Shown: positions 1 through 64,000 of the stretch, piece by piece
Layout: every line of letters starts with the position of its first letter
Position numbering within the stretch: position 1 is the stretch's first letter
Translations under genes and position numbers: made by a program
The notes under the pieces: model-generated
The model's input: the letters and a program-made list of their open reading frames with translations, nothing else
Told to the model about the DNA's origin: nothing
Database searches by the model: none
Origin: Sphaerolaimus hirsutus
Taxonomy: Eukaryota; Nematoda; Chromadorea; Monhysterida; Sphaerolaimidae
DNA: 64,000 bases
Assembly: GCA_964036195.1 (NCBI GenBank)
Contig: OZ038452.1
Span: 25,927,785-25,991,784, forward strand
Reading direction: 5' to 3'

Positions 1-1769
1 CATTTTTTCAAAAGTAACAACATATCTCACAGGTGACTGATGGTATACTCGGCAGAATTGATACTGCACTTGCACTGATTTATGTCTCAGGTTAAGTGAT
101 GGAATGGTGCCATCTAACGGCGCCATTGGTGCTCACTGCAAATCTTCAAATATGCCTCCACACTGAGATTAACATAGGGCTGCTTTCTGTGCATGCGTGG
201 CTGTTTCTGTGGCTGTATTGTGAAACTTTAAGTGTCAAAACTTCCTGCCTATGCATATGCTTCTGCATGCGACCATGTAATAAATCAATAGATGTAATAA
301 TATTATAGTAGACATAAAATCTAAACAAATTCCTTCTTAACTAGGACACATCACTCTCAGTGCATTTATATTTTCTTCCTGACGTTCTAATTTCATTTGT
401 ATGTCAGAAAATGTTCAATTGAATATGGAGTAAGTGTGAACAACTCAACTTAAAAATGTTTTTTTTGTAGATATCAACATTTCAATGCTGTCTCCTCATG
501 TATCCACAGGTGCCTGTGTAGCTATGCATATCGTACACAATATACATCGGCATACATTCAATACCAATTATTATAGATTAATTCTTGTTCCGAACCCCAC
601 TCTCGCGCCATTTTAAAGCTGATTTTTTTCAATTGACGAAATTTAAAGCAATTTGATCAAAAAAATTTTACCAGCCCTAACATTGTTGATTCCTTATTTA
701 CAATGTACCTAAGCATTTCATCCATAGGGGTGATAAACTAGGGGTCGAAACCATGCGTGGGTACCGGATAAAGTTGCTTTCATAAGACTTTTTGCGAAGA
801 CTTACATATTTAGTTAGACGTAGCTTCTGGTAGAAGTGCAGGTCTCATATAAATAGAAGGGTGGGGAAATGTGCTTTTATATTAGGAGAAATAGAGTATT
901 CACATTGTAGGTTATTGATCATGTTTCGGGCTAGCAAAAGTGTGCTAAATTTATATGTACTACCTTATAAATACTTGCAAATTTTTTTAAATTCTGGCTG
1001 AATGTAATTTCCACTTTGAAAAACTTAAAAATTTAAAAAGGTCGCCATTAAAAAAGGTGTGCCACGAGGGTAGAACATAAGAGCACTGGCTCCCATACAA
1101 TTTGCCAATAAAATATAAATATATATTATAATTATAACATGCAGTTTCTGCGGCTTTTTATGATCAAACACATTGCACTACTGCACTTGCACATTGCATT
1201 TTTGTATAACACATTGCACTACTAAAATGTGCCTATAAAGGCATAAATGCTGAAATTTATTTTATTGTTCGTGCAATTATCGCGCCTAGCGGAATTGTTT
1301 CTGGCGCCCTTTAAACCCAGCGCCGTTGTTTCAAATCATTCTTTTGTAAGGCGCCATTGGCCAATTGACCAATACTTTGAGCAATTTTCTGTCCTGTTTA
1401 GCAATTTTTTCTTCCGATTTCTGCCTAACATATACCTTCAAAAAACTTTCTGTTGTACCCCACAACACCTGAAGACACTTTGAAAGCTATCTATCCATCC
1501 GGAGGAGTGATTTAGAATCTATCTGTTTAAATCAAGACCCGTGTCTCAGCATAGGTACATACACAGACGGTTTGAGTGCTGCGAGAAGACGGATAGCGTG
1601 AAATTTGGGGGCGTTTACCCACAACCAACCAAATCTGACCAAATTATGGATTAAAATTTTTGGCTAGCACTTTAAAAATTGGTTGTAAAAAGTGCGGGGT
1701 AATGCTCATAAGTAATGCTAATGCAATCGATGCAGTTCTACTAATTGTATTAAATTAATTAAATAGCAA
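1..1769. other. Intergenic, no gene seen
   Basis: I see no exon chain, RNA gene or clear repeat boundary here. The open frames are short, AT-rich and have no splice-consistent neighbours. A short string near 44-62 (TATACTCGGCAGA) resembles the terminus of the TACTCGGCGGAC MITE family found at 41522, 43811, 49468 and 54148, so a decayed copy may be present. Confidence 0.5.
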
Positions 1770-2224
1770 CAGGGGTCTCCCCAAAAAATGCCCCCCCCCA
1801 GTTCGCCAGCTATCTATATATCCTGGAGGCTGCTCAGCTATCTATGTACATATCTATCCCGAAGCAAATTTTTTTTGGCTAATACCCTCTGAGCCCCCCA
1901 CTAATAGCTCAACTACCTACCTATCTGGATTTTTGAGAAATTTTGCCCCAATTTTCGCTCAAAATCGTTGATTTTCAAACCATTCAAAATCGCGGCTTTC
2001 GCCTGTACGCATGTTTATTGATATATTTTTAGCCCCTTTTTGGCTACTTTTCACCTGTTTTTAGCGATTTTCCCCTTTCTGCCTTCTATGCACTGAAAAA
2101 GCCGATATATTTTGCCCCCGCGAGCCCCCCCCCCCCCAGAAAATTTTTCAGCTATCTATCCGTTCCGGGGAGCGATTTGCTATCTAAACAGCCCCCGCGA
2201 GGGCCAAAATCTTGGAGACCCCTG
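1770..2224. mobile_element. hAT-like MITE, GATAGATAG family (R1)
   Basis: The element starts CAGGGGTCTCC and ends GGAGACCCCTG, a perfect 11-bp terminal inverted repeat. Flanks AATAGCAA (1762-1769) and AATAGGAA (2225-2232) match at 7 of 8 positions, as expected for an hAT 8-bp target duplication. Inside are CTATCTATC arrays, long C runs and a motif close to AAAATCG that recur in every copy of the family. No coding sequence is seen. Confidence 0.8.
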
Positions 2225-4043
2225 AATAGGAATTCAATTGATCAAGAAATTGAATCAATATAAATTGATCAACTTGATCTTGATACGTACTAAAAATCTT
2301 GACAGGCATTTAATGACTTACTTCATTTCGAATAAGGCCGTGATTAGCATGGAAAGAAATGAGTGATTTTGAGAAAATGTAATTTAAAAAAATCCTCAGA
2401 TAATCTCTCAAAAAATTATTAAATCTCTCTGGAAAAATATGAAAAATATAAATGCAATAATTTTTTTACATTTTGATGTTTTTGAAAAATATCCTTAAAA
2501 AGATATGAAAAAAATAAAGATTAATTTCCCAGAGATTTTTCCACTGCCGTTTAGCCGTGGTGACACGGGATGGTGATACGGTGATACGGTTTATGTTCGA
2601 ATTTTTTTAAAGTTGAACTGGCGCATTTCCGAAAGATTTACATAGTAGACCCAACTGGCACATTTTCATGCTCAGATACTCAGATTTTCATGATCAATTC
2701 TGAACAATTCAGCATGCTCTTAGACTTTCTGTGTGTGTGGTAATAAACGTCCGGAACATGATGGGAAAACTGACGTTGCAAGCTATAGGCAGTCCGAACT
2801 ACACTACGGCTACACCGCAGAGATGTTCAAACTACTGGACTTTTATCAAAGTATGTGTAGATGTTAAGTACTTTTTTACTCACCCCTGAGTACAGATAAT
2901 GTTAAATAGTTTATTTTTACGTGTACTCATGAGTACAGGAGAGTAACATACTTTTTTCTAGGTAAATATAAAACGAGGTTTAAAATTTCTAGGTTTTTGG
3001 CAGGAAAATGTAAAACGAGTACTGTTTGTCATAAAGTGATTGGTACTTTTACAAATACTTTTATTAAAAGTATATGTATATGTATTTAACGAGTAAATGT
3101 AAATAGGTAGATTTTAACAACTATGCTACACCGTCCCCCACCCGCAGGAACATCACAGCACATTTTACGGCATTTTGAACATATTTTCGCTCAGAAACGC
3201 TGATTTTTGCACTCTTTGTCTATTTGCACATATTTATTTAGCTACGTATACCAGCGGTTTTTTATCTATTTACTTGGAGCTATTTTGAAAACAGGTATCA
3301 CAGCAATCTATCTACTTAAATACCTATATACGCGTATTTAGAACGATTTTTTAAAATAATTTTTAGCACACTTTTGAAATTGGCAACAGCCGTAAGTTAG
3401 GAGATGGGAATAAATGGCGCCACAGGCGCAATAGCCAACGGGTACAATAAATAAGTAAATATGGTATATGCAATCAGAGACTGTTACTGCCATTATATGT
3501 ATTAAAAAATAATTATACTCAGTGTTCGCAAACTAAATAAACTTTTCGCATTGAAAAGTTTTCACATTTTATTTTTAAATCATTATCCATTGTATCCAAT
3601 TTCCCGCTAAAATATGGAAAAAAATCCAATTTAAAAAACGCTAACAACTCAATACCATAACCGTAGGTCATGAAAAACAACGTTCACACATCTCAAATGT
3701 TCATGAATAAGAGTTATCACTCACACTTGACCGGAATCGACACGACGCGAATTCGTGTTGCACAGTCATTATATTATACCCACGCTTGCAATTTATTGGC
3801 GGCCCACACGAACTAGTTGACACATGTGTGTCAACCAGTGTGCGGGCCGCCTGGAGGTACCGATACTATTGATTGAAAAAAGAGAAATTCCCACCAGTCA
3901 CGCAGATGCAGCCCATTTCACTAATATTGGCCGTGAAATTAAAAAAATACTAAACACCGCAGAATATTAAACTATTTTTGAAGGGAAATCACGAGTGATT
4001 CCGAAAGTAGCGGACATCCCTTCATAATATACCTAAATGCGAA
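2225..4043. other. Repeat-rich intergenic, upstream of GPCR
   Basis: No gene is recognised. About 2380-2540 has AT-rich palindromic sequence related to 26400-26640, 51520-51740 and 54370-54630 (AAATCTC/GAGATTT motifs). About 2870-3110 carries a GTACTCATGAGTAC-type repeat also seen near 7310-7420 and 58040-58620. Bases 3790-3855 form a small palindrome around CACACGAACTAGTTGACA, related to the ACTAGTTGACATC family. The GPCR promoter should lie at the right end, but no clear core promoter element is visible. Confidence 0.45.
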
Positions 4044-7000
4044 ATGGGGGACCCAAGCGCCATCGTGGGCAATTTCACGGACGCCAGACACGACACCTAC
4101 ATTTACGCCGGCCCAATGATTATAGGACTGTGCCTCATAGCCACGATAATAAATGGCATCATTTTGTACTGCTACAAGTCGATCGGATTCTCCAGGTAAA
4201 CTGAAAGTGTGCAAAAAAAACTTTTGACAAATTTCCACACCCCACATCGCAGATTGAATCCGACCTTGATGTTGACACTCAGTCTGGTAGTGAGCGACAT
4301 CTGGACCTCATTATGGACGGCCTTCCATATCACATGGAACTCGTACCTACCATACGTGCATTCTATAGACCTGAGCGAGGACAGCGCATGCTTCCCGCTG
4401 TTTTTGGAGGCATGTGATCCAGTGCTATGGGCCCACACACACTAGTTGACATCAAAATTCGTGTCAACTAAATTTGGGTTAATTATGTAATTTCTACTTT
4501 CAAAATATTTGATCAAGCATAGTAAATTTTATAGACACCGCAATTTCACTGTTTCTGCTATTTGTGATGCTATCAAAAATTGTTTTGTGTTATTTAGTTG
4601 ACATTCAGTTGACATTTATCTGCGATGTCAACTAGTGTGTGGTGCCATTCGTCCAGAAACATATCCTATCCCTTTCACATACATTCCACACAATTCCACG
4701 CAGACAATACGGCTGAGCGGGTTGGAAACGTGCGTGCTGCACCTGTTCGCCTTGTCGCTCAACCACTACCTCAGCGTGATACACGCCATGAAGTACAGGA
4801 GCATTTTCACAGTGAGCCAGCGCACTTGCAACCGTTTTACCGTATATCCTCGAATAAGACACCAGGGGGTTATAATTTCGTCAGAGAGTTTTAGTGAGGG
4901 TGGTTATTCAAGAGGGTAGTTGTTCGAGTGGGTGTTATTCAAGGGGTGTTTTTCAAGGATATACGGTAACTTAAAAGTGCTGAAAGAGTCATAAAAGAGT
5001 CGCGTCGCAGATGCGGCGGGTGCGTGCGTGCATCGCGTTCATGTGGCTCGTGCCGCTGGTGCTCATGATCGCCTACGCGTGCCTCGTGCCCGGCAAGGGG
5101 TTGCAGTCGCCCGGCGGCAATTGCCTCGACTATACACATTACCTGAGCGTGCCCTACAGGTGCGCCAAATTCGACTGCTGTGTGCGATAAAGGGTCCTGA
5201 GCCTGTAGACATGTAAACCCGCTCGGCATGTAGGTAAAAAAACCAGCTAAAAATAGTTATATAACTATGTGTGTATCCCAAAATAGTTTTTTGAAGGTGA
5301 AAATTGACAAAACGTTAGAAGAAAGAACAATTTTCAGTGAAAATTTGAGAAAAATAGCTCAAAATTTTGCTCCACGTAAATAGATATATAACTGAACGAT
5401 TGGAGGGCAGGAGAAAATAGCCCAAAAATTTTACTAGGGATAGACAGATAAATAGCTGAGCGGGCCTCCGGTGGTAGATAGATAACTGGCCGATTTGGGG
5501 GGGGGGGGCAGCCCCCGTCCATTGGAGACCCCTGCAACTGGTCTACATGCCGAGCGGGTTTACATGCCTAGGGAGCCTAAGTCGCGGTAAAGCACTCTCT
5601 GCAACGAGTACTTCTCGCGCAGACTGGTAATGTCGGGCTTGATCTTGTTGCTGCTGGGCGCCATGTGCGGCCTGTACGCCAAGGTGGTGCTGTACATGCG
5701 CCGGATGCAGAGCATGTTCACCAGCGGCGACCAGTCGGAGAGGCTCAGAAGGTCGGCCCCCCTCTGTGTAGCTCAGCGGCGCCCAGGCCCGTTCAGCGAA
5801 CAAAGGGCAAGCTTTTACAAAGCTCGGTTCGTGCGCGCGGCCACGTGCGGTCGGCTGCCGCCATCGCTTAATTTACCTACAGCTATCCAAAGCTACGCAG
5901 CACTGCGCCGTAAAAGTGTGCCCCAATGGCGCCACGCGGCCGAAATCAGAGACTTACGAACACTGTCACATCACAATTTACGGTATCAGTGCTGCTTAAC
6001 AAGTAGTGAATAGTGAATAATAGACGCTTATATTTACCAGGCCAAACTCACATTCACAGCTTCCTTGTTTGAAAAACTCACAGTTTTTGTCGCTTTCAAT
6101 GTATACTGAGCGGACCTGCATTGAATCTTACCATACTTCGTTAGATAAAATATAAAATGACATTCGGGTCGGGACGATATATCATATCGAATATCGAATA
6201 TCGACCATTTTTCTCGCGATATTTACCGATATTCAGAAGAGATATTTCGGTAGATTACAGTGTGGGCGCCAGTGTACAACATGCAACACACAGAGAGCAT
6301 TTTTTTTCACTAGCAAAACTGACGATGTGATATCTTGATGCACCAGCCTCAAGCGATCATTTGGAATGCTTATTCAGCTGTGCTGGGAATATTTATGACC
6401 ACCAAACATCACATTTGAATATAATATTCAAATATGCTGATATGTTGCTGTAGGGGTTTCGAATGGGGGGGTTGGGAGGGGGGGGTTACCCCCCCCCCAA
6501 ACCGCCCAGCTATCTATCTATCCCGGAGGCCGCTCAGCTATCTATCTATCCCGGATGCAAAATTTTGGGCTACTACCCCCTAAACCCCCCCCCCCCCAAA
6601 TCGCCCAGCTATCCACCAGCGATTTTTGAGAAACTATACCCCAATTTTCGCTCAAAATCGCTATTTTTCATAACTTTTTATAGATTTTCACTTCGAAAAT
6701 CATAGTTCTGGTTCCTTTTTTCAGCTATTTTAGCACTAAATGCTCTTGTATACCATTTTTGAGCTATTTTACACCACTTTTAGCGATTTTTCTCCCTTTT
6801 CTTTCTTCTATGCCCAGAAAAAGCCTATATATCGAACCACCACAACTCCCCCCAACCCCCCCCCCCCCCCCGAAAATTTTTCAGCTAGCTATCCCTCCGG
6901 AGGAGCGATTTGCTATCCATCCAACCACTCAGAGGGTCGAAATTCAAGATACCCCTGTGCTGCTGTTTCTCAAAATGCCCTTACCTTAAGCAATTATTTT

Positions 7001-7783
7001 CTGTGCAATACAATTTGATTCTTAATTTTTTATACCACTTTGACTGCTGTGAACTTTTTTTGAGCACTTGTCCAATTTACATATCGGTAAACAGATGATA
7101 AACCATGTTTGTGACCAAATGGAAATACAATATGCCATTTGAAATATGCTCTGCTATACCAAGAAGAAAATATCGAAATATCGAAAATATCATAAATATC
7201 GATATCGAATATAGAGCATATTTTCATATCAAATATCGATATCGAATTTCAGAAAAAATATCGAATATCGATATCGAAAAGTCATATCGTCCCAACCTTA
7301 AATGACAACAAAAAGTATTTATTTTTTACTCACCCCCCGAGTAGAGAAAACGTAAAGTATTTTTTACGTTTACTTATGAGTAAATTACTCACGTACTTTT
7401 CCCCAGAAAACATAGAAGTGGGTATTTTTTATAAAATTCGCCACAATTTTGACTAAAATGACTAATTTTCATATCTTTTTGCAGATTTTCACATTCAAAT
7501 TCACTAGTTCGTAGGAGTTTTTGCCTATTTTCAGATATTTTTGTCTATAGTAAATATGAGTGCTGTTGAGATATAGATAGCCGGAGATTTGTGGGCGCTT
7601 ACCCACAACCAACCAAAACTAACCAAAATATTTCAAAATTATGGAAAAATTGCCAGTGCTCTTTTGAAAAAGTTAAAAAAGCGCTAGCCATCCATAGTAT
7701 CTTAGTTATTTATGTGAATATTCCCATTTTTGCATATTTTGCCCATTTCTAGTCTTTTCTCCCTTCTAGGTCTTAAAAATGTC

Positions 7784-7833
<50 letters not shown>

Positions 7834-10800
7834 TAATATGTATATAAAAGCCTATCAGAAATACGTTTTCTGTACCGAGTACTTTCAGAAAGTACACGTA
7901 GAAGCGAAAAGGTACAGGAAATTTTTTGGAGGCCCCTCTACTGTCAATACCTTCTAAAATACACTGAATATCGTATCTGCCAGTCTATGTGTATAAAATA
8001 AATACATTGATATCAGCGTTTTTTTGGCGCCATGGCATGGTGAGGATCCGTAAACAAACAGCCCCCACCGCCCAAAAATCATGGATACATCCATGGTGAA
8101 AATATAAATACCATTTTCTGCCTATTATTCGGATTGTATATGATAAATCTCAGTGCAATGCATGCAGTCAGTAGGCTATACAAAAATAATCCACACGCGA
8201 AGATCATTTAATGTTGCAGGTCAAAAAGGTCTTCAAAAATTGAGATAAGACTGGCTGAAAGGTAAAAAACAGCGATTCAGTAGATTTACTAGCATCGCAA
8301 AAAAGACTCCTTAAATTTTCATTTGCGTGCAACTGATAGTGCCTCTTGCAAGCCGATGTCTCGTGACACTGCATTCGTATGGTGTACGGTAATTTTGCCA
8401 TTTTTGAAGATCGAAGTACAGGGTGCGGCAATTTAGAGCTACGCTTTAGATTTCGAATAACTTGTCACTGGGTGTTCGGATTGACATCAAATTTTAGGTT
8501 AACATTAACAACTAAATAGGAAAGGATCCCTGAAAATATGGCTGCGATAGCTCCACTCGTTCTCATGTTATTCATGCAAACGCGTAATTGTCACTTTACC
8601 ACAACCTCTACCCCCGTGATAGGGTTCAAACAGAATCCACTTTTCGGGACCCGGATTGGGATCGTCTTTTTCAGTTTTTTCTCTCTTTATTTTCGCAGCG
8701 GCATGTTAAAATGAGTGCGTGAGCGCCACTAATCCGCCTTACCGATAAGGTAATCGGCAGACGCTTGCGTAGTTGGTTGTAAAGCAAGGTGGTAGTAAAG
8801 CGACAATTATTGGTGTTTGCATGACTAACTTGAGAACGAGTGGAGCTATCGCAGCCATATTTTTAGGGACCCTTTCCTATTTAGTTGTTAATGTTGACCT
8901 AAAATTTGACGTTGATCTGACCACCCAGTGGCAGGTTATTCGAAATCTAGGGCGTAGGTCTAAATTGCCGCACCCTGTATTTTGTTGCATGAATTAAGCG
9001 AACCGTGCTCCTACTTCTAGTGCTTGTGCATAAACTACAGTTTTAATGTTCGACATTTCACTCAACAAAAAAGGGAATCGGTGCGTTCGTAGACGCCGCC
9101 AAAATGCTTGTATTTCCCACGGGCCGCAAGCGCGCTGACTGAACAACCCTGTTTTCTTAACACCAAAAAATAATAGCCCGTTCCTGTATCTGTGCCCCGC
9201 AGTGTGCCACTAATGACAAAATAACATCTAGGAGGCATTACCGCACGTTGACAAGTTCGACGACAAGTGTCTAGAATCAAATTACAAATGAAGTTACATT
9301 CCTGCCGTCAAGTTACATCAAATTACAAATGCTTGTCAACTAGAACCGCACCGAGCCGCACTGGACAAACTATCGCCTCGAGTCGCCCACACTTGTCTCG
9401 TCACTTGTCAAAGTGCGGCAACGTACCCCCCACCCAACCCCCAGCGCAACCCCCCCCCCCCACTCGCAGGCAGCGCACGATGACCGTGACTGCGTTGCTG
9501 ATCTGCGCCACGTGCGTGACGGGCTGGACGCCGGCGCTGGTGCAGTACGCGCTCTCGTGCGCCGGCTGCCCCCTGGCGCTCGACCCCCAGTCCGATCTGG
9601 CAGACTTGATGGGCGTGTTCGTGCTCAGGTGGGTCGGGGGTAAGGGGTGCTGTGCGCAGCTTAGGGATCCTGGATGTGCCCCGGCGGCTGGGCGTGGAGG
9701 GGGTAAATATATTTATGAATTGGGCAGGCGGCGCAGCATATTTATCAACCTGGCAAACCGACCTTTTCGTGCATTGAGTCGAGTTTTTTCTAATTTGATA
9801 ATACTCGGCGGACCGCAAAGTATACATACCTATCAAATTACTTACCGTATTACCACGTAATACCCCCAGGGGGTATTTTCACGCAAGTTTTCAGGGGGGT
9901 TAACTCGAGGGGTGGCTGTATTTCGCCAGAAATTCGGTAAAATTTTACATACTCAAACGTCGTGACAAAAAAACTGTAAACGGGGCCAAGTATCACTTTA
10001 GCAAGCGCTGCCTCCAGCCCCATTATGTGGGAGAGTGGGTGATCTCCACTGAACCCAATTCAACGCTAACTATAGCTAAACATAGCCAAAAGAGCCACAC
10101 GCGCACCCGCAGCCTGGTGGGCATCTGCTTCGTGATAGCCAAGTCGATCGTCAACCCGATCGTGTACGCGGTGCGCATACCCGAGATCAAGGAGCAAATG
10201 GCGCTGCTGTTCCCCGGCCTGGGGCTGGTGCCGCCGCCGGACCGCGGCCGCGCCGCCTGCAAGTACAGCGTCAGCGTGCGCAGCGTCACCGAGCAGACGG
10301 CGCAGTTGCGCAAGACCACCGCGACCAACGCAAACGAAAACGCGGTGAACGCGGCCGACGCGGCCGCAGAAAGGGCCCGCGCCCCGCCGCCGCCGTCGCA
10401 GCGGCACCTGGTGCCAGTCCCGGACCCTGTGAAAGAGCCTGTAAAGTGTGAATGACCCTGGTAAATGTCAGGTGTCATGTAAAAGACCCTGTCTAGTGTC
10501 GTGTATATCCAGATCTTATTCTATCGTATCCTAATCTTATCATTTTGTATTCAAATATGTTTTTATGTCCAAAAGTAATATTTGGATACAAAAACATCAC
10601 ATTTGGATATGATAAAATAAGATTTGGATACACCTGACAGTTGACAGGGTCTTTTACATGACACATGGCATTCTACAGTCTTTTACACTTTCCAGGCTCT
10701 TTTACAGAGTCTGTGACTGCCCCCAGCAGCACGCGGCGCAAGTGCAGCAGCAGAACGGGCAGAGCCGGAGAAGCGACGACCGAGAGAACGGCGACGACAA

Positions 10801-10900
10801 GAGCGACGCCCCACTCAATCACAACGAGAATGTTATACACGCGGACATTGGCGAGTGCACGCCGCTAGTGGTTTATAATACGCAGGTGACTGATTTGTGA
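4044..10900 (+). CDS. Rhodopsin-family G-protein-coupled receptor
   Basis: Eight exons, all in phase: 4044-4195, 4253-4409, 4704-4811, 5011-5159, 5623-5751, 9470-9628, 10113-10410, 10727-10900; 441 residues. Seven hydrophobic segments are visible, with family landmarks: N-glycosylation site N10-F-T; the TM1 Asn in IINGIILYC; D66 in TM2 (LSLVVSD); C113 at the top of TM3; NHY (123-125) where most class A receptors have DRY; GWTP (250-253) for CWxP in TM6; NPIVY (299-303) in TM7. The tail is Gln/Ala/charged and disordered. It should signal from the plasma membrane through G proteins; the ligand is unknown. Intron 2 appears to use a GC donor (GAG then GCATGT at 4410). The last intron is one introner-like element. 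The start is the ATG just before the glycosylated N-terminus; an extra upstream exon is possible. I do not recognise an ortholog. Confidence 0.82.
4429..4646. mobile_element. Palindromic MITE, ACTAGTTGACATC family
   Basis: It starts GGGCCCACACACACTAGTTG and ends with the inverse, ...CAACTAGTGTGTGGTGCC, giving a terminal inverted repeat of about 24 bp with mismatches. It fills most of GPCR intron 2. Related copies or fragments lie near 3790-3855, 15520-15600, 27757-28193, 42465-42715 and 55018-55163. Confidence 0.65.
4838..4968. mobile_element. CCGTATTTCCTCGAA-family MITE copy (B family)
   Basis: It begins ACCGTATATCCTCGAATAAG and ends CAAGGATATACGGTA, with repeated TTATTCAAG/GTTCGAG motifs between. 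This termini pair and its C/G-run interior recur at least ten times in the window. It lies in GPCR intron 3. Confidence 0.6.
5198..5577. mobile_element. Small palindrome split by an R1 MITE
   Basis: GTAGACATGTAAACCCGCTC (from 5205) reappears inverted at about 5541-5561 (GAGCGGGTTTACATG), forming a palindrome. Between the arms is an R1 fragment with GATAGATAG motifs, a run of Gs and the family end GGAGACCCCTG at 5534. A related start (GTAGTCATGTAGACCCGCTGG) lies in UGT intron 1 near 57964. All of this is in GPCR intron 4. Confidence 0.5.
6163..7299. mobile_element. hAT-like element with ATCGAATATCG arrays
   Basis: The ends TTCGGGTCGGGACGATATAT and ATATCGTCCCAACCTT are inverted relatives. The flanks are identical 8-bp duplications, AAATGACA at 6155-6162 and 7300-7307. 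Subterminal arrays of ATCGAATATCG resemble simple sequence. A complete R1 MITE (6451-6957) is nested inside. It lies in GPCR intron 5. Confidence 0.75.
6451..6957. mobile_element. R1 MITE nested in ATCGAATATCG element
   Basis: It runs from TAGGGGTTTCG to GATACCCCTG with near-matching 8-bp flanks TGTTGCTG and TGCTGCTG. It contains the family's CTATCTATCTATCCCGGAGG arrays and runs of C. It inserted after the host element and so is younger. Confidence 0.7.
7786..7830. repeat. (AT)n microsatellite
   Basis: About 45 bp of nearly uninterrupted AT dinucleotide, followed by a less regular ATAC/ATAT stretch, inside a decayed R1-like repeat in GPCR intron 5. Confidence 0.9.
8419..8977. mobile_element. 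CAGGGTGCGGCAATT MITE with long inverted arms
   Basis: It starts CAGGGTGCGGCAATTTAGAG and ends AAATTGCCGCACCCTG, with arms of about 170 bp. It is flanked by TA on both sides, pointing to a TA target duplication (Tc1/mariner-type) rather than hAT. A second copy, interrupted by a larger hairpin, occupies 19103-21050. Confidence 0.75.
10411..10726 (+). mobile_element. Introner-like element forming GPCR intron 7
   Basis: The intron begins GTGCCAGTCCCGGACCCTGT directly after the coding CTG and ends ACTGCCCCCAG directly before CAG CAC. Its ends are inverted relatives of each other (left CTGGTGCCAGTC, reverse of right CTGGGGGCAGTC). The arms carry the family's repeated units (GTAAAATGTC, TGTCATGTAAAA). 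Removal is phase 0, after residue 384. The centre holds a smaller AT-rich palindrome (ATTTGGATA). GT and AG both come from the element's own termini. Confidence 0.8.
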
Positions 10901-11066
10901 TCAACATAGTTTTGTGACGCGGCGCTTCGTACAGTGGGCATTCTTCAAATCTCTTCACACATTGGCAATGTTCCAGAATCTTTGTAACACGTCTAAAACC
11001 AATTACGGGAGGAAATTTTCCAATGTGCGACGCGTCGGCAAGTATTTAATGAGACTATTTGAATAT

Positions 11067-11072
11067 AATAAA
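11067..11072 (+). terminator. Candidate poly(A) signal AATAAA
   Basis: The first clear AATAAA downstream of the GPCR stop codon, in an AT-rich stretch. Confidence 0.45.
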
Positions 11073-11264
11073 TAATTTGAGCGAGTATGACACGAATGAA
11101 GATAATAAAGATGTTCTAAATTTGGATTTGACAGAAACAATTATAATTTCTGAGGCAGTAATGCAGCAGGAGACATATTTTAAACAAGATTTCGAAAAAT
11201 AAGAGTTCATGTAGTCTGTGAAACCTTTCAAATCACGCATGCATACCGTGCACACAACAGTGGA

Positions 11265-11636
11265 TACCGTATTTCTTCCAATAGAACGGCACACGTCTAA
11301 TAGAAGGGCACATCCAATAGAACGTTAGGATTTGACATGTTTTTGCGCTCATGAAAACAATAAAACGACACCCTCCAATAGAAATTATGTTGGGAGTGCT
11401 CAACAACAAAAATGCAAAAATGGATGGCGAGAATGTTCAAAGCATTAAAATAGATATTAAAATAGAAATTGATGCTCTGGTATATGAATATTGTTCAAGT
11501 TTCATAAATAAAAAACTACATTCAAACGAAAACTGTGAAAAATCGGTAGAACAAAATAACGGCAGCTCCAATAAAACGGCAGGCAAAAAATTAACAAAAA
11601 ATATAACGTCGTTCTACTGTTAGAAGAAATACGGTA
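11265..11636. mobile_element. B-family variant, AATAGAACG type
   Basis: It begins ACCGTATTTCTTCCAATAGA and ends GAAGAAATACGGTA. Internal AATAGAA motifs replace the C/G runs of other copies, and similar motifs close the window at about 63940-64000. The internal open frame at 11351-11623 has no recognisable transposase feature. Confidence 0.5.
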
Positions 11637-11793
11637 TCTACAGAAAGTCAAGGAATGATAAGTTTACTGGATAATTATTTTTAGAATATGATTGAGCACA
11701 ACGCATAGCTACACGACAGGTACGAATCGCGCACCTCGACGCATACGCAAGTGAAACTGTAAACGAATGCATCTTTTTTGCATGAAGAATCGA

Positions 11794-14581
11794 TCAAGTG
11801 GAACCGCGTCTCTCAACTTCGCTAAACCGCGCCTCTGTGAGAACATGTCGGTAAATACAAAAACGTCCAATAAAAAGAACCAGTGGCCCAACCGACCCAA
11901 TTTCCTGACATAGCCGTCGATTGCATAGGCGGCCTCCTCGAGTCGCTTGCTCGACTTGTCGATCTCGTCGATCTGGTCCAGGTAGGGCTTCATGTTTTCG
12001 TATTTCAAGTTCAGCTGCTGCACGCGTTCGGCCACCTGCACGGGCAGCTCGAGATGGGAAACAAAATACATACCGTATTTCCTCGAATTACCCCCCGGGG
12101 GGGTATTTTTTCAGAGTTGAAATTTTGAGGGGGCTTAAACGAGGGGGGGGGGGGGGCGGGGGGTATCTCGAGGGGGGGGGGGTTATTGCGCCAGATTGTT
12201 TTGAAGTCCCAGTAGGGTTCAAACGGGATTGACTTTTCGGGATCGGGATCGGGATTGGTTTTTTGAGATTTCGGGATCGGGATCGGTTATTGGCCGGGAT
12301 TGGGGTCACGGGATCGGGATCGGCATTTTTTCGGGATCGGGATTGGGGTCTTGGGATAGAGATTTTGGCCAATGTTTTGGCATCCACAGTTGTTCATAAA
12401 AGGTCTAAAAACACTGTTGGATGCCAGAAACGTGGCATAAAATGAACGCTGGGGGTTTGCGTTCACATTTTTGCATGCAAAAACGTCGTTTTTTCAGTTT
12501 TGATAATTTTCACTAAGTTTTCTGGGATCGGGATCCCGGACTTTGGAGTTTCTCGGGATCGGGATCGGGATTTCGGGATCGGGACTGCGAAATCCCGGAC
12601 GTTCACGGGATCCGGGATCGGGATCCCGTTTGAACCCTAAGTCCCAGTACTAAATTGCCGCTTGAAACGTACGCAGACGTCGAAAAATGCAACAAAAACC
12701 GCCATGTATAAGACTCTGTAGACTTGTATAAGTATGTAGACTGTATACACACTGTTCTAACATAATACAGTCATTGTCATATTTTTCACGTGTGTTCTGC
12801 GTTTCCCGGAGCAATTGTCATCTAAGTTCTCTATACACTAAATTTGGGGGGGGGGTATTTCGAGGGGGGGGTTATAAATTAATAGATGCCATTTTCAGGG
12901 GGGGTATTTCGAGGGGGGGTATTTCGAGGAAATACGGTATACTCGAGGGGGGGGGGGGTTCAATATATAGGCTTTTCCGAGGTATAGAAGGAAGAAAAGG
13001 GAAAAAATCGCTAAAAGTAGAAGAAAAACAGCTAACAATAGGTATGTAAGTACATAAATATAGTACAAAAAATAGCTGAAAAAAAGCAATACGGAACATG
13101 GATTAGAATTTTGAAGGTGAAAAACTATAAAAAGGTACGAAAATTAGCGATTTTGAGCGAAAATTGGGGAAAATTTCTTTAAAATCGCGACAGATAGACA
13201 GATAGCTGGCCGATTGGGGGGGGGGGGGTTAGGGTATAATAGCCCAAAATTTTGCCTCCGGGATAGATAGATAGCTGGCGGATTTGGTGGGGGGGGGTAA
13301 CCCCCCCCTACTAAACCCCTGCCATTTAGTATGTTAAACGATCACATTCATATCGCTAAATTTGCACATAGACATCATATGCAAAAAAACGTCACTGGAC
13401 ATCATCACCGCCATTATCGCAATACAACAATACGCAAACGGGTAAGCACTTCACCCACAGCATTCACAGTCATGGTAGGCAAAATTTACGTGAACTGCTC
13501 CACAATCCGATGGTGCAACTGCTCAATGTCCATCATTTTGGACTTTGGACCGTAGACCTTCTTCTTCAAAATGCCCCAAAGGAAGAAGCCGATTCACTGT
13601 ACCCCTTTTGGTCACCCACCATTCCTACATAAAAATCTTGCAATATGAAATCGTGCACTTCACACAACAAATGGGGGATATTTATCTACCGCCATACCAA
13701 ATTTGAGCACTTTTCATTCAAAATTGACATGTTGGGAGCAGATTGAAACCGTGCGCCTGACGTGCGCCACCCTGTATATCTCATCACAACGTACTGTCAC
13801 TTGTCTGATATACCTGTATATGTTGACTCATAACCATATCTGTAACATATTAGAAATGTCATGACAATTTTTTTTAAAAGCGCGTTTAAAAACACGGGGC
13901 GGTTGAAAAAAGCGCTTTTTCCATCCTACGCCGACCCTCCCATTCACCCACGACCTCCCCTCACCCCACCTGCGTGGTAACAGCCCTGACATCAGTGTAC
14001 CTCTGTGCGGCGGCGGCGTTCATGGCAGCGAGCAGCTTGTACTCGTCCAGGGTGTTCTCGAAGTGCCCGTGCACGTAGTCGGTGAGCTTGTTGAGCATGT
14101 CGGTCGACAGCTCCGCCAGCTCGCCGTCGCACGAGGTGGCTTGTGCCTCCGTTTTGGCTTCGTCCGAGTGCGACCCTACGAATGTGACTGGTGTGCTGCA
14201 GCAGAAGGCAATATACATAAAAAAAGTCGACATAAAGATGAACATTTTTGAAAGAAATCACTGCTTATGGCTATCCCATGACTCCAGTCATATTTAATGA
14301 CCACAATAGACACAACAATACACTGTCGGGCGCTTAAAATAAGAATATTTTTCTCAATACCAAATTTTGTAGGATTTTGAAAAAATCGGTCTTAAATTAA
14401 AAAAGTGATAACCATTTAAAAAAAACCTCATTAAAAAAATTCACTTTTTCCAACCCTAAGAGTGGCAAAAGGAAACAAAACATCGCTAGGCGATAAGTAA
14501 ACCGGAACGAAAAAAGCTGAAAGAAAAAAACACACCAGCCGTCGAGGATGTTGACCGACCCCCGCCATCGGTTGACTTCAT
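11794..14581 (-). CDS. BLOC1S2: BLOC-1 complex subunit 2
   Basis: A complete four-exon gene on the minus strand: 14581-14536, 14175-13970, 12035-11897, 11834-11794; 143 residues, close to the roughly 142 of the human protein. All junctions are in phase with GT-AG ends. After a Ser/Gly-rich start, helical sequence follows, with the family core DEYKLLAAMNAAAAQRYTDV, NLKYENMKPYLDQIDEID, LEEAAYAIDGYVRKLE and the end ARFSEVERR. BLOC1S2 is a coiled-coil subunit of BLOC-1, acting in biogenesis of lysosome-related organelles, and is also shared with BORC in lysosome positioning (known of the family). The start is the ATG whose exon gives correct phase; no other ATG-exon nearby fits. The gene is convergent with the GPCR. 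Intron 2 (12036-13969) is mostly repeats. Confidence is high because the C-terminal junction recreates the conserved KLEA motif. Confidence 0.93.
12072..12939. mobile_element. B-family MITE interrupted by a hAT-like element
   Basis: The outer ends are ACCGTATTTCCTCGAATTAC and GGTATTTCGAGGAAATACGG. The interior contains G runs and, after removal of the insert at 12213-12639, reads continuously like the copy at 14739-15125 (TACTAAA...CGTA.GCAGACGT). It lies in BLOC1S2 intron 2. Confidence 0.75.
12213..12639. mobile_element. TAGGGTTCAAACG hAT-like element, CGGGAT arrays
   Basis: The termini TAGGGTTCAAACGGGAT and ATCCCGTTTGAACCCTA are perfect inverted repeats, flanked by identical AGTCCCAG duplications (12205-12212, 12640-12647). 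Most of the interior is GGGATC-type short tandem repeat around a unique core of about 100 bp. Relatives lie at 43414-43586 and 39968-40055, with fragments near 8625 and 19310. Shared termini link it to the ATCGAATATCG element at 30144-30848. Confidence 0.85.
12945..13321. mobile_element. R1 MITE, left end truncated
   Basis: GATAGATAGATAGCTGG arrays, G runs and the family ending ...ACCCCTG. The left terminus abuts the B-family copy. It lies in BLOC1S2 intron 2. Confidence 0.6.
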
Positions 14582-14738
14582 TCTGAATGCGTATAAATTG
14601 TTGCAACGTTAATAGAACATGATAACTGTAAAAGATACTTCACCGATGTTGATACACGGATTAGAAAGCGCCACCAATGGAGACTTTGTTGCATTTTGGT
14701 AATTTTTTATGATGGCTCTATATATAGGTATATATATT

Positions 14739-15125
14739 TACCATATTTCCTCGAATACTCCCCCGGGGGATTTTTTCAGTGTGGAAATTCTGAGGGGGGT
14801 TAAACGAGGGGGGTATTATTTCGTCATGAAATTTTTTGAAATTCCGGTACTAAACGTATGCAGACGTAGAAAAATGCAAAAAAAACCCACCATGTATAGA
14901 CTCTATAGACTTAATTAGGTATGTAGACGGTATAAATAATGTTTTAACGTAACACTGTCATTGTTTAAACGTGTCCGGCATTGCCCGGATATCAAACCGC
15001 AGCTTTTTTCGTTAACGTTCTCTATACCCTGAATTGGGGGGTATTTGGAGGCGGGTTTTATATTCATAGTGGCCATTTTGTGGGGGGAGGGTATTTCGAT
15101 GGGGGTATATCGAGGAAATTTGGTA
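14739..15125. mobile_element. B-family MITE copy
   Basis: It runs from TACCATATTTCCTCGAATAC to ATATCGAGGAAATTTGGTA, with CCCCCGGGGG and G-run blocks just inside each end and the same core as 12072-12939, without the nested element. It is the cleanest single copy in the window. Confidence 0.7.
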
Positions 15126-15866
15126 GGTGGAAACATAAATGGCTAAAAGTAGGTTGATAAAAAGGTAGATTAGAGTTAAAATCTAAAATATTCCAAAATG
15201 AACAAAAAGGTGGCACGAAATGGCCACGCGTATCTCTCGGAAATTTTGGCTCACCACACGCCGTAATTTTGAGTTCTGCGTTAGAGAGGTTTTTGGATGG
15301 CCAAACATAATTAGTGAAAATTTAGATGAAAAAACAGGCCAAACAATTGAGTTTGAAGTAATTTAAGCTTCATCCAGGTCCTTTGGTCAATTTGCATGAA
15401 GCCTAACATTTTTCTTTATTTACAGCTTTCCGTTCGGTGATGTCCCATTTCAGCATAGTACCGCATGCGAAAACATTTAACGCATACGCTATGCATTTTT
15501 GGTCAACTGAGCAACCGATTTTGTCAATTAAAATAATGGTCACTTTTAGTTGACATCCATTTCGACGTCAACTAGTGTGTGTGTGGCCCCATAGCTCAAA
15601 ATTTCAGTGTGTGGGGCGTTTTTTGCGCACCAAATCAACACCTGGCATTCATGCTCATAGCATTTATAAAAATAAATACATGGACGTGTTTTATATTTAT
15701 TTTTGTATTCATGACTGTAAAGACTCGAATTGTACATACACAGTATCCACCCTCCACAAGCTTAAGCCATGCTATATGTAACACCGTATGGACTTAGCCA
15801 GGATTTTCGAGCGAGGGGGGCAGATCGTATAACGACAGCCCCCCTTAATTTTTTGGGCCAGGCCTC

Positions 15867-16236
15867 CTATGCGCAAATGCCTGGTACGCACAAACGCCCG
15901 GTACGTACAAAATTGTGCCCGCCACGCACATCTGCCCAGTACTTACATGGCTGATGATCTTTGCGTACCGGACAGATGGTCACTAATGTTATTGCACAGC
16001 TTTTTTCACTTCACTGATATCTGAAAATCACTTGAAAAAGTGTCAAGTGAAAAAAACGGTCAAAAATGGCCATTATCCACCATTTTTTCACTTGACACTT
16101 TTTCAAATGATGTTCAAATATATGTGAAGTGACAAAAAGTTAAAATGTAATGTTATTTCGTATCAGGCAGATGTGCGTGGCGGGCACAATTTTGTGCGTA
16201 CCGGGCGTTTGTGCGTACCAGGCATTTGTGCGTACA
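15867..16236. mobile_element. Perfect-armed palindrome, TTGTGCGTACC type
   Basis: Outer arms of about 72 bp (GCGCAAATGCCTGGTACGCA...; inverse ends GTGCGTACCAGGCATTTGTG) enclose a second inverted pair built on CACTTGACACTTTTTCA. The whole unit would fold into one long hairpin. It is nested in the composite at 15788-16524. Confidence 0.7.
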
Positions 16237-16317
16237 AGTGCACCGCCAATTTTTTCTACAAGCTCCCTAGAAAATAGCAATTTAAAAGTGCCATTACTGG
16301 TATTTTTTATGTCTGGC

Positions 16318-16474
16318 CTGGGGCCAGTTCCGCAAGCGGAGAAGTGAGAAGTAAAATGGCAAATGCGAAGTAAATTGAGAGGTAAAATTGCAAAAGCGAA
16401 GAGAAATAATATTTTATTTTTATTTTTTCACTTCTCAATTTACTTCTCACTTCTCAATTTGCGGAACTGGCACA
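16318..16474. mobile_element. CTGGGGCCAGTTCCGCAAG MITE
   Basis: It starts CTGGGGCCAGTTCCGCAAGC and ends TTTGCGGAACTGGCAC, with GAGAAGTGAGAAGTAAA-type subterminal repeats. The extreme terminus (CTGGGGCCAGTYCC) is almost the same as that of the introner-like family, so the two are probably related. A left-end fragment lies at about 48548 in NHA intron 6. Confidence 0.65.
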
Positions 16475-17334
16475 TGGAAAGTGGGGGGGGGGGGCGCTCC
16501 CGCTGGGCCCTGGCTACGTCCTTGTAATACTGTAAAACCACACAATGTACCCCAGATATTGGTAAATATCCAACGTATAAATATATTTATTAAGATACTA
16601 TTTGTAAGATGAAAACGTCAAACAGTAACAGCGACACACCATGTTCTTGGGTTCGACAGAAAAAAGTTGCATTCACTAATATTCTGAAAATATTGCATGC
16701 AATTATAACAGTGAAAATTATTTGAGTAGATTGAAAAACGTTTTACCGGAGTAAATCAGTGTAGGGTAAAAAATAAATTACCTAGGTAATATTTACAAGC
16801 AGAGCAGACTTTTACAGCAGAATGTAGAAAAAAGTAAATAAGTTCATTTAGCATGAGGATCAACTAGCAGAATGCAAATAGATTGAAGACTGATCGACGG
16901 CTATGAACAACCTTGAACATTTCTTATGAAAAGCCGGCGCTATTGTAGTTCCACGGGAAAACGGTTTTCATCATTCATACTTTTTACGAGGTTGAAGTCA
17001 CTTTGAACTTAACTAGTACTAAGCATGACCCTTGATCGCTTTAGCATGGATGCTTTCAAAACGCCCTATAAAATGCCGATTTTAAAGTCTGGACGTTCAA
17101 CCGGAAAACTACAATGGCAATGAAAACCCTTAAGCTTAGTCACAGTTGCTTCTCCTTAAAAAACAGGTACTATCGCCCGTGTTGTCACTAATGTCCATTA
17201 CAATTATCGACAAACCCATAAAATACGAGTCGAAAAGCCGACCATCGCAATCTAAGCATATGAAAAGAAACAAGCAAAGTCAACAAAGGATCAAATCAAA
17301 CACCAGCGACAATTCCAAACGGCGAATCGACCAC

Positions 17335-20300
17335 TCACTGCGGCGGCGTAAAACCAGTCTTCTCAACCACCCTGCGACGACCGGCCGCTTTGGGCGGAGC
17401 GTCGACTTTGGCGTCGCCGATCTCGCCGGCCAACGACTTGCCGGCGGCCGAGTCGGCCACGGCTTTGGGCATCGGGTTGGCGCTCGATTCCAAGTCGACC
17501 GTCAATCGACGCAACACGATGCTGCTCGTGCCGCCGCCGACCGCCCGGGCGTCTGGATTGTTTGGTGTGTTTTAGCGTGTAATTGTCATGAATTTTCGGC
17601 CCGACTCAATTTTACTCACTTAATTCAACTAGCACTTGCCAGCAGTATAATTGAGCCTTACCGATTTCCTCCGTTTTCATCTGCTCAGCATTCTTAATTG
17701 CGTTTTTATGTAAGACAGCGGAAAATCGACTACTGATTTAATCACGACAATGCAATGGTGAGCACACCGGAATGTGCTCACAGGTGCACGCCGCATCAAA
17801 TTTTAGCGAGTTAGTGAATTGCGCTTTTAATCAACGCAGTAGATTAGTTTGATGTCTAATTACACCAAGGGGTCCGAACTTTTTAGCGTAGAATTTTATT
17901 CGGGCGATTTTAGACTGAAATGCATTCAGGAACAACACCAAGAGCGATTTAGAACCTGCGGAACAGATTTCGAAAAAATAAAACTTCCGAAATAATCATG
18001 AAGTTCAACGAGACGAGTTTTTCAGACGAAGGGGGAGAAGTTACATGAAGCGCGAAAATTCGCGCCTCAACCCCCCCCCCCCCCCCCCCCGAAATGCGAT
18101 TTGCGCAAAGCAACTTTACCGGAATTTTTTCTCAAATCGGCCGATTTTGGTAACGGTTTGCCCATTTTCACGTCCAAAAAACTAGATCTGTCAAACTGAT
18201 AAAACAATTTATCGAGACTTAGACAGAGACCGCGGTCTCCTATGAACTCTTAATCATTACACAAAAACAATGAAAAACAAAGCTCACTTTCAGCCTTCTT
18301 TTGTTTCCATCTGCGCTTGTTCTCTTCCGATGACACTTTGGTCGTTTGTTGGTCGCCACTACCGACCGGTTTATCAACTGAACCGTCGGCACCGACGTCG
18401 CCTACAAGACAAGATATGTAGATCGAAAAACGAGGCGCACTTAGGGATGGCCGAAAAAGGTTTTTTTTCAACGACAGGGTTTTTAAAAAAAAACAACCGT
18501 TTTTTTTCAAAAGCTCCCAGATATGGTTATGAGTCAACATATACAGGTATATCAGACAGGTGACAGTACTTTCTGGTGTTACATTTAGCCATATCATGGC
18601 TATGGAGCCATGGAATATCATTATAAGTGGTGATTTCTGTCAAAAATATCCGCTTTGTCGACTTATTATGTATATCGGCTTTTGTCGAACGTTTGTGACT
18701 TTAAGTGAAGTTGGCCTTGGAATAGTGTTTAAATTAAGTTACAATAGAAGGCAAATTCATAAGAAGTGATTTTTCACACTGCACAGGTATATGGAGGCAC
18801 ATTGACTGGATATTATATACTACACTAACATATTACGGCTTATTATGGCACAATAGCATGAACAAATGGAAGCTTTTACACTCAAAATGCCGCAAAACTA
18901 ATGAAAACAACCACAAAAAGTAATGTGCATGTGAAATTGCGCGCAAAAAAATGCAAAATACCTAGTGCTTAGTACAAAAAAATTTTTGGTCAAGGTTTTT
19001 AAAAAAAACGGTTTCAATGGTGAGGTTTTAAAAAACAACAACGTTTTTTTATTAAAAAACCTTTGAAAAAACCCTTGGCCATCCGAAGTCGCACTATACA
19101 TACAAGGTGCGGCAATTAAGACGTACGCTCTAGATTTCGAATAACTTGTCACTGGGTGGTCGGATTCACGTCAAATGTTAGGTCAACATTAACAACTAAA
19201 CAGGAAAGGATCCCTGAAAATATGGCTGCGATAGCTCACCTCGTTCACAAGTTATTCACGCAAACGCGCAATTGTCACTTCACCACCACCTCGTAATAGG
19301 ATTCAAATTGAATTGACTTTTCGGGACCGGAATTGAGATCGGGATTGTTTTTTGTTTGTTTTTCTGGGGGGGGGTTCGCAGCGGTGTGCCTCAAGCATAG
19401 GGGATTTTGAGGGTAGCATTTTAGGGGGGGGGGTCGGCCCCCGAGCACGTGCTAATAACTCAGGAACGGCTTGATGGAAAATGTTGAAATTTTGATATAT
19501 TATGGTTTCAGGTTGGGGCTAATTACAAGTCCGAGGAAATTTCGCTACGACCCCCCTGACTGGAGATAGGGTGGGTCTATAAAAAGGTGGTTTTTGCGAA
19601 AAATTTTGGTGTCGCTGAGAATATGTTAACTTTGCACCGCAATAACTCGGTGATTTGTCAACCGATTTTTGTTGTTTAACTTTCATAAAGCTCACAAATG
19701 TTTGTAGAGTTCATTTCTGAGTTCAAATCGGTGATATTCAATTGTGTATATATCGATTTGGCCGAATTTCCGGGTGTAAAATTTCGCGCAAAATTTTTTT
19801 AGACATGCTATCTTATACTCCTGATCGAGAGAAACTCAAAAACAAAAAATGAGATAGATAGCTCTTTCCAATCAAAAGTTATGGCACTTCAAACTTTCGC
19901 ATCTCATCCACACAAATAATCACATGAAGAACTTCAAAACTTCATATCTGGACCATTTCTTGGCCGATTTTCGTCAATAAGCACTTAAAATGATCGGAAT
20001 AACCTTAAAATGTCATTTCCGTTGTTTATTTACCTATATGTATTTTTATCCTGATAATTACACAGAAGAATTCGCATTATTTTGTTGTACGGGAAATCTG
20101 ATTGAATATATACATAAATAGACAACAAAAATGAAATGTTCAGGTTATTCCAATCATTTGAGGTGCTCATTGACGAAAATCGGCCAAGAAATCATCCAGA
20201 TATGGAGTTTTGAAGTTGCGTGCATTGTTCTTCAAGTGGTTATTTATGTGGATGGGAGGCGAAAGTTTGAAGTGCTATAACTTTTGATTGGGAAGAGCTA

Positions 20301-23300
20301 TCGATCTCATTTTTTTATTTTTGAGTTTCTCTCGATCAGGAGTATAAGATAGCATGCTGAACAGAATTTTTTCAGGAAATTTTGCATTCCGAAAGTGGGC
20401 CAAATCGATATATAAAATATTTAATGTCACTGATTTGACCCAAAAAATGAACTCTCCAAACATTTATGATCCTTTTAAAAGTCAAACGATAAAAATTGGT
20501 TGGGAAATGGGCGAGTTATTGAGGTGCAAAATTTGCATGCTCTGGGCGACACCCAAAATTTTTTCGCAAAAAGTACGTTTTTATAGACCCACCCTATCTC
20601 CAATCAGGGGGGTCGTAGCGAAATTTCCTCGGACTTGTAATTAGCCCCAACCTGAAACCATAATATATCAAAATTTCAGCATTTTCCACCGAGCCGTTCC
20701 TTAGTTATTAGCACGTGCTCGGGGGCCGACCCCCCCCCCCTAAAATGCTACCCTCAAAATCCCCAATGGCCTCAAGCCCTCAATGCATGCACGCCCGCCA
20801 CAAATCCGTTATGCCCATAAGGAAATCGGCGGGCGCTTGCGTAATTGGTCGTAAAGCGAGGTGGTGGAAACGTGACAATTACGCATTTGCGTGAATAACT
20901 TGAGAATGAGTGGAGCTATCGCAGCCATATTTTTAGGGACTCTTTGCTATTTAGTTGTTAATGTTGACCTAAAATTTGACATTGATCCGACTACCCAGTG
21001 ACAAGTTAATTGAAATCTAGAGCGTACCCGGTCTAAATTGCCGCACCCGGTAGTACTGAATATCGGTGTATCGTATCGATTATCCCATATACACACCAAA
21101 TAAACTCAATATAACTGTTGTGATAAATGTCATGTGCCTTTGATGTTGTCTATGTAAAATGATTCTCAATTGCTCATCTCAAAAGCATCGAATCTCAATT
21201 GTTATGAATTGTAATTGAATTGAAATGGCAATCAATTGTACCGTCACATGCTGAATTGGTGTTGTTTTTTTGGCACGCATGTACACTCCTGGAAAAATGT
21301 GTTTAGCCTCCTGATCGGGAACAAAAAAATTCAATGTCTCCCCAGCTGATGTGCGACCTGCATAGGTAATACATTGGATGAATTCTTGTAGAGTAAGGTG
21401 CCTTTATGCCACATGTCGATTGTTAGATTTCTGGGTGTGTTGCTGCTCATTTGACAGCCATCCAAAGTCAAATTTCGCCCTTTGGAAAAAAGTGGAAAAG
21501 TGTTTAACCCTTTTGTGAAAACGTTAAAACAAAGTTAAAAAACATGTTAAAATGATGAATAAGACCTGCACTGTTCAGATATTTATAACTTATTCACAAA
21601 TTTGAATTCAAATTGTTCAAAACAGAAGACTTCAACTGCGATCTCGCACTCGCTGTGATTTTGACCGAATTTTTCTGAATCATCTGTCATCACTCCACAG
21701 ATAAATAATGACCCGGCATGGTGCATATTTTTGAAATCATGAACAAAACGAAATGTTGGCACCATGCCAGCTCATGACTGCACGCATTAAACTAAATGTA
21801 AGAAAAGCAAAAAAAATTCGCAGAAGGTGCTGCGTTCACAGTTAACAAAATATTGATATATACGCAGGGGTCGACATAATGACCCCCACCCCCCTATGTA
21901 AATATGAGTTTCACCCCTCAGTGAACCATATTTAATGTTTGGATTGCCATTGAACCAAAAAAATCAAAGGGCTAAACACATTTTTCCAGGAGTGTATACG
22001 CGGTGATAAAACACGTCCAAGATACCCGCCCCACGTAGCTCCCTCGGAGCAACACCTGCACACTTTTACCAACGCACGCACCGTTACGTTCAGCGTGCTG
22101 GGCACCTTCCCTATCCTCATCCACGGCACCGAGCTTGGCGGCGCCCATCTGCAGGGCGGGCGACGCGCCGCCGCTGTCGGGCGTCGGGCTGCTGCGCACG
22201 CTGCGGTGCGACAGACGGCTGCTCGGACGACGCGGGGTGATCGACTGCCGCTGCGGTTCCGGTCGCGGCGGTTCCGGTCGCGGTGCGGCCGCCGCTGGCG
22301 ACTGTGAATGAATATAAGTGCATGGAACGTGAATAGACTTAGGTATGTGGAGATGGGGAAGCCTCGCGGGACCGGGGCTTGTAATGTACACCGTGAAGAC
22401 AGAAGAGATTCAAAGTCCCGTGAATTTTTCATCTGATATTTCACACTGCATGTAACTAGAGTATTTGAAACTTAACTTTTTATAACAAAGTACATTTGAA
22501 ACTTACCTTCATGTAACTAGAGTATTTGAAACATAGAAAATTAACTTACCTATTTGAAATTTAGATATTTTACTTAACGGGGCACTTTAAACTGTGTGAA
22601 ATGAATGGATAACCTGTATTATACTCACTTTTACAGGACTATGGCTCGGGGCGGCTTCTGCAGGTGCCGCGGGCTTCGATGGTCCAGCTGCCGACGCTTC
22701 GTTCGTTTCGTGTTCCTACGCAAGGAAGGATTGTCAGTTTCGCTGCCAATCTTCACTACAATTTCAAAATATAAACATATTTTTACGAATTTTTTACAAT
22801 AGCAAATCACAAATCAGTTTACGCGCCCGAAATTAACTTTATCCGAACCCATTTCACTTAACATGACATTTTATTTGACGCGCGACCGACCCCTCAGTGC
22901 AAATAAAAACCCGCGCGTAAAAAAATTCCAAACCAAAAAACGCACCCGCAAATTCTGCATACTCTGCGCCAACCATCCCTTGCCGGACGCGGGCTGTCTG
23001 GTGAACCCCCTCTCCTTATCTTCTACGTATTTTCTGGTGTCAGCGATCATACCGCTCATGAGGCGTTCGGCTTTGGCCACCACCTGGTCCAAAGCTCCGC
23101 TGAAAAACTCAAATTCCCCACCCTCCGCGAAAACTGCGAAACGGGAAGGTGGCGATTAAAAGGGGGTAAAAAGTGTTCGATGGATTGATTTCGCGAGCGC
23201 CGATGACACATCATGAAAACTCAAATACGTAGAGCATTTTCTGTTAGCCCTTGAAAGTGTCTCACCTACCCATGCCCTGCGAAGCCTATACTATATTTAC

Positions 23301-26300
23301 ATACAATTTACCGTACCTCCTGCCTCCAGCGAATTTTATCCAACAATAGTCTATTTCAGGATGTTAGTGATAAGAAAGTCATCAAGGTGACACAATAGAA
23401 AACAGATCATCACAAAAAAATCCCACAACTCGACGCGATGTCAATCCGACTCCGCCCCCATCAAAAACAAACCTTCATGCTCCCAGCGATCCCACTCTTC
23501 ATCTAAATTATCCACATCCTCCCACTGGTCATCATCAAGGGCGGATTTTTGTCCAGGCGCCTGGACGAGGACACGCGCGTTGCCAGAAGAATTCATGTCC
23601 TTGTCTTTGTCTTTGTGCGCGCTCGGCGGCTGCTTGACTGACGTGTCGCGTCTGCGATTTGCGGGTGCGTGGTGCGAATGTGCGAGCAAGCTCAGAGCGA
23701 TAAAAGTAAGAGTGAAATATGTTCGCAATTGTGATGGATTATCTATGATTGTGACACTTGTGACCTTTTGCATTTCATTTCGCTCTTTTGCATTTCATTT
23801 TGCATTTCATTGTTATTTTACAAAAAAATACGCAAATATTAAATAAAAATAAGATGGCAGCTATAAATCGTTCGTGAAGAATTATCACTAGTGGGTCCAC
23901 CGCGGCATTATAAATTGATATTTGATCACCAGAACGCGATTAGAGGTGGAAAAAGTTTGACCGACGTCGATGTTTTTGTAAATTAAACCGTCTTTAATTT
24001 GGAAAATGAAAAGTTCTACATAATGGACATCCCGCTAGTAAAATTCACGTCATAAGTACGTGAAAAACAGTTTCAATGCTTGCGTAAAAAAACGGTGAAA
24101 ACAGGCCATCCCTAAGCGCGATTATTCAAAATGCCACTTGCAAAACTATTTTTTTTAATTATTGATTGCAAGGAGTAAGGTTGGCATATGATTTTTAAAG
24201 CACAGCAACTGATCCAATTTAAAAAAATCTATAACAAATTTTAGTGTTTATGCACAATGTAAATGGGAATATTTGGTGCAAGCAAACTTATAAAATAAGA
24301 TAGCAGACTTTCATGCTTTCCAAAGCTCTTAATCATATTACTACAATATTAACAGTACACAGGCTACCATATTATATAGCTTGTAGTTTCACCTATGCCC
24401 CCTTCAAAGGTGATTTCTATGAACAATGTAACTCAATTTGACTCTAACAATTTAAAAAGCCCATTTTTTAAAACAGGGAGCTTGATGATCGATTTTTTAC
24501 TTAGCTTAGTTTAACTTAATGAGTAGTGCTTAAGTAGTGCCATAATTTGGAGTGACAGAACTAAATAAAAAACAAAAAATAAAAACTACATCTCTGAAAA
24601 GAAAACTATTACAAATAGATAGGTACAAATACATAGAATACTGTTCCAAAAAAGTTTAGCTGCTTAATTCATAGTACTCAGCAGTTGTGAACATTCATGT
24701 ACCGGTGCACATCTAAACCCAGTACTTATGTAGACCCTCCAGTCATCTAGGTTGACCCAATACAGAGTTATACCCCCCACAGCCAGCAGTCTACTTGCAA
24801 TGTGCACTGCATGACTGGCGCTCAATAGTACGAGAGGGTTTCTATCAGGGGTTTAGTGGATTTAGACCCCCGCGGGGGTTCATATAGATAGTAAATCGCT
24901 CCTCCGGAGGGATAGATAGCTGAAAAAAATTTGGGGGGGTTGGGGGGGGGGGTTCGCCGGGGTTCAATATATAGGCTTTTCCAAGGTATAGAAGAAAGAA
25001 AAAAGAAAAATCGCTGAAAGTAGGAGAAAAACTGCTAAAAATAGGTATAAATATGAGTACATACAGTACAAAAAATACCGTATTACCTCGAATTAAACCC
25101 CCTCAAAATGGGCTGGGGAAACAATAAACCCCCCGCCCCTCGAAATACCCCCCTCCGGAATGATGTACATCATGTATGCAATGTACATGATGTATGCAAT
25201 GTACATGATGTATTTATTACTACTTATTTGCATCGCAGCTACACTTACACGCTCATTTGTGTACAGATGTACTTCTATAGCCCCAGGGCCGTATCCAGGG
25301 GGGGGCGGGGGGGGCTGCAGCCCCCCCCCCCTCCCGGGGCGAGACCAAAAAGTGACCGGAAAATGCGACTTTTTCAACGTCAGCCTTAAAAATTTTGCGC
25401 GCAAGCGCGCATTCTTCACCAGACATAAGGTATTATCATCGGATTTGCTCTATGTGGCCACAAATCATTATAAATACACTCAATGTTGTGTTTTTTTGCT
25501 GTTTTGTATGTATATTTACATACATATACAGCATTCCATGGCGCTGACGCCAACGCCAATGGCGCCATGGTGTGGCGCCTACTAATGGCGCCAGCGCCAT
25601 GGCGCCATTCCGCCACTATGTAGCTAAAATTGTAGGGGGGGGCTGAGCCCCCCCCCCCCCTCGCCGGCCTCCGTAAACAAGCAGCCCCCCCCCCGCTCAA
25701 AAATCCTGGATACGTCCCTGTATAGCCCCAATATAACCTATTTGCTTATTACCGTTTATTACCGTTTTTGTGTAATAAAAAGCTTATTCTTAACTATGAA
25801 TTTCACGAAAATTTCTGACGAAAGCTGGTGCGTTTGGGTAGGGGTTCACCGCCCCCCCATACTGAACCCCTGGTTTCTATAAACATTTATGTTTTTGGCT
25901 TCTTATCCATGCATATTTTGCAGTGTTGTAATTGTTACACAAATAAACCCATCACAAGTGTAAATCCATCTACAAATAAAAACGCGCACGCACTTTTCCA
26001 AGCTGGAGCGGCGAGAGCTGCCCGAACTTTTACGCGACCTTCGACTAGTCGACTCCGACAGCCGTTTCTTTTCAAGTTTCGGCTCTCGCTTCACGGAATC
26101 CGCCGACAAATTAGGCGACAACTTGTCGTTTTCGGGCGGCATTTCTTCAACTTTCGGCATCGCAGGTTCCTTCTTTGGTGAGACACGCTGCACCTGGTTG
26201 TTTTCTGTTGTTTTCGGTGGGGTGGCCAGCTGGCGGATTGCCCGCGGCTCGTCAGGGGTATGTGACGCCTTCTTTGTAGGATGTGATCTGGACAATTGAG

Positions 26301-29300
26301 ACAGCTTTTTGGGAGGTGTGTTTTGGGGTTAAAGAAGGGTTCAGAGAATGGTTGATGGGACATTAGATGCAAAGTTCATATTTAAAAACACTACAATTAG
26401 CGCTCTAAAAATACCGGGAGATTTATAGTTTTTGAGATATATCAAAATATATTTAAAAAAACTTTTATTTATATTTTCTCCAGGTTTTTCCAGAGAAATT
26501 TAATTATATTTATTTTATGAGGAAATATAAAAAAAACTCATTTATACCTTCTTTGCGTTTTTCAGAGAGATTTTATTATATTTTTGAGATATTTTCAGTT
26601 ATTATATTTTTAAAACACACATTTTTTGAAACGCTAACTATTTACAATACCACAATAAATTGAGTACCAGCACCAGTAACAATGCGACAAATATCGCCAA
26701 CCTGAACTTTTCCACGGCCTCATCTGAACTAGAGTGTCTCTTATTACGCTTAGCCTTTTTAATTCGATCCTTCTCCTTTTTCTTGCGCTTTTTCTTGCGT
26801 TTCTTCGACGCAACCCCCGCATCATTTTCTGTCCGTTTGCCGGCGCCGCGGTCACTGCCGGATGAACTGCGACTGTGCCTTCGTTTCAGTGAATTCCGCC
26901 CATCGACTGTTTTCTCCACGGCACCGGGTGCCGTTTCACTGTGCTGATTTTGTCGCGGAGCGCACTTCTCGTCTGGCGCGTCCACTTTGCCCGGCTCCCC
27001 CTTCTCGCGGCCACCTTCAATGATAACGTGATGGCATTCAAGGCAGTTTGCACGCGGTGTGCAAACCGCCCGCCATTGCCAATACAGAGTGCCATCTACG
27101 CAGGGCGGCACAGACTTGTCACTAGCCCAATGATTGACACCAAATCCATGGCACACAACCGAACTTGGCACCAAATCCTTGGCACCGTAGGCTCAATGCG
27201 CGGCGGCAGCTCAACGCGGAACGAGGTGCTTCACTTCTCACAAACGCCACCGCGGCCGGGCGCCTCTCGCTTGCGGATCCAGAAAGTTTCCAATTTTGAT
27301 CACTATCGTTGCTCGTTTCACGTGCGAAATCGGCACAGCTTTGTGATGAAGTGAACGCCAAGAACCGGTTGCGAGAGCTGGCCGCATTTGCCATTTGAGC
27401 TGTGGTCCACTGATCACAGCGCACCACAAAAGTGTGAACGCAGCCAGGCTGACAATGCAGCGGCACGTGCCGCGGAAACTGCACATCCCGCGACAGCACC
27501 ATCTCTGCCGTTCGTCTCCGGCCACACTACCCACCGGCGGTGGACACTCCAAACTTTTTCGGATTCTGAATGGGCGTCATGTTGGCGCCGGTGATGCGCG
27601 GCAACTTCCTTTGATGCGACGGCCGCCCGGAGCCGCTGATCCAAGCGGCCGTCTGTTCTTCGCTCCGACGTGGGTTCATCGGCTGTCTGCCGCGGTGCTC
27701 GCGCGGGTCTGCGTCGGGAAATCAGATTGAGAAACTACTTTATAAACGCAATGGCCCTGCTGCGCACACTAGTTTTCACACGAAATTTCGAAAACCCATA
27801 AATGAGCTTTAAATATGCCTGACTTTTTCACAATGTGCCTACACACACACACACACACTAGTTTTCACCGTGACTTCGTGTGAAAACTGAAACTTTTTCA
27901 AATGCAAATTAATGAACATGGGTGAATGATTTTATTTAATTGTTATTGGAATTTAAATTAATGAAAGTTAAAATTTAAAAATTTGAAAACTAAAACACAT
28001 ATAGCATACAAAAAGAGTAGGTTGGATGTTGCCATGTCGCCATTTCAGTTTTCCCATCGGTCACGGTGAAAACTAGTGTGTGTAGGGCCAATGATTCATA
28101 ATTAATCTCCGTCAACTGTAGTTGTAGAAAACTCTAATGCGTTCTAAGCTGATTTGTGAGTTTTCAAAATTTCGTGTGAAAACTAGTGTGCGCAGACACT
28201 ATAGTCCCAAAAATATTTTTTTGAAAGTTCCATTTCCAATTATCTGCCAGCAATGCATGTCCAATGGGCTTGCTCGCTGTCTACCATAAAGTTATTTACA
28301 AATGTTAATCAAGTGTAAAGTGTTCCGCCTCCACTTGACAGAGCACACTTAATTTAAAGTGGGCGTGATGGAAATCTTGATAGTGACAGAATCCCGACTG
28401 ACCATCGCGGCGGTCATCGGCGGAGACGATGGACGATTGCGGCACCACACTGGGCGCGTAGGCCACCGATGGAGCCTTGCGTGCGGTCGCGTTCACGCTG
28501 CTTTCCTGGTCGTCCGGCAGGAGGTCCACATCATCTTCATAGTCAACCTGAGTGGCACGCGGATTTATTTACTAAATTACACGGCTGGGTTAAACGGAAT
28601 AGTTTTCTGTCGAAACTAGGGATGTATTTGAGGCCTCAACTTCTAAAAGTCGACTAGTCCACGAAATGTGAATTTGAGTAAATCGTATTTTAGATCGTAT
28701 TTAAATCGTTTCCGATCCAATTCCAGGCCCGTGGTGCGTGTCCAATTTGGCTCCCTCATGCTTTCCATCAAGTTTCATACGTTGACAATAAAGTGTCAAA
28801 TTTTCAGCCCCTGCTCTCAACCTATATGTGAAAAATGGGGTGTCCATAAATTTCCATTCGGTCAGAGCAAAACTGTTTTTGGGAGGGAAATGGACTTGTT
28901 GTTCCCGGGAGATTTTTGTTCCACGCGACGACGAAGCTGCCTTATGGGAAAATTATAGACTTATCGACTTTTAGAATTAGCTGTCCATGACGGACTTATC
29001 ACATTTCTTGCTATTTTTTTCCCAACAAAAACGAAGACAAAGGGTGGACTTGTCGACTTTTAGCCCGAAACTAAGTGGACTTGTCGACTTGTTTTACCCG
29101 AAATTTTTGCATTTTTCATAAAAATGTCATATTTAGCACTTTGCGTATGCGCCCCCCCCCCCAAATTTGGCACTTAGCGTATGGCATGTGAGGTCATTTA
29201 TGGGAAATGCTAAAAATGTGCAGAGGCTGCCCCAGATGACCTTTCCGGGCCTAACTCGAAATTTTCGTATTTTGGACTTGTCGACTTTTAGAAGTAGACG

Positions 29301-32300
29301 CCTCATTTGCACCCAGCCGATACCGGCAGTAAACCTTTAACCGAATCGGAAACAAAAGTGCAACTTCACAATTCCCACACAAAAACTCGCCTCTTCCACA
29401 TCGCCGGCGAGCATGACGGTGGACCTGTCGTCGATGCGCAGGTGCCTGCCGCTGGCCAGCTGGGCGGCCGCCTTGTCCGCGTCGTTGGCCAACACTCGTT
29501 GGAGGTACTCGTGCGCGAGGTTTTTCTGCTCCTCCTCGGTCATTTCCACGTCCGGCTCGGCCGCTTGCCTGACGAAGAGCGCGCAATGATAATGATCAAT
29601 GAACACTGGTGCCAATCCCAGACCTAATGGAAAATGCCCTGCAAAATGGCTACTCGGGTCTGGGACCAGGGACGTAGCCAGGATTTTTGAGCGGGGGGGG
29701 GGCGGATTGTATACGGAGGCCGGCGAACGGGGGGGCGGCTCCCCCCCCCCGCTAAAATTTTGCCCCTGTAGTAAAGGGAATGGCGCCACTGGCGTCGGCG
29801 CCATTCGTAGGCGCCACGCCATGGCGCCACTGACGTTGTCATTGGCGCCAAAACAGCTGTATATGTCTGTATCTTATAAAAAAACCCGCCCCCCCTGGCT
29901 ACGTCCTTGTCTGGGACTGGCCCCTAGTACGCAAGTCGGCGAGCGGACTAGTGTCAGGGAAAATTGTAGGTGATGGGTAGTATGTCTAACGACAAGTAAA
30001 CTTATTAATTGGATCCTTTCACTTCACTTAGCACATCAGTATCACTTGACTTAGCACTTAAACATGGCAAAAGCTTAAGGCATAGCAATTTTCTTGCCAC
30101 TTGCGAAACTGACACCAAAGTCAGGGGGAAAATATGCAGTAACTAGGGTTCAAACGATATATTGTATCGAATATCGGATATCGACTATTTTTTTATATCG
30201 AATATCGATATCGAAAATTTTGAAAAAATATCGAATATCGACCATTTTTTCGATATGTCGAACCTATATTGTGTCCCTAAAAAAAGTTATCATTTTCATT
30301 TTGAGATACTTATGATTGATCTGATGTGCTTTATCTGATCTGAGAATTGTATTAGATGAGTAAAAGTACAGTACTTATAATGTCATTTTTGTTGGAGTGC
30401 TAAATTTGAACCCAGAAAACGCTGATATACTTTTTTTGCAACATGCCCTTAAGCAATTAGGTTAGGATGAACTGTAACGTCTACCAATTGTTATTTGTCT
30501 GAAACACATTGATTCATCATGTTTTTTTCTACATGTTCTACTTTTGAGTGATGTAAACCTTGTTAAAATCACTTGTACCATTCACATTTAACTAAAGAGA
30601 TGATTAACCATGCGTGCAACCACATGAAAATACAATATGTCACTTGAAATATGCCTTGCTATACCAAAAGCAAATCGCAATATCCAATATCGAAAATATC
30701 GAAATATCGAATATCGATCATTTTTTAATATCGAATATCGAATATCGATATCGAGGTTCCATATCGTATCGATATCGAATATCGAGTTTCGGAAAAAAAT
30801 ATCGAATATCGAATATCGATATCGAAAAGTCATATCGTTAGAACCCTAGCAGTAACTTTTAAAAAATCTGCACTTACACCGGCATAATGAAATCGTGTTC
30901 TTGTGGCGGGCAGACCGCAGCCGGACCGTAAAATTTTACATCAGTGGGCCTTTCATCAACCGCAGCTCCTATATCTGGCGCACTTTCAAAGCTGCAAGTT
31001 TTATAAATTTTTATACGTAGAGGAAGTTCAAAGTGGCCAGGCGCACCAATAAAACATACCGAATGGGTGAATTAGACGCGTCGACCTTCGTGGGTTCATC
31101 GACGGCCCTGTGGAAAATTTAGAGCCAGTCAAAAGACGTCTCCAGTGAGAAAAACTACCGATAAAAAGACAATAAATAATGCGAACATAAGGTAAACACC
31201 TTCCCGGTTACGTCCGGCAGCCATTTTTTGATTTTATATCTTATATCCTATCCCCAGTTCTAGGGCGCCCCCGAGGCTGAAACTTGGGGGATATACTGTC
31301 GCAACCCCCCTCTACTTCGCATGAATTGGGGGGGTCGCGGCGACTCCTCTCAGAGTGGGTCGCCCTAAGTGCAAATTTTTTTGTGGCTTTTTTGGTGTCC
31401 CACGTCAGGTCCGGCACCCGCTGATTTCTGAGCTGTGGGAGGGGTATAAATCTAAAATTTTGGGGATGTGTTACCAACACTACCCCCCTACTGTACACTA
31501 TTCAATAATGTGAGATAAATGTGAAAAATTTCTCAAAAATTCGTTTATTCTCTAAAAAACACCACTCCCCAATAGATGGATGACAAAAAATTCACTTTTT
31601 GGAACTTTTTTATTAGACACTTGAAGAGCTGGTTTACAAAACTCTAAAGGGAAGGGTTTAATGTTTAAAGTTATGTAAAGAACCATACCTCTAAAATGCC
31701 TGCATTGCAAAATTTACTTAGGGTGAATTTTATGACATCATAGTGACATCATCGCAGGAACAAAAATTCACAAAATTTACACTTTGAAATTCCCCCCAAG
31801 TAAATTTTGCAATGCAGGCATTTTAGAGGTATGGTTTTTTACATAACTTTAAACATGAAACCATTCCCTTTAAAGTATTGTAAACCAGCTCTTCGAGTGT
31901 CTAATAAAAAAGTTCCAAAAAGTGAATTTTTTGTCATCCATCTATTGGGGAGTGGTGTTTTTTTAGAGAATGAGTGAATTTTTGAGAAATTTTTCACATT
32001 AATCTCACATTATTGAATAGTGTATAGTAGGGGAGTGGTGTTGGTAACACATCCCCAAAATTTTAGACTCATACCCCTAGGGTTGGCCGATGTTTTTTTT
32101 TAACGTTTTTTTATAAAAAACGTTTTTTTAAAAAAAACAACATAACGTCCGAAATGTTTTTTTTTTAACGGCCGAAATTTTTAGTACTAAGCATTAGGTA
32201 TTTTGCAAAATTTTTGCGCGCAAGCGCGCAATTTCACACACAAATTGACATTGGTGGTTGTTTTCATTGGTTTTGTTGCATTTTTAGTATCAAAACATCC

Positions 32301-35300
32301 ATTTCTATGTGCTACCATGGGTGAATAAGCCGACATATGTTGCTGTAATATAGAATATTGAGGTAATGTGCTTCTATGTACCTCCACAGTGTGTAACTTC
32401 ACTCCCAAAGTAACAACCTCCTTTTATAACCTTGTTTGATCACCATTCCGTGCCAAACTTTACCTGAAGTCACGAACATTCGACTATAAGGCGATATACG
32501 AACGATATGTTGACAAAAAATGGATATTTTTGACACAAATCACCACTTATAATGCTATCCCATGGCTCCACAGCCATTATATGGTCATATTTAACATCAC
32601 AGAGTATTGCCAGTGTCTGATATACCTAAACTGGTGGCAAATATAAATGGGAAATCAGATACCTCATTTTTCATAACTATCTCACAGGGAAACCTGCAGC
32701 CCAATATGGCTGCCATTTGATGTGGGGCTGCCCACAACATTTGCCTACATATATGCCAAGTGGCACCCCCTGGCACCCCCCTGTTCTGCTGCTACAGATT
32801 GATGAATGTTTTTTTCCAAAAATTTTCCCGGCAAATATAAATGGGAATTTTCAAAAAACACACAAAATACAGCTGCAGTAAAGTGCACAGCCGATTTTTT
32901 TGTGTGCTGCCAACACAAGCAATGAATACACTTGTGTTGGGTCCTTCTCAAATAAAATAAAAATTACTTATGGCTTTCCCACAGCCATATTTTGACTGCT
33001 GGTAAGTTGGGAGTAAATATTGGCCCCTGGTCCACTCACACCCACAAAACTTGCCCCCAGCAAGCAGGCATGGACCAAAAAACATGACAACAATGATTTT
33101 AAACTTTGTGATTATCAAAATTGTACTTGTGATTGAAAAACTGTGATTTTCAATTTTCTGGGCATGACCTTTTCATTTGTTTACCCCAGTCACACTAGAT
33201 ACAGGGCACATTGCCCATTGGCCCCTATAGGTTTTTATCAAATAATTAGTGTCCACATTGGATGGGCACAGGTATTTTGTCATTTGCGTCAAGACACTGC
33301 AGGCGCCAGACACACTGTCAGGCGAGTGCCCCCTCTACACAGGGCCATTTTTATCATTGGCTGTAAAAAATACCTGAATGCAAAAATGGAGCCCAGGAGC
33401 AGCCATATGTTGCCCTTGACACCAAACAAGCCAATTCTGGCCCCCATGTGCTCCATGAATAGCTTGTGATAGTGGATTGCTCACTTTTTCAAACCTACAT
33501 TTTTCTCCAAAAAAAATTTCATGTTTGATCAACAACGCCACCATTGTGTGGGGCTTCCGGGGGTTCTGACTGGGTAGAAAAGTTGCACATAATTACAATC
33601 TACCAATGTCAAAAAAACTTTTTGGTCTCAAATGTCCAGAAAAAAAATTATCAATAATTTTTGTTTCATCAGGAACAAAAATTTGTATGGAAGTCCCATT
33701 TATATTTGCCAGAAAAAAACATGGGAAAAAAATTTTCTGCATCAAGGGTGGCCTGAGGGGGGTGTCCCATAGGGTATGTATAGTAAATACTTGGGGGCAC
33801 CCTCACACAAGATGAAAGCCTAACAGCTTGCATGTGGGATTTGTAAAATACAATAAAGTGATTTTCCCATTTATATTTTCCACCAGTTTATATATGTTGA
33901 CACTAGGTCATATCTGGGAGCTTTTAAAAAAAAACGTTTTTTTTATTAAAAAAAACGTTGTTTTTAAAAAAAAAAAACGTTTTTTTTTTAAAAAAACATC
34001 GAGTTAAAAAAAAAAACGTTTTTTTTCCAACCCTACATACCCCTCCCACAGCTCAGAAATCATCGGGTGCCGGACCTGCTGTGGGACACCAAAAAAGCCA
34101 CAAAAAATTTGCACTTAGGGCGAGCCACCCTGAGAGGTGTCGCCGCGACCCCCCCCCAATTCGTGCGAAGTAGAGGGGGGTTGCGCCAATATCTCCCCCA
34201 AGTTTCAGCCTCGGGGGCGCCGTAAAACTGGGGATAGGATATAAGAAGTAAAATCAAAAAATGGCTGCCGGACGTGACCGGGAAGGTGTTTATATCACCA
34301 ACGATACCATTTTAAAAATTTTCCACATTTACATCGTTCCCGAATGTAAATACCGTATTTACTCGAATAATTCCACCCTCTTGAATAATTACCTGTTTGT
34401 TAGAGTGGGGAAAAATAATTCCCCCCTTTAGACATACTATAAATTTGCTGTGTATAATGCGAACAAAAATTGGCATGTTATGTTGTTAAAGAAGCATATT
34501 TCATGAACTCAGCTGAGAAACATGCTTGAAAATCTTGACGAACTAATGATAGCCCAACCCCCTCAAAAAAAATCTGGCGAAAAAATAATGTCCGCGGGGG
34601 CGGGGGGTTATTCGAGTAAATACGAGTAAAATGTCCTGAATGAACACCCCACAGGCAAAATGCCCCTGACACAAACCGTATGGGTGAGCAGGCCGCGTCT
34701 ATTGTCCTTCTGCGATTCGTTTCAGTCTGTTTCGGGGCGTCCCTGGAAAAAAGTGAAAGCAATGTATTAAATCCTATGTGAGGGCGACAACTGTATACCA
34801 ATGGTAAATAATCAGCTGATGAAATTGGGCAAGAAACAGATTTTGACGCTATGGATGCATTAATCATTATTTATCGTTGTTGTTTTTCATTCAACAATCT
34901 GCAACTCGAAATTTACTTTTTTATGACCAGTGTTTTTCAGAGGTTTTAAAAAACTTAGTGGTTCTTTTTAAATTACGCATTAGGTATTTTTCTGCGCGCA
35001 AACGCGCAATTTTACATACACATCACAGTACGGAGATGTTTTCATTGGTTTTGGGGCATTTTTATTGTAAAATCTTCCATTTGTTCATTGCACTGACATC
35101 GAGAAAAACCGACCATACAGGGGAACAACATGCGTGTCTCATTATTTTTATAGGCTTTTTATCCCGCGACCGCTGCCGCCCATTGCGTTTAGACCTGCCG
35201 CGCGATTTTTGTCCGGAACTGGAACCTGTGTACAAAAACATTATTCGTTTGACAATCACGCAACACTGCGATGCGTGTGATCGGAAAACGTTTTTAAAAC

Positions 35301-37300
35301 GTTCTTCATTCTCTAAGCCACACTATTAGACAATTGTGGAAAAAAACAGGTAAAATCTTTCCGTATTTTTTTTAAGGAAAGTAACTGGGTGGTTGGGGGT
35401 ATTTCCGTGTTTCTTTGACAATTTTACCGGTCACTTGAAAACGTGACATGGTGTTAGAAAGCAATCCACAAATCATTCTGAAGTTGACATTGCCAAAAAA
35501 ATTGCAGATCGAATGTAATTTCACTCAATTTTAGCGACTCTCGCTTTTAGCGATTTTCTTAATCCTACACTATTTCAAAAGCCTCAAGAAAATTGAATCT
35601 CTGCCAACACGATCCCCCAAAACCCGACCAGAACTAGATCGGGAACGCCTTCTCGATGACCGACTCGTTGAACGTGAACTGCGGGACCTGCTGCTTCCAG
35701 TGCCGCTTTTGCCCCGCCTTTTGGGCGAAATGGACAGAGTCCGCCTATCATTCGATTGTGGATCGTTGAATTTATCGTGGATCGTAGATTGGAACCTGGA
35801 ATTTTGTGTTTTACGTGTGGCATCGGGATGTGAATGTTATATATTAGTTTTACAAAATGGTTGGTTCCACCGGCTGGAAACATAAAAAGTTGAAAAGAAA
35901 CTGTTGAAAAAAGGGTGCCACGAAATCTTCTCAGACTTGGCGAGAGCTAGGGTGTCAAATACATTTGTTTTACGAAAAACGGAAACGGAAACAGAAAAAA
36001 TTTCAGCAGCCGGAAAACAAGGCCGGAAAAAACCGGAAACGGACAAATGAAATTTGCACGGAAATGGTAAAAATTGCTGAAATTTTGCCGCAAAACGGAA
36101 AAAAAATGCTGCAATTTGCTGGAAATAGTAAAAATTGCCGCAATTTTGATAGAAAATGGAAAAAATTAACATAATTGAAAATCAGATTTACCAGTTTGGC
36201 TGAAACGACAGTTGAGCCGGAAAACAGGAATATGAGGTGGAAATAACAGAAAATTTAGCCGGAAATGGAAAAAAGTGACAAAACTTAAAAATTAGCCGGA
36301 AAACGAAAAATGAGCCGGAAAAAAACGGCCAGAAAACGGGAAAAAAAATTTCAGCGGTCGGAAAACGGAAAAAATTTGCCTTCAGAAATTGGAAAACAGA
36401 AATTTGACACCCTAGCGCCAGCTATCACACAACCATTTACACATAAAACATTCCAAAAACCACTACCGAAACCAACAAGTTGTACGCAGCGACAGTCATT
36501 GCAGTCGCATCTTCAGCGGATATCGCGGGGGCCGCCAGCGGAACACTGGGGCTTTGCTGCAGCATCGCATCGGCGCGCCACGCGTGCGCCCTGTTTGGAG
36601 TCGTAGGGGTGCCCACGCTGCCGTGTGGTACGGGTGACCTCCATTCTCTGTGATTGGAGGGGGCTGTTCTGGGAATGGGTCAAAAACGTTGGTCAATGCG
36701 CAGGATTTTCTAGGTGTAGAAGCAGAAAAAAATCGGAAATATCGTTAATAATATCCAAAAAATAGCTAAAGCTGAATGGAATAGCTAAAAAAGTAATGTA
36801 GATACTAATTATAGCCCACAGAGCAATTTAGGAAAAATGGGCAAAAAAACGCAAAATTTTTTGGTTATTTTTTGCGAAATTTCGGTTGAAAAATCCCCTT
36901 GTAGATGCTCATAAAACAAGGTAAACAAACGGGACGTCGTGTCTGTGCTTATGGGGAGGAGTGCGGCGATCATTGGCTGGCGGCGGCACGTATGGCTTTC
37001 TCACGCCAGACTGGACATGGTGTCCATGCAAAGGTCCACGCTGCGTTGGTGTTCAAATCCGGCCGTTTTAATAGGCAAATTGGCAAAATTCCAGAAAACG
37101 AGTCATGCAATAGCTTCGCTAAAAAGAAATTGAACCGTACCGCTTCTCTCCTGTGTGACGAGTGATGTTCATAGTCGTCGTAATGGCGTCTGTCTCGACC
37201 GCGTTCAGTCCACGACGAGCGACGCGTCATAATCGACGGTTGACTATAGTTTCCGTCCCGTCTGTTGCTCGGCTTGGGTTGCGCTCGGGAAGGGTCAAAT
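17335..37300 (-). CDS. Large Ser/Arg/Lys-rich, probably nuclear protein
   Basis: Fifteen minus-strand exons join in phase to one stop: 34742-34677, 31107-31060, 30991-30878, 29568-29391, 28547-28403, 27708-27535, 27014-26716, 26304-25994, 23651-23473, 23133-23027, 22715-22635, 22301-22106, 18401-18295, 17692-17662, 17552-17335; 750 residues so far. Three weaker upstream exons (about 37.3-37.14, 36.65-36.5, 35.8-35.65 kb) add RD- and RS-rich sequence (SRSRSSRSTSRSS). Visible features: SPIR twice, an acidic helix (EMTEEEQKNLAHEYLQRVL), a KKRKKKRKKKEKDR basic block, SRRSRKSSGSSRR, an acidic WEDVDNLDEEWDRWEHE, and a Pro/Ala/Ser C-terminus. There is no enzyme domain. RS/KR content suggests RNA processing or chromatin (inference only). 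Two donors may be GC (after 29391 and 18295). The join between the exons near 35.65 and 34.74 kb is out of phase, so an exon may be missing. Identity unknown. Confidence 0.6.
18071..18090. repeat. Poly(C) tract of 20
   Basis: Twenty consecutive Cs in the intron of 17693-18294. It is one of the longest of many C/G homopolymers in the window and could form i-motif or G-quadruplex structure. Confidence 0.9.
18441..19084. mobile_element. GTTTTTTTAAAAAAC foldback relative of C family
   Basis: It begins near TTAGGGATGGCCG and ends CCTTGGCCATCC, with TTTTTTAAAAAAACG runs. It shares internal sequence (GTACTAAGCACTAGGTATTT, GCGCGCAA) with the better copies at 32078-34035 and 44694-45378. It lies in the intron 18402-22105 of the Ser/Arg-rich gene. 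Confidence 0.55.
19103..21050. mobile_element. CAGGGTGCGGCAATT MITE split by a hairpin element
   Basis: The ends CAAGGTGCGGCAATTAAGAC and TAAATTGCCGCACCCGG match the copy at 8419-8977 and have TA on each side. A 1.37-kb hairpin element (19396-20768) inserted near the middle. A TTTTCGGGACCGG fragment of the CGGGAT family also lies in the left arm. Confidence 0.75.
19396..20768. mobile_element. 1.37-kb foldback element, near-total palindrome
   Basis: It begins CATAGGGGATTTTGAGGGTA and ends TACCCTCAAAATCCCCAATG, flanked by exact 8-bp duplications GCCTCAAG (19388-19395, 20769-20776). The arms pair along nearly their whole length, for example GGTGGGTCTATAAAA near 19572 with its inverse near 20578, and CTCCTGATCGAGAGAAACTC near 19814 with its inverse near 20322. 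The loop is about 70 bp around 20040-20110. There is no coding sequence. Confidence 0.88.
24846..25872. mobile_element. R1 MITE carrying B-family and CAGGGACGTAGCC inserts
   Basis: It starts CAGGGGTTTAGTGG, ends GAACCCCTG, and has exact flanks GTTTCTAT (24838-24845, 25873-25880). Two later insertions lie inside: a B-family copy from about 25078 and the element at 25284-25720. It is in the intron 23652-25993 of the Ser/Arg-rich gene. Confidence 0.8.
25284..25720. mobile_element. CAGGGACGTAGCC hAT-like MITE
   Basis: It runs from CAGGGCCGTATCCAGGGG to GGATACGTCCCTG with exact 8-bp flanks TATAGCCC (25276-25283, 25721-25728). The interior has G/C runs, GCGCGCAAGCGCGC and a GGCGCCA-rich block, all shared with the copy at 60017-60464. 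Confidence 0.85.
26400..26640. repeat. AT-rich GAGATTTT repeat
   Basis: Tracts of TTTATATTTTCTCCAGG and CAGAGAGATTTTATTATA repeat in both orientations. The same material occurs at 2380-2540, 51520-51740, 54370-54630 and 59900-60000, so it is an interspersed family without clear ends. Confidence 0.5.
27757..28193. mobile_element. Palindrome within palindrome, CACTAGTTTTCAC type
   Basis: The outer pair is GCGCACACTAGTTTTCACAC with GTGTGAAAACTAGTGTGCGC. An inner pair is CACACTAGTTTTCACCGTGA near 27851 with TCACGGTGAAAACTAGTGTG near 28061. The inner unit looks like a related element that inserted into the outer one. It is in the intron 27709-28402 of the Ser/Arg-rich gene. Confidence 0.65.
28630..29304. 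mobile_element. CTTCTAAAAGTCGAC palindromic element
   Basis: AGGCCTCAACTTCTAAAAGT at the left is matched by the inverse ACTTTTAGAAGTAGACGCCT at the right, with further GTCGACTTTTAG repeats inside and a run of Cs. It lies in the intron 28548-29390 of the Ser/Arg-rich gene. Confidence 0.55.
29608..29924. mobile_element. Introner-family copy interrupted by a MITE
   Basis: GGTGCCAATCCCAGACC at the left and GTCTGGGACTGGCCCC at the right are the introner-family termini, with AATGCCCTGCAAAATGGC between. A CAGGGACGTAGCC element (29667-29909) has split it, leaving TCTGGGAC duplicated. Here the family copy lies inside a larger intron and does not form the intron itself. Confidence 0.65.
29667..29909. 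mobile_element. CAGGGACGTAGCC hAT-like MITE
   Basis: It starts CAGGGACGTAGCCAGGATTT and ends TGGCTACGTCCTTG, with exact 8-bp target duplication TCTGGGAC (29659-29666, 29910-29917). The interior has a GGCGCCA-rich block and G/C runs. Confidence 0.88.
30144..30848. mobile_element. TAGGGTTCAAACG hAT-like element, ATATCG arrays
   Basis: The termini are TAGGGTTCAAACGATATAT and CATATCGTTAGAACCCTA, with exact flanks GCAGTAAC (30136-30143, 30849-30856). ATCGAATATCGATATCG arrays sit inside each end. It shares its outer 12 bp with the CGGGAT-array elements although the subterminal repeats are entirely different. Confidence 0.88.
32078..34035. mobile_element. C-family hAT-like element, GTTTTTTTAAAAAAAC
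   Basis: It begins TAGGGTTGGCCGATG and ends TTTTCCAACCCTA, flanked by exact duplications CATACCCC (32070-32077, 34036-34043). It contains TTTTTTTAAAAAAACG foldbacks at each end and a unique core shared with 44694-45378. A 1,260-bp element is inserted at 32629. Confidence 0.85.
32629..33888. mobile_element. AACTGGTGG...CCACCAGTT element with TA duplication
   Basis: It starts AACTGGTGGCAAATATAAAT and ends ATTTATATTTTCCACCAGTT, with TA on both sides. The copy of the host element at 44694-45378 shows the uninterrupted site (CCTATATATG), which fixes the borders. AAATATAAATGGGAA recurs inside. Open frames are short and carry no recognisable transposase motif. Confidence 0.8.
34352..34625. mobile_element. 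B-family MITE copy
   Basis: It runs from ACCGTATTTACTCGAATAAT to GTTATTCGAGTAAATACGAG, with CCACCCTC/GGGGGG blocks. It sits about 50 bp downstream of the exon at 34742-34677 on the minus strand. Confidence 0.65.
35948..36414. mobile_element. TAGGGTGTCAAAT hAT-like element, CGGAAA arrays
   Basis: The termini TAGGGTGTCAAATACAT and AATTTGACACCCTA are inverted repeats, and flanks GCGAGAGC and GCGCCAGC match at 6 of 8. The interior is mostly GCCGGAAAACGGAAA-type short repeat. Confidence 0.7.
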
Positions 37301-40300
37301 ATTGGTTTCCATTACGCTGGCTAAATTGCGTGCGTGTGGTCGATTTCTGCTCGATTACACGGCCCCCGCATTGCACAGATAAATTGCGCTGAATGAATTC
37401 ACATTGTTCACGGCACCAATTTGGCATCGGAATGGATCAAAGGTTGAATGCGATGGGGACTAACCACCCATTTGATGGAGATTATATGGCCACGTTTCTT
37501 AGTAATGAATGGCTCCAATTAAACGCGTTCAAGTTGTAAAAAAATTATTCTGGTAAAAACAAATTGAAAGTTTAAAAGAAATAGTTTCAAGAACACAAGG
37601 GCAAGATAAACTAAATTTATTTCAAAGAATTATTCTTAAGTAGCATTTTTCCGCACAGCTCAAATTTATATATATCTCCAAATTTAAAAGTGTAATTTAT
37701 AAATAAATATATTCTGAAGCAAATTTTAAATACTGTTTCCGTGTTTCATGCAATTTTTGAAATTAAACACCAATTCTAGATAACACATCCGTGTTGAACT
37801 AAATTCAATCATCAAATAATTTCTAATCCCTTTGACTATGCTGGCAGCTCAAAGTAATCTCAGCAAAGTTAAAGGCATGCCGACACCAGCATAATGGCAG
37901 ATTATTATTTTTACACAGTAATTGGTCCATCACACACATGTGAGCCAGACAGATCCGAAACTGCGATATAATCCTGACTAAGTGCAAACTTAATCCCATG
38001 GCATTCACCCTCTGATCCATTCCGCCGCCGACCCCGACCTGAGTTCATCATCAAGGCGGGGTCAACGCCGAAAGAACCATCCCAAGCGCAAGCTGGCGGC
38101 GTGCCAAACGGGACGGAAAGTGTAATTTGCCTAATCGACCGCAAGCTGTCGCCGGCGTTTTCTTTTTCGCCGGCAAATAATAATTGGATACAATAATGAA
38201 GTGTTTGTGTGAACACCTTCGGTAACTTTTTGGTGGTTAAAACAGTACTATCACTCATTAACATCGTTCAATAACGCCAAATTAGATTTTTGTTTATGTG
38301 GAAACGCAGGGAGCTCAGTGCTGGAATGCTGTTGGCTCTAAAAGACACAAATCTCGATTGTCTTCCATTGCGACTCACGACAAGTTGGCAGCGGGCCATA
38401 ATTTTTGAAATAGCTATTAATATTGATCAAAAAGGCAAAAATAGCTTAAATATGTATAGAAGCATGTATATTGACAAAAAAGCAATAACGAAGGTACAAC
38501 TAGGCAAAATGGAGCAAATGTAAGCTGAGGTAAACAAAATAAGGAAACAAATCGCTCAAACTACAATACGCAATCGCTAACTTGGACGTCGGCCAATTTG
38601 TATTTACAATTGGAAAGAAATAACTTGGCACGACGCCACACAGGAAGTGCGGTTACTGGTGAGTCGATGTAGCGGGTTGAGTGGTCGCAGTCCATGGAAT
38701 ATGCCAATTTAATCGTCGCTGACGATTATGGAACGGCGCCAGATAGCTCAGTGCTGCTGGTGTGTCATTTTTTCTCATCGTTCTGTCTTTTTGTTGTATT
38801 TTTTGCGGCTGGCTGGTTCAATATTTCGGCGACGTTGTGGAGTTATTATTCTGGCTTCGCTTGGCCTCTATTGAGTACCGTATGTGCGGCCTATAGCAAT
38901 CATGTCGTGCGGCCTATAGCATTATGACTGTTTTACGTATTCACATGTGAGGGGTCGGGGCGGTGTTCATCAAAGGCGTGCAATTCCGCCAGTAAATAGC
39001 CACATGCGTAATGGACTTGCGTGTGATGCCGTGTGCCGGACGAACTTCAATGTGAACTTAGTTGGTGCATCTGTTTACATCAGATTTACACTCTACATAG
39101 AGATTGATCTTAATAAATAGCATTTAAATTCGTTACTTAAAATTGAAGGACAAATAAATTGAAAAAGACGTCGAAATTTGATTGTGCAGAAAACATTAAC
39201 TAGTCAAGGGTGTCAGTAATAATTTTAGGGCGAATTTTAGCCGCTCAGAATTCCCATAAAAATGGGAGTTTGATTCCTAACGTGTGCATTTTAAAACGTG
39301 TTTTGGAATATACTCTACGAGACTCATTTATTTTTACGGCTGGATTATCACCCCTAATCCCCCGGCCACACCGTGGTCGGCAACCTCAAAGCCATTACAT
39401 CACTATGTAAAAAAAACTATTGCTGAAAAGAAACAGCTGTGCCACACGCAAGTCCATCACGCATGCTCCAGTTTATTGGCGCGTGCAGGGGTTGGTTTTT
39501 TCGATGATTGCAAACGTAAATGCATCGAGCGGACACGCGTCTGCCAAACAGACGCGCGTCATTGCCAGATTACTGTAGAATAATAAGTACACTGAACTAT
39601 TTCGGCTAACGGGTGCAGGTGCGCGACGCTTTGAGCAAACGCATGGTGCTGCTTTTGCACGGCGAGCAAGCGACGCTACAATACCCGGCTGATGGCGACC
39701 AATCGAGTTAGTCGACCTCTGTATCAACAGGCACTTTTCCAGGATTTTTGAGCGGGGGGGGGGTCTGCTTGTTTACGGAGGCAGGCGAAAGGGGGTTGGG
39801 TCAGTTGCTTTTTAAGGGGTCATATAACATCACGGAGTATTGCCACTTGTCTGATATACCTATAAATGTTGACACAACGCCATATCTGGGAGCTTTGAAA
39901 AAACAACGTTTTTTCCAACCCTGTATCCAACTGTGTTCGACAAGCGCGTAATATGCGAGTAGTTGGTGTTCAAACGGGACCACGGTCACGGTACGCCCCG
40001 GTTCGACTAATTTCTGGTCCTGGTGCGAAAAAGTGGTCGCGTTTGAACCCTTATGGGGATATAGAAAGTGCCAAGGTTACAACATTATTTTTATTGACAT
40101 TAGCATGATGTCTGGTAACAGGGGCGTATCCAAGATTTTTGAGGGGGGGGGGGGCGGCGCGCCCCCCCCCTTCAATTTGACCCCTATGGTAAAGTAATGG
40201 CGCCAGCGTCATTCGTAGGCGTCATTGACGTTGGCATTGACGCCAAATACTGCTGTAGATGTATTTTACACAAATAAAAACTGCCGGGACACATTTTGAG

Positions 40301-40504
40301 TGCTTTTTTAGTTCTAAACGATATTAATGAAGAAAAATAAATGTGCGGCGTCAAAATGCGCGCTCGCGCGCGAAATTTCTCCGAACCACCGACAAAATCG
40401 CTTTATGGAAGTGCTGATTCTGGCATATTTTTCTCCGACCCGGGAAGGAGTTTGTGGACCATTTCAAATTTAATAATTTATAATGCCCGCGTATAGGATT
40501 ACAG
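37301..40504. other. Region between divergent genes
   Basis: It lies between the Ser/Arg-rich gene (-) and the next gene (+) and should hold both promoters. I find no convincing exon in 38.3-40.5 kb. A weak inverted similarity links 37220-37465 with 37980-38150. Bases 39735-39925 carry joined fragments of two MITE families, 39968-40055 is a short GTTCAAACGGGA...GTTTGAACCC element, and from 40129 there is a CAGGGGCGTATCC copy without a clear right end. Confidence 0.4.
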
Positions 40505-43500
40505 TTGAAACAGTGTACTTTTTATGATGAATTAATATACACAATTGAGCAGTTGAACTTTGAGTTAAATTCAATTGACAACTATTTTATTGGTGAATTT
40601 GGGCAGGTAATGATTTTACAATTTACTGTCGGGAGCAGTCTGCCGCCATCCATATTGTGTTGTGTCTTTTCCTACAATTCAACCAATATCACAGCTACGA
40701 TCTCACACCGACATTTGGTGCTACAAGTGTTGCCGTCCCACGGGACTTCACTGTCGATCGAGTGCCGCCTGGCAGATTGGTGCAACTCGAATCCGCTTTT
40801 GTTGCAATTATCCAGCGATGTGGGCCGATTGGCGATTGACGGGCGCATGGCGAGATTACCCTTGGGTAACATGAAGCCCACTCTGGTGCGGATTATTCAC
40901 ATTGATTTTTCAGTACAGCATTGATGCTTTTGGCTTTATAAATACTATAGATACCAACTATACTCCAGTCTCCGTTACACCCGGCACGCGTGGTTCCCGC
41001 TGGAAGCGTGCCAACGATTTTTTACGCATGCGATTTTCAACAAAAAATTGAAAAAAAGTCATCGCTGTCATAACACATTTTTCATCTTTTATACAAAAGT
41101 AACATGCTTTATCATCATTGGCACGCTTCCGACGTGAGACATAAATAAGTGTGAGGGCGGAGTATCATGTCCGCCGGGTATAGTACAAACATTTCTAAAT
41201 TAGTTCCTATGAACCGCGATGTGTTTTATATGATTTTCGAGTTGACTGGCCGTCAACTGTTGTGCATTGCCACGCTAACTCAAGTTTCCCATGTAACCTC
41301 GATTCATGAACATTTCAGTGGACAAATTTGTGTCTCGCTCTGGCCGGCTTGGTGGCCGAGTTGTGGCCGTCGGCCGTATACAAATGCATCAAATCCGTCC
41401 GCATTCGCTGCAGCGGCGAATGCAGAATCGCCAGAGTGTTCACGTTGCTTAAGTCACCCGTCGCTGCACGCTTTGCATCCGGTGAGTGTGTTGTCAATTT
41501 AACCCGCGAGTTTGATATTGGTATTCTAGGCGGACCGCAAAGTATGCGCAGAATCCTACCATAATTTGATGAATAAAATCTTATGATAAATTTCTAAATT
41601 AATTTATCCATAGTAAAAAAATATGATGAAAAAATGTATAATTTTTGGTTCATTACTCATTTGGTTCATTATTTTTGGTTAATGATTTGTTACGGTAGGT
41701 GTCCGTAGTAAGTGTGATGTCCGCCGAGCATTGGCGAATTTTTTTGTCAAGTTTTTAAAGAAAAATCGGTCCGGTAGGCGAAAAAATGTCAACACAACTA
41801 ACTGCGTAATATCAAAAAAAACAACACCTACCTAATAGCCTAAAATCAGGTGATGATTAAAAACACCGTTTTTCCTTGCCCAGATAGCATGGACCTAAAC
41901 GAGGGCATTCCATTGGCGGTGCGGCTGCCGAAATCGTGTGCGAGCATGACTCGAGTGCTGGACTTGGCCTCGATCGGCGGCTGTGGTCCGAGCAGCAGTG
42001 AGACCACGCCCACTGCCGAGCGCCTGCCTGATATCAGTGCGTTATTGTTGGATTTAGAACTGAGGTTTAGAGATTTTGAGGGGAAAGCTGTGTTATTTAC
42101 AGTTACCCCGGGGTGTGCGAGATGGCAGTTTATTTCAACGAAAATTCAATCGGCTTTTTTAAAATTGATTTCTCATCTAGGGTTGGAAAATGACAATCCT
42201 TGGAATTGCTTGATTTCTTTAAAAAAACAATAATTATTGTTTAACAATAAAAACAATAGTTAATCAATTATTTGAATAAAACCTGTGTGTTCAGATTCGA
42301 GACCATCGACTGGTGCTGCGCGGCGTAGCAGCTCGTTGCGGCGGCAGCGGGGGAGGGGCGCGCGCAAACCACGCGCACCGGTTCTGCAAACTGAGCTTCG
42401 CGCCAAACACAGAGTGGAGCGGGAAGTGGCGCTGCAACAACAGGCTGGTGGTTTCTCAAGGGGCCCACTAGTTTCACTAGTTGACATCGTAAATTCGTGT
42501 CAACTGAATGCCAACTGAATAACAGAAAAAAATTGAATCATCATTGAAGATGAAAACGATAATACTCAACAGACAAAAAAATTAAGACTAAATTAAGTTC
42601 TCTGTATAAAATTTACTATTTTCTATCACATTCCCATAGGAAAGTTGAAATCGCATAATTAACGAAAATTTAGTTGACACGGATTGTCATGTCAACTGGT
42701 ACTTGTGGACCGACACCCCCCCCCCCCCTGTGGCCTTATGTTACACCTTTGAATTTCGATTTTCTTGCATCACAGTCGTTCGCCGCGTCGAGTGAGACTC
42801 TCGACGTGATCGCGTGCAACCGGCGGCAGATCAGCGCGAATATAATGCGCTTCCGGCGACAGTCGCTCGATCGGCAACGTCAAAACGGTGTGTCCAGCGA
42901 CCGATTTTCGCGTTCTGCACTATTGATCAATGGCCCTGCGCAACCGAAATTTAGAAAACTCGTAAATTAGTTGAACGCGTTTGAGTTTTCCAGAATGAGG
43001 TGCTCGTCAACTACAGTCAACCTCTCATTCTAGAAAACTCTATACTGATTAACGCGTTTTCAAAATTTCGGTTGAAAACAAGTGTGCGCAGGCACAATGT
43101 TCGGTTTAGTCCAGTACAGTTTAAAGCTGTGCCTCTGAGAGTGAGAACACGCGATGTTCTTTAATCATTTTCTGTTATTGTTTACACGAAAATACCTCCC
43201 TTACCTACTTACAGGCGATAGTGGCCATAACTTCAAGCAATGGTCTGCAGAGATAATCCTCGAACAGAGAATCGAGTGCATGTTATTGAGCACGGATTTC
43301 CGCGAGCCATCCGAGGGCAACTTTTGGCACGGTCTTGGCATTTCGGATGAGGAGTTGACGGACACGGATGAATCTAGATCAGCTAGCCCTGCCAGTGCTT
43401 CTGAGGTTGGAAATCGGGTTCAAACCGGATCCCGATCCCGAATCCCGAAAAATTTCGGGATTTTGTGGTCCCGATCACGAAGCCCCAATCCCGATCCCGA

Positions 43501-45780
43501 AATCTCAAAAAGCCAATCCCGATCCCGAAATCTCAAAAAAACTATCCCGATCCCAAAAAGTCAATCCCGTTTGATTTTGAACCCTAGTTGGAAAGCGGCT
43601 TTCTCAGTTGAATTTTCTGCAGTTTCACTTTTCTAAATTAATGACCGTCAACCAAAACAGAACTTGGCGCTTTCTGACAAAGAAGGAGTGTCTACCCTGT
43701 CCGATTCTGACGTCTCGCGGATTTCTAAATCGGCAGTTAAACGTACACTGGGTGAGTCAACGTTGACAATTTACTTAGATGATGCTTAGCTGAATTGATT
43801 CAATTGAGTATATACTCGGCTGACCGCAAAGTATGCGCAGAATCCTACCATAATTGAATGAATAAACTCGTGATAAATTTCGTAATTAATTATTCCATAG
43901 TAAAAACGAAATATTATGATGAAAAACTGTATAATTTTTGGTTCGTTATTCAGATGGGTTATGGTAGGTTGTCATACTAAGTGTGAAAATACAAATATGC
44001 AAATACATGCAAATATGTATTTCAGGTCAACCCTGCATAGATGGGGATGAATCGTTTTTCCTGAGCATGCAGCAGGCGTCCGACTCGACCGTTCGCTCAG
44101 CAGGTGCGTTTTTTAAAATGTCGATTTTTTAAACCCTCGATTTACGTTTCAATTGAATTTGTCCCCAGGCTTGACGGATCCGCGTTCGCACGAATTCGAC
44201 GATGACTCGCAAAGTGAGCGGGAATTGCCCAATTCCGACACTGATGTGGCCGCCAGCGGGGCAGATACGCCGATTTTTGCTATGGTAAATTAGGGACTCA
44301 TAAGTTATGTAAAAAAATCACTGATTGTCAGAGGTGAGAACAAATAATGTGCGGGTATTTTCTAGAAAAAGTGAATGTTACTTTTGCAATTTATTGTTAA
44401 CTGCGCCGGAATGCGTAATTTTGACAACGTTATTGTAAAAATTTCTTGACGTTTTAATTTCAAAAATCAAACACAGGGCGGCAATTTGGCTCGCTTCGAC
44501 ATGGACGCTGCGAGGATGGCTGAATCGATGACGCTCAGTCACAATGAACTTGCGCTGTACAGAGAACATGTCCGTTACCAACTGTGCTAGATTTTCAAGT
44601 GCCTTACTAATTGGACCTAATTGGCGCAAGCTGTAAATTATCCCTGTAAAATAAAGATATTTGCAAAGTTTTATTGATTTGTACTATTCGGGGTAGGGTT
44701 GGCCGATGTTTTTTTTTAAACGTTTTTTATTAAAAAAAAACGTTTTTTTTTAAAAAAAAACATGACGTCCGAAATGTTTTTTTTTAAAAAAAAACATCGA
44801 CCGAAATTTTTAGTACTAAGCACTAGGTATTTTGCAAAATTTTTGCGCGCAAGCGCGCAATTTCACACACAAATTGACATTGGTGGTTGTTTTCATTGGT
44901 TTTGTGGCGTTTTTTGTATCAAAGTATCCATTTATATATGCTACCATGGGTTAATAAGCCGTCATATGTTGCTGTAGTATATAATATTGAGGTAATGTGC
45001 TTCCATGTACCTCCACAGTGTGTAACTTCACTCCCAAAGTAACAACCTCGTTTTATAACCTTGTTTGATCACTATTCCATGCCAAACTTTACCTGAAGTC
45101 ACGAACATTCGACTATAAGGCGATATACGAACAATATGTTGACGAAAAATGGATATTTTTGACACAAATCACCACTTATAATGCTATCCCATGGCTCCAC
45201 AGACATTATATGGTCATATATAACATCACAGAGTATTGCCACTGTCTGATATACCTATATATGTTGACACAAGGTTATATCTGGGAGCTTTTAAAAAAAA
45301 ACGTTTTTTATTAAAAAAAAACGTTTTTTTTTAAAAAAAAACATCGAGTTAAAAAAAAACGTTTTTTTTCCAACCCTAATTCGGGGTGCCATTTCCGCAC
45401 TCCGCAAAGTTCAAAAGAAAGTTCCTAATTCCCGGTAAGGTATCGGATGCTGTGGGCAGGCGATAGTAAAGTGATTTACGGACGTAAATATTTCACGTGC
45501 TGTTGACACGTCACATTAATTTAGATCACGTGTCAAATGAACAACGTAAACACTATTAAATAAGCCCCCTTCTCCCATTCAGATGAGCCACAAGACACAA
45601 GCATCAGGGGTCGATGCGAGTGGAAACCAGTCGAATATCTCAGCCGACAGTGGCGTGGGCGAATCGGGATTAAATGGTAGAGTAGATAATCCCTGCCCAG
45701 TTTTGGAGCTCATTTTTGATCCCGATCTCAATGCGTACTATCATCCGATTACGAAAAAGTATTATGACTTTGGAACTTGA
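40505..45780 (+). CDS. Unidentified acidic protein, twelve exons
   Basis: The exons join in phase to a stop: 40505-40606, 40695-40865, 41319-41481, 41884-42036, 42295-42443, 42776-42887, 43215-43405, 43661-43751, 44026-44103, 44169-44284, 44477-44569, 45583-45780; about 538 residues. The 5' part is weak: the exon at 40695-40865 is open in all three frames and no start ATG is fixed. From 41884 the reading is convincing: a basic block (RRSSSLRRQRGRGARK), then Ser/Asp/Glu-rich sequence (ISDEELTDTDESRSASPAS, EFDDDSQSERELPNSDTD), then a short aromatic C-terminus (FDPDLNAYYHPITKKYYDF) loosely like the tyrosine-rich repeats of OCRE domains. Exon 5 appears to end at a GC donor (CAG then GCTGGT, 42444). 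Mostly disordered; function and location unknown. Confidence 0.62.
41522..41730. mobile_element. TACTCGGCGGAC-family MITE
   Basis: It runs from TTCTAGGCGGACCGCAAAGT to GATGTCCGCCGAGCA. The core (ATAATTTTTGGTTCATTA, CCATAGTAAAA) matches the copies at 43811, 49468 and, inverted, 54148. It fills much of the intron 41482-41883. Confidence 0.75.
42465..42715. mobile_element. ACTAGTTGACATC-family palindrome
   Basis: CACTAGTTGACATCGTAAAT at the left and ATTGTCATGTCAACTGGTAC at the right are inverted relatives, with GTGTCAACT just inside. It fills most of the intron 42444-42775. Confidence 0.6.
43414..43586. mobile_element. GGGTTCAAACC hAT-like MITE at an exon edge
   Basis: It runs from TCGGGTTCAAACCGGATCCC to TTTTGAACCCTA with exact duplications GTTGGAAA (43406-43413, 43587-43594). 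The left duplication is also the first eight bases of the intron, so the element inserted 8 bp into an intron that would otherwise be 74 bp. The interior is CCCGATCCCGA-type repeat. Confidence 0.85.
43811..43990. mobile_element. TACTCGGCGGAC-family MITE
   Basis: TATACTCGGCTGACCGCAAA at the left, then the shared core; the right end is slightly truncated after CATACTAAGTGTGA. It fills about two thirds of the intron 43752-44025. Confidence 0.72.
44694..45378. mobile_element. C-family hAT-like element, uninterrupted copy
   Basis: TAGGGTTGGCCGATG to TTTTCCAACCCTA, flanked by exact ATTCGGGG duplications (44686-44693, 45379-45386). The core includes GTACTAAGCACTAGGTATTT and GCGCGCAAGCGCGC. It lies in the intron 44570-45582 and gives the empty-site reference for the nested element at 32629. 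Confidence 0.88.
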
Positions 45781-46530
45781 ATTTGAGGATAACTTGTTTT
45801 TTGGAATATTTCGTTGTTGATCAAGAGTTATTTTTGTTTTTTCCTTATTTTGTTGTTTTTTCTTTTTATTTAGTGTGATGAATTTGCGCCCAGGGCGCAT
45901 TCGATCTCATTTATGCTGGCAACATCATTGCATTTATCATTAAATCATTTGCGACTTCGCACACTGGAAAAAGTAATCATCCGTTCAAACGCTGCGGATA
46001 ATTGAGGAATTTCTTCCAGGCAGGCACCTTAGTAAAAAAATTTGGTAGCGAAAATTTGTGTGGAAATTCGTCGACATTCGCCAGACTGGTCATCAATATA
46101 TTTATTGTCAGAGATTTGTATTTTTGGTGTGTTTTAACGAATAAATTACATTCCACTGTTCGCGGCCGCTTTTTATGGCCATAGACAACCCTGTCATCGA
46201 ATACAAGTTGTGATAAATTTTCTCTAGTCTTGTTTCTCATCAAACTGTAAAGATTGATGTAAATATTTAATTCTAGTCACGTGCAGTAAATGTTGTTTCT
46301 ATTTCCAACAACAGTTGTTTAACATCATTAAACAATGTTCAATGTATACATATCTATATTATTTTCATGTTTCTTCATTATGTAACAACAATGAATCTCC
46401 ATTTTCGGTTCCACGATTGAAGAATGTAAAACATTGTTGACAACATCTAACAACACATTGCTACTTTTTTCCAATTAACACGAATATTCAGCAAAAATAT
46501 TTGTTGGTCGCCGTGCACCGAGGAGTCGAG
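45781..46530. other. 3' UTR and short intergenic
   Basis: This follows the stop of the acidic-protein gene and precedes the NHA start on the same strand. It is AT-rich with no exon I can support. Several TTGTTG/AACAAT stretches at 46300-46470 look mildly repetitive. Confidence 0.45.
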
Positions 46531-49500
46531 ATGAATCGATCAGGGGCTGGTCCGCGCTGTTTACGATCATACGGAAGATTTATGAGCCGATTTCCAAAGG
46601 TATGTTCTTTTTATGCCGGTGATTTCGGCTCTGCCATAGGTCCCCCCTGGATTTTATCATTTTTTATCACAACATCTTGAACGTCTGTTGTCCAAAACTA
46701 ATTTGCTATCTGCCGAAAATAACATGACCAATGCACTAAAACACAGGCGAGCATCTACCTGAGTTACGGCCTATGCTCTGCGCTCGTCTACTTGTTGCTT
46801 TTGTCCATTTTCAAAATGTCCGCGCTGCCTGTTGTCCACAGCTGCCGATCGGAATGGTCCCGCTCAATTGATGTTGATTTTGATGGTGGCAATGTATCCA
46901 CTGTGGCAGTGGAGGCATTTGAACCCATTTGCAACAAGGGCACAGTTTTTGGTATTTACAGCGCCCTGGTGTTTGGCCAGGTAGTGGGACAACTTGCGGC
47001 TGCAGTCGGACTTCCCCCTTTGCTGGGTTCGTTGTTTTTGTAACTTTTTATCGTTTGTCAAACGTTTGACGTTTGTCGTTTGTCGTTTTGTCACTCGACT
47101 AGCTAATCCTCGGATGCGGCGGGTGTTTTCAGGCATGCTTTTTGCGGGACTGTTCCTACGCAACGTTCCCGTTTTTGTCCACTCGCCGCCGCCGGCAGCA
47201 TTGATCAATAGGAGAGCGGCCGGGGCGCTGCGCAGGGCCGCTTTCGCGCTGATTTTGCTCCAGGGTGGATTGGGTCTGGATTTGCAAGCGCTATCCAAGT
47301 TGAAAGGTTGGGCCGATTCAGGGGTCTCCAAGATTTTGGCCCTCGCGGGGGCTGGATAGATAGCTAATCGCTCCTCCTGAGGGATAGATAGCTGGAAAAA
47401 TTTTTGGGGGGGCTTGGGAGGTCAAAATAAATTGACTTTTTCAATGCATAGAAGGCAGAAAGGGGAAAAAAATCGCTAAAAACAGGTTAAAAGTAGCTAA
47501 AACAGGCAAAAAATGGCTAAAAAGAGGTATATAAACATGTGTATAGGCGAAAGCCGCGATTTTGAAGTTGAAAAAGTATAAAAGGATACGAAAATTACTG
47601 ATTTTGATCGCAAATTGGGGTTAAATTTCTCAAAAATCGCTCCAGGTAGGTAGATAGCTGGCCGATTTGGGGGATAGATAGCCAAAAAATCTCCCTCCGG
47701 ATTGATAAATAGATAGCTGAGCGGCCTCCGGGATAGATAGACAGCTGGCAGCGTCCCCCCACCCCCCCCCCCCCGCCCTAGGGGACCCCTGGGCAGATCT
47801 GTCGCTGTGTTTGCGTTCAGCGTAAATCCCGCTTCGCTGCGCAGGCGTGGTGCTGCGGCTGGCGGCGCTGCCGTGCCTGGCCGAGGCGTGCACCGTGGCG
47901 CTGGTGACGCGGCTCGTGTTCGGCTACCCCATCACATATGGCCTGTTGCTTGGGTTTGTGAGCCTGCCATCTCAGCCTGGAAACGTTCTACGGCGCCGCT
48001 GCGCAGGTTCGTGCTGGGCGCCGTGTCGCCGGCGATCTGCGTGCCCGCCATGATGTCGGTGCGGCGGCGCCGCCTGGGGCTGGTGCCACTCTCAGAGCCT
48101 GTATAAAGCCCTGTCAAATGTCAAATGTCATGCAAAGTGTCAAAAGTCATGTAAAATGCCCTGCAAAATGGCAACCGAGTTTGCAGGGCATTTTACATGA
48201 CTTTTGACACTTTGCATGACATTTGACATTTTACAGGGCTTTTTACCGGCTCTGGGAGTGCCCCCCGGCCGAGGGCGTGCCCACGCTGGTGGTGGCCGCG
48301 AGCAGCGTGGACGACGTGCTCGCCATCGCCGGCTTCTCCGCCCTGCTCGCGGTCGTGTTCCAGCCGGACGGTGGCGCGGACGCGTGGGCCCTCGCCCGCA
48401 ATGTGTTGATGCCCATCGCGCAGTTGGTGTGCGGCGTCGCCCTGGGTGTGGTCTCGGGTGCGGCTTTGGCTGTTGTTCCACCTGGCTCGCTGGTGCGTTT
48501 GCTGGGTGGTGAAAAGTTTCCAGTGTCGTTATGACTTAGCAATGTACTGGGCCCAGTTCCGCAAGTGGGGAAGTGAGAAGTAGAATGGAAAAAACGATTT
48601 AGGGGATAGTAGCCAAAATTTTCGCCTTGGGATAGATAGATAGCTGAGCGGCCTCCGTGATAGATAGATAGCTGGAGCGTTTGGGGGGGGGGGTAACCCC
48701 CCCCCCCAACCCCCCATACTGAACCCCTGCAGGCACCTGATCTACAGAGTTTTCAGAGCTACATTTTCAGAATCGCCTGGCAGCGTGGCGCACCGTGGCT
48801 ATTCTGCTCACCGGTCAAATGTGTATGTTCGCATGTGCCTCGGTCAACTTCGGAGGTTCCGGTCCAGTGTCCTGTTTGGTAACGCCCATTGTGGCGAAAT
48901 ATTTTTGGGACCATACCGATGTCGATGGCGACCAGCATGATGTGCTGTATCGACGTGAACAGACTGTAGAGCTCTCACAGGTATTGTTTCATTGTTTTTT
49001 TTGTGTGTTTTCGAGATCGGGATTAGGTCAAAGCATTACCACTTTTAGCCGAAAACTAATTGGATAATAATAACGGTTTCGTTGCTTGCGTTTGCTTGCG
49101 TTAGAATGTCTTAACATTCTAACGTTAAAACCATTAGAATGTTAAATAACTTGTCTGTCATATCGGTATATCTTGACCCAACCATATTTGGGAGCTTTTC
49201 AAAAACGGGTCGTTTTAAAAAAGAGTGTTTTTTTTGCCATCCCTAGTTCATGCAACAAGTACCACTTGCACTTAAATTCCTGCATACTTCCTCCCAGTCT
49301 TCGAGAGTCGCGGATGCATTGGACTTGATCTGGCAGCTTTTTGGCGAACCAATGTTATTTGTACTCATTGGGGCGGAGCTAGATCTCGGGGCGATTGAAG
49401 TGTCTCTCATTGGTTTGTGTTTGCGTTTGACGTGTTTTGTTAATCGTTGTTTTCTCTTTATGTAGTTTATACTGGGCGGACCGCAGAATCCTGTCAATTT

Positions 49501-50777
49501 TTAATGAATAAAATCGTGTGATAAATTTCGTAATTGATTGTTCCACAGTAAAATGGAAATATTATGATTAAAAACTGTATGAATTTTGGTTCATTATTCA
49601 TATGGATTATGGTAGGATTTATACTAATTGTGATGTCCACCGAATATGCATGTTTTGTTCATTTGCAGCTGGTTGTGCGTTGGTTCTGGCCTGCGGTTTA
49701 ATCGTGCGCACGTGCGTTGCTTTTTGCGCGGTTTTTCGGGCCGGTTTGAACTGCAAGGAACGGCTCTATGTCGCTTTAGCATGGCTGCCCAAAGCTTCCG
49801 TGCAGGTATTTTCTCGTGTTAATCGGACGGAATTTTTATGCGTTTTATAAGTCTGGTTTGTGAAAGCATCATTTTATTTTTCTAATAATTATTGTAGTGT
49901 CATATCACGATTGAAGACAAATTGTACAGGCCGCCCTGGCTCCTGCATTCTACGATGCTGCTGTAGAGAATGATGGTAACGAGTATGAAATCGGGGCAGG
50001 CATAGTTGTTAGTTTATTTACCGCAAATCCTAGAATAAGTCCCCCTTCGAATAACTCCCCCTTGAATACCCCCCCCCCCTCAAAAACGTCTGACGAAAAA
50101 GTAACTCCCCTGTGGACTTATTCCAGGATTTAGGGTAATTTCCGTTTTTAAATACATTTTGGCTTGATATTCCATTAGGTTACTACGTAAATTGTTTTTC
50201 GAGAACCTCAAAGAAATCTAAATATTAAGTTTGAAACAGTTCGATCGAAACACTTGACTTGGTCGAAAGACTTTTACAGCTAGTTTTCACGGTCGACACT
50301 TGTTTTGGTAGGGGGTCACGGTCGACACTTTTTGCATTCGAGCAGCCCGCACATACCCCCGTTTCAACATTCAACCTCGCATTTCGCAACCAAGTGTTTC
50401 AATCGCAGATAATGTCTGTGGCGGTGATGAGCATCGTGATCACGGCGCCCGTCGGCGCGGCGCTCATGACTCTGACCGCCGGCAAGCTGCTCTCCGCCCA
50501 GGTGCCAATCCCAGACCCTGTCAAATGTCAAGTGTCATGCAAAGTGTCAAAAGTCATGGAAAATGCCTTGCAAAATGGCAACTCGGTTGCCATTTTGCAA
50601 GGCATTTTCCATGACTTTTGACACTTTGCATGACACTTGACATTTTACAGGGTCTGGGACTGCCCCCTGGAAGTAAAGTCCGACCACATTGGGTGCAATA
50701 AGGATGAAAGGGATGCAGCAGATGGTAGTGAGGCGGTGCCGCTTGAAGCGCTCAGTGATGCGGCTAGACCACTGTGA
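46531..50777 (+). CDS. NHA-type sodium/proton antiporter (SLC9B-like)
   Basis: Complete: twelve exons, 46531-46599, 46747-47026, 47133-47306, 47845-47953, 48007-48082, 48259-48522, 48771-48980, 49247-49412, 49669-49805, 49930-50007, 50409-50501, 50679-50777; 584 residues, a little longer than animal NHA1/NHA2. Membrane segments run through most of it. Family landmarks: PPLLGMLFAGLFLRNVPVF, LRRAAFALILLQGGLGLD, GFVLGAVSPAICVPAM, GVPTLVVAASSVDDVLAIAGF with the ion-binding Asp pair D254-D255, LFVLIGAELD, WLPKASVQAALAP, and SIVITAPVGAAL near the end. These exchangers move Na+ or Li+ against H+ (known of the family); the paired Asp favours electrogenic exchange. The C-terminal tail is acidic and cytosolic. 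Introns 5 and 11 are introner-like elements. The exon 6 donor (CCA then GTGTCG) is weak and could lie a few codons earlier. Confidence 0.92.
47319..47791. mobile_element. R1 MITE in NHA intron 3
   Basis: CAGGGGTCTCCAAG to GGGGACCCCTG, with degenerate 8-bp flanks GGCCGATT and GGCAGATC (6 of 8). It inserted 12 bp after the donor at 47307; without it the intron would be about 57 bp. Confidence 0.8.
48083..48258 (+). mobile_element. Introner-like element forming NHA intron 5
   Basis: The intron starts GTGCCACTCTCAGAGCCTGT directly after the codon for L236. Arms of about 85 bp (CCTGTCAAATGTCAAATGTC...; inverse ...GACATTTGACATTTTACAGG) pair almost perfectly. The right terminus has lost the CCCCCAG acceptor (it reads CCCCCCGG), and the reading frame requires the AG just inside it (CTGGGAG, 48258). 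Exon 6 then starts with TGC CCC CCG, so the last few element bases are translated. Confidence 0.78.
48548..48729. mobile_element. Chimeric repeat: CCAGTTCCGCAAG end joined to R1
   Basis: Left part GGGCCCAGTTCCGCAAGTGG is the start of the family seen complete at 16318-16474; the right part has GATAGATAGATAGCTGAGCG and ends GAACCCCTG as R1 does. It lies in NHA intron 6. Confidence 0.6.
49155..49246. mobile_element. C-family right end supplying a splice acceptor
   Basis: CATATTTGGGAGCTTTTCAA and TGTTTTTTTTGCCATCCCTA match the last 90 bp of the copy at 44694-45378. The terminal ...CCCTA plus the next G make the TAG acceptor of NHA exon 8, and the element's T run serves as the pyrimidine tract. 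Confidence 0.65.
49468..49645. mobile_element. TACTCGGCGGAC-family MITE
   Basis: TATACTGGGCGGACCGCAGA to GATGTCCACCGAATATG with the shared core. It takes up about 70% of NHA intron 8 (49413-49668). Confidence 0.75.
50502..50678 (+). mobile_element. Introner-like element forming NHA intron 11
   Basis: The intron begins GTGCCAATCCCAGACCCTGT directly after codon Q552. Near-perfect arms (CAAGTGTCATGCAAAGTGTC; inverse GACACTTTGCATGACACTTG) reach almost to the centre. The right terminus reads GGGACTGCCCCCTGG, so CAG has become CTG; the phase-0 acceptor is the AG 13 bp further on (AAGTAAAG). The spliced exon then reads SDHIGCNKDE. Confidence 0.78.
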
Positions 50778-50997
50778 ACTACGCGTGTTATTTTTGAGGT
50801 TAAATGATTTAGGTGTAAAAAATTACTGTAAATATATTTATAATGGCGAGCTTAACATGATTTTTTCAAATTGAAAGAGATGTGTTTCTGTTTTTGCGAT
50901 TTTTGTGGTATTTACATCGAAAGACGGATATCGAAGTAGAAATCTTTAGAGGTAAACCGCAGTTTCCAGAACTGAATAATCAGGTTACAGTTTTGCT

Positions 50998-51024
50998 AAT
51001 CTGTGGCATGCCGCGCCACAGATT
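50998..51024 (+). other. 3' UTR stem-loop
   Basis: AATCTGTGGC, a 7-base loop, then GCCACAGATT: a perfect 10-bp stem about 220 bp after the NHA stop and just before the AATAAA at 51039. It could be a protein-binding RNA element or a decayed mobile-element end. Confidence 0.45.
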
Positions 51025-51038
51025 TTTTCGCAACATTA

Positions 51039-51044
51039 AATAAA
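51039..51044 (+). terminator. Candidate poly(A) signal AATAAA
   Basis: The first clear AATAAA (in TTAAATAAATAG) after the NHA stop codon, 15 bp past the stem-loop. Confidence 0.5.
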
Positions 51045-51787
51045 TAGAAGGCACAAAACAAAAGCATTATTGGATCTCAACTGACAAAACTAAATGCGTA
51101 TTATACATGGTAAAATAAATGTGTACCTTATCATGATTACGTTTTTCTTTATCTCAGACGATTATTTCTGCTCAATTTGTTCTGCTTCGTTTTTCAACAA
51201 TAATACTGTGTTGTAAGTATTGTGAAGTGTAACGAAACTATTTTCTATTTTTAGTAGCTCGTAGGGATTTTTCCAAACCGTAGTAGCTGATGTAATATCG
51301 ATTTTCATGTAGCGTTAATAGATTTATAGTGTTTATCAGCAAAGTAAAGCTTCACAGCCAACAGGGTGATCTTCATTCTACAGATGTCTGTGGTGGAATA
51401 ATACCATTTCCTTCGATTTCAAGTACCGACAAAAATTCTGCACGTGCTCACGCAGTATTCACATCACACTTTTTTCACATCATACTTAACGTCTCAGCAT
51501 CACATCTAACGTTCTAGAAAATAGGTCTTTTTCAGAAAATATAATTAAATATAGTCTCAGAAAATCTCTCAAAAGTAAAATATCATAAAATATCTCTGAA
51601 AAACCGCCGAAAAATGGGTATAAAAAGGAGATATAAAGATTTTATATTTTTCTCATAAAAAAAACAGGAGAAAATACCTAACAATAAGATAATATCATAT
51701 TTTCTGAGACATTGAAAACAAAAATCTGCCAGAGATTTTTGGAAGCCCACTCACACCCACTCACCCAAACCGGCTCAGCGGGGCAGC
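51045..51787. other. Intergenic upstream of SGF11-like gene
   Basis: No gene. 51520-51740 is the AT-rich GAGATTTT repeat. The stretch just before 51788 is C-rich and ends CCGGCTCAG, a good acceptor, so the ATG exon may begin at 51778 with an untranslated or coding exon upstream. Confidence 0.45.
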
Positions 51788-54700
51788 ATGACCCTCTCGT
51801 CGGGTCGGGTCAGGAGCGCGTCCGAGTCGCTGTACGACTGGGTGCTGAGCCTGGCCATCAGCGAGTTCGTGGTCGACGTGCACAGGGAGGCCAAGCTCGG
51901 CCTGCTCTTCCTGTCCGTGCCCGACAAGCACGCCGAGAGGCGCTTCACGCTGCACGACCGGTTCGTGCTGGTGGGGGAATGAGGCAGTGGGGTGGAGGGA
52001 TTATTTGGGACTTTGTTGGGAGTAACTTGAATGAAAAAATCTCGCAGAAAGTTTCAGAAGTTGAAAAGTTCTGAGCTGGCTGAGCGCTTGGTTCCGACAA
52101 AATTACGGCCAAATAAAAAAAAACATTTTCCAGACACATCACCTGGTAATATCAAGGCCTCAATGGCATTGCTCTTTGGTGACTACAAGATTTCGCAATT
52201 TATTATTGATAATGACAAAGCGCATTTAATAAAAACGTATTTCACAGTTCACCATGACAATTGTTCATGCATGACTCGGTGATGCGCGATGAAGATTTGT
52301 TGGGCTTAGCGCACTTAACGACAGCTCACTCGAATCTAATTGTGTGACTTGCATCGAATTGACACGAAAGTGTCAAAAGTTATATAAAACCCCTATTCTT
52401 TCACCGGTCATTTGGTAGTTTTCATGACATTTTACATGACACTTGCACGGCAATTCGCATTTCCCTGTGTCTGGGCATAGCCAGGGGTCTTCTAGATTTT
52501 GACCCTCCGTGGGGTTGGATAGATAGCAAATCGCTGCTCCGGTGGAATAGATAACTGGGAAAAAAATTTGGGGGGGGGGGCGGTTCGCGGGGGTTCAATA
52601 TATAGGCTTTTTTGAGGTATAGAAGGAAGAAAAGGGAGAAAAATCGCTAAAAGTAGTTGAAAAATGGGTATATAAGCACATATAGTACTAAAAATAGCTG
52701 AAAATATGCTGTTAGACACATGAACTAGTGATTTTGGAGGTGAAAATCCATAAAAAGGTATGAAAAACAGCGATTTTGAGCGAAAATTGGGGTATAGTTT
52801 CTTAAAAATCGCTCCGGATAGGTAGATAGCTGGCCGATTTGCGGGGGGGGGGGGTGGGGGTTTAGGGGATAGTAGCCCAAATTTTTGCCTCCGGATAGAT
52901 AGATAGCTGGGCGGTTTAGAGGGGGTAACCTCCAACCCCCCCCCTTTTCTACCCCTGGGCATAGCCTCGGTGCCTTACCCTCTTATCGCCCTGCCCCCCC
53001 TCAGCGCGGGCGTGGACGTGTTCGGTCGGTCGATCGCCGAGCTGACGAAGCAGTCGCGCGCCGAGCAGTGCCTGTGCCCCCAGTGCGACCGGGTGATCGG
53101 CGCCAACCGGTCCGCGCCCCACCTCGCAAAGTGCATGGGCATGGGCCGCACCGGCACCAGGCACTCGGCCCGCCGCGCCACCCAGACGCACCACGGCGGC
53201 GGCGCGCACCAGGCGCTAATCCATGACACTGAAATGTCTAATGTCACGCAAAGTGGCAAAAGTCATGGAAAATGCCTGGTAAAATGGCAAACGTACGTTT
53301 GCCATTTTACCGGGCATTTTACATGACTTTTGACACTTTGCGTGACATTTGACATTTTTCAGGGTCTGAGATTGCCCCCAGGGCGGCAGTCGCGCCAGCA
53401 GCAACGAGCGCTGGAGCCCCAGCCCCGCGCTGCTCGCCGGCCACGGCGGCCGCAACAACCGCAGCCCTGTTACTGACGATGATTTATCTGAGGTAATGGA
53501 TTATTGGCACACTACACTGAAATTTAAAAACAAATCGTATAAATGCTCTTTTTAAAAGTCGGAACTCGATTTGAAAGAGAGATAATTTGAACAATTTGTA
53601 TCAGTTTGCTTTTAAGTTCCGTTTGAGTACTCCTGTGAGAACCAAAAATAATTTTAGTAGCTCAAAAGTAGGGGCTGTGAAAAAGCGGAACTCAAAATTG
53701 TTGAAAAGCTGACGTCGCGCAAATTGTTCAAGTTCCGGACTTTAAAAAGAGCGTTCGTACGATTTTTAAAAAAAATTCTGTGCGTGGTACACCATTACAG
53801 TTGTTCTTTTGTTGTCGCCCGGCGGCAGGCTCATTTTCGGTCGCAGAGCGAATCGAAGGCGTCGTCCTATTGCGACACGAATCCGGACGAATCCGACGAC
53901 GACTGGTCCGAGCACAATTTCAAGCTGCGTGCTTCCGCTCAGTCGAACGCGAAAAACAACAGTCGACACGCGAATTCGTATCACCGCCACGTTTGTTGTG
54001 CACATTTTCCGATTGTGATTAAGACTTCCGGTTCCGTGCACTGGGTAAATATATGTGTGTTCTTCGTGGCAGACCCCCCCCCCCAAATCTACACAGGGTT
54101 ATCGAGGTGCCATTTTCCGATTTCTTATCCGTCACTACATGAATGCGTACTCGGCGGACATCGCACTTAGTATTAGAACCTACCATAACCCATCTGAATA
54201 ATGAACCAAAAATTATACAGTTTTTCATCATAATATTTTGTTTTTAGTATGGAATAATAAATTACTTAATTCGTTAAAATATGGTAGTATGTATTGTGCA
54301 CATACTTTGCAGTCCGCCGTATATAACATAAAAAAGCAAAAAACTTTCCGTGGCGCACGCAATGAAAACCATTGAAAAAATCTGCGAGATTTATATTTAA
54401 AAAATCTCAGAAAATTTTCTGAGATTAATATTTTTTCCACGATTTTCCAGAGAGATTTGATTATATTTTCTTTTTGAGAGATTTTTAAAAATTTAACAAA
54501 ATCCCTCAAATTCGGATATTTATATTTTTCCAGGGTTTTTTAGAGAGATTTTATTATATTTTATTCTTGAGCGATTTTCTGAGATTATATTTGATTATAT
54601 TTTACAAAAATTGATAATTTTTTCTAATGCTAACGGTGCAAAATGGTGACTCTCAACGGCTTGACTACTCGCAGGGCGGCGGCATCAGCAAGAAGCACCG

Positions 54701-56410
54701 GCCGCAGCACGGAGCCAAGAGGAAGAGCTGTGCGGGCCTGACCAAGTCGCAGAGCGCCCAGGCGAGTCTGTGGGCCATGCAGCAGGGCAGGGCCGACCGC
54801 GGCTGGACCGTCGTGCCCGGCCTCCAGATGGAGACTGGTCAGTCAGCTGGGGGGGGGGAGGTAATTAGAACAAGGCGCACTGTTTTCGTACTTTCACGTT
54901 CACTGGATTATATGCGTGATGCAAGTGAAACTATAAAAAATAAGTAGGCGCGAATTGACTCAAGATCCGTTTGTATTTACGAGTTCTGCCTGATCTTCAA
55001 CGAGTTCAATTTGTTTGGGCCCACATACACTAGTTGACATCACAAAAAAATAAAAATTAAGTGTCACGATATATAATTAACTATGCTCAATCACAATCAC
55101 AATCGAAAGTTGAAATCACATATAAACCAAAATCATGCCATCTAGTGTGTGTGTGTAGGCCCGTTAAAATTGGACTTAGTGCCCGGGTGTACTGAATTTC
55201 CATGCCCCATTTTTATGCGTGCTGTGCAGGTGATGACGACGACTGGTCGCGCACGCCGTCGCCGCGAAACCCCTCCAAAGTGGGTGTGGCTTGACTTGTA
55301 TGCGGGGGTACCTTGAATTTTGACCCCCCGGGGGTTGGATGCATGGCAAATCGCTTCTCCGGGGGGATAGGTAGCTGAAAAATAGCCAAAAAAGATGAAA
55401 ATAGGCTAGTAGCAAATGGACTAATGATTTTGAAGGGAAAAGGGTTCCGTGTATGGTAGCGGAAAAATTTGCCTCCGGGATAGATAGAAATCTGGGCTAT
55501 TTCGGGGGGACCCCTGCTTGTACATACGTCTCTCCCAATTTTTTTAGGGTTCGCAGTTTTCGTTACCCACCTTTTCTATGCATTTTCCTCGGTATACCGT
55601 AAATCCTCGAATAAGTCCCCCCCCTCGAAAAACTCCCCCCTCGAATAACTCCCCCCTGTAAGCTGACTGAGGAAATAATAACTCCCCCCTCGAATAACTC
55701 CCCCCTGTAAGCTGACTGAGGAAATAATAACTCCCCCCCTCGAATAACTCCCCCCTCTCTATGGGTGAAAAAGAAGTCCATGAATAAAAAACGTATTTAT
55801 GTATACGTTCAGTAAAATAATGCATTCTTTTGCATTGATGCACACTAACATTGATTTCATTGCATGAATTACGGGATTTCTATACTGGCTTACACGCTAA
55901 TGGAACCTACTTAACCCCATTTAGATAATATATTGATCATGCTTTTTACTCAATATTCCGACGAAAAAATAACTCCCCCCTCGAATAACTCCCCCCCCTC
56001 GAATAAGTCCCCCCTCAAAAAATTCTGAGGAAAAAATAACTCCCCCGGGGACTTATTCGAGGATTTACGGTATTTACGACATGAAATGCCCTCGATACTC
56101 GACGTACATAACCCACCGTCCCAACCCAATTCAATCACGAACAACTGAGTATGGCTCAAACACCGAACCCTGTCGCTCTAAGAAATCGCGCGGCGGCCGG
56201 TCGTCCGGCTCGCGTCGGTCGACCCAAAAAGTCGGCGGCGGCTACTCGTCGCTGGAGCAGCACAAGTCGGGCTGGCTGGAGCCGCAGCGGCCGTCGTCCA
56301 GCAACGGGGAGGACTCGCGCGGCTCAAACGCGCCCGCCTTCGTGCCTCCGGCTGCCCAGTTGGCTGTAGATTTTGAGAGGATATTGGATCACGTCGATGA
56401 GCACACTTGA
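51788..56410 (+). CDS. SGF11/ATXN7L3-like SAGA DUB-module subunit
   Basis: Seven in-phase exons: 51788-51960, 53005-53212, 53382-53492, 53829-53990, 54675-54837, 55230-55279, 56183-56410; 364 residues. The N-terminal helix region (LAISEFVVDVHREAKLG) and AGVDVFG precede an SGF11-type zinc finger, C82-x2-C85-x11-H97-x3-C101, followed by the hallmark MGMGR (102-106). In SAGA this protein anchors the H2B deubiquitinase to the histone acetyltransferase complex and its zinc finger contacts nucleosomal DNA (known of the family); it acts in the nucleus. The rest is disordered, with DDDW motifs and a Lys/Ser-rich stretch; the SCA7 domain found in vertebrate ATXN7L3 is not apparent. Intron 2 is an introner-like element with a GC donor. 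The start is the first in-frame ATG; an upstream exon is possible. Confidence 0.88.
52492..52957. mobile_element. R1 MITE with intact target duplication
   Basis: CAGGGGTCTTCTAG to TTCTACCCCTG, flanked by exact GGCATAGC (52484-52491, 52958-52965). It is the best evidence that R1 is hAT-like. It is in intron 1 of the SGF11-like gene. Confidence 0.88.
53213..53381 (+). mobile_element. Introner-like element with GC donor, SGF11 intron 2
   Basis: The intron runs from GCGCTAATCCATGACACTGA (after codon Q127) to ATTGCCCCCAG (before GGC). Arms of about 75 bp (CAAAGTGGCAAAAGTCATGG; inverse GACTTTTGACACTTTGCGTG) form a hairpin with a loop near ACGTACG. Compared with the family start GTGCCAATCC, position 2 has mutated T to C, giving a GC donor; the CCCCCAG acceptor is intact. 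Phase 0. Confidence 0.82.
54148..54324. mobile_element. TACTCGGCGGAC-family MITE, inverted
   Basis: TACTCGGCGGACATCGCACT to ACTTTGCAGTCCGCCGTATA; the core is the reverse complement of the copies at 43811 and 49468. It is in intron 4 of the SGF11-like gene (53991-54674). Confidence 0.75.
55018..55163. mobile_element. ACTAGTTGACATC-family MITE
   Basis: GGGCCCACATACACTAGTTG at the left and CCATCTAGTGTGTGTGTGTA at the right are inverted relatives. It is in the intron 54838-55229. Confidence 0.65.
55303..55516. mobile_element. Short R1 MITE
   Basis: CGGGGGTACCTTGAATTTTG to GGGGGGACCCCTG with imperfect flanks CTTGTATG and CTTGTACA (6 of 8). It starts 23 bp after the exon at 55230-55279 and lacks most of the usual core. 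Confidence 0.6.
55597..56073. mobile_element. B-family element with internal tandem unit
   Basis: CCGTAAATCCTCGAATAAGT to GACTTATTCGAGGATTTACGG. Two adjacent copies of a unit of about 50 bp (TAACTCCCCCCTGTAAGCTG...GAGGAAATAA) lie at about 55640-55740, and further CGAATAACTCCCCCC blocks near the right end. It fills much of the intron 55280-56182. Confidence 0.7.
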
Positions 56411-57710
56411 GTTGCGCAGTGTGTTCGATTTTTTTCGTGGTTAAGCGTTGCGTGCGTTTATGTCGATTTGACACACCGGTATTTGCTCGTGTTTTGTTGT
56501 AGGCGGCTCAGTTTGGCGCTTCCTGTGATTCATTTTATTCTAGATCCGATGTTCATGCACTTGTTTGTAGTTAACTTGTTGGTGACTCGTTTTGGGTGCC
56601 CTGTTCGAATAGAGTATTTTGTCAAAATACAGCGCCATGTGAAAGGCCTTCCGATCTTAAGAATGCCACATTTTTATATTTTATGCCATAAAATGCCACC
56701 AAATTACAAATACTGGTAATATACCGAATTTGGGAGAAGATTGTCTGTAATCTTCATTTGTTCTAGAAAGTAAATACACTCATTTAAATTTATATCCTGT
56801 TTGAATTAACTGCCACTGCAAACTGGCAAATATTAGAATGTCCGGCACGCAGAACGAGCCATTGGCGCGGGTGTCAACTGGTTTCCAGGTTAAACCGTGT
56901 CAATTCGGATTTCGGTTGACGGGTCGCAGGACAAATTTCAAGTGCACATGCCCCAATGTGGAAAGGAATCAAATTAATATCATTCCGCGCGAATCATCAA
57001 CGTCAACTGAATCGAAGCCAGTCGGCTCAGTTGACACCCGATGCCATGTCAACTGTTTAAGTGTGTGTATGGCAAATTGTTTAGGTACTCAATATATTTA
57101 TAGTGTTGATTGTGGTTTATGAAACACTTTAGAGTTTTTTGTTCAGGAATATTCACAAATGATTGAAAATTGAATTTTCTTTAGAACCGTTGAAATCTAT
57201 CCGATGATCCGCGTTCTACGAATTCCGTGATATTTTAGTTTCTGCAGTTTCTACGGTTAGTCTATTGAAGCTTTCGGCATGTTAATCATAGCTAAAATGT
57301 TAATTATGTCAGTGATGTAACATTGGCGGGAAAATCGCCCAATTTTATCACTAATCGCAGATTAATAAACTCTCACTGCTCGTTATGATAATGGAATCGA
57401 CAAATATTGTTGCAATTTTCATCAGTGACAACCAGAATAACACCACACTGACTACTTTTACTGGCATTCTGTTGTTTGTTCTACAATTTTCTTATCAAAA
57501 TTTGCCTACATTTCTACGCAGGTAAATATATTTTCATTTACTAATTGTGATAATAAAGGTGCCGCGTCGCGAACATTATCAATAGAAATATCTTATTGAC
57601 TTTTATCTTCATGATTTTTTACCCAAAAAAATGACGCTCCCCTTCCAGGCGCCAAGAAGCTTTAATTAACTGGGCTACTAAATAAAACTACTGATCTACT
57701 ACTTATCACT
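56411..57710. other. Intergenic upstream of the glycosyltransferase
   Basis: No exon is convincing. About 56868-57056 contains GTGTCAACT/AGTTGACAC inverted motifs, probably a decayed ACTAGTTGACATC-family copy. 57100-57710 is AT-rich and should contain the promoter of the next gene. Confidence 0.45.
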
Positions 57711-60700
57711 ATGCAACCATTTCACTTTTACACTTTTTCACTATCAATTTGCACATTTCTATCCTTTGCATTGGCCGAAAATGGCAAAGTTCTATTCAGC
57801 GTGTCTTCATTATTCCCTGTCCATAGATTTGTGTTGAGGGATTTAGCTGAAGAGCTTGTGAAACGTGGCAATAAAGTCGTGTGGTGGGAGATTGGTTTGA
57901 AGAGACCGGATGATATTCCATTGCCTAAGGGTGCGTCTTCTGGTTTGGGGGAGTCTGTGTCTGTAGTCATGTAGACCCGCTGGTCATGTATTTTGGCGGG
58001 ATTAGCATGGAGCATAGTTGTTAAAACGTATTTACTTTTACTCGTTAAATACGTATATACTCGGCAGACATGATACTCTACAAATAGATATGATTTATGT
58101 CTTCGCCTAGCAGACGGCCAACTGAAAACTTATGAACCGACTCCCTACAAAAAAAGATTTGCGCGTACGCTGACTGTTTCGGGTATGACGTCATGATGGA
58201 GTGTTTCCTCCGGAAAAATGTACGGCGTAATGTCATCCGAGTATACTCGAGTACAGAGTAAATTCGTTTACGTTTCCTCCGAAAAAAAAATTCCGGTACT
58301 CGCTTTTACGTATACTTTTTGAAAGTACTCGAGTACAGAAAACGTATTTTGAATCATCTTTTATATAGATTTTTTAAGGCATAGAAGAGAAAAAAGGAGA
58401 AAATATGCTAATAATATGGGAAACTAGTCGAAAATGGGTGTAAAACCAAATCTATAGTAAAAAATTATGTAAAATAGGCAAAAAGTTACGAAAATGAGTG
58501 ATTTTGAGCGAAAATTTTGGGGAAATTTCTCAAAAGTACTCACGTTTACGTTTACTCATGAGTAAAAGTTTAAAAAAATTACTTTACGTTTTCTGTACTC
58601 AGGGGGTGAGTAAAAAATAAATACTTTACGTTTACCGTATTTCCTCGAAATACCCCCCCCCCTCGAAATACCCCCCCCCCCCTCGTTTGACCCCCCCCCT
58701 CTCGAGACCACTATGAAACAATCACCCCCCCCCCTCGAAATACCCCCCCCCAGATTGAGTGTAAAGAGAACGTACATGCCAAATACTGCAGTTTGTGTTC
58801 TGCGTAGTGCAGAACACACGTTAAAACAATGTCGGAATCACGTTAGAACAGTGTTTATACCATCTACGTACTAATATTAGTCTACATAACCTTATAAATG
58901 GCGGTTTTTGTTGTATTTTTCGACGTCTGCGTACGTTTCAGACGACACTTTCGTACTGGGATTAAAAAAATTTTCTTGTGAAATAATAACCCCCCCCCCT
59001 CGAAATACCCCCCCCCCTCGTTTAACCCCCCCCCCTCTCGGGACCACTATGAAACAATCACCCCCCGGGGGGTATTTCGAGGAAATACGGTACGTATACT
59101 TTGAAAAAAGTTTGGTACTATCAACAACTCTGGTATGGAGCGGGCGTTAGCGATAGTGGGTGCACATGATTGTAGAGTGCATAGCGCGCGCCGCAGTGCG
59201 TGTGCACTCACATTGGTTTTGTCGCTCGTTTGATGACTCTGCTCAAATAAAAATTGAAAAAACTTATAAATCATTTGTACACATCTGAGTTTTTCAATTT
59301 TTCTTTGAGCGATGCCATTAAAAAGTGACAAAACAATGTGAGTGCGCACTCACAGCGGCCCGTGCTATATACTATCGTCATCATGTTAACCCGCTGCCGC
59401 AAACCTACCATTTCGTCTTTTTCTTTTCAGCTACCAAAAATCTGTCTTCCATTCGCAGGAGTTGAAGAGCGGTATTGGGAAGTCACAGTTCCAGAAAGCT
59501 ACATTAATAATTTATTCCTGCACAAAAATTCTTCCGTTTATGATAACATATGGGATCCCACCGTGCCCGACATTTCACTCAAGGTATGTATTTACATCCA
59601 AAATTCGTTTAGTTATCTTTTTTTGCCATCAATTTTTACGTATCCATATGGACGTTGGCAGGCTGCCAATTGGCTGATATCGTCGCGTATCTGCGACGCG
59701 GCACTGGCGACCCGCAAGGGCGACCTGGACAAGCTGGTGGCGGAGAATTTTGACACCGCCGTGGTCGACGACCTGTACAATCCGTGCGGCTAGTTTGCGT
59801 GGCGTTTTTCATGTCTGGGGTCCTCGTTGAAGAGCGTTCATGCAGATATCGTTGATAAAACCTGTGTGAGATTTGTGTTTTTTATCGTATCAGAAAAGAC
59901 ATCAAATGTATTTTAAAAAATTATATTATATTAGTTTTTTTTCCTGAGATTAAATTGAATTTTCTTTTCTGGAGATTTTCTGGTATTTTTTAAATATCAT
60001 AAAATATAAAAAAGCGCAAGGACGTAGCCAGGGGGGGCGGGGGGGCGGCCGCCCCCCCCCCTCCCCGGGCCGGACCAAAAAATGTGCCAGAAATGGCACT
60101 TTCAGAACACCATTTTGTCGACAGTTTGAAAAAATTTTGCGCGCAAGCGCGCATTTGCCATTCGCAGCATATATTTTCGGCTGGCCCGTTTCCGCGGCCT
60201 CAACGCCAGTGAAAATGGACTCAATTCCTGTCCATGTCGCTGTATACGCTGTAAAATACAGACGTAAATATACTGCTTTTTGGTGCCAATGCCAACGCCA
60301 TTTGCGCCATGGCGTGGCGCCTACGTATGGCGCCAGCGCCATAGTGCCATTCTCCTACTACAGGGGTCAAATTTTAGGGGGGGGGGCGCCGCCCTCCCCC
60401 CGTTCGCCGGGCTCCGTATACAATCCGCCCCCCCCCCCGCTCAAAAATCCTGGCTACGTCCCTGAAAAAGCGCATGACATAGCACAAAGCACAAGCATGT
60501 ACGTCTATTTACATTTTTTCTGGGTTTTCTCGAGCAAATTTATATTTTTACATTTTATTTTTGAGATATTTGTCTTGTTTACGTGCTCGCAGGACTTTTA
60601 TACACGTCTCTATCCCGGTCGATTTTCGTCTACTACAGCATGACCCCGCTGCGGACGGAAACCGCGTGGGCCACGCACAGCCCCAGCCCGCCCAGCTACG

Positions 60701-63387
60701 TGCCCGTGCCCGGCACCGGGTCAGTTTTGAGTCAATTTTGTAGATTTTTTTGACTGCAATATATCATTGTATTTGGATCCCTTTCCGGAAGTGGAGAAAT
60801 GACAAAAGAGTTGAGTGGTAAGTAAGACTAAATATTGATCAATTGACGTCAATTGACAAGTTTTTTGTGGGAGCTGTTGCATGTGAAATTCACGTATCGG
60901 TTTGCTTTTTATTTTACGTAAACGTTACTGCATGACTCAATGGTCAGCTAATAAATTTGTCGCGGGGTGCAATACATCGGCTTCTTCAAACAAGAATTGC
61001 AGAAGTGGCCAAAAATTCGCTACTAGACCCCTGATTTGTAGTACTCTTGTGGAATTGGCTCCTAAATGTTCGCGCGCCATTGCAGGTACATCGATGACCT
61101 GGACTTTTGGCAGCGCAGCTACAACTTCGCGTCGTACATCAAGCAAATTTACATCCACCAGAAGATCGTTCTCAGAAGATTGGATACCATGTTTCAAAAG
61201 TATGGTCTCTACTTCGGACATTTTACGACTTTATCTACCGTATTTCCTCGAAATACCCCCATTGTGTTTATTTTTTCAGAGTGGAAATTTTTTATAGGGG
61301 GGTTTATTATTTCGCCAGAAATTTTCGTAAAGTTCGTAGTAAAGAATGGGCTTAACATTCCCAAAACTGGTAATAAATGTCACAAAAGATGACATATTAG
61401 ATCATAAAACCGTAGATATAGCCATACAAACTACTCTATGTATAGCTGCGATGCAATTTGACCCCCATAAATACATAATGTACATTGCACACATGATGAA
61501 CCTCATTGAAGACTGGGGGTATTTCGAGGGGGCGTATTTTTTCCCCAGCTCGAAAACAACTGGGGGTATTTCGAGGGGGGTTAATTCAAGGGGGTTTTTC
61601 AACGGTAATCTCACTCTCCCATCACATTTGCAGGTATTACCCCGGTCTGCCTCAAGCATTTTACATGGAACGCAACGCCAGTATAAACCTGATTAACACG
61701 CCGCCAATATTCGATTTCCCGCGCAGTTTTATGCCCAGGGTCAATTTTGTCGGCGGCCTGCACTGCAAAAATGCGTCCAAGTTGCAGCCCGGTGTTCGTT
61801 TTCGTCAGGGACGTAGCCAGGATTTTGGAGCGGGGGGTTATACAGAGCCCGGCAAACGGGGAAGGGTAGCCCCCCCCCCCTCAAATTTAACCGATGTAGT
61901 AAGGTAATGGCGCCATTGCGCTGACGCCATTTGTAGGTGCCACGCCATGGCGCCATTGGCCGCATATGTAAATATTTAGGGCGGCCGGCCCACCCCCTCC
62001 TTTGGCTACGCCCTTTGTTTTCGTGTCGTTTGAGCAATCCAAGCATCTAATTTTGTTGCGCATACTTTTTCGCAGGCTTTGCAAAAGTTCGTCGATGGCG
62101 CTGATAATGAGAATGGTTTCATTCTGTTTACGACTGGTTTCACAGTGCCTTGGAGTCGCGCGCCCAATGAAGTCATTGTCAGTTTTTGTTTTGAAGCCGA
62201 GTGTCAGACCATATGAAATGTATTTTTTTAAATGTAAAATGCCCTGTAAAATGTCAAAAGTTGTGTAAAATGCTAAACTAAGTTTACAGGGCGTTATTCG
62301 TAGTCTTCCGAAATGTTTCCGTGTATGGAAAGGTCAGCTTTTTCTGTCTGCAAAGTTGCATTTTTCATAAAAAATTTAATCATAAAAGTGCTGTAAATTT
62401 ACAAGTTGACATTTTACACGTTCTGGGAGTATTGATTGTACACATAGGTAGATAACTTGCACCCCCTCACAGGATTTGTTCGTGTCTGCATTCAAAGAGA
62501 CCCCCAAAGTTCGCTTTGTATGGCAATATGACGGGCCAGAAATAAAAGGTTTGCCTGGCAATGTTTTCGTTCAACGGTGGCTGCCGCAACAGGATCTACT
62601 CGGTTAGAGTTTCATTTTACACATGGAATTTGTGCTGCGAACTGGAACCGATATATGTATTTATTCTTGTCTCAGGCCACGCGAAATGCAAAGCACTGTT
62701 GTCACATGGCGGTTTAAATAGTGTCATTGAAGCCGTATGGCATAAAGTTCCTGTGATCGGTTAGTTTGCGGTGTTTTTGACAATGTTTAAAATTAGTGTT
62801 CTGGGTTCTGTTCATAGAGGCTTTTTCTGATAGTAAGTAAAATGACAAGTAAAGTGATCAGAAAAATGGAAATTATGAATGTTAAGTGACAATTTCACTT
62901 GTCATCGTGTCACTTTCGGCATCACAACATCACTTATTACGTTCACCATCATCACGCATTGCTTGGCATATGCAAATCGCATATCACTTTTCTAGTGGCT
63001 TGCAAAAACCTATCCTTATGCACTTTAAAGTTAACCACTTATCTTGCCAAAGTTGCGGCATTGGCCCCTGCGCAGGCATTCCCATACTCAGCGAGCACAA
63101 AGACTACATTCTTCGGGCCACGCAACGGCGCTCGGGTTTACTCATCGAAAAGCAACATTTGAACACCCTGGCACTCAAAAAGGCATTCTATCGCATTGCC
63201 ACTGACGAAAAGTTTGTTGTTGATCGACTTTTTATCGACACATGGGCTGTATAAAAGATTCTATATTTTTACACATCGCAGAATGGTGCAGGGATTGTGG
63301 GAATTCAACGACCTTATTCGCGACGTGCCTTACACCGAACTGAACCACTCTGCATTCTGGGTCGAGTTCATCATACGCCATCAAGAG
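57711..63387 (+). CDS. UDP-glycosyltransferase, family 1 (C-terminus not in window)
   Basis: Eleven in-phase exons: 57711-57930, 59459-59583, 59662-59788, 60593-60719, 61086-61199, 61634-61793, 62076-62177, 62473-62602, 62676-62759, 63076-63211, 63282-63387; 477 residues. A signal peptide (about 1-22, [14 protein letters not shown]) leads into the acceptor-binding half ([29 protein letters not shown]). The nucleotide-sugar-binding half carries the UGT signature: [41 protein letters not shown], then VPVIGIPI. The enzyme transfers a sugar from a UDP-sugar to small lipophilic acceptors in the ER lumen (known of the family); the substrate is unknown. The usual C-terminal membrane anchor and Lys-rich tail are missing, so a last exon probably lies past 64000. 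The exon 3 donor must be GC (TGCG then GCTAGT, 59789) to keep frame. Confidence 0.92.
58634..59091. mobile_element. B-family MITE with long C tracts
   Basis: ACCGTATTTCCTCGAAATAC to GGTATTTCGAGGAAATACGG, with several runs of 8-11 C and a core inverse to that of 12072-12939 (GACGTCTGCGTACGTTTC). It is in UGT intron 1. Confidence 0.75.
60017..60464. mobile_element. CAGGGACGTAGCC hAT-like MITE
   Basis: CAAGGACGTAGCCAGGGGGG to TGGCTACGTCCCTG, flanked by exact AAAAAGCG (60009-60016, 60465-60472). It shares GCGCGCAAGCGCGC and GGCGCCATGGCG blocks with 25284-25720. It is in UGT intron 3. Confidence 0.88.
61236..61605. mobile_element. B-family MITE copy
   Basis: ACCGTATTTCCTCGAAATAC at the left and blocks of GGGTATTTCGAGGGG at the right. 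It also carries ATAATGTACATTGCACACAT, similar to the repeat near 25160-25200. It is in UGT intron 5 (61200-61633). Confidence 0.65.
61806..62016. mobile_element. CAGGGACGTAGCC MITE beside a splice donor
   Basis: CAGGGACGTAGCCAGGATTT to TTGGCTACGCCCTTT with exact duplications GTTTTCGT (61798-61805, 62017-62024). The left duplication begins 4 bp after the exon end at 61793; without the element the intron would be about 63 bp. Confidence 0.85.
62240..62435. mobile_element. Decayed introner-family copy in UGT intron 7
   Basis: AAAATGCCCTGTAAAATGTC near 62240 and GTTGACATTTTACACGTTCTGGGAG near the right end resemble the introner-family arms, but the termini are worn and the intron (62178-62472) extends beyond the element on both sides with ordinary GTCAGT and CACAG sites. 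Confidence 0.5.
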
Positions 63388-64000
63388 GTCTGCGAATATC
63401 ACATATTTTTTATCACATCGTGTATTTTCAATTAAGCCCCCAGGGGCCAGATTTAATTCTCCCTTCAAATTTACCTAAGTTATGCACTACACCCTACTAG
63501 CGTCTCCCTACACGCCCAACAAACCCGTGTACAATTGATAGCGAGGTTATGCGTGAAAGGCACCCGACACATCAATTTCTAATTCAATTCACGCGTTTTG
63601 TCGGGCGTGTGGCCGACAAAATAAAAAAAAGAAATAAAAATCTGCCCTCCACAAAAATGCTGTCGGGAGCGGTAAACGTTAGTTAAGATGGATGGACTTT
63701 TGACTGTACAATTTTGTTTCATTTAGGTACTTATGTTTTAAATTACTCATGTCTCAAATTCAAAATTGAATGGACGGATTCTGTTCCGTTCACAGTTGAT
63801 TTCATCCACTATCACCCTATAGTAAGAAGAGCAATCTTTTTTATCAGTGCCAACATGTCATTCTATTTCAATATTTCATTTTTATTCAGATGTTATTCAG
63901 CTGATCGACCAAACATTCAGTTTCTTACCACATTTCTTCTAATAGAAGGGTGTACCTTTAGAATGGCAGCCAATAAATAGAACTCCTCTTCTATTAGCAA
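63388..64000. other. UGT intron and window edge
   Basis: After the last recognised UGT exon I could not find the membrane-anchor exon. Bases from about 63940 resemble the AATAGAA-type B-family repeat of 11265-11636. Confidence 0.4.

Follow-up and report, generated by a model that had tools for sequence, protein, structure and literature searches.

The genome of the nematode Sphaerolaimus hirsutus harbours a family of hairpin MITEs with the termini GTGCCANTCCC…GGGANTGCCCC and 3-bp CWG target duplications, and comparison with conserved protein families supports the view that such an element may land in genes and form an entire intron by itself. In 11 sampled copies, the flanks match a single protein family across the junction once they are joined by taking out the element and one duplication; the families are KCC (two genes), OSCP1 (twice), THOC3, GSK3, NHA2, TPR, CUB, C2H2 and BPNT1. 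Being flush with coding sequence and matched across the junction, these copies are therefore regarded as introners and not as insertions into old introns. The introner-like family forming whole introns, which an earlier note had proposed from the window (64,000 nt of contig OZ038452.1, positions 25,927,785–25,991,784), thus gains support outside this window as well, with splicing predicted from DNA. A single family of about 10,000 ends in an animal, a share of them flush in conserved genes, would make the birth of introns and its cost directly measurable.

Abundance and structure of the element family

The abundance of the family is far above chance. In the 348-Mb assembly, about 9,900 left and about 11,800 right ends were found with at most one mismatch, versus about 100 each for the reversed controls (CTGGTGCCAGTCCC, 4951+4929 vs 37+59 matches; GGGACTGCCCCCAG, 5966+5823 vs 57+50). 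Exact 22-base left ends occur genome-wide 587 times with a CTG flank and 686 times with a CAG flank (controls, 0).

Merging of identical 15-base left flanks reduced 86 raw hits to 71 copies. Among these, the symmetric copies L042 and L036 are still represented by both strands, and one pair of loci, L053 and L055, is paralogous. The left flanks of L001–L008 and L039–L058 are biased, since these loci were picked by a CTG-flanked pattern; L009–L038 and L072–L088 were obtained by DNA search irrespective of their flanks. Among the 71 copies, left/right base agreement for a 3-bp duplication amounts to 0.76/0.59/0.80, as compared to mostly 0.1–0.4 for other lengths (for length 4, 0.51 at one end and 0.56 at the other). 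The flanking pair is CTG/CTG in 19 copies and CAG/CAG in 16, while the remaining 36 have mixed pairs (CTG/CAG, 7; CAG/CTG, 2) or altered ones. Terminal inverted repeats and a target duplication of fixed length (3 bp) are both present, as in a MITE or cut-and-paste DNA transposon. Asymmetric GT-type ends are found in 60 copies and two symmetric types in 4 copies each. Close to the right end, 8 of 10 exonic copies and 46 of the 61 others carry an ACAG, the KCC copy reading ACTG at this place.

Copies in the window

Reading of the sequence revealed all four family copies at the places claimed for them, and a further element-like end pair:

10408–10410, + strand: left CWG duplication of copy 1, reading CTG
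10411–10726, + strand: copy 1, element 10411–10723 (313 bp) plus right CAG 10724–10726
29609–29923, + strand: further element-like end pair GTGCCAATCCC...GGGACTGGCCC, outer flanks CTG/CTA
48080–48082, + strand: left CWG duplication of copy 2, reading CTG
48083–48267, + strand: copy 2, element 48083–48264 (182 bp) plus right CCG 48265–48267, in an SLC9B2/NHA2-like gene
50499–50501, + strand: left CWG duplication of copy 3, reading CAG
50502–50669, + strand: copy 3, element 50502–50666 (165 bp) plus right CTG 50667–50669, near-perfect hairpin
53210–53212, + strand: left CWG duplication of copy 4, by sequence reading
53213–53381, + strand: copy 4, element 53213–53378 (166 bp) plus right CAG 53379–53381, in an Sgf11-domain gene

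The end pair at 29609–29923 is possibly a composite or degraded copy. Copies 1 and 4 retain the bounds proposed for them, whereas the proposed ends of copies 2 and 3 (48258 and 50678) each lie 9 bases off the duplication edge; at the duplication, neither of these two copies ends in AG. Coding sequence had been proposed to resume in phase 0, and the frame is indeed open across the sites of copies 1–3 after removal of the element and one 3-bp duplication, and likewise, by reading of the sequence, across that of copy 4. Further frames are also open at copy 1, and the coding scores of its two flanks disagree; those of copies 2 and 3 agree (the copy finder did not detect copy 4, the window test comprising copies 1–3). 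As a general property of the family, phase 0 had to be abandoned, the copies in OSCP1 (one of two), the GSK3-like gene and CUB being in phase 2.

The SGF11-like host gene of copy 4 has an Sgf11 domain match; the copy is located about 20 residues past the end of this match and has a GC instead of a GT donor. Assignment to an NHA antiporter stands for copy 2 (SLC9B2, gap-free junction); for copy 3, whose joined flanks are without Pfam match, it is that of the earlier note. The GPCR proposed as host of copy 1 was not recovered, since a Pfam search with the flanking exon yielded 0 families.

Exonic copies as predicted whole introns

The joined flanks of the first KCC gene align over 97 aa (E 1.7e-35), those of the second over 85 aa and those of GSK3 over 36 aa, each without a gap. 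The NHA2 junction (window copy 2) is gap-free against SLC9B2 after exact removal, the two introners of OSCP1 give spans of equal length, and the WD40 alignment of THOC3 has no gap at the junction. Protein-family matches also span the junctions in TPR, C2H2 and CUB, and weakly in BPNT1. As predicted from DNA, insertion would leave the mRNA unchanged in the gap-free cases (KCC twice, GSK3, NHA2) and in the equal-length OSCP1. Reading through the element would meet one or more in-frame stops in each of the 13 copies classed as coding or probably coding. Sequence similarity among the elements extends to both intron boundaries in the 11 supported copies, and beyond the element and its duplication these contain no intron sequence, save a single additional C in each of L016, L027 and L087.

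All 11 supported copies are oriented in gene sense, with antisense frames being scanned less often: the Pfam scan covered 40 of the 64 best frames (30/42 sense, 10/22 antisense) as well as 10 frames (8 sense, 2 antisense) from 8 of 17 further loci. One ambiguous antisense exonic candidate (L074, thyroglobulin-type-1 domain) would be without GT. Coding scores were obtained by leave-one-out from a model trained with 10 copies recognised by eye as coding. With both flanks scoring at least 3, a cut-off set after the list was seen, 12 of 17 copies agree in strand and phase, all of them sense (p 1.2e-6 vs 1/6). Agreement comprises all 7 training copies and 5 of the 10 others, window copy 1 being among the remaining 5. 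At cut-offs of 2, 1 and 0, there are 12, 14 and 14 sense versus 1, 1 and 1 antisense agreements; L056 shows antisense agreement just under the cut-off (3.1 and 2.7).

Splice ends and proposed mechanism

As read from the joined frames, the 3′ end of these introns is the CWG duplication, a point missed in the earlier note. If the cut is placed at the duplication, the 11 supported copies end in AG (5), TG (5) or CG (1, the window NHA copy), i.e., AG fails as a family rule; the 5′ end is GT in all of them. About half of the clearest cases accordingly end in letters that are normally unacceptable to splicing.

We consider it probable that, as a whole, these observations are explained by CWG-inserting hairpin MITEs turning into introns with a GT donor and a target-supplied CWG acceptor. 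Non-autonomous DNA transposons with long hairpin arms would insert at CWG, duplicate these three bases and, once inside an exon, act as an intron by themselves. The left terminus would provide the donor GT (rarely GC) directly after the retained CWG, and the right terminus a short C-rich tract, with the second copy of the duplication closing the intron. Removal of the element together with one duplication would then restore the original mRNA, whatever the phase. Given a CAG or CTG target, the acceptor would likewise be CAG or CTG; both are apparently tolerated, probably because the hairpin sets both ends side by side. Removal is presumed to occur at the RNA level by a U2-type spliceosome, with TG as acceptor and the hairpin having a role in end pairing.

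The chances appear even that a nematode possesses thousands of constitutive GT-TG introns, with a spliceosome or hairpin helper accepting CWG instead of AG. If true, a single transposon family would have imposed a relaxed 3′ splice-site rule on a bilaterian outside the tunicates. Since the same element offers AG or TG depending on the insertion, all else being equal, the family would represent a natural experiment on the strictness of the AG rule.

A search for U1 snRNA gave 25 of 26 matches above the cut-off, and 11 of these 25 were read, beginning with AAACTTACCTG (5) or AAACTAACCTG (6). Neither class pairs well with the donor GTGCCA; the idea of a U1 adapted to this donor was rejected accordingly, and this poor pairing with the U1 5′ ends seen counts against the proposed mechanism. 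The same applies to the near-perfect hairpin of about 80 bp per arm in window copy 3, an unusual substrate for a spliceosome.

Alternative explanations

Splicing may be canonical throughout, CAG-ended copies representing GT-AG or GC-AG introners and CTG-ended ones using nearby AGs, with slight alterations of the protein, or marking disabled gene copies, but we regard this as unlikely. Consistent with canonical splicing are the AG end of 5 of the 11 domain-supported copies, the slight preponderance of CAG over CTG among exact left ends (686 vs 587) and the ACAG near the right end of most copies (8/10 exonic, 46/61 other), where the internal TTTTACAG resembles a nematode acceptor. Furthermore, 6 of the 9 non-AG copies examined offer GT-AG alternatives that stay in frame, contain no stop and change the length by at most 36 nt, namely by +9 (GSK3-like), −6 or +9 (NHA2), 0 or +9 (L046), +3 (L044), −9 or +9 (window copy 3) and +24 (TPR). 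However, no such choice exists for the CTG/CTG copy of OSCP1 within the range searched, those for THOC3 and KCC add at least 51 and at least 69 nt, respectively, and the KCC copy has ACTG and not ACAG. A cut at the duplication, by contrast, renders KCC gap-free and OSCP1 equal in length; NHA2 and GSK3 are also gap-free when cut there, though alternatives exist for both. Inner canonical splicing (CCCT/GTAAAA ... TTTTACAG/GG) was rejected as a general explanation: in copies with consensus ends it would keep 37 nt and shift the frame, the inner AG is missing from the KCC copy, and no such choice occurs among the in-frame options.

Considerably less probable is removal of the hairpin from RNA without a spliceosome, by an endonuclease-and-ligase route recognising the paired ends. 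The RNA fold of window copy 3 (−142.1 kcal/mol, z −23.7) and the variation of ends between copies (AG, TG, CG) would agree with such a route, as would the nonconventional introns of euglenids, which have base-paired ends and an unknown removal mechanism (PMC4770533). Yet a hairpin alone should act on either strand, while 11 sense copies contrast with 0 clear and 1 ambiguous antisense copies, and all 11 supported copies start with GT.

In ciliates, internal eliminated sequences are precisely cut from somatic DNA. A similar excision here, the assembly then representing the germline form, would restore the site regardless of the duplication sequence once the element and one duplication are removed; it is nevertheless highly improbable, as a route via DNA should ignore the gene strand and the supported copies are sense. 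Least probable of all is insertion into pre-existing introns, for although ordinary introns do contain some copies (such as L053, which follows the apparently canonical donor of a PI3/PI4-kinase-like exon at a distance of about 12 nt), the 11 supported copies leave no outside intron sequence apart from the extra C in three of them.

Relation to known introner and splice-site systems

The literature search retrieved no nematode introners. Those surveyed by Gozashti et al. 2022 are similar in forming many alike introns by exon insertion, with TIRs/TSDs in some families, splice sites that the element brings along or that are taken from the TSD, and mRNA length kept in most families (PMC9860276). 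This survey, which sought similar introns in annotated genomes, describes introners from algae, fungi, copepods and others; within animals plus land plants it reports them in only two groups, both animals, and its main text does not contain "nematod" (PMC9860276). The families described there comprise 5 to >2,000 copies per genome (PMC9860276), compared to about 10,000 ends here; in the present family, the 3′ end changes with the target base.

Mitochondrial AGA falls on conserved Ser positions in the present genome and is thus read as Ser. In the tunicate mitochondrial code AGA is not Ser, and given this code a tunicate host is excluded. In the larvacean Fritillaria borealis, non-canonical introns share with the present family the flanking triplets (YAY there, CWG here), a 3′ end often without AG and large numbers in an animal (PMC13326754). 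Introns there are described as ending in AT (34 %) or AC (28 %), with the main non-canonical classes starting with AG, and are supported by RNA (PMC13326754), whereas a GT donor and an AG or TG acceptor are predicted here from DNA. The introner elements of Amoebophrya likewise have hairpin inverted repeats, exon borders marked by direct repeats of 3–5 nt, non-canonical ends and a genome-wide spread; in this dinoflagellate the ends are variable and the reported analysis found no family-specific inverted-repeat motif (PMC7789003), in contrast to the one family with fixed termini in S. hirsutus.

TG acceptors in U2-dependent introns are documented in humans, where they need an AG within 28 nt (PMC2374985); in most copies here, an ACAG precedes the TG end by 19 nt, the KCC copy being without it. 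Human TG sites are described as always alternative and never the sole 3′ splice site (PMC2374985), whereas in the present family at least OSCP1 would, within the range searched, have no in-frame acceptor other than TG.

Transposon affiliation

Two patterns searched in viral contigs as a possible vector gave 0 matches, in a search from which records near the own genome may be left out. The CWG duplications and the GGG right end point to NuwaI, relatives of PIF/Harbinger: the NuwaI group of PHIS has the target duplication 5′-CWG-3′, and its TIR usually begins with GGG, as does the right end of the present family (GGGGCAGTCCC on its own strand) (PMC4482050). When the left end GTGCCAGTCCC was likewise tested for a TIR starting with GGG, it was found to differ, beginning with GTGCC, i.e., with bases 2 and 4 changed. 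The symmetric GGGGC type, allowing at most one mismatch per end, is represented by 4 copies, two of which (L026, L038) are perfect. Hosts named for NuwaI are animals only, comprising 12 bony fish, a beetle, a crustacean, a mollusc and an anthozoan (PMC4482050). No transposase bearing the termini of the family was found, which counts against the proposed mechanism. Mobilisation by a NuwaI/Harbinger-type transposase may be assumed, and the genome contains at least 163 matches to PF13359.

Coding continuity across the element junctions

The proposal of the earlier note, that the elements form an introner family in which each copy constitutes a whole intron, is supported by protein matches across the junction in 11 copies. 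For this analysis, the element plus one duplication was cut out and the joined flanks were examined. In 59 of 71 copies, each side kept an open frame of 25 codons or more, which is weak evidence since the sequence is GC-rich. Protein scans covered 40 of 64 best frames, as well as 5 more peptides and, for 8 loci out of a further 17, 10 frames. Most other frames among the 40 scanned against Pfam yielded no family.

Copies with a family or structure match running across the junction (L numbers, loci sampled outside the window)
L027; KCC; 97 residues, ungapped, E 1.7e-35
L051; second KCC gene; 85 residues, ungapped
L045, two copies; OSCP1; residues 25–74 on profile 1–50, residues 3–42 on profile 50–89
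L018; THOC3; E 4.7e-22, WD40 alignment ungapped at junction
L015; GSK3-like; 36 residues, ungapped
Window copy 2; NHA2; junction ungapped
L016; TPR; match across junction
L024; C2H2; match across junction
L032; CUB; match across junction
L087; BPNT1; E 0.003

The TPR, kinase, exchanger, THOC3, second zinc-finger and inositol phosphatase partial matches lie below the Pfam curated cut-off; three of them (kinase, exchanger, phosphatase) also match PDB structures, and among those without such a match TPR and zinc finger are the weakest. NHL (L010) and EB (L050) matches were left out of the 11, because the former ends before the junction and the latter passes it by one residue. Each of 13 coding or probably coding copies contains at least one in-frame stop when read through, and the elements must therefore be removed for protein production. 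Judged from sequence, the case that these copies would act as introns is strong.

Two similar zinc-finger loci (L024 on contig C653 and L085 on C14) carry the element in roughly corresponding positions; duplication of the gene after insertion is therefore probable. A CTG/CTG copy (L072:1-489) lies within an apparent neuropeptide precursor with repeated GKR sites, for which Pfam gave no match.

Element family and copy number

All four window copies reported in the earlier note are present where it had placed them (coordinates include the right duplication):

10411–10726 (+), copy 1
48083–48267 (+), copy 2
50502–50669 (+), copy 3
53213–53381 (+), copy 4, one terminus degraded to GCGCTAATCC

Their common termini, GTGCCANTCCC and GGGANTGCCCC, enclose long inverted arms, and copy 3 folds into a hairpin of −142.1 kcal/mol (z −23.7). 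In the assembly containing the window (348,482,957 bp in 762 contigs), the left end plus CTG (at most 1 mismatch) was matched 4951+4929 times vs 37+59 for the reversed control, and the right end plus CAG 5966+5823 times vs 57+50. With copy 3 as query, 1546 candidates were obtained, of which 40 were scored and gave 80 matches, since near-palindromes match on both strands. Asymmetric ends are found in 60 copies, GGGGC at both ends in 4 and GTGCC at both ends in 4 (symmetric types counted with at most 1 mismatch per end).

The copy at L036:1504-1668 is close to the GT type at either terminus (GTGCCAGTCCCG...CGGGACTGGCGC, then AG) and has frames open on both strands. A 153-bp element on the minus strand of the window (16321–16473) has similar outer ends (GTGCCAGTTCCGC...) and different arms, possibly representing a related MITE family. 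Several further repeat families, among them GATAGATAGCTGG units and GGGGGTATTTCGAGG tracts, occur at 47313–55500 of the window and elsewhere.

Orientation relative to the gene

The element lies in gene sense (GT end first) in 11 of 11 supported copies, and such a bias speaks for removal from RNA. The scan was unbalanced, covering 30 of 42 sense-best vs 10 of 22 antisense-best frames plus 8 sense and 2 antisense frames of further loci; 2 of 12 antisense frames had a match. In one (PI3/PI4 kinase), the element sits ~12 nt inside an apparent ordinary intron, past a canonical donor. The other, a thyroglobulin-type-1 match (E 3e-4, at cut-off), extends a few residues beyond the junction, and L074:162-337 may thus be a true antisense exonic copy in this domain, exact removal of which would give a 5' end other than GT. 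Location within an ordinary intron is likewise allowed, with a canonical-looking donor ~11 nt upstream of the element. With one antisense match apparently intronic and one ambiguous, the tally is 11 sense vs 0 or 1 antisense.

In a coding-score test treating both strands alike (cut-off 3 on each flank), 17 copies pass. The two flanks are concordant in strand and phase in 12 of these, every one in sense. Seven of the 17 are training copies (7/7 agree), and the 10 non-training copies are split into 5 agreeing and 5 disagreeing, the latter including window copy 1. Flanks of L056 agree in antisense with a score just under the cut-off. Lowering the cut-off to 0 (29 copies) gives 14 sense vs 1 antisense.

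Target duplication and transposon affiliation

Left/right agreement at the 3 bases flanking GTGCC...GCCCC amounts to 0.76, 0.59 and 0.80 in 71 non-redundant copies (fetched loci and window), compared to mostly 0.1–0.4 at other duplication lengths (for length 4, the two end positions reach 0.51 and 0.56). CTG/CTG (19), CAG/CAG (16) and CTG/CAG (7) are the most frequent pairs, with a lean towards CTG because some loci were picked with a CTG-flanked pattern. Genome-wide, exact left ends are flanked by CTG 587 and by CAG 686 times (p 0.006), with 0 for controls. Since both triplets are frequent, the duplication is CWG.

Among PIF/Harbinger relatives, the NuwaI group is distinguished by CWG duplications together with repeats that usually start with GGG (PMC4482050, in part). 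The right end of the present element starts with GGGGC on its own strand, whereas the left end deviates at bases 2 and 4, the base-2 change creating GT; one terminus may thus have been altered into a splice donor. The genome also contains at least 163 matches to the Harbinger-type DDE domain (PF13359), most with nearly equal scores; in most, the 147 profile positions are spread over ~633 nt that include ~4 in-frame TGA, as if the domain were interrupted by an intron of ~190 nt.

Host and earlier reports

The introner family is real and its host a probable nematode. COX1 (contig C762), presumably nematode-like in sequence, has 14 TGA read through and AGA at conserved Ser positions, and the transthyretin-like family PF01060, which we take to be nematode-specific, has 11 matches in the genome (best E 3.4e-21). 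Later work reportedly deals with horizontal transfer of introners. Among the open-licence papers listed in searches, none has a title and abstract describing introners in nematodes. The accessible sections of a 2022 nematode intron study refer to introners solely as something established in other organisms (PMC9169325), and a 2022 survey reports introners in two animal groups, its main text making no mention of nematodes (PMC9860276).

Splice sites and U1 snRNA

In the proposed mechanism, the left terminus would contribute the donor GT and the target duplication would supply the CWG acceptor. With edges set at the duplication, 11 introns end in AG (5), TG (5) or CG (1). For nine non-AG copies, frame-preserving, stop-free GT-AG alternatives were listed (donor range beginning 12 nt upstream of the element, acceptor range ending 30 nt beyond it). 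The OSCP1 CTG/CTG copy has none within this range, and those in THOC3 and KCC add at least 51 and 69 nt, respectively; TG is therefore nearly forced in these three, but not in the other six, where smaller choices exist (GSK3-like +9; NHA2 −6 or +9; L046 0 or +9; L044 +3; window copy 3 −9 or +9; TPR +24 nt). Splicing at TG is considered likely. The THOC3 duplication reads TTG left and CTG right, a silent Leu change on the predicted exon side.

Of 10 exonic copies, 8 carry ACAG close to their right end (in the consensus 19 nt upstream of the TG end). Human TG acceptors are real, but according to the available part of PMC2374985 never the sole ones, always lying within 28 nt of an AG; most copies could comply through ACAG, but not the KCC copy. 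Many introns of Fritillaria are bordered by YAY triplets, with AT ends in 34 % and AC ends in 28 % of introns (PMC13326754, in part). The mechanism proposed for the present family is of the same kind, with GT retained at the donor.

Twelve fetched U1 loci (L060–L071) fall into two classes by 5' end, five starting with AAACTTACCTG and six with AAACTAACCTG, while one, under the cut-off, differs from both. Both classes occur within ~1.5 kb of each other on contigs C2, C3 and C16. The AAACTAACCTG class would prefer U at intron base 3.
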